The notes beneath the pieces are model-generated. The model was not told the origin of the DNA. It worked only from the letters and a program-made list of their open reading frames with translations, and searched no databases. The position numbers and the translations under genes are program-made. From Saccharomonospora piscinae (GTDB taxonomy: Bacteria > Actinomycetota > Actinomycetes > Mycobacteriales > Pseudonocardiaceae), in contig NZ_VCEK01000004.1 of NCBI RefSeq assembly GCF_005862235.1, positions 571,869-635,868 on the forward strand: a stretch of DNA of 64,000 nucleotides, written 5' to 3'. Positions 1 through 64,000 of the stretch are shown here, piece by piece. Positions within the stretch are counted from its first letter, which is position 1, and each line of letters begins with the position of its first letter.

Positions 1-854
1 CGCAGGGGATTGTTCGCCAGCACGCCGACGGTGTGGCCTGCGAGCCTGCCGAGACCGACCACCATGTTCGCCGCCCACTTGGGCTGGATCTCCTCGAACT
101 CCCCGTCGTCGACGAAGTCGCGGACCAGCGGGCGCACGTCGTACGCCCTGCGGGGCGAGGCGGGCAGGCGAGCGCTCAGGTCGGGACCGTCCGGCAGCGT
201 GTCCGGCTCGAACACGCCGGGCGCGGCGAGCAGGCTCGCGAACGCGCGGGCTCTGGCGTAGGCGTCGTCCTCATCCCCGGCGATGACGTGCGCGACCCCG
301 GAGCGGGTCCCGTGGGCCTCGGAACCGCCGAGGCCCTCCATGTCGATCTGTTCACCGGTGACGCTGCGGACGACCTCCGGTCCCGTGATGAACAGGCGGC
401 CGGGTGCCGCCATGATGACGAGGTCGGTGAGCGCGGGGCCGTAGGCGGCCGCGCCCGCTGCGGGGCCGAGAATGACCGAGATCTGGGGCACGGTGCCCGA
501 GGCGGCGACGATGGCGGCGAACATCCGGCCGACCCCGTCCATCGACTCGACGCCGTCGGCGAGCTTCGCGCCACCGGAGTGCCACAGGCCGAGCACCGGG
601 CAGCGCATCGCGACCGCGAGCTCGATCGCCTCGATGATCCGGTCGGCCTCCGCGGCACCGAGTGACCCGCCGCGCTTCGTCGCGTCGGTGCAGTAGGCGA
701 CGACGGGCACCCCGTTCGCGGACCCGGTCGCCACCCGGACCGAGCCGCCGTTGTCCTCGCCGTACGGCGTGAGTGTTCCCGGATCGAACAGCCGGCCGAG
801 CCGGTTCATGGGCTCACGGAAGTCCGTGTCGTCCTGCACAGGCTGCAGTGTCAT
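1..854 (-). CDS. Acyl-CoA carboxylase carboxyltransferase (beta) subunit, C-terminus cut by window edge
   Basis: The reverse strand is open from an ATG at 854 to the window edge (284 codons). The translation contains carboxyltransferase hallmarks: PYGEDNGGSVRVATG near the start, ATKRGGSLGAAEADRI, GPAAGAAAYGPALTDLV and FITGPEVVRSVTGEQ followed by GLGGSEAH. These match biotin-dependent acyl-CoA carboxylase beta subunits (PccB/AccB family), which move CO2 from carboxybiotin to acetyl-, propionyl- or larger acyl-CoA. Compared with typical housekeeping PccB, roughly the first 60 residues are absent. GGGGAA sits just before the ATG as ribosome site. The gene is divergent from AHBA synthase, so it probably belongs to the cluster and supplies alpha-carboxyacyl-CoA extender units. 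The acyl-specificity residue of the C-terminal half lies outside the window, so the substrate is open. Confidence 0.88.
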   Translation of the reverse strand, partial: MTLQPVQDDTDFREPMNRLGRLFDPGTLTPYGEDNGGSVRVATGSANGVPVVAYCTDATKRGGSLGAAEADRIIEAIELAVAMRCPVLGLWHSGGAKLADGVESMDGVGRMFAAIVAASGTVPQISVILGPAAGAAAYGPALTDLVIMAAPGRLFITGPEVVRSVTGEQIDMEGLGGSEAHGTRSGVAHVIAGDEDDAYARARAFASLLAAPGVFEPDTLPDGPDLSARLPASPRRAYDVRPLVRDFVDDGEFEEIQPKWAANMVVGLGRLAGHTVGVLANNPL

Positions 855-1015
855 CGGTTCCCCAAGAACGTCGTGGTCGGCTGAGCGAAGCACCGGTCAG
901 CAGGCCGCGCGGACTCAACTGGAGAAGAACTTCCCGAACAAGCCCGGATCAGGCAACCCCTGATCTCCGCTGGGCGCACAGGGGTCTAGGTCGTGGCCCG
1001 TGTCGTCGCTCCGAT

Positions 1016-1060
1016 AAGGGGTTTCGTAGGGGGGAGGCCCTGTCCGCAGTGCTGTTAGCT
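1016..1060 (+). promoter_or_regulatory. Putative AGGGG-repeat operator and promoter of AHBA synthase
   Basis: AAGGGG (1016-1021) and TAGGGG (1027-1032) form a direct repeat with a 5-bp gap (11-bp period). A -10-like TAGCTT starts at 1055, 22 bp after the second repeat. The same layout recurs before other genes of the cluster. A further copy, AGGGGTCTAGG, lies at 980-990. I infer an activator site covering the -35 region, probably bound by the cluster's LAL regulators. Confidence 0.55.
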
Positions 1061-1120
1061 TGGGTGCCGGCCGGCTCGTCGGATACCGGGCGGCCGTCGT
1101 AGCAGGAAAGGCTACCGATC

Positions 1121-2287
1121 ATGAGTGATGCTTTGTCGCGGCCGCTGGACCTGCCAGCATGGCCGCAGTTCGACGACGCCGAGCGCGCCGGGCTGCTTCG
1201 TGCGCTCGACCAGGGTCAGTGGTGGCGAATGGGCGGCAGTGAGGTCGATTCGTTCGAGAGCGAGTTCGCCGACCACCACGGGGCGCCGCACGCGCTCGCG
1301 GTCACGAACGGCACGCACGCCCTCGAACTGGCGCTGCAGGTGCTGGGCGTCGAACCGGGCTCCGAGGTCATCGTGCCCGCCTTCACCTTCATCTCCTCGT
1401 CGCAGGCCGCGCAACGGCTCGGCGCGGTCGCGGTCCCCGTCGACGTCGACCTCGACACGTACTGCATCGACGTCGAGGCCACCTCGGCCGCGGTGACCTC
1501 CAAGACCGCCGCGATCATGCCGGTTCACATGGCGGGGCAGATGTCCGACATGGACGCTCTGGCGAAGCTCTCGGCCGATTCCGGTGTGCCGCTGCTGCAG
1601 GACGCGGCCCACGCTCACGGCGCGCGGTGGCGCGGCAAGCGCGTGGGCGAACTCGGCTCGGTCGCCGCTTTCAGCTTCCAGAACGGCAAGCTGATGACAG
1701 CGGGTGAGGGCGGTGCCGTCACCTTCCCGGACGCCGAACTGCACGAGATGGCCTTCCTGCGGCACAGCTGTGGCCGTCCGCGCACCGACCGGCTCTACAA
1801 GCACCGCGTCGCGGGCTCCAACTTCCGGATCAACGAGTTCTCCGCGAGCGTGCTGCGGGCGCAGCTGGCCCGGCTCGACGACCAGATCGAGACGCGCGAG
1901 GCGCGGAGCAAGGTGCTGAGCGGGTTGCTCGCCGACGTCCCCGGTGTCGAACCGCAGGGTCGCGACGAGCGGTGCGACCGCATGTCGCACTACATGGCGA
2001 TGTTCCGGATTCCCGGTGCGACCGAGGAACGCCGCAACGCCGTCGTGGACGCCCTCGTCGCGCGCGGCGTCCCCGCCTTCACCGGGTTCCGTGCGGTGTA
2101 CCGGTGCGACGCGTTCTGGGAGACGTCGGCACCGGCCGAATCCGTCGAGGCGATCGCGCAGCGGTGCCCGAACTCCGAGACCCTGCACGCCGAGTGTGTG
2201 TGGCTGCACCACCGCACCCTGCTGGGTACGGAGGATCAGATGCACACGGTCGCCGAGATCATCTCCGACGTGGTGGCCAGCTCCTGA
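1121..2287 (+). CDS. rifK: 3-amino-5-hydroxybenzoic acid (AHBA) synthase, RifK type
   Basis: This 388-residue PLP enzyme of the DegT/DnrJ/EryC1 aminotransferase family is almost collinear with RifK of the rifamycin cluster, as I recall it. Landmarks are QGQWWRMGG (residues 31-39), AVTNGTHALELALQV, VPAFTFISSSQAAQRLGAV, LLQDAAHAHGARW and SFQNGKLMTAGEGG, in which Lys190 is the expected Schiff-base lysine, and LRHSCGRPRTDR. In the RifK family the enzyme aromatises 5-amino-5-deoxy-3-dehydroshikimate to AHBA. With RifL it is also reported to form UDP-kanosamine by transamination. The ATG is preceded by AGGAAAGG. It is transcribed alone, away from the carboxylase gene, and is followed by a strong terminator hairpin. 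It is the diagnostic gene for the AHBA starter and defines the cluster as ansamycin (or related) type. Confidence 0.97.
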   Translation: MSDALSRPLDLPAWPQFDDAERAGLLRALDQGQWWRMGGSEVDSFESEFADHHGAPHALAVTNGTHALELALQVLGVEPGSEVIVPAFTFISSSQAAQRLGAVAVPVDVDLDTYCIDVEATSAAVTSKTAAIMPVHMAGQMSDMDALAKLSADSGVPLLQDAAHAHGARWRGKRVGELGSVAAFSFQNGKLMTAGEGGAVTFPDAELHEMAFLRHSCGRPRTDRLYKHRVAGSNFRINEFSASVLRAQLARLDDQIETREARSKVLSGLLADVPGVEPQGRDERCDRMSHYMAMFRIPGATEERRNAVVDALVARGVPAFTGFRAVYRCDAFWETSAPAESVEAIAQRCPNSETLHAECVWLHHRTLLGTEDQMHTVAEIISDVVASS

Positions 2288-2294
2288 GAACCCC

Positions 2295-2335
2295 GGTCAC
2301 GGGTGGGTGGCGTTGCTCGGCGCCCACCCGTGACC
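2295..2335. terminator. Strong hairpin between convergent genes
   Basis: GGTCACGGGTGGG (2295-2307) pairs perfectly with CCCACCCGTGACC (2323-2335): a 13-bp stem with a 15-nt loop. It starts 7 bp after the AHBA synthase stop and overlaps the last codons of the leftward gene ending at 2297. There is no T-tract, as is common in actinomycetes. It is probably a bidirectional terminator. Confidence 0.75.
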
Positions 2336-2875
2336 ACAACGGACGGTCGGTTTCGGCTCACCGGACGTCGCGAGTGCGGCACGGAGGGCTCCGGCGCCGA
2401 CCGCGCTCGCCGCCGCCGGGATCGCGAGTACCCGGTGCGCCTCCCGCACGTGGGTGAACAACACATAGCCAAGCGGTGCGGTGCCCGCTGTCCGGCTGGA
2501 TCGAGCGAAGTCGGCGACCTCGTCGTAGTAGCGCAGCCAGGACCCCGTCAGCCGGGTGCGGCCTTGGACGTCGTGAACGACCCGGCCCGCCGTGCCCGCC
2601 TCCGCCGCCGAGCGCGTCGCCAACGCCACCCGCTCGGCTGGCCGCATACCTCTGGTCCAGTGCCTCCAGCAGTGAAAGAGAAATTCCCGCCGATCCGCCC
2701 GGGATACCTGGGCGAGGACACACCACAGGTGGGTCACGGGCAGCGCGATCGACGCACCGGCCCGCCCGGTGTCACCCGGCGCCGTCTCCGCCGCGAGCCG
2801 GGCGAGCGCGTGCGTCAGGTCGGCTGGGTCCGTGTGCGCCGGGAGTACGGCGGCCACTGCCCTGACACCTGCCAT
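2297..2875 (-). CDS. Hypothetical protein, 192 aa
   Basis: I do not recognise this family. The translation is a plausible soluble protein with no signal peptide and no obvious membrane helix. It has an alanine-rich N-terminal stretch that looks helical (AVAAVLPAHTDPADL), a central aromatic cluster (FLFHCWRHWTRG), and GSWLRYYDEVADFARSS further on. The ATG at 2875 has a GAGG about nine bases upstream, and third positions are GC-rich as expected for a real actinomycete gene. The overlapping forward frame (2303-3016) gives a low-complexity arginine-rich product and is rejected. The gene converges on AHBA synthase and its last codons form one arm of the shared terminator. It is divergent from the YceI gene. 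Its function is unknown, and cluster membership is suggested only by position. Confidence 0.62.
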   Translation of the reverse strand: MAGVRAVAAVLPAHTDPADLTHALARLAAETAPGDTGRAGASIALPVTHLWCVLAQVSRADRREFLFHCWRHWTRGMRPAERVALATRSAAEAGTAGRVVHDVQGRTRLTGSWLRYYDEVADFARSSRTAGTAPLGYVLFTHVREAHRVLAIPAAASAVGAGALRAALATSGEPKPTVRCGHGWAPSNATHP

Positions 2876-2971
2876 GTGCTTCTACCTCGGATCAGCTCGC
2901 CTTGGGGACGGCATCCATCATCGGGCAAGCACGCCGGTTCGCGGCCAGGTCGCTGGGATACTGGGAGGCTT

Positions 2972-3018
2972 GAGGGGACCGGTAGGGGTTCGGCCGGTCG
3001 CGGGCGGGTCGCCTGACT
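2972..3018 (+). promoter_or_regulatory. Putative AGGGG-repeat operator upstream of yceI
   Basis: GAGGGG (2972-2977) and TAGGGG (2983-2988) form a direct repeat with the same 5-bp gap as upstream of AHBA synthase and the rifL-rifM fusion. The -10 is weaker: CTGACT at 3013-3018 fits the usual 24-bp distance. Another -10-like TATGCT lies at 3046-3051. This ties the YceI/NAD(P)-binding pair to the cluster's regulation. The operator call is inference. Confidence 0.45.
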
Positions 3019-3082
3019 CGCACAAGCCGTAGGTCGCGTGAATGCTATGCTCCGGGCTGCCAGCTATTGGAGGTGAGCACGA

Positions 3083-3613
3083 ATGAGTGCTGTTGGCGGT
3101 GGAGACCTCGGCGGGCAGCAGATCGGCTGCGGTGTTTACACCATCGATCCCGAGCGGTCGACGATCTCGTTCCAGACCAGAGCGATGTTCGGGCTCATGG
3201 GGGTACGCGGCACCTTCGGCGTCGGCGGCGGCAAGATCACGGTGGCTGATCCGGTGGAAGAGTCCACTGCGGAGGCCACGGTGTCGGCCGAAGCGTTCTC
3301 GAGCGGCAACGCCAAGCGCGATGAGCACGTCCGTTCCGGGGACTACCTCGATGCCAAGAACCATCCGCACTTCTCCTTCGTCGGCGAGAGCTTCGAGTGG
3401 TCCGGTGATCACGGAACGCTTCGTGGCCAGCTGACCGTCAAGGAGGTCAAGCAGCCGGTGACGCTGGACGTCACGACGGTGTCCGGCGACGAGCAGAACC
3501 TCACCGCCCGTGCCACCACGACCATCGACCGCTTCGACTTCGGCGTCAAGACAGCGCCGGGTATGACCGGCCGTAAGCTGAACATCGTGCTGGACATCGT
3601 CGCGAGCCGCTGA
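3083..3613 (+). CDS. YceI family protein
   Basis: The 176-residue product shows the YceI lipocalin-like pattern: YTIDPERSTISFQTRAMFG near the start, a central RDEHVRSGDYLDAKNHPHFSF, GQLTVKEVKQPVTLDV, and a C-terminal DRFDFGVKTAPG. YceI proteins bind long hydrophobic or isoprenoid ligands in a beta-barrel. In actinomycetes many are cytoplasmic and of unknown role, and no signal peptide is visible here. The ATG follows a strong GGAGGTGAG site. The gene is preceded by an AGGGG repeat like those of the biosynthetic genes, and is followed after 102 bp by an NAD(P)-binding protein on the same strand, so the two may be co-transcribed. Holding a hydrophobic intermediate is possible but speculative. 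Confidence 0.9.
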   Translation: MSAVGGGDLGGQQIGCGVYTIDPERSTISFQTRAMFGLMGVRGTFGVGGGKITVADPVEESTAEATVSAEAFSSGNAKRDEHVRSGDYLDAKNHPHFSFVGESFEWSGDHGTLRGQLTVKEVKQPVTLDVTTVSGDEQNLTARATTTIDRFDFGVKTAPGMTGRKLNIVLDIVASR

Positions 3614-3715
3614 CCCCGGTTCGCCGGAGCACACCCCTATCCTGGTCCGCAGCCGTGGTCTCGTGCCGCGTCGCTCCGGTACGGTCGGCCGAAGTCGGCC
3701 GTCAGGAGTGGGGTA

Positions 3716-4366
3716 ATGGCGAAAATCTGTGTTGTCGGCGCGAACGGTGTGCTCGGTTCGCGAATCCTCGATGAATCGTTGGACCGGGGACACCAGGTCA
3801 CGGCCGTGGTGCGCCAGCCGTCCAAGTTGGGCACGCGGAGTGGAAGCCCGGCTGTGCTGACCGGTGACGTGCTCGATCCCGCGAGCGTCGCTGCCTTCGT
3901 CGAAGGGCAGGACGTCGTGGTGAGTGCGGTCGGTGGCGCAGACGGGCCCGGGCACGTCCGGCTCATCGAGCCGTCGCTGCGCACTCTCGTCGACGTGCTC
4001 AGGAAGGCCGGTCCTGAGGCGCCGCGGCTCGTCGCGGTCGGCGGTGCCGGCAGCCTCGCCATCGGGCCGGGCAAGAAGGTGTGGGACTTCCCCGGGCTCC
4101 CCGAAGGCGCACTGCAGACAATGCACGCGCACGGCGACGGACTCGCGTTTCTCCGCACCGTCACCGACGTGCGGTGGACCAGCGTCAGTCCGCCCGTCAT
4201 CATCGCGCCGGGAGCGCGGACAGGGCGGTACCGTACCGGCACCGACAGCCTCGTCGCCGACGGCACGGGCAAGAGCCACATCAGCGCGGAGGACTACGCG
4301 GTGGCGCTGATCGACGAGATCGAGAATCCGCAGCACATCGGCCGCCGGTTCACGGTCGCGTACTAG
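3716..4366 (+). CDS. NAD(P)-binding Rossmann protein (NmrA/epimerase-like), 216 aa
   Basis: The N-terminus MAKICVVGANGVLGSRILDE carries the glycine-rich dinucleotide motif (GANGVLG, residues 8-14) of small atypical short-chain reductases (NmrA, biliverdin-reductase-B or NAD(P)H-binding family). A second conserved stretch is RLVAVGGAGSLAIGPG. The family-typical end, HISAEDYAVALIDEIENPQHIGRRFTVAY, is also present. Members act as NAD(P)H-dependent reductases or redox sensors. The substrate cannot be told here. GGAG precedes the ATG. The stop codon overlaps that of the convergent kinase gene: both stops lie in one CTAG at 4363-4366, so there is no room for a terminator between them. Its position inside the AHBA supply region suggests a cluster role, but a housekeeping role cannot be excluded. 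Confidence 0.85.
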   Translation: MAKICVVGANGVLGSRILDESLDRGHQVTAVVRQPSKLGTRSGSPAVLTGDVLDPASVAAFVEGQDVVVSAVGGADGPGHVRLIEPSLRTLVDVLRKAGPEAPRLVAVGGAGSLAIGPGKKVWDFPGLPEGALQTMHAHGDGLAFLRTVTDVRWTSVSPPVIIAPGARTGRYRTGTDSLVADGTGKSHISAEDYAVALIDEIENPQHIGRRFTVAY

Positions 4367-5274
4367 CGTCCTCCGGCTCCGCCGCCAGGGGCCGCCAGGG
4401 CCGCCAAGGCTATCGCCCCGTGCAGCGAGGAGAGTCCACCGAGGACGGACGGGCGCAGCGCGGGCACGGGATGGCCGGGGCGTGCCAATCGCCGGAGGTG
4501 TCCCTCCACGCCGTCGACGAACCCCGGTAGGTCCGCCGCGAATCCGCCGCCGAGTACGGCGCAGTCGGGCCGCACCAGCTCGTTCACACTCGCCACCGCG
4601 GTCGCCAGGGCGAGGCAGGACTCGTCCACGACGGTCACGGCCCACGGGCTCCCTGCCAGCACGCCTTCGCGAAGGTCTGAAAAGGACACCGGAAGGCCAC
4701 GTGCCGACGTCGCCCTGCGCAGGATCGCCGAGCCGGACGCGATCGCCTGCAGGCATCCGGTACGTCCGCATGCGCATCGCGGCCCCGCGCTGTCGACGAC
4801 GACGTGCCCCAGCTCGCACGAACCCCGCCCGGGACCGGGCACGGACCGCCCGCCGAGGACGATGCCGCCGCCGATCCCCGTGCCGACGCCGACGTAGAGC
4901 AGATCGCGCTCACCGATCGCTTCGGCCTCGGCGACGGCGGCCAGATCGCCGTCGTCGGCCCAGCGCACGACGGCGTCCGGGAACGTCGACCGCAGTGCCG
5001 CTCCCAGATCCAGGCCGTTCCACGACGGGCGGCTGGGCCACACGGCGACCTTGCCCCGCTCGTCCACCGTGGCGGGGACCGCGACACCGACCGAGCGGAT
5101 CGCCGTCGGCAGGTCGCGCACGAGCTGCGCGACGCCTGCGGCGAGCCGCGCCAGATCGTCGGACGCCGTGGCCCGGGGCGACCAGCGAAACGTCAGCTGG
5201 TTTGGCTCCACACCGTCGGCCTCCGCGCGCAGCGCGACCTTCGTGCCGCCGATGTCGATGCCGAGTACGCTCAT
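4363..5274 (-). CDS. rifN: ROK-family sugar kinase, probable kanosamine 6-kinase (RifN type)
   Basis: The 303-residue protein begins with the ROK phosphate motif MSVLGIDIGGTKVA and has a second ATP-site glycine run GVGTGIGGGIVLGG (129-142). Its zinc-binding motif is His157 of ELGHVVV with CACGRTGC (Cys167, Cys169, Cys174). In AHBA clusters this position is held by RifN, which phosphorylates kanosamine at O-6 to start the aminoshikimate route. General glucokinases are the alternative, but the partner gene decides for RifN. The start at 5274 is chosen because homology begins at this Met. The upstream extension is arginine-rich shadow sequence of the neighbouring gene. Its ATG overlaps the stop of rifJ as ATGA, which implies translational coupling. 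It converges tail to tail with the NAD(P)-binding gene. Confidence 0.9.
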   Translation of the reverse strand: MSVLGIDIGGTKVALRAEADGVEPNQLTFRWSPRATASDDLARLAAGVAQLVRDLPTAIRSVGVAVPATVDERGKVAVWPSRPSWNGLDLGAALRSTFPDAVVRWADDGDLAAVAEAEAIGERDLLYVGVGTGIGGGIVLGGRSVPGPGRGSCELGHVVVDSAGPRCACGRTGCLQAIASGSAILRRATSARGLPVSFSDLREGVLAGSPWAVTVVDESCLALATAVASVNELVRPDCAVLGGGFAADLPGFVDGVEGHLRRLARPGHPVPALRPSVLGGLSSLHGAIALAALAAPGGGAGGR

Positions 5275-5714
5275 GACCCGTTCGCTCGATGCCGTTCGAC
5301 GAGCGCCCGCGCGGCGAGCCGGTAGCCCGCCGTGCCGAGCCCGGCGATCATCCCGTCGGCGATCGGCGCGAGGATCGAGTTGTGCCGGAACTGCTCGCGT
5401 GCCCACAGGTTCGAGATGTGGACCTCGATCCACGGGCTCGGATACGACGCGAGCGCGTCGCGCAGGCTCCACCCCGCCATCATCAGAGCACCGGGGTTCA
5501 CGATCGCCCCGAGCGTGTCGTAGCTGTTCTGCACCGCCTGGACGAGCTCACCCTCGCAGTCGTGCTGCACCGACCTGACCTTCCAGCCGTGGTCGGCGAT
5601 CTCGTCGGCGACCGCGTCCTCGACGTCGGCCAGGGTGTCGGTGCCGTAGATCTCCGGCTCGCGGCGGCCGAGGATGCCCAGGTTCGGACCGTTCAGCAAC
5701 AGGATTTCGGACAC
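5271..5714 (-). CDS. rifJ: Type II dehydroquinase-like aminodehydroquinate dehydratase (RifJ type)
   Basis: The 147-residue length and motifs are those of type II (AroQ) dehydroquinases: ILLLNGPNLGILGRREPEIYG with the catalytic-loop Tyr23, EGELVQAVQ, and EVHISNLWAREQFRHNS with His99 and Arg110. In the aminoshikimate pathway RifJ converts aminodehydroquinate to aminodehydroshikimate, the AHBA synthase substrate. The canonical NPGAYTHTS loop is replaced by NPGALMMAGW (residues 73-82), which may reflect the amino substrate. It starts with GTG at 5714 behind a GAGGTG site, and its stop overlaps the rifN start. The pair is divergent from the rifL-rifM fusion, sharing a 195-bp promoter region. A primary-metabolism AroQ is the alternative, but the context makes that unlikely. 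Confidence 0.92.
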   Translation of the reverse strand: MSEILLLNGPNLGILGRREPEIYGTDTLADVEDAVADEIADHGWKVRSVQHDCEGELVQAVQNSYDTLGAIVNPGALMMAGWSLRDALASYPSPWIEVHISNLWAREQFRHNSILAPIADGMIAGLGTAGYRLAARALVERHRANGS

Positions 5715-5801
5715 GCGTACACCTCACAAAGCTCGGGGTGCGGCCAACGGTAGTCGGCGTGGCGCCTCGCACGGCACGGTGTCGTGCGGTGAGGGGGAGA
5801 T

Positions 5802-5847
5802 AAGGGGTTCCTGAGGGGAAACCGGCCGCGCGGTCCGGCGGTAGCGT
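5802..5847 (+). promoter_or_regulatory. Putative AGGGG-repeat operator and promoter of the rifL-rifM fusion
   Basis: AAGGGG (5802-5807) and GAGGGG (5813-5818) repeat with an 11-bp period. TAGCGT (5842-5847) follows after 23 bp as a -10 candidate. The arrangement is nearly the same as that before AHBA synthase. It lies in the divergent region shared with rifJ-rifN, but is oriented toward the fusion gene. Confidence 0.55.
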
Positions 5848-5909
5848 CGCCGGCGACCGGTCCGGCAGCGGTCGTCGGATTCCTTCGTCCCCTCTGGAGT
5901 GTAGTGATC

Positions 5910-7649
5910 ATGAGTGGTGAACGTGCGTCCGCTGCGCCCGTGCGTACCGCGGTCGTCGGACTCGGCTGGGCCGCGAAGTCGATCTGGCTGCCGAGGTTGC
6001 GGGCGCATCCCGGCTTCGTGATCACCGCGGTCGTGGACTCCCGCCCAGCCGAGGGCGACGAGCTGGACGGTCTCGACGTGCCACGCTACGAGGACGCCGC
6101 GGCGCTGGACCCGGCCGAGGTCGACCTCGCGATCGTGGCGGTGCCCAACCGCCTCCACGCCGAGGTCGGGGCTCGCCTGCTGCAGCGGGGCATCTCGGTC
6201 TTTCTGGAGAAGCCGGTCTGCCTCAGCTCGGACGAGGCCGAGCGGCTCGCCGCCGCGGAGCGGGCAGGCAGTGGGCGGCTGCTCGCCGGCAGCGCCGCGA
6301 GGTACCGCTCGGACGTGCGAGCGCTGGCCGAGGTGATCGGCTCGCTCGGCCGCATCCGGCACGTCGACCTGGCGTGGGTTCGGGCCCGGGGCGTGCCCGA
6401 CGTGGGCGGCTGGTTCACGCGCCGGCAGCACTCCGGTGGCGGGGCACTGGTCGACCTTGGCTGGCACCTGCTGGACCTGGTGCCCACCCTGCTCGGCCCG
6501 ACCACCTTCGCCCAGGTCGTGGGAACGATCTCCGACGATCACGTCAACGACCCGTCGTCGGGCACCGCGTGGCGTGACAACGGCCGTGACACCGCGGCGG
6601 CGGAGTCCGCCGACGTCGAGGACACGGCGCGCGGCTTCCTCGTGACCGCCGGCGGGGTCTCGGTCTCGATCCGCGCGAGCTGGCGTTCGCACGAGCAGCT
6701 CGACACGACGACGATCACCATCGACGGCAGCGCGGGCACGGCGAGGCTGGCCTGCACCTTCGGCTTCAGTCCGAACCGCGCGGGAGGCCCGATGCTGACG
6801 GTGACGCGCGACGGCGAACCCACCTCGGTGCCCGTGCCGGAGGAGACGATCGGTGGCGAGTACGACACCCAGCTCGACGAACTGGTCGGCGAGCTGACGG
6901 ACCCGGCGGCGCGAGGCCGCGCCGTGCGGGACGCGCGCGCGACGATCGGGGTCATCGAGCGGCTCTACGAATCGGCGCGGACGGGAGCGGAGCTGCCCGG
7001 CGAGGACGTCCGCGCCGTGGTGTTCGATCTCGACGGCGTGCTCGTCGACAGCACCGACGTGATGCGCCGCGCCTTCCGCACCGCCTACGCCGAGGTCGTC
7101 GGCGAGGGCGAGGCGCCGTTCGCGGAGTACAACAAGCACCTCGGCCGGTACTTCCCGGACATCATGCGGATCATGGGGCTGCCGCTGGAGATGGAGGAAC
7201 CGTTCGTCCGGGAGAGCTACCGGCTGGCCGGGCAGGTGCCGATGTTCGACGGCGTACCCGAGCTGCTGGCCGAGCTGCGCGATCGTGGTGTCGTGATGGC
7301 GGTGGCCACCGGTAAGAGCGGGCCGCGTGCCCGGTCGTTGCTCGAACTGCTCGGGGTGCTGCCGTTGTTCGACTACGTGATCGGCTCCGACGAGGTGGCC
7401 CACCCCAAGCCCGCACCCGACATCGTCGAGCTGGCCCTGCAGAAACTCGGCGTCCGCGCCGAGGATGCGATCATGGTCGGCGACGCGGTCACCGACCTGG
7501 AGAGCGCGCGGGGGGCGGGCGTGCGAGCGGTCGCCGCGCTGTGGGGCGAGTCGGACGCCGCGGCGCTGCGCGCGGCCGGTCCCGACCTGGCGCTGACCGA
7601 CCCGTCGGAACTGCTCCGGCTCTGCCCTCCCGTGGCCGCGCGGGCCTGA
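5910..7649 (+). CDS. Fused RifL-type oxidoreductase and RifM-type HAD phosphatase
   Basis: One uninterrupted frame of 579 residues holds two enzymes that are separate proteins (RifL and RifM) in the rifamycin cluster. Residues 1 to about 350 are a Gfo/Idh/MocA oxidoreductase: the Rossmann start AVVGLGWAAKSIWLPRL, the diagnostic EKPVCLSSDEAERL, and GALVDLGWHLLDLV. Residues from about 367 are a HAD phosphatase: VVFDLDGVLVDS with nucleophile Asp373, ATGKSG, HPKPAPD and VGDAVTD. In the AHBA pathway RifL is reported to oxidise UDP-glucose to the 3-keto sugar aminated by RifK. RifM is thought to release or dephosphorylate kanosamine. I chose the ATG at 5910, 10 bp after GGAG. GTG at 5904 is possible. 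PKS A begins 127 bp downstream with its own operator copy. Confidence 0.92.
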   Translation: MSGERASAAPVRTAVVGLGWAAKSIWLPRLRAHPGFVITAVVDSRPAEGDELDGLDVPRYEDAAALDPAEVDLAIVAVPNRLHAEVGARLLQRGISVFLEKPVCLSSDEAERLAAAERAGSGRLLAGSAARYRSDVRALAEVIGSLGRIRHVDLAWVRARGVPDVGGWFTRRQHSGGGALVDLGWHLLDLVPTLLGPTTFAQVVGTISDDHVNDPSSGTAWRDNGRDTAAAESADVEDTARGFLVTAGGVSVSIRASWRSHEQLDTTTITIDGSAGTARLACTFGFSPNRAGGPMLTVTRDGEPTSVPVPEETIGGEYDTQLDELVGELTDPAARGRAVRDARATIGVIERLYESARTGAELPGEDVRAVVFDLDGVLVDSTDVMRRAFRTAYAEVVGEGEAPFAEYNKHLGRYFPDIMRIMGLPLEMEEPFVRESYRLAGQVPMFDGVPELLAELRDRGVVMAVATGKSGPRARSLLELLGVLPLFDYVIGSDEVAHPKPAPDIVELALQKLGVRAEDAIMVGDAVTDLESARGAGVRAVAALWGESDAAALRAAGPDLALTDPSELLRLCPPVAARA

Positions 7650-7682
7650 CCGACCCGGACGAGCGCGCGCCAACGCGAAAGT

Positions 7683-7738
7683 TAGGGAGTCCTAGGGGCA
7701 TGGCAGGGGTTAGGCCCGAGCCCGGTGACGAGCAGACT
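7683..7738 (+). promoter_or_regulatory. Putative AGGGG-repeat operator and promoter of PKS A
   Basis: Three copies stand in a row: TAGGGA (7683-7688), TAGGGG (7693-7698) and CAGGGG (7704-7709). The last two have the standard 5-bp gap. CAGACT (7733-7738) lies 23 bp beyond the last copy, where the other promoters have TAGNNT. The gap between the fusion gene and PKS A holds nothing else. The ribosome site before the ATG at 7777 is weak (GGGTGTGGTGG). Confidence 0.5.
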
Positions 7739-7776
7739 GCAGTCGAGGTGACGGCACGATCGACGGGTGTGGTGGC

Positions 7777-10700
7777 ATGCTGCGTACCGAGCTGATCAGG
7801 CCGCTGCCGGAGCTGCTGCGGGAGCACGCCGAGCGCATGGGCGACAAGGTCGCGTTCCGCGACAGGGCGCGCAGCGTCTCCTACGCGGAGCTGGAGCGGC
7901 GGACCCGGCGGATTGCGGGCCACCTCGTCGGGCTCCGGCTGCAGCCCGGCGACCGCGCCGCGATCTATCTCGGCAACCGCGTCGAGATGGTGGAGAGCTA
8001 CTTCGCGATCCTGCGCGCGGGCGCGATCGGCGTCCCGCTCAACCCCCGGGTCAGCGAGGCCGAGCTCGCCTACCTGCTCGACGACAGCGGTGCGCGGGTC
8101 GTCGTCACCGATCCCGCCCACGTCGCCAAGCTGGCGAACGTCCTCGGCGAGCGCACCGACGTGTCCATCGTGGTCACCGGTGGTGAGGGCCTCCCCGCCG
8201 AGGCTCCCCACGGCACGAAGCTCTTCGAGTCGATGGCCACCGTCGAGCCAGCCACCCCCGCGCGCGACGATCTCGGCCTGGACGACGTGGCCTGGATGCT
8301 CTACACGTCGGGAACCACCGGCAAGCCCAAGGGCGTGCTGTCGACCCAGCGCAACTGCCTGTGGTCGGCCGCGGCGTGCTACGTGCCGGTGCCGGGCCTG
8401 TCGGCCGACGACCGCGTCGTGTGGCCGCTGCCGCTGTTCCACAGCTTGTCGCACATCGCCTGCGTGGTGTCGGTGACGGCCGTGGGCGCGACCGCGAGGA
8501 TCGTCGAGGGGTTCGCCGCCGACGAGGTGCTCGCCGCGATCGAGCAGGACTCCGCGACGTTCCTCGCGGGTGTGCCCACGATGTACCACTACCTCGTGCG
8601 GGCCGCGCGGGACAGCGGATTCCGCGCGCCGCACCTGCGCATGTGCCTCGTCGGCGGCGCGATCACGACGGCGGCGCTGCGGAGGTCCTTCGAGGAGGTC
8701 TTCTCGGCGCCGCTGCTCGACGCCTACGGCAGCACGGAGACGTGCGGGTCGATCACGATCAACTGGCCGAGCGGCGGCGGGGGCGAGGGCTCGTGCGGGC
8801 TTCCGGTGCCGGGGCTCGGCGTGCGCGTGGTCGATCCGGAAACCGGGATCGACGTGCCCTTCGACGTCGAGGGGGAGGTGTGGGTACGCGGTCCGAGCGT
8901 GATGGTCGGTTACCACAACCAACCCGAGATCACCGCCGAGGTGCTGCAGGACGGCTGGTACCGCACGGGTGACCTCGCCACGCGCGACGAGGCCGGTTAC
9001 TTCACCGTCACGGGGCGGATCAAGGAACTGATCATCCGGGGCGGGGAGAACATCCACCCCGGCGAGGTGGAGGACGTGCTGCGGCAGCTGCCGGACGTCG
9101 CGGACGTCGCCGTGGTCGGCAAGCCCCACGAGGTGCTCGGTGAGGTTCCGGTCGCGTTCCTGGTGCCCGGTCCCTCGGGGCTGGACCCCGCACGGCTGTT
9201 CGCCGCCTGCCACGAACAGCTGTCGCCGTTCAAGGTTCCCGAGGAGCTGTACGAGATCGCCCGCGTGCCTCGCACGCCGTCGGGCAAGATCATGCGCCAT
9301 GTCCTGACGCAGCAACCCGCGCGGCTGCGTGCGTCGGCCGGTGGCCAGTTCGACTCGCTGTTCCGGCTCGACTGGGTGCCGATGCCCACCCTCGGAGCGC
9401 CCGCGAGCGAGCAGGCACCCGAGGTCGCGGTCCTGCGACCGAGGGGGACGGTGCCGCACGAGGTGTTCGAGCTGGCCCGTGAGCTGCCCGCGACGACCCG
9501 GATCGTGGTGGCCACCGAACGCGCGATCGCCGCGAGCCCCGACGAGGACGTCCCGAACCTCGACGAGGCCGGAGTGTGGGGCTGGGCGCGCAGCGTGCAG
9601 CACGACCTCCCGGACCGCGTGGTGCTGGCCGACCTCGACACCGGCGAGGACGACGAAGCGACCGGCGCGGCCCTGGCGCAGGCGGTCGCAGCGGGTGCCA
9701 CCCAGTTCGCCGTGCGTTCCGGCACGGTGCTGCTGCCCGAGCTGGTCCGCGCGGCGGCACACGGCACCGGTACCACGTTCGACCCCCGGCGCACCGTCGT
9801 CATCACCGGTGCGGACGGCGCGGTCGCCGCGGTCGTGGCCCGTCACCTCGTCGCGTGTCACGGCGTCTGGCACTTCCTGCTGCTCAGTCACGGCGGGCAG
9901 GACGATCCGAGCGCTGTCGCGTTGCGCACCGAGCTGACCCGGCTCGGCGCGAGGGCGACGCTGCTGGCGTGTGACGTGGCCGACCGGTCGGCGCTGTCCT
10001 CGGTACTCGCCGCGACCAAGCGCCCACTGACGGCTGTGGTCCACACCGGGGAGCCTCCCGGCGGTTCCCGGGGCACGACGCGCGAGGACGCCATCGCCGC
10101 CGCGTGGAACCTGCACGAGCTGACCGGCACCGAGGATCTGGCGGCGTTCGTGCTGTTCTCGCCCGCGGCCGGGGTGCTCGGCGCGCCGGGCTCGTACGAC
10201 GCCGCGGCCGTGGCGTCGTACCTGGACGGACTCGCCCATCGCAGGCGGGCGGCGGGGCTGCCCGCGCTGACGCTGTCGTGGGGCCCGTGGGAAGCCGGCG
10301 GCACGGCCGGGGCTCTGCCCGCTCTGCCCGGCGTCGCGACGTTGCCCACCACGGACGGCCTCGCGATGCTGGACGCCGCGCTGACCGTCGACCGCGCGCT
10401 GCTGGTCGCGATGCGACTCGACACCGACGGGCTGCGGGCGGGGGAGGTCGCGGCGCCCCTGCGCGGGCTCGTCGACGCGGGCAGCGAGCCGGGCACTCCC
10501 GACGAGACCACCGAAGCGGCGCTGCGGGACCGCCTCGCGGAGCTGTCGCGGCCCGACTGCCACCGCGAGCTGCTCGAGATCGTGTGCGCCGAAACCGCTC
10601 GCGTCACCGGGCTCGATCGCATCGATCCGGGCGTCGCGTTCACCGACCTCGGCCTGACGTCGCTGGGTGTCGTCCGGCTCCGCAACGGCCTGACCAACAG

Positions 10701-10790
10701 CACCGGCCTGCGCCTGCCCGTCACGCTCGCGTACGACCATCCGACCCCCGACGCCGCCGCGGGCGAGCTCGCTTCCCTGCTGTTCGGCGG
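7777..10790 (+). other. PKS A loading module: CoA ligase, inactive KR, ACP0
   Basis: The adenylation domain shows [14 protein letters not shown] (about residue 174), [24 protein letters not shown] and the C-terminal [12 protein letters not shown] with its catalytic lysine. It activates an aryl acid, here AHBA by context, and loads it on ACP0 (GLTSLG, Ser962). Between them lies a KR-like fold. In place of the usual FSS...YAAAN catalytic region it reads [24 protein letters not shown] in two pieces, so Ser, Tyr and Asn are all lost. A dead KR is also known in the RifA loading module. Confidence 0.9.
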
Positions 10791-13700
10791 CCCGTCCGGG
10801 CCCGCGCCGGTGCCCGAGCCCGTCGCTGCCCCGGCACCCGACTCGGACGACCCGATCGCGGTGGTCGGGATGGCGTGCCGGTTGCCCGGCGGGGTCACCT
10901 CGCCGGAGCAGCTGTGGGCGCTCGTGGCGGACGGCACGGACGCGATCTCGACCTTCCCCGACGATCGCGGGTGGGACCTCGCCACGCTGTTCCGGCCGGA
11001 TTCGGACGGGCCGGGAACCTCGATCACGCGCGAGGGCGGCTTTCTCTACGACGCGGGCGACTTCGACCCGTCCCCGTTCGGGATCTCGCCGCGCGAGGCA
11101 CTGGCCATGGACCCGCAGCAGCGCCTGCTGCTGGAGACGTCGTGGGAAGCCGTCGAACGGGCGGGCCTGGCACCCGCGTCGCTGCGTGGTGCGGAGGTCG
11201 GTGTCTTCACCGGGCTGATGCACCACGACTACGCCAGCGGCGTCGAGCGGGTTCCCGCCGAGTGCGAGGGCTATCTCGACATCGGCACTGCGGGCAGCGT
11301 GGCCTCCGGGCGGGTCGCGTACGCCATGGGGCTGCGCGGGCCCACGATGACGGTCGACACCGCCTGCTCGTCGTCGCTGGTGGCCGTGCATCTCGCCGTC
11401 CAGTCGCTGCGGTCAGGCGAGTGCTCGATGGCACTCGCCGGTGGTGCCGCCGTGATGGCCACACCCCGGGTGTTCGTCGAGTTCAGCAGGCAGCGGGCGC
11501 TGGCCGAGGACGGCCGCTGCAAGGCGTTCGCGGCCTCGGCCGACGGCACGGGCTGGGCCGAAGGCGTCGGCGTGCTGGTGCTGGAGCGGCTGTCCGACGC
11601 GCGCAGGGCCGGACATCCCGTGCTCGCCGTCCTGCGCGGCACCGCGGTCAACTCCGACGGCGCGTCCAACGGGCTGACCGCGCCCAACGGTCCCGCGCAG
11701 GAACAGGTGATCAGGCGGGCGCTGGCCGCAGCGCGGCTCTCGCCGTCCGAGGTGGACGCCGTCGAGGCCCACGGCACGGGTACGGCCCTCGGCGATCCGA
11801 TCGAGGCACGGGCTCTGCTGGCGACCTACGGCAGGGACCGGCCGCCGGAGCGACCGCTGATGCTGGGTTCGCTGAAGTCCAACATCGGGCACACCCAGTC
11901 GGCCGCCGGTGTCGCCGGGATCATCAAGATGGTCGAGGCCATGCGGCACGGCATGCTGCCGAGGACCCTGCACGTCGACGAGCCCAACCCGGAGATCGAC
12001 TGGTCCGCTGGCGCCGTGGAACTGCTGACGGAGGCGATGCCGTGGCCCGAGCGCGATCGTCCGCGCCGGGCGGCGGTCTCCGCGTTCGGGGTCAGCGGCA
12101 CCAACGCCCACGTGATTCTCGAACAGGCGCCCGGCAGCGACGAGCAGCGGCCGGAGGAGACCCCGGAGCCCGGGGTCGTGCCGTGGGTGCTGTCGGCCGC
12201 CGACGAGGCGGCGTTGCGCGGGCAGGCGGTGCGCCTGCTGTCCGCGTCGGATCCCTCGGGGGCGGGTGCGGTCGACACCGGTTTCTCGCTCGCGGTCACG
12301 CGGTCGGCCATGGCGTGCCGCGCGGTCGTGGTGGCGGGCGACGAGTCCGGCGCGGCGGCACTGCGCGGCCTCGCCACCGGAGACTCCGCGCCCGCACTGG
12401 TGACCGGTCGTGCCGACGTGCTCGGCAGGACCGCGTTCGTCTTCCCCGGTCAGGGCGCCCAGTGGGCGGGCATGGGAGCCGAACTGCTCGACACCGCGCC
12501 CGTGTTCGCGGAGGCGATGGCCGAGTGCGCGCGAGCCCACGCGGCCGTCGCGGACTGGTCGTTGCTCGACGTCGTACGGCAGGCCGACACCGCACCCTCG
12601 CTCGAACGGGTCGACGTCGTGCAGCCGTTGTCGTTCGCGGTGATGGTCTCGCTCGCACGGCTGTGGGAGCACTACGGGGTGCGGCCGGACGCCGTGATCG
12701 GACACTCCCAGGGCGAGCTGGCCGCCGCCTGCGTCGCGGGAGCGCTGTCGCTGGAGGACGCCACCCGCGTCGTGGTGCTGCGCAGCCAGGCGATCGCGCG
12801 CGGCCTCGCCGGGCACGGCGGCATGGTGTCGGTGCCGCTGCCCGAGGACGAGGTCGCGGCCCTGGCCGCCCGCTGGGACGGGGCGATGTCCATCGCCGCC
12901 GTGAACGGGCCCTCGTCGGTGGTCATCTCCGGCGAGCCGGACGCGCTCGACGCACTGCGCACCGAACTGAACGACGCCGGTGTCCGGGCACGCCGGATAC
13001 CCGTCGACTACGCCTCCCACTCGGCGCAGGTGGAGCGCGTGGCCGACGAGCTGGCCGCCTCGCTCGCCGGGGTCCGCCCCCGCCGCGCCGTCGTGCCGTT
13101 CTACTCCACGGTGGAGGGGCGCTGGCTGGACGGCTCGGAGCTGGACGGCGCCTACTGGTACCGCAACCTCCGCGAACCGGTCCGGATGTGGCAGGCGACG
13201 AGCGCGCTCGCCGGGCAGGGTTACGGGTTCTTCGTCGAGGTGAGTCCGCACCCCGTGCTGGCACCCGCGGTGCGGGACACGCTGGAGCAGGCCGCGGCGC
13301 CTGCCACGGTCGTCGACACCCTGCGCCGCGACGACGGCGGCCTGCGCCGGTTCCTGCTCTCCGCGGCGGCGGGATACGTGCGCGGCCTCGCCGTCGACTG
13401 GGCCGCGTCCTTCGCGGGCCGTGCCGCTCGCCGGGTCGAGCTGCCCACCTACGCCTTCCAGCGCAGCAGGTTCTGGCTCGCGCCCGAACCGAGGCAGTCC
13501 ACGACGGACGTCGACCCGTGGCGCTACACGGTGGACTGGCGCAGGCTGCGCCAGCCGTCGGGCCCCGCCGACGCGCTGCTGACCGGCCGGTGGCTGGCCG
13601 TCGTGCCCGAGTCGCGAACGGACGACGGGTACGTGGCCGCCGTGCTCGACGGACTCCGGTCGCGAGGCGCCGAGGTCGTGCGCGTGGACGTGGCGACCGG

Positions 13701-16700
13701 CAGCGCGGCGATCGCCGCCCGGCTGCGGCCCGAGGGAGACCGGTTCGACGGCGTGCTGTCCCTGCTCCCGCTCGACGAGGACGCGCATCCCGACTTTCCC
13801 CCGGCCACGGTGGGACTCGCGCAGACGCAGGCGTTGCTGCACGCGCTGGACGAGGCCGGGATCTCCGCGCCGCTGTGGTCGGCGACCCTGGCAGGAGCGG
13901 AGACCCCGGCCGGTGCGCTGGTCTGGGGCTTCGGCCGGGCCGCCGCGCTGGAGTACCCGGCACGGTGGGGCGGTCTCGTCGATCTGCCCGAAACCCTCGA
14001 CGACCGGGTGTTCTCCCGGCTCGCCACGGTCCTCGGGGGACTGGACGGCGAGGACCAGGTGGCGATCCGGCCCGACGGCGCGTTCGGGCGTCGCCTCGTC
14101 CGCGCACCGCGGGCGGCACAGGCCGAGCGGACAGAGCGGACAGAGTGGACAGAGTGGACACCGCGCGGCACCGTCCTGCTGACGGGCGGTGGCGGTGGGG
14201 TCGCTTCCGGCATCGCCCGCTGGCTCGCCGACAACGGTGCCGAGCATCTTGTGCTGCTGAGCAGGGGCACCGACTCGACCACGGCACTCGCCACCCGGCT
14301 GCGGGAGCGCGGCACGGCCGTCACGGTCGCGGCGTGCGACGTCGCCGACCGGGCCGCCCTGTCCGACGTCCTCGCGGACCTGCCCGAGCAGCCACCACTC
14401 ACGGCGGTCGTGCATGCGGCCGGAGTCGGCCAGAGCCAGGCGATCGCCGAAGCGGACACGGCCGACCTCGCCGGGGTGCTCTCGGCGAAGGTGGCCGGTG
14501 CCCGCAACCTCGACGAGCTGCTCGCGGACACGCCGCTGGACGCGTTCGTCCTCGTGTCGTCGGGTGCCGGGGTGTGGGGCAGCGGAGGGCAGGCCGCCTA
14601 CTGTGCCGCCAACGCCTACCTCGACGCGCTCGCCGCGACGCGCCGGGCCGAGGGCCGGACGGCGACGTCGGTCGCGTGGGGCGCGTGGGGAGGCCCGGGG
14701 CTGTCCGCCGTCGACGGCAACGCGGAGCGACTGGCCAGGCTCGGCGTGCGGGAGATGGAGCCGGAGCGCGCGGTGGCGGCGCTCGCCCGCGAGGTCGCCG
14801 GCGGTGCCGCGTGCGTGACCGTCGCCGACATCGACTGGGCGCGCTTCGCACCCGTGTTCACCTCGTCGCGGCCCAGCCCGTTGCTTCGCGAACTGCCCGA
14901 AGCGGCGCAGGCCGCACCCGCCCCGGACCGGGCGGAAGGGCAGCCGGAAGGGCAGACCGAGCTGGCGCGGCGGCTCGCGGGTGTGCCGTCCTCGGAGCGG
15001 CCACGGGTGCTGCTCGACCTCGTCCGGCATGAGGCCGCCGTGGTACTCGGCCACGCGAACTCCGCCGCGATCGAGCCACGCACGGCGTTCAAGGACCTCG
15101 GGTTCGACTCCATGACCGCCGTCGAACTCCGCAACCGTCTCATCGCGGTGACCGGCGCTCCGCTGCCGAGCACCGTCGTGTTCGATCACCCGACCGCGCA
15201 GGCGCTCGCCGACCTGCTGGGTGCGGACCACGCCGACACCGATGAGCCCGCCGCGACCGCACCCGCGCGCGTCCGTGACGAACCGATCGCGATCGTGTCG
15301 ATGAGCGGGCGGTTCCCGGGCGGGGCGGACAGCCCCGACGAGCTGTGGGAACTCGTCGCGAGCGAGCGGGACGCGATCGGCCCGTTCCCCGTCGACCGCG
15401 GCTGGGACCTCGCGAGCCTGTTCCATCCCGACCCCGACCGCGCGGGCACCTCGTACGCGCGGGAGGCAGGCTTCCTCGGCGGGGCCGCGGAGTTCGACGC
15501 GGCCTTCTTCGGCATCGCGCCGCGCGAGGCGCTGGCGATGGACCCGCAGCAGCGGCTGTTCCTCGAATCGGCGTGGGAGCTGCTGGAGCGCGCGGGCATC
15601 GATCCGGTGTCGTTGCGCGGCAGCGCGACCGGCGTCTTCGCGGGTGCCTTCCACCAGGACTACGGCTCCGGCAGGGACCCCGCGATGCAGGAGGTCGAGG
15701 GCTACTTCGTCACCGGTGTCGCGTCGAGCGTGCTGTCCGGGCGAGTCGCGTACACGTTCGGTTTCGAAGGCCCGGCGGTCACGGTGGACACCGCCTGCTC
15801 GTCCTCACTGGTGTCGCTGCACCTGGCCAGTCAGGCGCTGCGTGGCGGCGAGTGCGATCTCGCGCTGGCCGGCGGCGTCACGGTGATGGCCTCGCCGTCC
15901 GGTTTCGTCGAGTTCTCCCGGCAGCGCGGCCTGTCGGCCGACGGCCGCTGCCGCGCGTTCGGGGCGGGCGCTGACGGCACGGGCTGGGCCGAAGGCGTGG
16001 GACTGCTGCTGCTCGAACGCCTCTCCGACGCGCGGCGCAACGGCCACCCGGTGCTGGGCATCGTCAGGGGCTCGGCCGTGAACGCCGACGGCGCGTCGAA
16101 CGGGCTGACCGCACCGAACGGGCCCGCGCAGCAACGGGTCATCCGCGACGCGCTCGGCTCGGCCGGTCTGTCGCCCACGGACGTCGACGTCGTCGAGGCG
16201 CACGGCACGGGAACCCGGCTCGGCGACCCCATCGAAGCGCATGCCGTGCTCGCGACCTACGGCAACAACCGTCCGGCGGAGCAGCCGGTGTGGCTCGGCT
16301 CGCTGAAATCGAACATCGGGCACGCACAGGCGGCCGCCGGGGTCGCGGGCGTGATGAAGATGCTGCTCGCGATGCGGCACGGGCTCATGCCGAGGACCCT
16401 GCACGCCGAGCGGCCCTCACCGGAGATCGACTGGGATGCGGGCGCCGTGCGGCTGCTCAGCGAGGCGCGTGAGTGGACCGTGCGGGACCGGCCTCGCAGG
16501 GCAGGCATCTCGTCGTTCGGGATCAGCGGCACCAACGCACACGTGATCATCGAGGAAGCCGCCCCGGAGCCCACGGAGCTCCCGCACCTCTCGGAGCCCC
16601 CGGAGCCCGTTGGGCTGCCACCGGTCGTGCCGTGGGTGCTCTCCGCCGCGACCTCCGCTGCGCTGCGCGCGCAGGCGAGCCGCCTCCGCGCCTTCGCCGA

Positions 16701-19700
16701 CGGTGAGGACACCGGCTCCACTCTCGACATCGGCCGTGCGCTGGCCGCCCGTGCCACGCTGGCGCACCGCGCCGTGTTGCTGCCAGCCGGGATGGAGGAC
16801 GCCCGGCACGGTCTCGGGGCACTGGCGGCGGGTGAGCCCGGTGCCTCGACCGTCACCGGTACGGCGACCGAGGGCGCGGTGGCCTTCCTGTTCAGCGGGC
16901 AGGGCGCGCAGTACGCGGGCATGGGGCGCGAGTTGTACGACGCGTTCCCCCGCTACGCCGAGGCGTTCGACGAGGTGTGCGCCGAGCTGGACCTGCCGCT
17001 GCGGGAGGTGGTCCTCGGCGGCGACGACGAGACGCTGGCCGATACCGGCTACACCCAGCCCGCGCTGTTCGCCGTGGAAGTGGCGCTGTACCGCCTGCTC
17101 GCGTCGTGGGGGCTGCGGCCGGACTTCGTGGCGGGGCACTCGGTCGGCGAACTCGCCGCCGCGCACGTCGCCGGTGTGCTGTCGCTGGCGGACGCGTGCC
17201 TGCTGGTCGCCGCACGCGGACGGCTGATGGCGGCGCTGCCCTCGGGCGGTGGGATGGCCGCCGTCGAGGCGAGCGAGCACGAGGTCGCGCCGCTGCTGGC
17301 GGAGTTCGGCGAGAAGGTGAGCCTCGCCGCTGTGAACGGCCCCTCGTCGGTGGTCGTCTCCGGCGAGGAGGAACTGGTGTCCCGCCTGGCGGGGACCTTC
17401 GCCGACCGGGGCCGCAAGACCACCCGCCTCCGGGTGAGCCACGCGTTCCACTCGCCGCTGATGGAACCGATGCTGGCGGAGTTCCGTGCGCTCGCGCGCC
17501 GTGTGACCTTCGCCGAACCGGTGATCCCGGTCGTGTCGACGCGCACCGGAGCACGGGTCGACACCGAGCTGTGCTCGGCCGAGTACTGGGTCGAGCAGGC
17601 GCGCGAGGCCGTGCGGTTCCGCGACGCGGTGTCGACGTTGCGCGAGTCCGGGGTCGACAAGTTCCTGGAGCTGGGGCCGGGCGGGGCGTTGGCGGCGATG
17701 GTCATGGACTGCCTTGGCGAGCAGGCCGACGCCACGGTGGTGCCCGTGCTGCGGCGGGACCGGCCGGAGCCCGGCACACTGCTCGCCGGTGTCGCGGGGA
17801 TTCACGTGCGGGGCGCCGCCGTCGACTGGGCCACGCTGTTTCCCGCCGGCATGCCGGTCAGGACGGACCTGCCGACGTACGCGTTCCAGCGCACCCGGTT
17901 CTGGCTCGAACCGGGCCTTCCGGCGGGCGACGTCACCGTAGCCGGGGTCGACGGGTCGGAGCATCCGTTGCTGGGCGCCGCCGTGCCGGTCCCGAGCACG
18001 GGCGGCTGTGTCTGCACCGGTGTGCTGTCGGCGAGCAGGCAACCGTGGCTCGCCGAGCACCGGGTGGGCGGCACGGTCCTCGTGCCCGGAACGGCGTTGG
18101 TGGAACTCGCGATCACCGCGGGCGACGAGGCGGGCTGCGGCAGGCTGGAGGAGCTGGTCGTCGAGGCGCCACTGGCGCTGCCCGACGACGGCGACGTGCG
18201 CGTGCAGGTCGCCGTCGGCGAGCTGGACGAGCAGGGACGTCGGCCGGTGCAGATTCACTCGTGCCCGGCGTCGACGGTGGACGCGGGCTGGACGCGGCAC
18301 GCGACCGGCCTGCTGTCGGCTCTGTCGGCGCCATCGGAGCTGCCGGGGCACGTGACCGGAACGTGGCCGCCTTCCGGTGCGGCCGAGGCTTCGGTGGAGT
18401 CGTTCTACCCGCGCATGGCGGAGGCGGGCTACGACTACGGTCCGGCGTTTCGCGGGCTGCGCGCGGTCTGGACGTCCGAAACCGGGGTCGTCGCCGAGGT
18501 CGAACTGCCCGAACCGCACGAGGGTGCCCCCTCGGCCGAGCAGTTCGGCCTGCACCCGGCGCTGCTGGATGCCGCGTTGCACGCGGCGAGCTTCGGCGCG
18601 CTGACCAACGCGCCGGAGGAGCACCTGCTGGTGCCGTTCGCGTGGCACGGCGTCAGCCTGCACCGCGCGGGCGCCCGCGCACTGCGGGTGACGGTGACAC
18701 CGAGCGGGCCGGACCGGGTCGCCGTCGAGGCGTACGACAGCGCGGGGGCCGCGGTGCTCTCGGTGGCCGCGATCGCGTTCCGGCCGTTGCCGCGCGAACG
18801 ACTGATCCCGCGACGCCCCGCCGGTGGCGACACGGTGTACGAGCTCGGCTGGCGCGCGCTGCCGTTGCGGGGCGACGGCGGCCCCGGTGAGGTGACGTGG
18901 GCCGACCTCACGGACGGCGCGGACCGGCACGGCTCGGACGGTGCCCGCGAGCTGACCGCAAGGGCACTCGGCGTCGTCCAGGAATGGCTCGCGCGCGAGG
19001 ACGAGAACGAGGACGAAGACACAGACACAGCCAAGCTCGTGATCCTGACGCGGGCGGCGGCGACCCTCGATGACGAGCCCTGCGACCCCGCCGCCACCGC
19101 TGTGTGGGGACTGGTCAGGACCGCGCAGGTGGAGCACCCCGGCAGGATCGTGCTGGTCGACACCGACGACGACGAGGCGTCGTGCCGGGTGCTGCCCGCT
19201 GCCGTCGCCACCGGTGAGCCACAACTGGCGCTGCGTGGCGGCAGGGCGTTCGTGCCGCGCCTCGCGCGCGCCGGGGTGCGGCAGGCCGAGGGCGCCGAGA
19301 GCCGTGCTCTCGACCCGGCGGGCACCGTACTGGTCACCGGGGGAACCGGGGAGATCGGTGGGCTCATCGCGCGGCGGCTCGTCGCCGAGCACGACGTCAC
19401 GCGGCTCGTGCTGCTGTCCCGGCGTGGCCGGGACGCGGACGGCGCCGACGCCCTGGTCGCCGACCTCGCGGCGGCCGGCGCCGAGGCCGAGGTCGTCGCC
19501 TGCGACGTCGCCGACCGGGCCGCGCTCGCGGCCGTTGTCGCGGCCGTGCCCGCCGCGCATCCACTGACCGCGGTGGTCCATGCGGCCGGGACACTGGACG
19601 ACGGCGTGCTGTCCAGCCAGTCGCCGGAACGCCTCGACACCGTGTTCCGGCCCAAGGTCGATGCCGCGTGGCACCTGCACGAACTGACGAAGGACCTCGA

Positions 19701-20616
19701 ACTGGCGGCGTTCGTGCTGTGCTCGTCGGCCTCCGGCACGCTCGGCAGCGGAGGGCAGGCGAACTACGCCGCCGCCAACGGGTTCCTCGACGGCCTCGCC
19801 GCGGCACGCGCGGCGCGGGGACTGCCCGCCGTGTCACTGGCGTGGGGACTGCTCGCCGGTACCGGTGGCATGACCGGCGGACTCGGCGATGCCGACCGGC
19901 AACGCGGCGACCGGGGCGGGATGCGCGCGCTCGAACTGCCCGAGGTCGGCGAGCTGTTCAGCGAGTCTGTGCGGCGAGCCGACGCCGTGGTGGTCCCGGC
20001 CAGGCTCAACCTCGCCGAACTGCGGGACGTGCCACCGCTGCTCTCGGACCTGGTGCGCAGGCCGAAAAGCACCGCGATGCGGGCCGAGCCGGAACCCGGT
20101 GCGCGGGCGAAGGGGTTCACCGCCATGCCCGCCCCCGAACGCGCCGAGGCGCTGCTCGAACTCGTGCGCGCCGAAACCGCCCTCGTCCTCGGACACGACG
20201 GCGCCGACGCGGTCGAGGCCGACCGATCCTTCAACGACCTCGGCTTCGACTCGCTGACGGCGATCGAACTGCGCAACCGGCTGGCGAAGGCGACCGAGGT
20301 GTCGCTGCCCGCGACCCTCGTGTTCGACTATCCGACCCCCGGTGCGCTCGCCGACCACGTGCTGCGCCGCCTCGCCCCGGAGTCGCCGTCGGTGCTGTCC
20401 GAACTGGACCGGCTCGCCGAGACGCTGCTCGGCGCCGAACTCGACGACGACCTGCACCGGCAGGTGGCCGCGCGGCTCGACGTGCTCGCCACCAAGTGGC
20501 GTGCGGGCACCGGCGCCGCGGACGACGACGTCAGCCCCGACGATCTCGGCGGCGCCAGCGACGACGAACTGTTCGGGATCATCGACGACGAACTGGGCCT
20601 GGCGGACCCAGAGTGA
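7777..20616 (+). CDS. PKS A: modular type I polyketide synthase, AHBA loading module plus modules 1 and 2
   Basis: This 4279-residue synthase starts ansamycin chain assembly. Order: CoA-ligase-like adenylation domain (1-520), degenerate KR (about 672-900), ACP0 (Ser962); KS1 (Cys1197), AT1 (Ser1644), KR1, ACP1 (Ser2445); KS2 (Cys2674), AT2 (Ser3122), DH2 (His3428, Asp3598), KR2, ACP2 (Ser4159), and a C-terminal docking region ending in [15 protein letters not shown]. It corresponds in role to RifA, which also begins with an AHBA-activating domain, but has two extension modules instead of three. All catalytic residues of the extension modules are present. The start ATG is fixed by [19 protein letters not shown], typical of acyl-CoA ligase N-termini. 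The stop is 13 bp before the monooxygenase gene, so the two are likely co-transcribed. Confidence 0.97.
10846..15225 (+). other. PKS module 1: KS-AT(methylmalonyl)-KR-ACP
   Basis: The KS has DTACSSS (Cys1197), EAHGTGT and NIGHTQ. The AT has RVDVVQ, GHSQGE and YASH, the methylmalonyl-CoA signature. The KR keeps Ser/Tyr/Asn ([19 protein letters not shown]), lacks the LDD motif and has the Trp of A-type KRs. The predicted step turns the AHBA carbonyl into a benzylic hydroxyl and adds a methyl-branched unit. The post-AT linker holds a 9-bp tandem repeat. Confidence 0.88.
14125..14160 (+). repeat. In-frame 9-bp tandem repeat, four copies
   Basis: GAGCGGACA occurs twice, followed by two copies of GAGTGGACA. 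It encodes [12 protein letters not shown] in the linker just before the catalytic part of KR1. Probably a length-variable linker of no catalytic importance. Confidence 0.9.
15280..20370 (+). other. PKS module 2: KS-AT(malonyl)-DH-KR-ACP
   Basis: The AT has GHSVGE and HAFH, the malonyl-CoA signature. The DH keeps [10 protein letters not shown] (His3428) and LLDAALH (Asp3598). The KR is B-type (HAAGTLDDG) with intact [20 protein letters not shown] double bond is predicted after this step. A linker at about 19000-19030 encodes an acidic run ([11 protein letters not shown]), and another at about 16560-16620 is proline/glutamate-rich. Confidence 0.88.
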
Positions 20617-20629
20617 GAGGAGTGGCCGC

Positions 20630-22234
20630 GTGAGCGGGTACGCGACCGAGACGGATGTGCTGATCGTCGGCTACGGCCCGGTGGGCGAGGTGCTGTCGAT
20701 ACTGCTGGCCCAGCAGGGGCACACGGTCACGGTCGTGGAGCGATGGCCGACGCCGTACCCGATGCCGAGAGCGGTGGCCTACGACGGCGAGGGCGCTCGG
20801 ATTCTCGCCGCCGCCGGAGTCGCCGACGACCTCGCCGACGTCCGGGAGCTGACCCGGGACTACACGTGGCACAACGCGGACGGCGAGACGCTCATGCGGC
20901 TGGAACCGCCCGCGACCAGCCGGATGGGCTGGCCGGAGGCGACGTCGATGTACCAGCCGGGACTCGAACGAGCGCTGGCCGAGCGCGGCGAGCAGCTGCC
21001 GAATCTGTCGGTGCTGCGTCCCTACGAGGCGGGCGGCCTCGAACACGGCGACGACGGTGTGACGGTGACCGTCCGTTCCCCCGAAGGGCAGGAACGGGTG
21101 ATCTCGGCAGGCTGGGTGGTCGGCTGCGACGGCGCGAACAGCTTCGTCCGGGAGCACCTCGGCACCACCATGACCGACTTCGGCTTCTCGACCGACTGGC
21201 TGATCTGCGACGTCGTCCTGAACGAGCCACGCGAGTTCGATCCGAACAACCTGCAGATCTGCGATCCCGAGCGGCCGAGGACCGCCGTGTCGGCCGGACC
21301 CGGCCACCGGCGATGGGAGTTCATGCGGGTGCCGGGGGAGACCCTGGAGGAACTCGATCAACCGGAGACCCTGTGGCGCCTGCTGGGGCTGTTCGATCTG
21401 ACCCCGGACAACGCCGTGGTCGACCGGCATGCGGTCTACACCACCGACGCCCGCTGTGCCAGGAAGTGGCGCTCGGGCAGGCTGCTCATCGCGGGCGACG
21501 CCGCGCACGTCATGCCGCCGTTCATCGGGCAGGGCATGTGCAGCGGTCTGCGGGACGCGGCGAACCTCGCGTGGAAGCTCGGACTGGTCGTGTCCGGTAT
21601 GGCGCAGGAGTCCGTCCTGGACTCGTACACGATCGAGCGCCGGGCTCACGTGCGAGCCGCGATCGAGGCATCCATCGCGCTGGGCAAGATCCTGTGCGAG
21701 ACGGACTCCGCCGCCGCGGCGGGCCGGGACGCCTACCTCCTCGACGGCCAGCGACGAGGCAGGCCGGTTCAGGGGCCGCACCAGGGCCTGGCCGATTCGT
21801 TGCGGGACGGGTTCCTGTACCGCAACGACCGGGGTGTGATCGTCGCGCCGGCTGGCGAACTCGTCCCCCAGGGGACGGTGGCTCGCGGTCCGTCGAGCGG
21901 GCTCTTCGACACGGTCGTCGGTACCGGCTTCGTCCTCGTCACGTCGGTCGATCCGGACGATCTCCTGGACTCCGAGGACACGGCAACGCTGGCCGAGCTG
22001 GGTGCGCACGTCGTCAGGGTGCTGCCCGCGGGGACGCCACCCGAGCAGGCGGGGCCCCGGGACGTGGTGGACGTCGACGACGTCTACCTGCCGTATCTGG
22101 CCGAGACGGCGGCCCTCGGAGCGCTCGTGCGCCCGGACTTCTACCTGTTCGGCTCCGCCGGTGACGCCGCGGGCGTCGCGGGCGTGGTGCGCGATCTGCG
22201 GCGCAGGCTGGCCCCGCCGGTGCCGGCACGTTGA
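20630..22234 (+). CDS. FAD-dependent aromatic monooxygenase (MhpA/Rif-Orf19/GdmM type)
   Basis: The 534-residue enzyme is a class A flavin monooxygenase of the 3-(3-hydroxyphenyl)propionate hydroxylase family. It has an FAD-binding GYGPVG (14-19), the DG motif VVGCDGANSFVRE, and the GD motif LIAGDAAHVMPPFIGQG (Asp290) followed by GLRDAANLAWKL. Relatives in ansamycin clusters are Rif-Orf19, needed for naphthalene ring formation in rifamycin, and GdmM, a benzenoid-ring hydroxylase in geldanamycin. Ring hydroxylation of the AHBA-derived part during or after assembly is therefore likely. The GTG start at 20630 has AGAGGAG seven bases upstream. The longer frame from 20342 only reads through the PKS A tail. 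It lies 13 bp after PKS A, in the same operon. Confidence 0.93.
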   Translation: MSGYATETDVLIVGYGPVGEVLSILLAQQGHTVTVVERWPTPYPMPRAVAYDGEGARILAAAGVADDLADVRELTRDYTWHNADGETLMRLEPPATSRMGWPEATSMYQPGLERALAERGEQLPNLSVLRPYEAGGLEHGDDGVTVTVRSPEGQERVISAGWVVGCDGANSFVREHLGTTMTDFGFSTDWLICDVVLNEPREFDPNNLQICDPERPRTAVSAGPGHRRWEFMRVPGETLEELDQPETLWRLLGLFDLTPDNAVVDRHAVYTTDARCARKWRSGRLLIAGDAAHVMPPFIGQGMCSGLRDAANLAWKLGLVVSGMAQESVLDSYTIERRAHVRAAIEASIALGKILCETDSAAAAGRDAYLLDGQRRGRPVQGPHQGLADSLRDGFLYRNDRGVIVAPAGELVPQGTVARGPSSGLFDTVVGTGFVLVTSVDPDDLLDSEDTATLAELGAHVVRVLPAGTPPEQAGPRDVVDVDDVYLPYLAETAALGALVRPDFYLFGSAGDAAGVAGVVRDLRRRLAPPVPAR

Positions 22235-22292
22235 CCAGCTACCCGGGTAGCCGCCGACGCGGACTCACCCGCTGAACCGAGAGGTAGTGCTC

Positions 22293-23183
22293 ATGGTGGA
22301 AAGCGTTCGGGAACTGGGCAAGTTCCTGTCCAGGGTCGTCCCGCTGGACCCGGAGCTCCGGGTGCGGCAGCTGTACGGGCTCGCCCCGGTCGACCTCGAG
22401 TTCGCGGCTAGGTCGACGACCTACATGAACTACGGCTACTGGGAGGACGGTTGCGCCGACATCGACGAGGCCGGGGAGGCGATGGCGCGGCTGCTGGGCG
22501 ATGCGGCCGGCATCACGCGGGGTGACACCGTCCTCGACGTCGGCTTCGGTCACGGCGACCAGGACTTCCTGTGGCTGCGGGAACGTGATCCCGCCCGGGT
22601 GCTCGGGCTGAACATCACGCCGTCCCACGTCACCTCCGCCCGCGCGAGGGCCGAGGCCGACGGCGTCGCGGACCGGCTCGACTTCCGTGAGGGATCGGCC
22701 ACCGAGGTGCCGTTCCCCGACGGGATGTTCGACCGGGTGGTCGCGCTGGAGTGCGCCTTCCACTTCCGGCCGAGGACCGCGTTCCTCGCCGAGGCGTTCC
22801 GGGTCCTGCGGCCGGGTGGGACGCTGGCCGTGCTCGACGTCCTGCCGGTCGAGAAAGACATTCCGCAGTCCGCGCTGCGCTCGCCGTACTTCAGCTGGGT
22901 CAACACCACGATCGACGCGGCGAACTGGCACGACGGCGACGAGTACGGGGACCGGCTGGCCGAGGCCGGGTACACCGACATCTCGATCGAATCGATCCGC
23001 GACCGGGTGTACCAGCCGTACCGGGACCACATGGTGAACCGGTTGTCCGACCCCGGCTTCGTCGCGGAACTGACCCCCGAGCAGCACGAGATCCTCGTCA
23101 AGTCGTGGAGCTGGCAGCAGCAGCTGGACGAGGACCTCGCGAAGCTGGACTACGTGCTCGTGGTCGCCCGCAAGCCCGGGTGA
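22293..23183 (+). CDS. SAM-dependent O-methyltransferase, EryG-like
   Basis: The 296-residue protein has the class I SAM motif VLDVGFGHGDQD (about residue 80). It also has stretches that align with EryG, the erythromycin sugar O-methyltransferase: NYGYWEDGC, LGLNITPSHVTSARARAE, REGSATEVPFPDGMFDRV and AFRVLRPGGTLAVLDVLP. The rifamycin 27-O-methyltransferase Rif-Orf14 belongs to the same broad group. It probably methylates a hydroxyl of the ansa chain or ring, but the position cannot be told. ATG at 22293 is preferred because GAGAGG lies eight bases upstream. GTG at 22287 is too close to that site. It follows the monooxygenase by 58 bp on the same strand and is probably the last gene of the PKS A operon. 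Confidence 0.9.
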   Translation: MVESVRELGKFLSRVVPLDPELRVRQLYGLAPVDLEFAARSTTYMNYGYWEDGCADIDEAGEAMARLLGDAAGITRGDTVLDVGFGHGDQDFLWLRERDPARVLGLNITPSHVTSARARAEADGVADRLDFREGSATEVPFPDGMFDRVVALECAFHFRPRTAFLAEAFRVLRPGGTLAVLDVLPVEKDIPQSALRSPYFSWVNTTIDAANWHDGDEYGDRLAEAGYTDISIESIRDRVYQPYRDHMVNRLSDPGFVAELTPEQHEILVKSWSWQQQLDEDLAKLDYVLVVARKPG

Positions 23184-23206
23184 TACCGCCGACGGTAAGG
23201 GTGGCA

Positions 23207-23261
23207 TCAGGGCTCGCGCCCCGCAGATAGGGGTTGACCGCAGGGCTTTGCTGGGTAGCGT
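23207..23261 (+). promoter_or_regulatory. Promoter of the thioesterase-LAL1 operon with AGGGG boxes
   Basis: GATAGGGGTT (23226-23235) lies 22 bp before a -10 candidate TAGCGT (23256-23261). A -35-like TTGACC (23234-23239) gives a 16-bp spacer. Weaker CAGGGC copies sit at 23208-23213 and 23241-23246. TAGCGT is identical to the -10 of the rifL-rifM fusion. If it is an operator, LAL1 would control its own operon. Confidence 0.5.
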
Positions 23262-23349
23262 CGGGGCACATTGCTCGGTGGGGGGCCGGTGGTCCGAGCC
23301 ATTCGGCCGCTCGCCGGTTCCCTGCGGTCCCCGGGAGGTTGACAGCGAC

Positions 23350-24111
23350 GTGAGCGCCACCAATATCGACGAAGGACTGTGGCTGCGCCGGTTCCAGAAA
23401 GCCGAGCCGGGAGCCGTGCGGCTGCTGTGCCTGCCACACGCGGGTGGTTCGGCCAGCTTCTTCTTTCCCGTCGCGCGTGCGCTGTCGCCGGGGGTCGACG
23501 TGGCGGCGGTGCAGTACCCGGGCAGGCAGGACCGGAGGCAGGAGCCGTTCGCGGACAGTGTCCCCGAGCTGGCGAAAATGATCTTCGATGTGCTCGCCGG
23601 ATCGCTCGCCACGCCGACCGCGTTGTTCGGCCACAGCCTCGGGGCGAGTGTGGGTTTCGAGCTGGCACGGCTGATGGAGGCCGAGGGAGCCGGGCCCGTG
23701 CGGCTGTTCGCCTCCGGCCGCCGAGCACCGTCGAAGCACCGCGACGAGAGCGTGCACCAACTCGACGACGAGGGCCTGCTCGCCGACGTACGCAGCCTGA
23801 GCGGTACGGACTCGCGGGTCTTCGACGACGACGAGCTCGTGCGCATGGCCCTGCCCGCCATCCGCGCCGACTACCGGATCGCCGAAACCTACACCTACAC
23901 GCCGGGCGCGCCGCTGACGTGCCCGATCACGGTGTTCACCGGGGACGCGGACCAGAAGACGACGCACGACGAAGCGCAGGCGTGGCGCGAGCACACCACC
24001 GGCGACTTCGAGCTCAATACGTTTCCGGGGGGCCATTTCTTCCTCGCCACGAACCAGAGCAAGGTTCTCGACCGGTTGTCGGCGAGCCTCGACGGGGCGG
24101 GGGCGATTTGA
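23350..24111 (+). CDS. Type II thioesterase (RifR type)
   Basis: The 253-residue alpha/beta hydrolase is a discrete editing thioesterase that removes wrongly primed or stalled acyl groups from PKS carrier proteins, as RifR does in rifamycin synthesis. The catalytic triad is visible: Ser96 in GHSLG, Asp199 in FTGDADQKT, and His229 in GGHFF. The N-terminal LLCLPHAGGSASFFFPVARAL is family-typical. The GTG start at 23350 follows GGGAGG by eleven bases. The longer frame from 23248 only adds translated promoter sequence. It is followed after 33 bp by the LAL1 regulator, so the two form an operon under an AGGGG-box promoter. It is a repair enzyme and not the chain-releasing step, which in ansamycins is an amide synthase. 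Confidence 0.95.
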   Translation: MSATNIDEGLWLRRFQKAEPGAVRLLCLPHAGGSASFFFPVARALSPGVDVAAVQYPGRQDRRQEPFADSVPELAKMIFDVLAGSLATPTALFGHSLGASVGFELARLMEAEGAGPVRLFASGRRAPSKHRDESVHQLDDEGLLADVRSLSGTDSRVFDDDELVRMALPAIRADYRIAETYTYTPGAPLTCPITVFTGDADQKTTHDEAQAWREHTTGDFELNTFPGGHFFLATNQSKVLDRLSASLDGAGAI

Positions 24112-24144
24112 GGCGATTACGGAAATAGCACGAAGGGAACCGCG

Positions 24145-26886
24145 GTGAGTCTGGTCGATCGTGACGAGCAGGTGCGTGCTCTCGACCATTTCCTCGCCGA
24201 ATCCGCGGCGGGCCGTGGGGCCGTGGTCTCGCTCGAGGGGCCGGTCGCGTGTGGCCGCACCGCACTGCTGCGCACCTTCTGCCGCCGAGCCGAGGCGTCC
24301 GGGGCGCTGGTGCTGAGCGCCACCTGCTCGGGAACGGAGCGGGAGCTGCCGTTCGCGGCGTTGCGCCAGCTCCTGCACCATCCCGACGTGCCGAGGGAAC
24401 TCGCGCGCCTGCCACAGGTGGGAGCGCCGGCAGGCGAGGTGACGCCCGAACTGGCCCTGACGCTGCACACGGTATGGCACGGCGTGCGCGAGCTCGCGAC
24501 CGAGCGCCCGGTCGTGCTCGCGGTCGACAACATCGCCAGCGCCGATCCCGTGACGCAGCGGTGCCTGCTCTACCTCGCGGGAAGGCTCGAGGTAGCGCCC
24601 GTGTTGCTGGTGCTCACCGACGACGTCGAGTCGTCGCGCACGCACCTGCGCTTTCGTGCCGAGTTACTCGGTCAGGCCGGTTTCCACCGGCTCCGGTTCG
24701 GCCCGCTTTCCCCCTGCGGCGTGGGGGAACTGCTCGCCCGCCGGTGGGAACGCTCCACCGTGGCGAGGCTGGCGCCGGAGCTGCATCGCCTGAGCGGCGG
24801 CAACCCGCTGTTGGTGCAGGCACTCGCCGACGACTACGACGCCACCGGCGCCGAGCGAGCCGACGGTTACGGCCTCGCGGTGCTGAGCCTGTCGCAGCGC
24901 GGCGAACCGCCCGCGCCGAGGGTGGTCGCCGGTCTCGCCGTACTCGGTGACGATGCGGAACCGGGACTGGTCGCCGACCTGATCGGCGCCGATGCCGACG
25001 AGGTGGGCCGATCGATCCGGGCCATGACGGCAGCGGGGCTTCTCGCCGAGGGCACGCTGCCACATCCGGTCGCGCGGAGGGCGGTGCTCGACGCGATGCC
25101 CTCCGACGAGCGTGCCGAGCTGCACCGGGCCGCGGGCTCCGTTCGCCATGCCCACGGTGCGCAGGCGACAGCGGTGGCGCGCCACCTGGTCGACGCCGGT
25201 TCGCTCGACGGCGACCGGCGTAGGGGTAGCGACGGCTGGGCGATCGAGGTGCTGACCGACGCCGCCGAATCGGCGACGGCCGGGGGTGACCTCTCCTTCG
25301 CGGTGGCGTGCCTGCGGCTGGCCCACGAGACGGAAGCGGGTGGCACGCTGACGGCGTCGCTGCTGGCGAGGCTGGTCGACGCGGAGTGGCGGCTCAACCC
25401 GGCGAGGGCGGCTTCGCACCTGTCCCGGCTGGTCACCGTGACCCTGGCCGGTGAACTCGGCCTCGCGGACGGGCTCGACGTCGTGCGCCGGTTGCTGTGG
25501 CACGGGCGTGATGAGGAGGCGAGAAAGGTGCTGGACGGCATTCGGTCCGGCGCCGTGCCCTCCTCGGACGCGGGCCGGTTGCGGCAGTTCGAGACGTGGC
25601 TGACACTGGCGCACCCCAGGATGGCCGACCGGGACCGGCGCGTGCCCGCGCAGCGCGAGGTGCCTGCCGCGAGCGGTGCGACCGACACCTGGCTGAGCAC
25701 GGCCGCGACCATGATCGAGCTGCTGGCCGCGGGCCGGGAGGCGGAGGCGGCCGACAGCGCCGAACGGTGTCTCGCGGGCCTGCCTTTCCGCCAGCTCACC
25801 AGCTGGGCCGAGGAAGCGGCGGGGCTGGCGCTGCAGATCCTGGTGGCCGCCGACCGGCTGGCGGTGGCGAGGCTGTGGTGTCACCGGCTGCTCGACGACG
25901 TCCAGGCCGGCTCCGCCGTGACCTGGCGCGCGACACTCACGGCCGTGCTCGCGGACGTCGCCCTCCGCACGGGCGATCTCGCAGGCGCCGTCACGCACGG
26001 CACGGCTGCGCTTGCGGCGTTGCCACTCAAGGCATGGGGGGTGACCGCGGGGCTCCCGCTGAGCGTCCTCGTGCTGGCGGCGACGAGGCAGGGCGACTAC
26101 GCCGCCGTGACGGAACACCTCCGTGAGCCGGTCACGGGATCCGTGTTCGACAGCCGTTTCGGGCCGCGTTACCTGCATGCTCGTGGGAGCTACTACCTGG
26201 CTCTCGACAACGGGCACCGTGCGCTGGCCGACTTCCTGTCCTGCGGAGAGTTGCTCCGTGGCTGGGGTCTGGACTTCGCGAGCCTGGCACCGTGGCGGAC
26301 GAGCGCCGCGGAAGCCTGGCTGCGGGTCGGCAACCACGACCAGGCGCGACAACTCGCCTACGAGCAGGCCGCACGGCCGGACGCGAGGGGAGCCCGCACG
26401 CGGGCGCTGTCGTTGCGGATGCTGGCCGCGACCGGGCCCGCCGATCGCAGGCCCGAGCTGCTCACGGAGGCACTGGAGCTGCTCGAGCACTGCGGAGACC
26501 GGTACGAGCAGGCCCAAGTCCTGGCCGAGCTGAGTCACGGGCGCCATGCGCTCGGCCAGACCCGCCGTGCGCGGATGGCGTTTCGCCGGGCCTGGCATCT
26601 CGCCGAGACGGCGGGTGCGGCTCCGCTGATGCAGCGGCTGCTCAACGTCGAGGATCGCCCTGCCGCGGTGTCGGCGCCCCTGCGGGTGGGCACGGACGCC
26701 GCGTTGACGGCGTCGGAACACCGGGTCGCCTCACTCGCGGTACTCGGCTGTTCCAACCGCGAGATCGCTGGGAAGTTACATATTACGGTGAGCACTGTCG
26801 AACAACATCTCACGCGAATATATCGCAAGCTGAAGGTGAAGCGGCGCGATGATCTACCCGTCGAGTTGTGTTTGGGTGCTTCCTGA
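24145..26886 (+). CDS. LAL-family (large LuxR) transcriptional activator 1
   Basis: The 913-residue protein has an N-terminal AAA-type ATPase region and a C-terminal LuxR helix-turn-helix (REIAGKLHITVSTVEQHL, near residue 880). LAL proteins are pathway-specific activators of macrolide and ansamycin clusters, such as GdmRI and GdmRII. The Walker A motif reads GPVACGRT (32-39), with Arg38 in place of the usual lysine, so ATP binding may be weakened. The Walker B-like LAVDNI is present. The GTG start follows AAGGGAAC. Two TTA codons are present, at 24664-24666 and, within the HTH, at 26776-26778. Translation may therefore depend on the rare leucyl-tRNA bldA. The last 130 bp are AT-rich compared with the rest. 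It probably activates the AGGGG promoters with LAL2. Confidence 0.93.
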   Translation: MSLVDRDEQVRALDHFLAESAAGRGAVVSLEGPVACGRTALLRTFCRRAEASGALVLSATCSGTERELPFAALRQLLHHPDVPRELARLPQVGAPAGEVTPELALTLHTVWHGVRELATERPVVLAVDNIASADPVTQRCLLYLAGRLEVAPVLLVLTDDVESSRTHLRFRAELLGQAGFHRLRFGPLSPCGVGELLARRWERSTVARLAPELHRLSGGNPLLVQALADDYDATGAERADGYGLAVLSLSQRGEPPAPRVVAGLAVLGDDAEPGLVADLIGADADEVGRSIRAMTAAGLLAEGTLPHPVARRAVLDAMPSDERAELHRAAGSVRHAHGAQATAVARHLVDAGSLDGDRRRGSDGWAIEVLTDAAESATAGGDLSFAVACLRLAHETEAGGTLTASLLARLVDAEWRLNPARAASHLSRLVTVTLAGELGLADGLDVVRRLLWHGRDEEARKVLDGIRSGAVPSSDAGRLRQFETWLTLAHPRMADRDRRVPAQREVPAASGATDTWLSTAATMIELLAAGREAEAADSAERCLAGLPFRQLTSWAEEAAGLALQILVAADRLAVARLWCHRLLDDVQAGSAVTWRATLTAVLADVALRTGDLAGAVTHGTAALAALPLKAWGVTAGLPLSVLVLAATRQGDYAAVTEHLREPVTGSVFDSRFGPRYLHARGSYYLALDNGHRALADFLSCGELLRGWGLDFASLAPWRTSAAEAWLRVGNHDQARQLAYEQAARPDARGARTRALSLRMLAATGPADRRPELLTEALELLEHCGDRYEQAQVLAELSHGRHALGQTRRARMAFRRAWHLAETAGAAPLMQRLLNVEDRPAAVSAPLRVGTDAALTASEHRVASLAVLGCSNREIAGKLHITVSTVEQHLTRIYRKLKVKRRDDLPVELCLGAS

Positions 26887-27517
26887 TTCCTGTTGTTTCC
26901 GTGTTCGTTGTTTTTCTTAATTCGAGTTGAATATGCGCACCGTGAACGCTGTCGGCGGTGTCCTTTTCCGGCCATCGAGGCTCCGCTGCGACCACCGTTG
27001 GGCTCGAAGGTTGCCGCGTACCGTACTCCGGGCGCGAGCCGGCCCGGCCCCCGGGGTCCGCGTGGTCTCGACCCGGCGGGATCCACCTTGTCACGACACT
27101 CTGGACTCCCGCGTCGGCCATGTCGCCGTCTGTGTCCGGCTTCCAGAGCTGCGACGACGAGGTCACGTCGGCGCGGTGGCGCCGCGTTGGCGTCACGCGG
27201 CGGTACTCCCGGCGTAACGGATTACTCCGTTCGTCCCAATCACGGAATGTGTGTGTTTCGTTTCTTCAAGTGATCGTCCGATGTTGCAGGTCGGTGACCG
27301 CATTGTAATGCCGGAGCCCTTTTTTGGCTGTTGCCGGTGATTGCTTGCGGGTGTTGTGGGCGAGTGATAGCGTGCCGAACTGCAGGGCCGACTTCCTGTA
27401 GTTTCGGAGCATGCTGACAGGGTGGCTGCCTAGTCGGCTACATTTCCATGAATCGTGATGAACTATTCGTTGCCTGGTATTGTCCTGCGACGACGAACTG
27501 GGGTGAGGTGTGTAGTC
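26887..27517 (+). other. Long intergenic region between the two LAL genes
   Basis: About 630 bp without a credible gene. The first 60 bp are T-rich (Leu/Phe-rich frames, TTTTTCTTAATT), continuing the AT-rich end of LAL1. The middle (27000-27210) is GC-rich with short overlapping frames on both strands that look like noise. The last 250 bp are again AT-richer and hold a CCCTTTTTTGG run at 27318-27328 and the likely LAL2 promoter. I see no tRNA, transposon end or repeat. A decayed gene cannot be excluded. Confidence 0.6.
27345..27373 (+). promoter_or_regulatory. Candidate LAL2 promoter
   Basis: TTGCGG (27345-27350) and TAGCGT (27368-27373) are separated by 17 bp. TAGCGT is the same -10 as at the rifL-rifM and thioesterase promoters. 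No AGGGG box lies at the usual distance, so LAL2 may be controlled differently from the other units. Confidence 0.35.
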
Positions 27518-30409
27518 TTGCTGGTTGAGCGGAGGCGCGAGCTGGGGCTGCTGGACACGCTGTTCGCGGAGGCGGACGCGGGCCGGGGGCAGGTCGCTCT
27601 CGTCGACGGCGTGGTGGCGAGTGGAAAGACGGAGCTGCTGCGCACGTTCGCCGAGCAGCGCGGCGACGGGGTCGTGACCCTGGCGACGGGCGGGGCGCGA
27701 TCGCAGCGGTATCGCCCCTTCGGCAGTATCAGGCCGCTCGTGTCGGCGTTGCCGCTGGCGTCGTCGCGGACGGAGGCACTGCTCCGGCACCTCGACGGCC
27801 GCGACGGGAACGACCCCACCGCGTCGCACACCTTCGACGTCGCACACAGCTTGCTCCAGCTCGTGCTCGAAGTGTCGGAGAACGCTCCCCTCCTCATCAC
27901 CCTCGACGACGCGCAGCACATCGATGCGCAGTCCATGGAATGCGTGCTCCACATCGCCAACCACATCCGTTCGGCTCGCGTCATGCTGCTGCTGGCCGAG
28001 GCCGCGTACGGTGGCTCGATCAGCTCGGGCTACCGCATCGAGCTGATCCGCCAAGCGAACTTCCGCAGGCTGAGTCTGGCGCTGCTGTCGCCCGACGGCG
28101 TCAAGGAACTGCTCGAACAGCACGTGGATCCGAGCGTCGCGCACCAGCACGCGCCCGCCTGCCATGCGGTCAGTGCGGGCAACCCACTGCTGGTGCGGGC
28201 GCTGGTCGAGGACCAGCCGGACGAGCCGCACGCCATGTCCGTCGTCGGACCGCAACGGTCTCCGAGTGTCGGCGACACCTTCCGGCAGGCCGTGATGACC
28301 TGCCTCGAACGCAGTGGCCACGGCGTCGTCGACATCGCTCAAGCGATCGCCGTGCTCGGGCGCGACTGCACGGTCGACCGGGTGGGCTCGCTGCTGGGCC
28401 AGCGTTCGACGGAGGTCGAACGTGCCTTCCGTACCCTCCGCCTCGCGGGTTGTCTCGGCGAGCGTGAGTTCAAGGACTCGCTGTTCCGGCAGGCTGTGCT
28501 CGACAGCATCGAGCTGACCGAGCTCGCTCGGCTGCACCGGTCGGCGGCGTCGGTGATCCATGCCGCCGAAGCGGACATCGCCAGTGTCGCGGGGCATCTG
28601 GTGGCCGCGGGCGGCGTCCCGGACGAGTGGGCCGTGACCAGGTTGATCGAGGCGGCGGAGGCGGCCCTGCGCGCGGACGCCCCCGACCGCGCGATCGAGT
28701 ACCTCGAACACGCTCTGGCCGGTTGCGGCCACGATGCCACGGGCACCAAGCTGCGACTGCTCCTGCTGGGCGCGCACTGGCGTGCCAATCCCTCCCACGG
28801 CATCAGGCACGTGGCGAGGTTGAGCCCGCACCGGTACCGGGGTGAGCTGGACGTCGAACAGTCGGCGATTCTGCTGCGTCTCCTGCTCTGGGAGGGCCGG
28901 ATCCACGAAGTGCGGACCGTGCTCGACCGGCTCAGCGAGACGTGCCGGTCGGGCCAGGACACCGCAGGCGGTTCACTGGAGTACACCGGTGCCTGGCTGC
29001 GGCACACGTGCCCCGAACTCGCCGAGCGATGGGCCGAGCTGAACGGCGAGTCCGACACCGCGACCGAGCCCGAACCGTCCCCGGCGAGCTGGTGGACCAA
29101 GGCGTCGGTGGCGCTGCATGCCGTGCTCACCGGAACTCCCGACGGCTCGCCTGCCGCCAACGCCGAGAGCGTGCTGCAGGCGACGGCGCTGGGCGATCGC
29201 ACCATCGAGCCGGTGTGGCACGCACTGTGGACTTTGATCCACGCCGACCGCCTGGACAGTGCCCTCCAGTGGTGCGACCCCCTGCTCGCCGAGGCGAAGG
29301 CACGGAAAGCCACCTGGTGGGAGGCGATGTTCTCCGCCTGCCGGGCCGAGATCGCGTTGCGGTACGGCGAGCTGCCCGTCGCGGCCAGGTACGCGTCGCG
29401 TGCCCTCTCGATCGCCGGTACCGAGGGCTGGGGCATCGGCATCGGGCAGCCACTCAGTGTGCTGATGAACGTGGGCACGGCGACGGCCGATCACGACGCC
29501 GTGCAGGACCACCTGCGGCAGGACGTGCCCGCCGCGATGTTCCGTACCGGATACTGCCTGCCCTACCTGCGCGCCCGGGGCCGCTACTACCTGGCGAACG
29601 AGTGGTGGGACGCCGCACTGGAGGACTTCCAGCACTGCGGCGAGCTGACGGCCCAGTGGGGTTTCGAGGCTCCCGCGCTCGCGCCGTGGCGCACGGACGC
29701 CGCCGAGGTGTACCTGCGGCTCGGTGAACCGGCCCGTGCGCGCGAGCTGGCGGAGGAGCAACTGGACCGGGTCGGCAAGAGCAATCCCCGCGCACGCGGC
29801 GTCGCGTTGCGAATCATCGCGACCACCCTCGACGACGTCCCACGGCTGCGCCTGCTCAAGGACACGGTCGAGCTGCTGCAGGCCAGCGGGGACCGGCTGG
29901 AGCTGGCTCACGCGCTGTTCGAGTTGAGCAGGGCCCATCAGGCTCTCGGCCAGTCGGCCAAGGCCCGCATGGTCTCGCATCGCGGTAGCCGCCTGGTCCA
30001 GGCCTGCCGGATGGAGACCTCGTGTTCTGACGTCGAGCCCAGCGGCAAGGTCGCGGGCAGGGGGCGCAGCAGGTCGGTCGCGTCCGTCCCGTCCTCCGAG
30101 GCCGCGCGTCGGACGACCACGAAGCCGACCGCCCAGCTCACCCCGTCGGAACAACGGGTCGCGGCACTCGCCGCGGTCGGCTACACCAACCGGGAGATCT
30201 CGGCGCGGCTGCACATCACCGTGAGCACCGTCGAGCAGCACCTGACGAAGATCTTCCGCAAACTCCGGGTGACGCGCCGGACTGACCTGCCCGCGGACCT
30301 TCCGCTCGGTGTCGAGGAGCCGGGTAAGCCCAGCGTGAAGCCACTGCTCTCGCCGCCGACGATGCAGGTCGCCGTCAAGCGCCGGAGCATGACCGCCGAT
30401 ACCGCGTAA
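27518..30409 (+). CDS. LAL-family (large LuxR) transcriptional activator 2
   Basis: This is a paralogue of LAL1 with the same layout. It has an intact Walker A GVVASGKT (Lys37) and a Walker B-like LLITLDDAQ. Long TPR-like helical repeats fill the middle, and the C-terminal LuxR motif REISARLHITVSTVEQHL is almost the same as in LAL1. About 30 residues follow the HTH, which LAL1 lacks. A TTG start at 27518 is chosen because the protein then begins MLVERRREL, the usual LAL N-terminus, with GGTGAGG nine bases upstream. The ATG at 27455 would add about 20 unlike residues. With this start it is 963 residues long. It lacks TTA codons as far as I can see. It probably acts with LAL1 on shared operators. 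Confidence 0.92.
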   Translation: MLVERRRELGLLDTLFAEADAGRGQVALVDGVVASGKTELLRTFAEQRGDGVVTLATGGARSQRYRPFGSIRPLVSALPLASSRTEALLRHLDGRDGNDPTASHTFDVAHSLLQLVLEVSENAPLLITLDDAQHIDAQSMECVLHIANHIRSARVMLLLAEAAYGGSISSGYRIELIRQANFRRLSLALLSPDGVKELLEQHVDPSVAHQHAPACHAVSAGNPLLVRALVEDQPDEPHAMSVVGPQRSPSVGDTFRQAVMTCLERSGHGVVDIAQAIAVLGRDCTVDRVGSLLGQRSTEVERAFRTLRLAGCLGEREFKDSLFRQAVLDSIELTELARLHRSAASVIHAAEADIASVAGHLVAAGGVPDEWAVTRLIEAAEAALRADAPDRAIEYLEHALAGCGHDATGTKLRLLLLGAHWRANPSHGIRHVARLSPHRYRGELDVEQSAILLRLLLWEGRIHEVRTVLDRLSETCRSGQDTAGGSLEYTGAWLRHTCPELAERWAELNGESDTATEPEPSPASWWTKASVALHAVLTGTPDGSPAANAESVLQATALGDRTIEPVWHALWTLIHADRLDSALQWCDPLLAEAKARKATWWEAMFSACRAEIALRYGELPVAARYASRALSIAGTEGWGIGIGQPLSVLMNVGTATADHDAVQDHLRQDVPAAMFRTGYCLPYLRARGRYYLANEWWDAALEDFQHCGELTAQWGFEAPALAPWRTDAAEVYLRLGEPARARELAEEQLDRVGKSNPRARGVALRIIATTLDDVPRLRLLKDTVELLQASGDRLELAHALFELSRAHQALGQSAKARMVSHRGSRLVQACRMETSCSDVEPSGKVAGRGRSRSVASVPSSEAARRTTTKPTAQLTPSEQRVAALAAVGYTNREISARLHITVSTVEQHLTKIFRKLRVTRRTDLPADLPLGVEEPGKPSVKPLLSPPTMQVAVKRRSMTADTA

Positions 30410-30447
30410 CGGCCGGCCCCCGGTACAGTGTGCGGCGGAGGTGGGCG

Positions 30448-31101
30448 GTGACTGAAGTCGAGGACCGGAAAGCTTCTGGCCGGAGTGGGCGTGCCGACCT
30501 GATCTGGATGGTGGTCCTCGACGTCGCCATCCCGCTCGCGAGCTTCTACGGCCTCCGCGCCGCGGGCGTGAATCAGTGGCTCGCGCTCGTGATCAGCGGT
30601 GCGCTGCCGGGGGTGCGGCTGGTGTACCAGCTGGTCCGCAGGCGCCGGCTGGAGATGCTGGCTCTGTTCTCGCTGAGCATCGTGATCGCGGGCACCGCCA
30701 TCGCGTTCCTCACGCACGACCCCAGGCTCATCCTCGCGCGGGAAAGTTACATTACTCTCCTGATAGGACTCTGGATTCTCGTCACGCTGCTGGGGCGGCA
30801 TCCGTTCATCTACACGGCCACGATGCGCGTGATGCCGGACGAGGATGCCGCGCAGTGGCGCCGGGAATGGCAGGAGAGTGCGCAGTTCCGGCGGGCGATG
30901 CGCGTCATCACCGCGTTGTGGGGCATCTCGTTTCTCATCGACGCCGCCGCCCGGGTCGTGATGGCCTACACCTTACCCGTGGATCTCGTGCCCGTGCTGA
31001 GCATGCTGCTGATCCTGGTGATGTTGACGCTCGTCGTCATCGGGAGCAAGGCGTACGCACGTCGCCAGACCCGTCGTGCCCAGGAGCGCGCGCAGGACTG
31101 A
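30448..31101 (+). CDS. Six-helix membrane protein, VC0807-like
   Basis: The 217-residue product has six predicted membrane helices: starting at LIWMVVLDVAIPLASFYG, ALVISGALPGVRLVYQLV, MLALFSLSIVIAGTAIAF, YITLLIGLWILVTLLG, ALWGISFLIDAAARVV and LSMLLILVMLTLVVIG. There is a conserved-looking HPFIYTATMR after the fourth. This resembles the VC0807 / intracellular-septation-like membrane family of unknown function, often found in actinomycete secondary metabolite clusters. It is not a recognisable transporter. The GTG start at 30448 has GGAGG six bases upstream. A TTA codon lies at 30973-30975. It sits 38 bp after LAL2 and is likely co-transcribed with it. A role in export or self-protection is only a guess. 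Confidence 0.85.
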   Translation: MTEVEDRKASGRSGRADLIWMVVLDVAIPLASFYGLRAAGVNQWLALVISGALPGVRLVYQLVRRRRLEMLALFSLSIVIAGTAIAFLTHDPRLILARESYITLLIGLWILVTLLGRHPFIYTATMRVMPDEDAAQWRREWQESAQFRRAMRVITALWGISFLIDAAARVVMAYTLPVDLVPVLSMLLILVMLTLVVIGSKAYARRQTRRAQERAQD

Positions 31102-31115
31102 GCCGCGCGGCACGA

Positions 31116-31172
31116 CAGGGGCACGGGGCGGGCCCCTAGGGGTTGCTCGCGGTGTCGGGGCCGCCGTAGGTT
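31116..31172 (+). promoter_or_regulatory. Putative AGGGG-repeat operator and promoter of the PKS B-C-D operon
   Basis: CAGGGG (31116-31121) and TAGGGG (31137-31142) are separated by 21 bp, about two turns, where other sites use one turn. The second copy is part of a perfect palindrome CCCCTAGGGG (31133-31142). A -10 candidate TAGGTT (31167-31172) follows after 24 bp. The promoter would drive PKS B, C and D, which are separated by only 43 and 57 bp. Confidence 0.5.
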
Positions 31173-31204
31173 TTTGCTGGCAAGCTGGCAACGGTGAGTG
31201 AGAA

Positions 31205-31219
31205 CCGCTCCGTGAGCGG
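31205..31219 (+). promoter_or_regulatory. Small hairpin in the long leader of PKS B
   Basis: CCGCTC-CGT-GAGCGG forms a 6-bp stem with a 3-nt loop, about 33 bp after the proposed -10 and 140 bp before the PKS B start. Just upstream, TGGCAA is repeated directly. It may affect leader stability or pausing. No known riboswitch is recognised. Confidence 0.35.
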
Positions 31220-31360
31220 GAGTATGCGCACTCGTCGAGGTCGCTTCGGTATTTCCCGACGGTCCGGAGGCCTGAAAGTTGTTGCCTGACAGAAGGGGCG
31301 GCCGAGACCGTCGCGAGTGGGCGCTCTTCTCCCGCTGATCGCCGCGATGGGAATCGGTTG

Positions 31361-34300
31361 ATGGACAACGAAGAGAAGCTGCGCGAATATCTCCGCCGGG
31401 TGACCACGGATCTGCGCAAGGTACGGCGGCGCCTGCGTGAAGTCGAGGACGCCGCGCACGAACCCGTCGCGATCGTGGGCATGAGCTGCCGTTATCCCGG
31501 TGGCGTGCGCAACCCGGACGACCTGTGGCGGCTCGTCTCGTCCGGCGGCGACGGCGTGGGTGGTTTCCCCACCGACCGGGGCTGGGACGTCGAGCACCTG
31601 TTCGACGGTGCGGGCGACGGCAACGGACGGCCCTTCAGCGTCGAGGGCGGCTTCCTGGACGGGGCGGGTGACTTCGACGCCGAGTTCTTCGGGATCTCGC
31701 CCCGCGAGGCGCTGGCGATGGACCCGCAGCAGCGACTGCTGCTGGAGTCCTCGTGGGAGGCGTTCGAGAGCGCCGGGATCGACCCGCTGCCGCTGAAGGG
31801 CAGCCGGACCGGCGTGTTCGCCGGGCTGATGTATCACGACTACGGAACGAGCGCGGGCGCCGTGCCGGACGACGTGCAGGCCTTCGTCGGGGTCGGTAAC
31901 TCGGGCAGCGTGCTCTCCGGACGAGTCGCCTACACCTTCGGTTTCGAGGGGCCCGCGGTGTCGATCGACACCGCCTGCTCGTCGTCGCTGGTGGCCCTGC
32001 ACTGGGCGGTGCGGAGCCTGCGGGCCGGTGAGTGCGGGCTGGCGCTCGCGGGCGGGGTCACTGTCATGCCGACGGCGACGGTGTTCGCCGACTTCCTCCG
32101 CCAGCAGGGCCTCGCCACGGACGGGCGGTGCAAGTCGTTCGCCGAGGCCGCGGACGGCACCGGATGGTCGGAGGGCGTGGGGGTCCTGCTGCTGGAACGG
32201 CTGTCGGACGCGCGCCGCAACGGCCACCGTGTCCTCGCCGTCGTCCGGGGCTCCGCGGTGAACTCCGACGGTGCGTCGAACGGGTTGACGGCGCCGAACG
32301 GGCCCGCCCAGCAGCGGGTCATCAGGCAGGCGCTCACCGAGGCAGGGCTGGAGCCGAGCGAGGTCGACGCGGTCGAGGCGCACGGCACGGGCACGACCCT
32401 CGGCGACCCGATCGAAGCTCAGGCGCTGCTCGACACCTACGGCCGGAACCGGTCCGAGGACAGGCCGCTGTTGCTGGGCTCGGTGAAGTCCAACCTCGGC
32501 CACACCCAGGCCGCCGCCGGGGTCGCCGGGCTCATCAAGATGGTCCTGGCCATGCGCCACGGCGTGCTGCCGAAGACACTGCACGTCGACGCGCCGACCA
32601 GCCAGGTCGACTGGACGACCGGAGCGGTGTCGCTGCTGACCGAAGCGGTCGAGTGGCCACGAACGGACCGGGCGCGCCGGGCGGCGGTGTCGTCGTTCGG
32701 TGTGAGCGGCACGAACGCCCACGTCGTCCTCGAACAGGCGGTGGACGACGAGCCCGCACCGGAGGGGACGACCACCCCTGCGGCACCGCCGGTGCTGCCG
32801 TGGGTGGTCTCCGCGCGAACGGAGACCGCGCTGCGAGCGCAGGCGGCGGCCATCGGGTCCGCCCTGGACGAGTTCGGCGGCGACCCGGTGGACGCCGCGT
32901 GGACGCTCGCGAGCGGACGGGCGGCGTTGCGGCACCGGGCGGTCGTGTTCGAGCCGTCGGAACTCGCGGAGCTGGATTCCTCGCCGACCGCCGTCAGCGG
33001 CGTCGTGACGGACGCGAAGCAGGCTTTCCTGTTCACCGGACAGGGGTCCCAGCGAGCCGGCATGGGCAGTGAGCTGTACGCGGCGTATCCCGCGTTCGCG
33101 GCGGCGTTCGACGAACTGTGCGGTGAGCTGGACCGGTACCTCGACCGGCCCGTGCAGGACGTCGTGTTCGGTGACGCGGCGTTGCTGGACCGTACCGAAT
33201 ACACGCAGGCCGGGTTGTTCGCGCTCGAGGTCGCGTTGTTCCGGCTCCTGGAGTCCTGGGGGCTCACGCCCGACTACGTGCTCGGGCATTCGATCGGCGA
33301 GCTGGCGGCCGCCCACGTGGCGGGAGTGCTGTCGCTTGCCGACGCCTGTGAGCTGGTGGCCGCCCGTGGACGGCTGATGGGGGCGCTGCCCGAGGGCGGC
33401 ACCATGATGTCGTTGCGCGCGACCGAGGGTGAGGTCGCCCCGCTGCTGAACGAGCGCGTGTCCCTGGCCGCGGTGAACGGCGGCATGTCGGTCGTGCTGT
33501 CCGGCGACGACGACGCGGTCGACGCCGTCGTCGCGCGGTTCGACGACCGGAAGACGCGACGGTTGCGCGTGAGCCATGCCTTCCATTCCGCGAGGATGGA
33601 CGCGATGCTGGCCGAGTTCCGGGCCGTCGCCGAGCGGCTGGAGTTCGGTCAGCCGCGGATTCCCGTGGTGTCGAACCTGACGGGTGCCGTCGTGTCGGCG
33701 GAGCTGTGCGATCCGGAGTACTGGGTGCGCCACGTCAGGGAGACGGTGCGGTTCGCCGACGGCATGGCGTCACTGGAGGCGCTGGGCGTCGCCACGTTCG
33801 TCGAGCTCGGACCCGACGGGGTACTCACCGCGCTGGGCCAGGACTGCCTCACCGGCGACGACCTGGCGTTCGCGAGCGTGCTGCGGCGGGATCGGGACGA
33901 GCCGTCGACGGCCGTGGCGGCACTCGCCGCTGCCCACGTGCGGGGCGCCGACGTCGACTGGTCCGCCTTCTTCGAGGGCTCCGGTGCCCGGGCCGTCGAC
34001 CTGCCGACCTACGCCTTCCAGCATCGGCACTACTGGCTGCCTCCGGCAGGCCACGAGCCCAGCGAGCACCCGTGGCAGACCGCCATGGTCGACCACGCCG
34101 ACACCGGGGAGACCCTGTTCAGCGGCCGGTTGAGCCGGACGGCTCAACCGTGGCTGGCCGACCACGTGGTACTCGGCCAGGTGATCCTTGCCGGCGCCGC
34201 ACTGGTCGAGCTGGCGCGTCACGTCGCCGCGACGCTCGATCACGCCGCGCTCGCGGAACTGACGCTGGAGCGACCGGTGGTACTGCCTGACCGGGGCGAG

Positions 34301-37300
34301 CTCCAGTTGCAGATCACCGTGGCACCGCCGGACGAGTCCGGAAACCGCGAGATCGCCGTCTACACGCGCACCGAGTCGTGGATCCGGCACGCGACCGGTG
34401 TGCTCGGCCGGGAGCCCGGCAGGCCGGCTCCCATGGGCTGGTCCGTGGTGTGGCCGCCCGCTGGTGCCGAGAGTGTCGAGCTGGACGAACACTACGACAA
34501 CCTCGCCGCGGCGGGGATCTCGTACGGTCCCGCGTTCCGCGGCCTCAAGTCGGCGTGGCGCCGGGGCGATGAGGTGTTCGCCGAGGTGGCTCTTCCCGAC
34601 GAGATCGAGGCGGACGGCTACGGTGTCCACCCGGCGCTGCTCGATGCCGCCCTGCACGGGATCGCGCTGTTCGACGGCGACCCCGCGCTGCCGTTCACGT
34701 GGTCGGGCGTGTCGTTCCACAGTGGCCTCGCACCGGGGCCGCGCACCCTGCGGGTCCAGATCACCCGGCAGGGGCAGGGTTTCGCGCTCGCGCTCGCGGA
34801 CGGCGCGGGAGCATCGGTGTCCACAATCGATGCCCTGACCCTTCGCCCCGCGTCCGCCGAGCACGTGCCGGGAGCACGCAGCGGCGCGCTGTACGAGCTG
34901 GACCTGGTGCCGGTCACCGCGCAGGCCGACGAGCCGAGCCTGCGGGATGCCGTCGTGGTCGATGTCAAGGTCGGCGCGGACGCGGTGGTGGCCGACACGC
35001 ATCGTGCGGCGGCCGAGGCACTGGACGTGGTACGGAACTGGCTGGCGGACAACGACTCGGCCGAGGACGCGGGCACGCGCCTGGTGGTGGTCCTGCACGG
35101 TGCGTCATCCGATGGCGAACTTCCCCGCGCGGCGGTGCGGGGGCTCCTGCGCTCGGCGCAGTCCGAGCATCCGGACCGGGTGATCCTGGTCGATGCGGAC
35201 GGCGACGTGAACCTGCCCGCGGTGCTGGCCTCCGGTGAACCGGAGCTTGTCGTGCGGGATGGCCGCCTGTGGGCGCCGAGGCTGGCCCGGATTCCGGAGC
35301 AGCCGCACGCCGGAGCGGACCTGCCCGCTGAGGGCACCGTGCTGGTCACGGGCGCGGGTGGCGCGCTGGGAGCCGCGCTCGCCCGGCACCTGGCACGTCG
35401 TGGCGTGCGCAACCTGCTCTTGCTCGGGCGCCGCGGTGCCGAGACTCCGGGTGCCGCCGACCTCGTGGCGGAACTGGCCCAGCTGGGCGCACACTCCTGG
35501 TTCGCTGCGGCCGACGTCGCCGACCGTGCCGACGTCGAAGCCGCCATCGCGACGATCCCACCCGAGTGCCCCCTGATGGGTGTGGTGCACGCGGCGGGTG
35601 TGCTGGACGACGGTGTGATCTCGTCCTTGACGCCGGAGCGGGTCGCCACGGTGCTGCGGCCGAAGGTCGACGGCGGATGGGTGCTGCACGAGCTGACGCG
35701 GGACCTCGATCTGTCGTTGTTCGCGTTGTTCTCGTCGGTGGCCGGCGTGTTGGGGTCGGCGGGGCAGGCCGGCTACGCGGCGGCGAACGCGTTCCTGGAC
35801 GAGCTGGCGCGGTACCGGCGCGCCCGGGGCCTGGCGGGGCTGTCGCTGGCCTGGGGGCCGTGGGCCGAAGGCGGCATGGCGGGCGACTTCGATGCCGCCG
35901 CACGGCAGCGGCTGACGCGCGCGGGGCTGTCGCCCCTGCCGAGCTCGGCCGCTCTCGACCTCTTCGATGCCGCGATCGCCACCGACCGGTCCGTCATCGC
36001 GCCGATCGAGTTGGACCGAGCGGTGCTGCGAGCGCAGGACCTGGTCGCTCCCGTGCTTCGCGACATCGTTCCGTCGCGACCCCGCCGCACAACCACAGCG
36101 GGATCGAGGCAGGCGACGGATCTGGCGGTGGAGCTCGGGCGCCTCGACGGCGAGGCCCGCCGGAAAACCGTGCTGGACATGGTGTGTGCGCAGATCGCCG
36201 TGGTGCTCGGGCACGCCTCCGGTGAGGCCGTTCCGCCCCAGGACGCCTTCGACGAGTTGGGTTTCGATTCGTTGACGGCGGTGGAGTTGCGGAATCGGTT
36301 GAATGCGGTGTCGGGTTTGCGGTTGCCTGCGACGTTGGTTTTTGATTATCCGACGCCGTTGGTGTTGGCGGAGTTCGTGGTCGGGGAGCTTGTGGGTGAG
36401 CAGGCTGGGCCTGTGGTGGTGGCCCCGACTGTGGTGGGTGATGACGAGCCGGTGGCGATTGTGGGGATGAGTTGTCGTTATCCGGGTGGGGTGTCGAACC
36501 CGGAGGAGTTGTGGAACCTGGTGGCGTCGGGTGTGGATGCGATTGGCCCGTTCCCGACCGACAGGGGTTGGGAGATGGATGGTGCCGGCGGTTTCCTGAC
36601 CGATGCGGCTGAGTTTGATGCTGGGTTCTTTGGGATTTCGCCGCGTGAGGCGGTGGCGATGGACCCGCAGCAGCGCCTGCTTTTGGAGGCGTCGTGGGAG
36701 GCGTTGGAGCACGCCGGTATCGACCCGGTGGGGCTTCGGGGCAGCAGTACGGGTGTGTTCGCGGGGTTGATGTATCACGACTATGGCAGGGGTGCGGAGA
36801 GCATTCCTGAGGGTGCTGAGGCGTTTTTGGGGTTGGGTAACACCGGCAGCGTTTTCTCCGGTCGGGTGGCGTATAGCTTTGGGTTTGAGGGTCCTGCGGT
36901 GACGGTGGATACGGCGTGTTCGTCGTCGCTGGTCGCTCTGCACTGGGCTGTGCAGGCACTGCGTTCCGGTGAGTGTTCGATGGCGCTGGCCGGTGGTGTG
37001 ACAGTGATGGCCTCGCCGGGAACGTTCGTGGAGTTCGACCGCCAAGGCGGACTAGCTGGCGACGGCAGGTGCAAGTCGTTCGCCTCATCGGCGGATGGCA
37101 CCGGATGGTCCGAGGGTGTGGGTGTGTTGGTGGTGGAGCGTCTTTCCGACGCGCGGCGGTTGGGGCATGAGGTGTTGGCGGTGGTGCGTGGTTCGGCGGT
37201 GAATCAGGATGGCGCGTCGAACGGGCTGACCGCGCCGAATGGTCCGTCGCAGCAGCGGGTGATCCGCCAAGCCCTGGCCAATGCTGGTCTGGACCCGTCC

Positions 37301-40300
37301 GAGGTGGATGCGGTTGAGGCGCACGGCACGGGCACCACTTTGGGTGATCCGATTGAGGCTCAGGCACTGCTGGCGACGTATGGGCAGGATCGTGAGCGGC
37401 CGTTGTGGTTGGGGTCGATCAAGTCCAACCTGGGTCATACGCAGGCTGCGGCGGGGGTTGCTGGTGTGATCAAGATGGTGCAGGCCATGCGCCACGAGAC
37501 CCTGCCCCGAACCCTGCACGTCGACGAACCAACACCGGAGGTCGACTGGTCGTCTGGTGCGGTGCGCCTGCTGACCGAGCCGACAGAGTGGCCGGAGGTG
37601 GACCGGCCGCGTCGGGTGGGTGTGTCCTCGTTCGGCATCAGCGGCACCAACGCACACGCCATCCTCGAACAGGGACCAGCCGTCCCCGCACCGACCGAGC
37701 GGGCAGCCCATACCGCGCTGCCCGTGGTGCCGTGGGTGGTGTCGGCCAAGACCGAACACGCCCTGGATGAGCAGATCGCTCGCCTCCGGTCCTTCGCCGC
37801 GGCCCGTGAGCTGGCCCCGGTGGATGTGGGCTACTCGTTGGCTACCAGGTCGGTGTTCGAGCACCGTGCGGTGCTGCTGGATGACGGTGTGGTGCGTGGT
37901 AATGCCGCGGTGCCTGGTGGTGTGGCGGTGCTGTTCACGGGTCAGGGTGCGCAGCGGACGGGTATGGGTCGGGAGTTGTATGCGGCGTTCCCGGTGTTCG
38001 CTGAGGCTTTCGACGCGGTGTGCGCGGAGTTGGATCGCCATCTCGATGCTTCGGTGCGGGACGTGGTGTTCGGTGGCGGTGATCTGCTGAACGAGACGAT
38101 GTGGGCGCAGGCTGGCCTGTTCGCTATCGAGGTGGCGCTGTTCCGGCTGGTGGAGTCGTGGGGCTTGACCCCGGACTATGTGGTGGGGCATTCGATTGGT
38201 GAGGTCGCTGCTGCGCATGTGGCGGGTGTGTTTGACCTGGTGGATGCGTGTCGGTTGGTGGCGGCTCGGGGCCGGTTGATGCAGGCCCTGCCCACTGGTG
38301 GGGTGATGGTCTCGTTGCAGGCCACCGAGGCCGAGGTCGCGCCCTTGCTGTCAGGGGCTGTGTCGCTGGCGGCGGTGAATGGTCCGTCGTCGGTGGTGCT
38401 CTCCGGTGACGAGGACGCTGTCACGGCCGTGGTGGACCGGTTCGAGGGTCGTAAGAGCAAGCGGTTGACGGTGAGTCATGCGTTCCATTCGGTGCGGATG
38501 GAGCCGATGCTGGACGAGTTCCGCACGGTCGCTGAAGCACTGTCGGGCCAGCCGCCGCAGGTGGCGCTGGTGTCGAACCTGACCGGTGGCGTGGTCTCCG
38601 ATGAGGTGTGCTCGCCGGAGTACTGGGTGCGGCACGTGCGCGAGACCGTGCGGTTCGCGGATGGGATGAGCACCCTGCACGAGCAGGGTGTGACCCGGTT
38701 TGTCGAGTTGGGCCCGGATGGGGTGTTGTCGGCGGCGGGGCAGGACTGTGTCTCCGACGGGGTGTTCGCCCCGGCCATGCGGCGTGGGCGGGACGAGGCG
38801 GCCACGCTGGTGCGGGCTGTGGCGGAGATGTTCGTTCACGGCACCGATCTCGACTGGGCCGCCCTGTTCGCCGGTTCGGGTGCGCGGCGGGTGGAGTTGC
38901 CGACGTATGCCTTCCAGCGGGAGCACTACTGGTTGCGTTCGTCCGGGATGCCTACGCGCGATATCCGCACGCTGGGGCTGGATGACGCCGAGCATCCGTT
39001 GCTCGGTGCGTTGATGGAGCTTCCCGGCAGTGGGTCACTGGCGTTCAGCGGCCGGGTCTCTCTGCATACGTGGCCGTGGTTGGCCGATCATGCGGTGGGT
39101 GGCACGGTGTTGGTGCCGGGGACGGTGTTCGTGGATCTGGCTCTGCACGCCGGGCTTCGGGCTGGGTGTCCGGTGGTGGAGGAGCTGACGTTGGAGGCTC
39201 CGTTGGTGTTGGGTGCGGGTGTGGCGCCGGTGGTGCAGGTGTCGGTGGGTGCTGTTGAGGGTGGTCGTTGTGGTGTTGCGGTGCATTCGCGGTGGCGTGA
39301 GGGCCTGGAGTGGGTTCGGCATGCGACGGGCACGGTGACGGCGGAGCCGGTGGAGCCTGCCGCCGGGGTTGTGTCGGGTGGTGGGGTGCCTGCTGGTGCT
39401 GTCGAGGTCGATGTGGAGGGGTTGTACGACGGGCTGGCTGGGGTGGGGTTGGAGTATGGGCCGGTGTTTCAGGGGGTGCGTCGGGCGTGGCGTGCCGAGG
39501 ATCGGGTGTTGGTGGATGTGGCGTTGCCGGAGGGTGTTCAGGTTGAGGGCTTTGGTGTGCATCCGGCGTTGCTGGATGCGGCGTTGCACGGGATCGGGTT
39601 GCTCGACGGGGCCGGTGAGCGACACGACGGTGTCGTGTTGCCGTTCAGCTGGTCGAACGTGTCCCTGTTCGCCGTCGGAGCCACCGCCGCACAGGTCACG
39701 ATCACACCCACCGAAACCGGCTACTCCCTCCTGCTCACCGACGAGGCGGGAGAACTCGTCGCGGCGATCTCCGACCTGACACTGCGACCGGTCGCGGCCG
39801 ACCAGCTGACCGGCAGCACGGATTCGCTGTACCAGCTGCACTGGAATGAGCACCCGGCCACGCACGACAAACCTCTGGCTACAGCGACGATGCTCGGCGA
39901 GGACCGCCTTGGGCTCGCGGGCAAACTGGCCGACGCCGGCGTCACGCTGTACGGCTGCGACAGCGTCGAACAGCTCACGGCGTCCGGCCCGTTGCATGAG
40001 ATCGTCCTGAAGTCCTTCGGCGCGGGCGAATCGCCGGTGGACCATGCCTACGATCAGGTGGCGGACACGGTGTCGCTGCTGCGTGACTGGCTGGCGGACG
40101 CGCAGTCCGCCGAGTGCCGGCTGGTGCTGGTGACCCGGGGCGCCACCGACGGGGGCGACCTCGCGCACTCCGCGGTCTGGGGCCTCGTGCAGTCGGCACA
40201 GGCCGAACACCCCGGCCGCTTCACGATCGTCGACCTCGACCACGCCGAAGCCTCGCTCGCCGCACTCCCGTCGGCGATCGCGACGGCCGCGCCTCAGCTC

Positions 40301-41683
40301 GCGATCCGTGAGGGCCGGCTTCGGACACCGGAGCTCGCCCGAGTGCCGTCCGGTGCGTCCGGGACGGAGCTGAACCCGGAGGGAACGGTGCTCGTCACGG
40401 GCGCGGGCGGTGACCTCGGCATCGCGGTGAGCCGGCACCTCGTCACGAAGCACGGGGTGCGAAACCTGGTCCTGGTGGGCCGGCGCGGGCCGGAAACGCC
40501 GGGGGCCGCCGAACTCGTCGACGAGCTGGCCGCGCTCGGTGCCCGTGCGCGGTTCGTGGCCTGTGACGTCGCGCAGCGCGACCAGCTCGCCGCCGTGCTC
40601 GACGGCATACCCGGTGACGCGCCGCTGACCGGGGTCGTTCACGCCGCCGGTGTCCTCGACAACGGTGTGGTGTCCGCGCTGACCCCGGACCGCGTGGCGA
40701 CCGTGTTCCGCCCGAAGGTGGACGCGGCGTGGCATCTGCACGAGCTGACCCGGCGGCTCGACCTGTCGATGTTCGTGTTGTTCTCGTCCGCGACCGGTGT
40801 CCTCGGCTCGGCGGGCCAGGGCAACTACGCCGCGGCCAACGCCTTCCTCGATGCCCTCGCCAGGAACCGTCGCGCGGCGGGCCTGCCCGCGTGCTCGCTC
40901 GCCTGGGGGCCGTGGGCGGACTCGGGAATGGCGCGAGGACTGGCCGAAGGGGACACCGGACGGATGACCAAGGCGGGCATTCTCCCGATGACCGTCGAGC
41001 AGGGGCTGTCGATGTTCGACGCGGCACTGCGCACCGAGGGCGCCGCGCTCGTGCCGATCCTGCTGGACTCCTCGGCGCTTCGCGCCTCGGCAGACGAGGT
41101 CCCGCCGCCGCTGGCCGCGCTCGCGGGAGACCGGCGGCGCCGGGCCACCGCGCGACGCGACTCCGCCGAGCCGATCGCCGACCGGCTGAGCACGCTCGGC
41201 GCCGCCGATCGCGAGCGGGTGGTGCGCAACCTCGTGCGAACCGAGACGGCCGCCGTGCTCGGACACGCCTCGGCCGAGGCCGTCCCGGCCCATCGCCCCT
41301 TCAGCGAGCTCGGGTTCGACTCGCTCACCGCCGTCGAGCTGCGCAACCGGCTGGACGCCGCGACGGGACTGCGGCTGGCGGCCGGTGCGGTGTTCGATCA
41401 CCCCAGCCCCGAAGCGCTCGCCGCACACGTCCTGGTGGAGCTGGACCCCGACACGGCGGCCGTGCGCACGGCGCTGGCCGGTCTCGACCAGCTGGAAGGA
41501 CTGCTCGCCACGCTCGCCCCCGCCGAGGACGAGCGCGCGAGCATCGCGCTGCGCCTGAACACGCTCGCCGCGATGGTGGCGGACCAGCAGCAGGACGGCG
41601 CCGGAGTCGGGGACCAAATCGGCGCGGCAAGCGACGACGAGCTGTTCGACTTCATCGACAACAAGCTGGGCGGACAGCGGTGA
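31361..41683 (+). CDS. PKS B: modular type I polyketide synthase, modules 3 and 4
   Basis: The protein is 3440 residues. It starts with an N-terminal docking coiled coil ([18 protein letters not shown]) and has two KS-AT-DH-KR-ACP modules: KS3 Cys206, AT3 Ser644, DH3 His935/Asp1095, KR3, ACP3 Ser1637; KS4 Cys1853, AT4 Ser2278, DH4 His2577/Asp2739, KR4, ACP4 Ser3321. It ends in the C-terminal docking helix [15 protein letters not shown]. Both ATs carry GHSIGE and HAFH, the malonyl signature. The ATG at 31361 has only a weak ribosome site. A region from ACP3 to DH4 has codon usage unlike the rest of the gene (separate entry). PKS C follows after 43 bp. Confidence 0.97.
31457..36390 (+). other. 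PKS module 3: KS-AT(malonyl)-DH(altered)-KR-ACP
   Basis: The AT is malonyl type. The DH catalytic motif reads [10 protein letters not shown]: the His935 and first Gly of HxxxGxxxxP are kept but the Pro is Ala944. Asp1095 (LLDAALH) is intact. KR3 is B-type (HAAGVLDDG) and complete. If the DH is impaired, a hydroxyl remains at this position in place of a double bond. Confidence 0.85.
36255..39640 (+). other. Segment of PKS B with foreign-looking codon usage
   Basis: From the ACP3 Ser region through KS4, AT4 and most of DH4, third positions shift from C/G toward T and Leu is mostly TTG. In 36251-36375 all nine Leu codons are TTG, while the matching stretch of ACP4 (about 41315-41400) uses only CTC/CTG. 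Short patches near 37490-37690 look native. The shift starts and ends within tens of bases, which suggests replacement by recombination with another PKS gene. Confidence 0.7.
36445..41440 (+). other. PKS module 4: KS-AT(malonyl)-DH-KR-ACP
   Basis: The AT has GHSIGE and HAFH (malonyl). The DH has a complete [10 protein letters not shown] (His2577) and LLDAALH (Asp2739). KR4 has HAAGVLDNG, a variant of the B-type LDD motif, with [19 protein letters not shown] intact. A double bond is predicted. Confidence 0.87.
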
Positions 41684-41726
41684 CGCCGGTAGGGCAGGCG
41701 CGCGCACGCGGGAAGGTGGATGCCTG

Positions 41727-55157
<13,431 letters not shown>

Positions 55158-55214
55158 CGGCGCGGCGGGAGAGCCCATGCATGCCGGTCGGGGAATACGA
55201 GAGGTGCGACGGAC

Positions 55215-58200
55215 ATGGCCACTGAGCAGGAGTTGCTCGACCATCTGAAGTGGACGACCAGCGAGCTCCGGCGTACCAAGCAGCGGCTGCACGAGGTGGA
55301 GTCGGGCGAGCACGAACCCATCGCGATCGTCGGGATGAGCTGCCGTTACGCCGGTGCCGACTCGCCCGGCCAGCTGTGGCGACTGGTCGCCGACGGCGTC
55401 GACGCGATCCGCGGCTTCCCCGCCGACCGGGGCTGGGACCTCGCGCGCCTGCACGACGTGGACCCGGACCAGCCGGGCACCTCCTACACCGACCAGGGCG
55501 GATTCCTCGACGGGGCGGCGGAGTTCGACGCGGACTTCTTCGGCATCTCGCCCCGCGAGGCGCTGGCGATGGACCCCCAGCAGCGGTTGTTGCTGGAGAC
55601 GTCGTGGACGGCGATCGAGGACGCCGGGATCGATCCCGGACGCCTGCGCGGCAGCCGGACCGGCGTGTACGTCGGGTCGAACGCCCAGGACTACGAGACG
55701 CTGCTGGGCTCGGTGGCCGACGAACTCGGCGGTCACCTCGCCACCGGCAGTTCGGCCAGCGTGCTGTCGGGCCGGATCGCCTACACCCTCGGTTTCGAGG
55801 GACCGGTGGCCACCGTGGACACCGCGTGCTCGTCGTCGCTGGTCGCGTTGCACTGGGCGTGTGAAGCCCTGCGCAGGGACGAGTGTACGACCGCGCTCGC
55901 CGGTGGCGTCGCCGTCATGTGTACGCCCGCGGCGTTTCTGGAGTTCAGCAGGCAGCGGGCGCTGGCCCCCGACGGCCGCTGCAAGGCGTTCGCCGAGACC
56001 GCCGACGGCACGGGCTGGGGCGAGGGCGTCGGCATGCTCGTGCTGCGCAAGCTCTCCGACGCCGTGCGCGACGGCGACCGCGTGCTGGCCGTCGTGCGGG
56101 GCAGCGCGCTCAACTCCGATGGCGCGAGCAGCGGGCTCACCGCCCCGAACGGTCCCGCGCAGCAGCGGGTGATCCGGCAGGCGCTGGCCAACGCGGGACT
56201 GTCGCCGTCCGAGGTGGACGCGGTGGAGGCCCACGGCACGGGAACCCTGCTCGGCGACCCGATCGAGGCGCAGGCACTGCTCGCGACCTACGGGCAGGGC
56301 AGGGACAACCCGCTGTGGCTCGGCTCGGTCAAGTCCAACATCGGGCACACCGCCGCGGCGGCCGGTGTCGCGGGTGTGATCAAGATGGTCGAGGCCATGC
56401 GGCACGGCACGCTGCCGAGGACGCTGCACGCGGACGAGCCGAACTCGCGCGTCGACTGGTCGGCAGGAGAGGTGTCCCTGCTGACCGAGTCGCGGCCGTG
56501 GCCGGATCTCGGCAGGCCGCGGCGGGCTGGCGTGTCGTCGTTCGGGATGAGCGGCACCAACGCGCACGTGATCGTCGAACAGGCTCCCGCCGTGGCGCCG
56601 AGCGAGCCGAGTGGTTCCGGGGGACCGGGAGTCGCGGGGCCGGTGCCGTGGGCGATCTCGGCCCGGTCGGACGAAGGGCTGCGCGCGCAGGCGGCGCGCT
56701 TGCGCGACTTCGCCGAGGGCGCCGAGGACACCGCGGACGGCTCGCCGGGCGACGTGGTGGACGTGGGCTGGTCGCTGGTGTCGTCCCGCGCTGCCCTGGA
56801 GCGGCGTGCCGTCGTGCTGGCCACCCAGCGGTCCGAGTTCGTCGAGGGGCTGGCAGCGCTGGCCGACGGCGACACGGACCCTCGGGTGGTCGTGGCCGAC
56901 CGGCCCGTGCTGACCTCGGGCGACGCCCGTGTGGTGCTGGTGTTCTCGGGCCAGGGCTCGCAGTGGGTCGGCATGGGGCGGGAGCTGATCGCCTCGTCGG
57001 CCGTGTTCGCGGAGACCGTGCGCGAGTGCGAGCAGGAGCTCGGGCAGTGGGTCGAGTGGTCGCTGGAGGAGGTGCTGGCGGGCCGGTCCTCGGTCGATGT
57101 GGACCGCGTCGACGTGCTGCAGCCGGTGCTGTTCGCGGTCATGGTGGGGCTGGCTCGCGTGTGGCAGTCCTGGGGAATCGCTCCCTCGGCGGTGGTGGGG
57201 CACTCCCAGGGCGAGATCGCGGCGGCCCACGTGGCGGGAGGGCTGTCCCTGGCGGATGCGGTGCGGGTCGTGGTGTCCCGCAGCCGGTTGGTGGCCGCCC
57301 GGCTGGCCGGGCAGGGCGGGATGGTCTCGCTGGGGCTCGGCCGTGCCGAGGCCGAGAAGCTGATCGCGCCGTGGGAGGACCGGCTGGCGGTGGCCGCGGT
57401 GAACGGGCCGAGTGCGGTGGTGGTGTCCGGAGCGGCCGACGCCGTGGACGAGCTGCTGGAGTCGTGTGCCGACCGGGAGTTCCCGGCCCGGCGGATCGCG
57501 GTCGACTACGCCTCGCACGCCCCGCAGGTGGAGGTGCTGCGGCAGCAACTCCAGGAAGAGATCACCGGGATCAGCCCACGGGCCGGCGCGGTGCCGATGT
57601 ACTCCACGGTCACGGGCGAGCCCATCGAGACCACGACGCTGGACGCCGACTACTGGTACCGGGGCCTGCGCCGGCCCGTGGAGTTCGAGGCGGCGGTGCG
57701 CAACCTGCTGGCGGCCGGACACGAGGTGTTCGTGGAAGTCGCGCCGCACCCGGTGCTGACCCCGGCCATCGACGAGATCATCACCGAGACGGGCGCGACC
57801 GCCGCGGCGCTGGGCACCATCCGCCGGGACGACGACAGCCCGGCACGCCTGCTGACCTCGCTGGCGCAGGCCTACGTCCACGGCGTGCGGCCGGACTGGA
57901 GCGCCGTCTTCGCGGGCACCGAGCCCGAACGGGTCGAGTTGCCCACGTACGCTTTCCAGCGCCGCCGCTTCTGGCCGCAGCCCAGCGAACCGGGTACCTC
58001 GGACGCGGCGGGGTGGGGGCTCACCGCGGCGGGCCACCCGTTGCTCGGGGCGGTGGTGTCGCTGGCCGAAGGCGGCAGCTGCGTGCTCACGGGGCGGCTC
58101 TCCGTGCGTTCGCAGCCGTGGCTCGCCGATCACGCGGTGGCCGGTGTCGTGATCGTTCCGGGGACCGCGCTGGTGGAGCTGGCCATCCGGGCCGGGGACG

Positions 58201-61200
58201 AGACCGGAAGCCCGCACCTGGCCGAACTGGTGCTCGAAGCGCCGCTGGTGCTGCCCGAAGACCAGGACGTGCAGCTGCAACTGGTCGTGGGTGAGCCCGA
58301 CGAGCACGACCGCCGTTCGATCACCATCCATTCCCGCGCCGCGGGCAGCCACGAGCCGTGGACCCGCCACGCCAGCGGTGTTCTCGCCGACGTCGCCGCC
58401 GGGGAGGACGCCGCCGAGCTGAGGGTCTGGCCGCCGGAGGGCGCGCAGACCGTCGCGCTGGACGGGTTCTACGACGGCCTGGCCACGTCCGGATACCACT
58501 ACGGACCCGCTTTCCAGGGACTCGAGCGCGCCTGGCGGGCGGGCGACGCGCTCTACGCCGAGGCGGCGCTGCCCGAAGACTGGCAGGACGGCGCGGGCCG
58601 GTTCGGGCTCCACCCGGCCCTGCTGGACTCGGCGTTGCACGCCATGAGCCTGCTCGGCGGAGGAGCCGACGAGCAGATGACGCTGCCCTTCGCCTGGAAC
58701 GGCGTGTCCCTGTTCGCCTCCGGCGCGGCACACGTCCGGGTTCGCCTCACGAAGACGGGCGCCGACAGCGTCTCGGTGGCCGTCGCCGATGCCACGGGTG
58801 AACCACTGGCGTTCGTCGAGTCGATCGCCGTCCGTCCGGTTTCGGCCGAGCAGCTCCGGCAGGCCGAGCACGGTGTCCGCGACGATTCGCTGCTCGAACT
58901 GGAGTGGGAACCCCTCTCGTGGACCAGCGAGCCCGAGGTCTCCGGCGCCTGGGCGACGCTGGGCTCCCGCGCCCGGGCGTTGCTGCCGTCGGTGCCCTCG
59001 TACGACGGGTTCGCGGAGCTCAGCGATGCGGACCCCGTTCCGGAGAAGGTGCTGCTCTCCCTCGCGCCGCGCGAGGGCGACCTGGCCGCGAACGTCGACG
59101 GCACCACGGGCGAGCTGCTCGACCTGCTCCGGGACTGGCTGAGCGACCCCCGATTCGAGAGTTCCCAGCTGGTGGTGGTGACCCATCGCGCGGTGGCGAC
59201 CCGCGCCGACGAGGACGTGCCGAACCTGGCGTGTTCCGCCGCGTGGGGACTGGTGCGTTCGGCCCAGAACGAACACCCCGGCCGGTTCGTCCTCGTCGAC
59301 ACGGACGAGCATGAGGACTCTCCCGTAGCGCTGGCCTCGGCGATGAGCCACGGCGAAGCGCAGCTGGCGATCCGCGAGGGCCGGGTGCTCGTTCCCCGGC
59401 TTCGGCCGGTGGCCGCGGGTGGTGTGCTGGTGCCGCCCTCGGGACGGTCGTGGCAGCTGGACACGGTGGCACCGGGCACGTTGGAGGGGCTGTCGTTCGT
59501 CGCGGTCCCCGAGGACGAACCGGTGGGAGCCGGGCAGGTGCGGGTGGCCGTGCGGGCAGCCGGGCTGAACTTCCGCGACGTGCTGCTGGCTCTGGGCATG
59601 TACTCCGGGATCGCCGCGCTGGGCAGCGAGATCGCCGGTGTGGTCGTGGAGGTCGGCGACGGCGTCGACGACCTGGCGGTCGGCGACCGGGTACTCGGGC
59701 TGGCCTCGGGAGGGTTCGGTCCCGGCGCGGTCGTGGACGCACGGTGGCTCGTCCCGATACCGCACGGGTGGTCGTTCGAGGACGCCGCGACGATCCCGGT
59801 CGCGTTCGCCACCGCGTGGTACGGCCTCGTGGACCTCGGTGGAGTGACCGAGGATGACTCCGTCTTGGTGCACGCCGCCGCGGGCGGGGTCGGCATGGCC
59901 GCGGTCCAGGTGGCGCGACACCTGGGCGCGCGGGTGCTCGCCACCGCCAGTGAGGCCAAGCAGGACGCGGTGGCCGCGCTCGGGGTGGCCGGTGCCGACA
60001 TCGCCTCGTCGAGGTCGGCGGAGTTCGAGACCCGGTTCCGCACGGCCACGAACGGGCGCGGAGTGGACGTGGTGCTCAACGCGCTGGCCGGTGACCTCAC
60101 CGACGCGGGCCTGCGACTGCTGGCCCCCGGCGGGCGGTTCGTTGACATGAGCAAGAACGACGTCCGGGACGCCGACCAGGTGGCCGCCGACCATGCCGGG
60201 ATCAACTACCGGGCGTTCGAGCTCATCGACGCCGGTTCGGACCGCTTGCGGGAGATCCTGTCGACCGTGGTGGACCTGGCCGAGGCCGGGGTGCTGCGCC
60301 CGTTGCCGGTGTGGTGCTGGGACGTGCGGCGTGCTCCCGAGGCGTTCCGGGTGATGAGCAACGCCCAGCACACCGGCAAGATCGTGCTGACCATGCCCCC
60401 GGCGCCGGTCCGCGAGGGCACCGTGCTGATCACCGGAGGGACGGGCACGCTGGGTGGCCTGCTCGCCCGGCACCTGGTGACCCGGCACGGGGTGCGGCAC
60501 CTCGTGCTGACCAGCCGTCGCGGTATCGACGCGCCGGGCGCGGTGGAGTTGCGCGACGACCTCACCGCCCTGGGTGCCGAGGTCACCGTGTCCGCCTGCG
60601 ATGCCGCCGACCGGCAGGAACTCGCCCGGGTGCTGGCCGACATCGGCGATCGGCATCCGCTGACCGGGGTGGTCCACGCGGCCGGGGTACTCGAGGACGC
60701 CACGGTGCAGGCCACGGACCGGCAGCGCCTGCGCCGCGTGCTGAGAGCCAAGGTGGACGCCGCGGCCAACCTCCACGAGCTGACGAAAAACCACGACCTC
60801 GCCCTGTTCGTGCTGTACTCCTCGGCGGCCGGAGTCCTGGGCAGTCCCGGGCAGGCCAACTACGCCGCGGCCAACACCTTCCTGGACGCACTCGCGCACC
60901 ACCGCCGCGCCAACGGGCTCACCGCGACGTCACTGGCCTGGGGAAACTGGGCCGAGGCCAGTGGTATGACCGGCCACCTCGACCAGCAGGACGCCTCGCG
61001 CATCAGCCGAGGCGGTGTCGCCCCGCTGGCCACCGAACACGCACTCACCCTCTTCGACACGGCGAACGAGTCCGACCACCCGTTCCTGCTGCCGATCCGG
61101 CTGAATCTCGCGGCGCTCGCGAGCCGTGGTGGCGACGACTCGGTTCCCCCGTTGCTGCGCAAACTCGTGCGCACCCCCGCTCGGCGCACGGCGAAACGCG

Positions 61201-64000
61201 CCGACCGCGACGCCTCCCAGTTCACGTCGCGGCTGGCTTCCCTGTCGGAGACCGAACGGCAGCACGAGATCGTCGAGCTCGTGTGCGCGCACGTCGCGAC
61301 CGTGCTCGGACACCCGTCGGACACCTCGATCGATACCGATCGCGCCTTCCGGGACCTCGGGTTCGACTCGCTGACGGCGGTCGAGCTGCGCAACCGGCTC
61401 AGCGCCGCCACGGGCGTCCGACTGCCCAGCACGCTGATCTTCGACTACCCGAACCCCAGGGTCCTGGCCCGGTTCGTCGTCGACGAGGTGCTGGGCAGGC
61501 AGCGGGACGCGGAGACGGCCGCACCGTCGGTGGCCGTCGGCGGGGATGTGGCCGACGACCCGATCGTGATCGTGAGTATGGCGTGCCGGTATCCCGGCGG
61601 CGTCAGCTCGCCGGAGGACCTGTGGCGTCTGGTGACCGAGGGCGGCGACGCGATCACGCCGTTCCCCGAGGACCGGGGCTGGGACCTGAGCGAATTGTAC
61701 GACCCGCATCCGGACCGCGCGGGCACGAGCTACGTGCGGGCGGGCGGGTTCGTCGACGGCATCGATCGCTTCGACACCGAACTGTTCGGAATCTCGCCGC
61801 GCGAGGCGCTGGCCATGGACCCGCAGCAACGGTTGCTGCTGGAGACGTCGTGGGAGGTGTTCGAGCGAGCCGGAATGGACCCGACTTCGGTGCAGGGGGA
61901 TTCGATCGGTGTCTTCGTCGGTGCCTCGCAGGTCGACTACACGACGGGTGCGCAGGTTCCCGCGGAGCTCCAGGCCCACTCGGTCACCGGAAGCGCGTCG
62001 AGCGTGATCTCCGGGCGGATCTCCTACTTCTTCGGCATGGCCGGGCCCGCGGTGACGGTGGACACCGCGTGCTCGTCGTCGCTGGTGGCGTTGCACTGGG
62101 CGTGCCAGGCGGTGCGGTCGGGCGAATGCGACATGGCGTTGACCGGCGGGGTGACTCTGATGTCCAGTCCAGCCGGGTTCGTCGGGTTCAGCCGTCAGCG
62201 CGGCCTGGCCGAGGACGGCCGGTGCAAGGCGTTCGGTGCCGACGCGGACGGCATGGGGATGGCCGAAGGCGTCGGCGTGCTCCTGGTGGAGCGGTTGTCG
62301 GACGCGCGGCGCAAGGGGCACCGGGTGCTCGGCGTGGTGCGGGGATCGGCGACGAACCAGGACGGCGCGAGCAACGGGCTGACGGCACCGAACGGGCCGT
62401 CGCAACAGCGGGTGATCCGGCAGGCGCTGGCCAACGCCGGACTGTCCACGACGGACGTGGACGCCGTGGAGGCGCACGGCACGGGAACCGCGTTGGGCGA
62501 CCCGATCGAGGCGCAGGCCCTGCTGGCGACCTACGGCAGGGACCGGCAGGACGCGCCCCCGCTGTGGTTGGGCTCGATCAAGTCGAACATCGGGCATTCG
62601 CAGGCCGCCGCCGGAGCGGCCGGCGTGATCAAGATGGTGCTCGCACTCCAGCACGGACTCCTGCCGAGAACGTTGCACGTCGACGAGCCGACGTCGCATG
62701 TGGACTGGACGGCCGGTGGTGTCGAGTTGCTCGCCGAGCCGATGCCTTGGCCGGAGACCGGGCGTGCCCGGCGTGCCGGTGTGTCCTCGTTCGGGATGAG
62801 CGGGACGAATGCGCACGTGGTGGTGGAGCAGGCGCCGGAGGCGGACGTGGTGGAGCAGGCGCCGGAGGTGGAGCCGGAGCCGGTCCTGGGTGTGTGGGTG
62901 GTGTCGGGTCGGGCGGAGTTGGCGTTGCGTGGGCAGGCGGCGCGGTTGCGGTCGTTTGTGTCCGGTGGATGTGGGTTTGGTGTGGGTGATGTGGGGTTGT
63001 CGTTGGGTGTGTCGCGGGCGGCGTTGGAGTATCGGGCGGCGGTGGTCGGTTCGAGCGCGGAGTTGGAGCGTGGGTTGGGTGCGGTGGCTGAGGGTGTGGT
63101 GTCGGGGAATGTGGTGTCGGGGTTGGTGGAGGGTGGTGTGGTGTCGCCGGTGTTGGTGTTTCCGGGGCAGGGTGCGCAGTGGGTGGGGATGGGTCGTGGG
63201 TTGGTGGCGGAGTCTGAGGTGTTCGCGGGGTGGATGGGTCGGTGTGGTGCGGCGTTGGCGCCGTTTGTGGAGTGGGATCTGCTGGAGGTGCTGGGTGATG
63301 AGGAGTTGTTGGCTCGGGTTGATGTGGTGCAGCCGGTGTTGTGGGCGGTGATGGTGTCGTTGGCGGAGTTGTGGCGTGCGGTGGGTGTGGAGCCTGCGGG
63401 TGTGATCGGTCATTCGCAGGGTGAGATCGCCGCCGCTGTCGTGGCGGGTGGTTTGTCGTTGGAGGACGGCGCGCGGGTGGTGGCGTTGCGTAGTCGGGCG
63501 TTGCGGCGGTTGGCCGGTGCCGGGGGCATGGTGTCGGTGGCGGCGTCGGAGGCGGAGGTGGCCGCCCGGCTGCGGGATGGGTTGTCGATCGCCGCGGTCA
63601 ACGGGCCCGGATCGGTGGTGGTCTCGGGTACGCCGGAGGCGCTGGACGCGCTGCTCGCTGAGTGCGAAGGCGACGGTGTTCGGGCCCGCCGGGTGGCGGT
63701 GGATTACGCCTCTCATTCCGAGCAGGTGGATGTTCTCGAAGCCGAACTCGCTGAGGCTTTGGCGTCGATCAGGCCGGTGTCGGCCGAGGTCGCGGTGTAT
63801 TCCACGTTGACTGGGCGGGCGTTGGACACGGCGGAGATGGATGCGGGGTACTGGTTCCGGAATCTGCGGAATCCGGTGCGGTTCGACGACGCCACGCGGT
63901 CCGCGATCACCGAGGGTCACCGGACTTTCCTGGAAGTCAGCCCGCATGCGGTGTTGACGATGAGCCTTCAGGAACACCCCGACGTTGTGGCGTTGGATAC
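55215..64000 (+). CDS. PKS D: modular type I polyketide synthase, module 8 and part of module 9 (cut by window end)
   Basis: The frame is open from ATG 55215 to the window edge (2928 codons). It has an N-terminal docking helix ([18 protein letters not shown]) and a full module 8: KS8 Cys205, AT8 Ser664, DH8 His973/Asp1138, ER8, KR8, ACP8 Ser2052. Module 9 begins with KS9 Cys2286 and AT9 Ser2734, and runs off the window. It is the only gene here with an ER and so the only fully reducing step. The docking helix differs from those of PKS B and C, consistent with a dedicated pairing with PKS C. A ribosome site GAGGTG lies about nine bases before the ATG. Downstream one would expect further modules and the amide synthase that closes the macrolactam. 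Confidence 0.96.
55308..61490 (+). other. PKS module 8: KS-AT(methylmalonyl)-DH-ER-KR-ACP
   Basis: The AT has RVDVLQ, GHSQGE and YASH (methylmalonyl). The DH has [10 protein letters not shown] (His973) and LLDSALH (Asp1138). The ER (about 59430-60400) has [13 protein letters not shown], whose Tyr is the residue linked to 2S-methyl products, and the NADPH motif [15 protein letters not shown]8 has HAAGVLED, a B-type variant, and [20 protein letters not shown] saturated, methyl-branched unit is predicted. Confidence 0.88.
62790..64000 (+). other. Segment of PKS D with foreign-looking codon usage
   Basis: From the end of KS9 into AT9, Leu is mostly TTG, Val GTG and Gly GGT, while KS9 just upstream uses mainly CTG/CTC and GGC. 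The change is like that in PKS B 36255-39640. From about 63590 the usage becomes mixed. The right border lies beyond or near the window end. Confidence 0.6.
62821..62874 (+). repeat. In-frame 27-bp tandem duplication in the KS9-AT9 linker
   Basis: Two adjacent 27-bp units encode VVEQAPEAD and VVEQAPEVE directly after the KS end motif GTNAHV. The first 21 bases are identical. It lies at the border of the codon-usage shift. Confidence 0.85.

Follow-up and report, generated by a model that had tools for sequence, protein, structure and literature searches.

AGGGG direct repeats at six promoters of a Saccharomonospora piscinae polyketide cluster and their probable reading by LAL activators

Introduction

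LAL regulators commonly serve as switches in type I polyketide synthase (PKS) clusters. PikD, RapH, FkbN, AveR, MilR, and GdmRI/II are large ATPase-LuxR activators encoded inside such clusters, and the available portions of the sources describe neither an AGGGG operator nor a spacing rule for any of these. Asm8 is reportedly a further cluster-situated LAL activator of a type I PKS cluster. For MilR, the accessible part of its description gives direct action on the promoters of milA4-E and milF (PMC5015266). RifZ, a member of the LuxR family, is given in excerpts of two papers as the pathway-specific activator of the rifamycin cluster (PMC5787919, PMC8788734). Its likeness to the present case is that of a pathway-specific activator of an AHBA/PKS cluster. 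LAL proteins are described in one partial source as poorly studied (PMC3282765). No predictable consensus was found for one LAL, and a Streptomyces coelicolor LAL was footprinted on palindromes and not on direct repeats, as far as the available text of that paper goes (PMC9628970). The latter result counts against AGGGG direct repeats being a LAL operator.

The closest described system is MalT of Escherichia coli, which has the same regulator architecture as the LALs. The MalT box, in the portion of the source available, consists of G-rich asymmetric GGGGA(T/G)GAGG repeats overlapping the -35 (PMC7567727), and several sites occur in one promoter (excerpt of PMC10427625). G-rich repeated sites at the -35 are common to MalT and to the locus described here, but the half-site here is AGGGG only, the arrays are head to tail with a period of 10 to 12 bp, and they lie in PKS clusters. 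The MalT core is GGA(T/G)GA flanked by GG, and inspection by eye found no copy in the six operators that extends to GGGGA(T/G)GAGG. For MalT of Actinoplanes sp. SE50/110, the available text describes a large maltose-regulated region in which the proposed site overlaps the -35 at 17 starts (PMC7567727). The likeness there is a MalT-like LuxR regulator, a -35-overlapping site, and a large coregulated region. That site is a palindrome (TCATCC-5nt-GGATGA) in a non-PKS region in the same excerpt, whereas here there are direct repeats in a PKS cluster.

We describe AGGGG repeats that are probably the operator of cluster-situated, MalT-like LAL activators, chiefly of one that we call LAL1. An AGGGG operator motif was not found described in the open-access literature searched. 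A rule made of half-site, period, and -10 distance would give a list of the operons that a LAL should control. It would help match orphan LALs to clusters that are split or silent and would allow LAL-responsive promoters to be built. The question of LAL targets becomes testable with one promoter and one protein.

Results

Putative operators and predicted target genes of the cluster

We analyzed a stretch of 64,000 nt from S. piscinae (GCF_005862235.1, NZ_VCEK01000004.1:571,869-635,868, forward strand), called the window below. Coordinates are positions within the window, and all features listed are on the plus strand. A short repeated DNA word stands at a nearly fixed place 5' of six gene units of an antibiotic-type cluster. 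A genome from a second genus (G004) served for comparison. The six -10 boxes were chosen by eye.

The rifK operator (1016 to 1032) is AAGGGG-N5-TAGGGG with an 11-bp period. An identical 16-mer precedes rifK in another genus. The -10 candidate, TAGCTT (1056 to 1061), lies 23 nt past the operator, and the same spacer is kept in G004. The predicted target, rifK (1121 to 2287), encodes an AHBA synthase-like aminotransferase of the DegT/DnrJ family by family scan, and its G004 homologue is 84% identical. The yceI operator (2972 to 2988) is a NAGGGG pair whose repeat is conserved in G004. Its -10 candidate, CTGACT (3013 to 3018), is weak, lies 24 nt past the operator, and is not conserved in G004. 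The predicted target (3083 to 3613) encodes a YceI-family protein by family scan.

The operator of the rifL-rifM fusion (5791 to 5818) contains three AGGGG copies (5792, 5803, and 5814) with an 11-bp period. The triple array is conserved in G004, as is the -10 candidate, TAGCGT (5842 to 5847), 23 nt past it. The predicted target (5904 to 7649) encodes an oxidoreductase-HAD phosphatase fusion in the family scan and is RifL-RifM-like by domain order. The PKS A operator (7684 to 7709) contains AGGGA at 7684 and AGGGG at 7694 and 7705. It is kept in G004 with a gap one base longer. CAGACT (7733 to 7738), 23 nt past the operator, is the -10 candidate and reads AAGACT in G004. PKS A (7777 to 20616), the predicted target, appears from its first 1408 residues, the part scanned, to be a type I PKS with an AMP-ligase loading module.

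The thioesterase-LAL1 operator (23198 to 23233) contains TAGGGG at 23228-23233 with weak AGGGT (23198) and AGGGC (23209) copies. Both TAGGGG and the -10 candidate, TAGCGT (23256 to 23261), 22 nt past the operator, are kept in G004. The predicted target is a thioesterase gene (23350 to 24111; PF00975 by family scan). LAL1 (24145 to 26886; 913 aa), the probable activator, starts 33 bp 3' of it. LAL2 (27455 to 30409), the second candidate, has 984 aa as listed, and its start may be later, near 27518. No AGGGG pair at gaps 4 to 8 was found in the region 5' of LAL2, and the family scan gave no family for the open reading frame (ORF) at 30448. The PKS B operator (31116 to 31142) is CAGGGG plus TAGGGG with a 21-bp period (AGGGG at 31117 and 31138) and is AGGGG-N16-AGGGG in G004. 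Its -10 candidate, TAGGTT (31167 to 31172), lies 24 nt past the operator here and 23 nt past it in G004. PKS B (31361 to 41683), the predicted target, is a type I PKS by a scan of its first 1280 residues.

The sequence-only reading had placed NAGGGG pairs at 1016-1032, 2972-2988, 5802-5818, and 7693-7709, and all of these coordinates were correct. The variant spacings that it gave for the thioesterase and PKS B were found again. As it had claimed, the proximal AGGGG ends 22 to 24 nt before the noted -10 box at all six promoters. Its 5-bp gaps hold in the window, but a fixed period does not, the period being a variable 10 to 12 bp. Two of the six -10 boxes, CAGACT of PKS A and CTGACT of yceI, are poor matches. 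A sigma-70 scan of positions 900 to 8000 found no sites, which says little because only 0.2 were expected by chance.

Both LAL1 and LAL2 are ATPases of about 900 aa or more, with an N-terminal PF13191 (AAA_16) domain above the cutoff in each. Each has a C-terminal LuxR/GerE helix-turn-helix (HTH; PF00196), at residues 853-904 of LAL1 and 894-945 of LAL2. The canonical Walker A motif, GxxxxGK(S/T), is present in LAL2 as GVVASGKT. LAL1 reads GPVACGRT, with Arg for Lys. The same replacement occurs in the LALs of G004 and of two further loci (L065 and L075), and the search pattern missed 5 of 38 LALs.

Conservation in a second genus and in AHBA synthase loci

Repeat and -10 are both kept in G004 at five of the six promoters (rifK, rifL-M, pksA, TE, and pksB). 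At yceI the repeat is kept and the -10 is not. With that one exception, the operator has a fixed position beside the -35 of the target promoters, as counted from predicted -10s.

We counted AGGGG pairs in 80 named AHBA synthase loci. Gaps of 5, 6, and 7 gave 41, 40, and 55 pairs. Gaps 1 to 4 and 8 to 14 gave 0 to 6, with a second rise at 16 to 18. The GGGGA control gave 1 to 14 over gaps 1 to 24. No array was present in 28 of the 80 loci, including 3 of the 14 that have a LAL within 10 kb. Two neighborhoods of other AHBA genes (L159 and L160), included as possible rif-type clusters, contained no AGGGG pair at gaps 1 to 21. In 52 of 77 arrays the final AGGGG is followed, at 22 to 26 nt, by the start of a -10-like hexamer, with 0 to 3 in each of seven other bins. 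These 77 arrays are what remained of 99 once those at least 70% alike downstream were taken out. TANNNT alone accounts for 37 of the 77, at 23 to 26 nt. NA(G/C)ACT recurs at 22 to 24 nt in the AHBA loci and was taken as a second -10 form only after the arrays had been inspected. The earlier proposal of a shared operator at a constant distance from the -10, with an activator abutting the -35, finds strong support in gap specificity, in the -10 distance in the 77 arrays, and in conservation in the second genus.

Given its constant distance from a -10-like box downstream, AGGGG could also be a -35 element recognized by an alternative sigma factor. We consider this very improbable. A -35/-10 pair is separated by 16 to 19 nt, and the 22- to 26-nt spacer here is too long. 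Two or three helically phased copies would not be expected of a -35 either.

Chance expectation and the wider family

The motif could also consist of chance repeats in G-rich DNA. The window contains five matches to AGGGG-N4-8-AGGGG against 0.60 expected, and at least five were seen in 0 of 100 shuffles. The units on the minus strand of the window have no AGGGG pair at gaps 4 to 8. Exact AGGGG-N6-AGGGG occurs five times in the window and eight times in the whole 4.9-Mb genome, where the mirrored pattern occurs seven times. Other counts favor chance. The bare pair at gaps 5 to 7 is not enriched in the own genome (19, five of them in the window, versus 30 mirrored). Tolerating one mismatch in the N6 form brings no further site in the window, and the total is then not above chance (5 versus 5.85 expected), so the signal lies in the exact copies. 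What is enriched is a local concentration on one strand, before genes; the genome-wide frequency of the bare pair is not raised. The claim therefore rests on position and comparison.

Repeat plus -10 gave 152 matches in 90 of 390 family genomes. The wrong-spacing control gave 31 matches in 31 of the 390, of which 15 are one conserved sequence and 3 are real triple arrays. The mirrored repeat-plus-(-10) pattern gave 76 matches in 70 of the 390, so the excess against that control is only 2-fold. At class level there was no excess: 178 genomes gave 15 matches, in 11 of them (the own genome included), versus 20 mirrored by hand count. Outside the own genome, 5 of 13 class-level matches lie beside a PKS (four in G461 and one in G501) and 8 do not. 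The sequence-only reading depended on the motif not being equally frequent elsewhere. This fails for the bare pair, which is unenriched genome-wide. It holds for repeat plus -10, which is about 5-fold above wrong spacing, about 2-fold above the mirrored pattern, and PKS adjacent.

For 40 picked sites away from known AHBA genes, a type I PKS ketosynthase was found no farther than 10 kb off at 30, against 0 of 20 controls. The 40 were hand-picked and not random, one per genome from the 90 matching genomes, with known AHBA synthase sites left out. Two of them (G016 and G103) may be AHBA cluster sites, their AHBA gene being on another contig. The controls were 13 of the 31 wrong-spacing matches and 7 arbitrary places, and some stretches around sites fell short of 20 kb where a contig ended. 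Thirteen of the 40 sites are at most 700 bp from the 5' end of a same-strand ketosynthase open frame. The putative operator is not special to the S. piscinae cluster. Chance is scarcely credible as an explanation, given the concentration of copies before cluster genes on the coding strand, the gap specificity, the -10 distance, the conservation, the wrong-spacing control, and the nearness to PKS genes.

The own genome contains another array, of four AGGGG copies from C6:797992 on. A second PKS that starts with an AMP-ligase follows the array after about 200 bp, and a third LAL (C6:785294) is about 10 kb away from it.

Link between putative operators and LAL genes

We took the distance to a LAL gene for 43 sites from 20 genomes. 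It is at most 50 kb for 28 of the sites, against 1.17 expected under even placement, and this nearness may follow from operators and LALs both belonging to PKS clusters. Each of the 20 genomes has at least one operator no farther than 100 kb from a LAL. They are half of the 40, mostly chosen for long contigs, and the 43 sites are all the matches in them, whether AHBA-linked or not.

The array may be a real activator operator that is read by a non-LAL protein, such as a SARP, a PAS-LuxR or other small LuxR protein, or a response regulator encoded elsewhere. The heptamer repeats of SARPs and of the SARP-LAL PimR, upstream of cluster promoters, are direct repeats too, but they have another half-site and another DNA-binding domain. 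They end about 8 nt before the -10, nearer than the 22 to 26 nt found here. PhoP sites are likewise 11-nt direct repeats in the available part of one source (PMC6784220). We set the alternative sigma -35, the SARP box, and the PhoP box aside for reasons of spacing and sequence. Only 6 of the 40 picked sites have a LAL1-like gene no more than 10 kb away, which is a weak test, and at several picked sites there is a small LuxR-HTH gene in its place. When LuxR-HTH genes of every size are counted, they are about equally common near controls (14 of 40 versus 6 of 20), and large frames of at least 700 aa were found at 5 of 40 versus 1 of 20. The LALs are the only regulators recognized among the proteins scanned in the first 31 kb, the ORF at 2297-2875 and rifJ being outside the scan. 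Together with the genome-wide nearness of operators to LALs, this makes a non-LAL reader unlikely.

A LAL1 homologue lies 2.4 to 4.2 kb from the AHBA gene in seven of nine other genomes searched. In the remaining two it is about 23 kb away (G004) or on another contig (G212). In the tree, 23 AHBA-linked LALs, including LAL1, form one group with support of 100/100. LAL2 and its counterpart in G004 fall among the LALs of other PKS loci. Group labels were assigned by the analyst, and one member (L128) was labeled AHBA though its AHBA gene is on another contig.

It is possible, if rather doubtful, that the array is read by LAL2 or the third LAL, either in the place of LAL1 or alongside it. The HTH segment STVEQHLT is common to all 18 LALs extracted, including LAL2 and the third LAL; the extraction pattern was itself T(V/I)E(Q/F)HL, and 1 of 19 loci escaped it. 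The same kind of operator also occurs at non-AHBA PKS loci that have different LALs, and LAL1 carries Arg where the Walker A motif calls for Lys. Against this, AHBA arrays go with the LAL1 clade. The sequence-only reading had named both LALs of the cluster as natural candidates. LALs as binders have indirect support from being the regulators recognized among the scanned proteins, from the place of LAL1 in the AHBA-linked clade, and from the nearness of operators to LALs in other genomes; equal standing of the two does not hold, and LAL1 is the better candidate.

Discussion

Reading by LALs, chiefly LAL1, would fit a MalT-like ATPase whose C-terminal LuxR-type HTH binds the AGGGG array. Two to four half-sites in the same orientation, 10 to 12 bp or two turns (21 to 23 bp) apart, would place successive HTHs on one helix face. 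The proximal half-site would lie at about -40 to -36, counted from the candidate -10, beside a poor or missing -35. The activated LAL may oligomerize through its ATPase domain and fill the array. The bound protein could then contact sigma region 4 and the alpha subunit, in a class II-like activation as for MalT. It may jointly switch on AHBA supply (rifK and rifL-M), PKS A, PKS B, yceI, and thioesterase-LAL1. Activation of the last promoter would be positive autoregulation.

A broader proposal is that a single code serves a broad LAL group in actinomycete type I PKS clusters. It would consist of two to four head-to-tail AGGGG copies with a period of 10 to 12 bp, the last of them 22 to 26 nt before the -10. 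We regard this as evenly balanced between true and false. If it is true, LAL regulons, silent clusters included, would be readable from sequence. It would also predict cross talk between the LALs of neighboring clusters, such as LAL1, LAL2, and LAL3, which sit on the same contig in a stretch of 230 kb that is rich in PKS genes.

Repeat in the cluster

An exact search of the window for AGGGG-N6-AGGGG retrieved positions 1017, 2973, 5792, 5803, and 7694, all on the plus strand. These bear out the repeat coordinates of the sequence-only reading. The exact copies precede rifK (the AHBA synthase gene), yceI, the rifL-M oxidoreductase-HAD phosphatase fusion (three copies), and PKS A. The thioesterase gene and PKS B carry looser forms. 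That reading had also placed a candidate -10 box 22 to 24 bp past the last strong copy. The measured spacers agree, at 23, 24, 23, 23, 22, and 24 nt for rifK, yceI, rifL-M, PKS A, the thioesterase gene, and PKS B, respectively.

At gaps of 4 to 8 nt, the window contained 5 matches versus 0.60 in shuffles, and 0 of 100 shuffles reached 5. The 4.9-Mb genome contained 8 exact N6 matches and 7 of the mirrored control pattern. The bare pair at gaps of 5 to 7 was not enriched across the genome (19 matches, 5 of them inside the window, versus 30 mirrored). Two further matches at these gaps form a second array before another PKS, about 225 kb downstream. A one-mismatch search of the window gave no excess of repeats. 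The signal consists of exact copies at particular places.

Family scans of the cluster identified an AHBA synthase-like aminotransferase, YceI, the oxidoreductase-HAD fusion, a PKS with an AMP-ligase loading module, an FAD enzyme, a methyltransferase, a thioesterase, and two LAL regulators with AAA_16 and GerE domains (LAL1, 24145-26886, +; LAL2, 27455-30409, +). By our reading of the map, the operator is present at 6 of about 10 units. The long region upstream of LAL2 contains no AGGGG pair. The minus-strand units (the carboxyltransferase, the ORF at 2297-2875, and the ROK-family gene with rifJ) have no such pair at gaps of 4 to 8. Because LAL1 begins 33 bp past the thioesterase gene, the thioesterase operator probably drives its expression too.

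A sister cluster was retrieved from another genus (G004), with identities of 84% for rifK, 64% for LAL1, and 58% for LAL2. It conserves the AGGGG copies and the -10 box at rifK, rifL-M, PKS A, the thioesterase gene, and PKS B, while the flanks drift. PKS B was assessed in a separate comparison; the stretch used for promoter alignment started past its AGGGG. At yceI the repeat is conserved and the CTGACT box is lost. The promoter-by-promoter alignment covers this sister cluster alone and is a single comparison, short of a test across the tree.

AHBA clusters in relatives

AHBA synthase genes were present in 38 of 390 Pseudonocardiaceae genomes. With our own locus left out, an AGGG(G/T)-N6-AGGG(G/T) pair was found in 9 of the 29 fetched AHBA loci of this family. 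For a wider scan, 80 named AHBA loci (1.52 Mb together) were kept from 202 relatives. AGGGG pairs numbered 41, 40, and 55 at gaps of 5, 6, and 7 and 0 to 6 at gaps of 1 to 4 and 8 to 14. GGGGA control pairs numbered 1 to 14 throughout. A second rise occurred at gaps of 15 to 18 (8, 10, 24, and 18), and 32 of the 52 pairs at gaps of 16 to 18 had a third AGGGG between them. The loci contained 99 arrays (62 two-copy, 37 three-copy), distributed over 52 of the 80.

TANNNT begins 23 to 26 nt past the last AGGGG in 37 of 77 nonredundant arrays. When NA(G/C)ACT, the form at our PKS A, was counted as well, a -10-like hexamer lay at 22 to 26 nt in 52 of the 77. The other 5-nt bins held 0, 1, 0, 0, 3, 1, and 0. 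The period of the arrays is variable (10, 11, or 12 bp), and the distance to the -10 is constant within about 5 nt.

Where a LAL lay no more than 10 kb away, 11 of 14 AHBA loci had an array; of the remaining 66 loci, 41 had one. No array was found in 28 of the 80, many of them from Frankia. The Frankia loci (L043, L044, L048, L052, and others) had neither AGGGG arrays nor a LAL match in the fetched stretch and may therefore be regulated differently.

Repeat and -10 box beyond AHBA clusters

The pattern AGGGG-N5-7-AGGGG-N22-24-TAGNNT gave 152 matches in 90 of 390 family genomes. A wrong-spacing control (gap 12 to 14) gave 31 matches in 31 genomes, and the mirrored control gave 76 in 70. The excess is 5-fold and 2-fold, respectively, so part of the 152 must be chance. 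Among the 31 wrong-spacing matches, 3 are true triple arrays, 3 look mutually orthologous, and 15 are one conserved sequence. This sequence comes from 15 genomes of one genus (g11) and starts AGGGG(T/C)CCTCCGGCTCCGAGGGG.

We picked 40 sites, one per genome, and 20 controls. A PKS ketosynthase (>150 bits) lay within 10 kb of 30 sites versus 0 controls, and a LAL1-like gene (>100 bits) within 10 kb of 6 sites versus 0 controls. The HTH profile found a large LuxR-HTH frame near 5 sites versus 1 control. At 13 of the 40 sites, a ketosynthase open frame had its 5' end within 700 bp.

Distances to LAL1 homologues (E up to 1e-40) were measured for all 43 listed sites in 20 genomes. A homologue lay no more than 5 kb away at 8 sites, versus 0.15 expected; the corresponding counts were 28 versus 1.17 for 50 kb and 35 versus 2.31 for 100 kb. 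The far sites reached distances of up to 1.5 Mb. This nearness is an association, because PKS clusters house both sites and LALs.

Across the class there was no excess: 11 of 178 genomes, our own included, together gave 15 matches, versus 20 mirrored by our count. Outside our genome, 5 of 13 matches were PKS adjacent, one of them also near a LAL. G461, from another family of the class, contained four matches (C10, C32, C113, and C141; L264 to L267). Each lies directly before a PKS open frame, and one is near a LAL.

Candidate regulator and proposed mode of action

In the tree, 23 LALs that we labeled AHBA linked, LAL1 among them, form one group with support of 100/100. LAL2 and its G004 counterpart fall among LALs from other PKS loci. 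On this grouping, LAL1 is the leading candidate regulator of the AHBA operators; LAL2 and the third LAL of the genome (LAL3) are also possible. All 18 LALs with an extracted HTH contain STVEQHLT, most of which the extraction pattern demanded. The common motif is consistent with one half-site serving many LALs. The Walker A motif of LAL1 is GPVACGRT, with Arg for Lys, as in its G004 orthologue, L065, and L075. In MilR, changing the Walker A Lys to Ala abolishes function (PMC5015266). LAL1 may handle ATP differently.

Counted from the inferred start, the proximal half-site would span about -40 to -36, with the others one or two turns upstream. Together with a poor -35, this geometry would suit a class II-like activator that works as an oligomer, as MalT does. 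LAL binding, oligomerization, and activation at these operators are inferred. MalT boxes overlap the -35 (PMC7567727), and MalT, once oligomerized, binds promoters cooperatively (PMC10427625). The AGGGG copies do not match the E. coli MalT box. The proposed mode of action would thus be MalT-like, at a site that is no MalT box.

LAL activators of PKS clusters are an established kind of regulator. Searches of the open literature found no AGGGG direct-repeat operator with a spacing rule. An earlier description, for example in footprint work on RifZ, AveR, NemR, or SlnR, is possible.

Other PKS regions of the genome

LAL3 (C6:785294, on the window's contig) is about 10 kb from the second AGGGG array, which has four copies (L172 15831-15882; C6:797992 on). 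The array is about 200 bp upstream of a second PKS whose opening module, as in PKS A, is an AMP ligase. No -10 was evident by eye at 22 to 26 nt. At E up to 1e-60, no homologue of LAL1 accompanies the PKS group on C8 (199704-215222), and its whole contig has no AGGGG pair at gaps of 5 to 7. The comparison of C6, with array and LAL, versus C8, without either, is a single contrast. Ketosynthases on C6 extend from 582 to 753 kb with few breaks and reappear at 801 kb, where the contig ends. C6:572-802 kb, which takes in the window (571869-635868), forms a very large type I PKS region that includes an open frame 13084 codons long.
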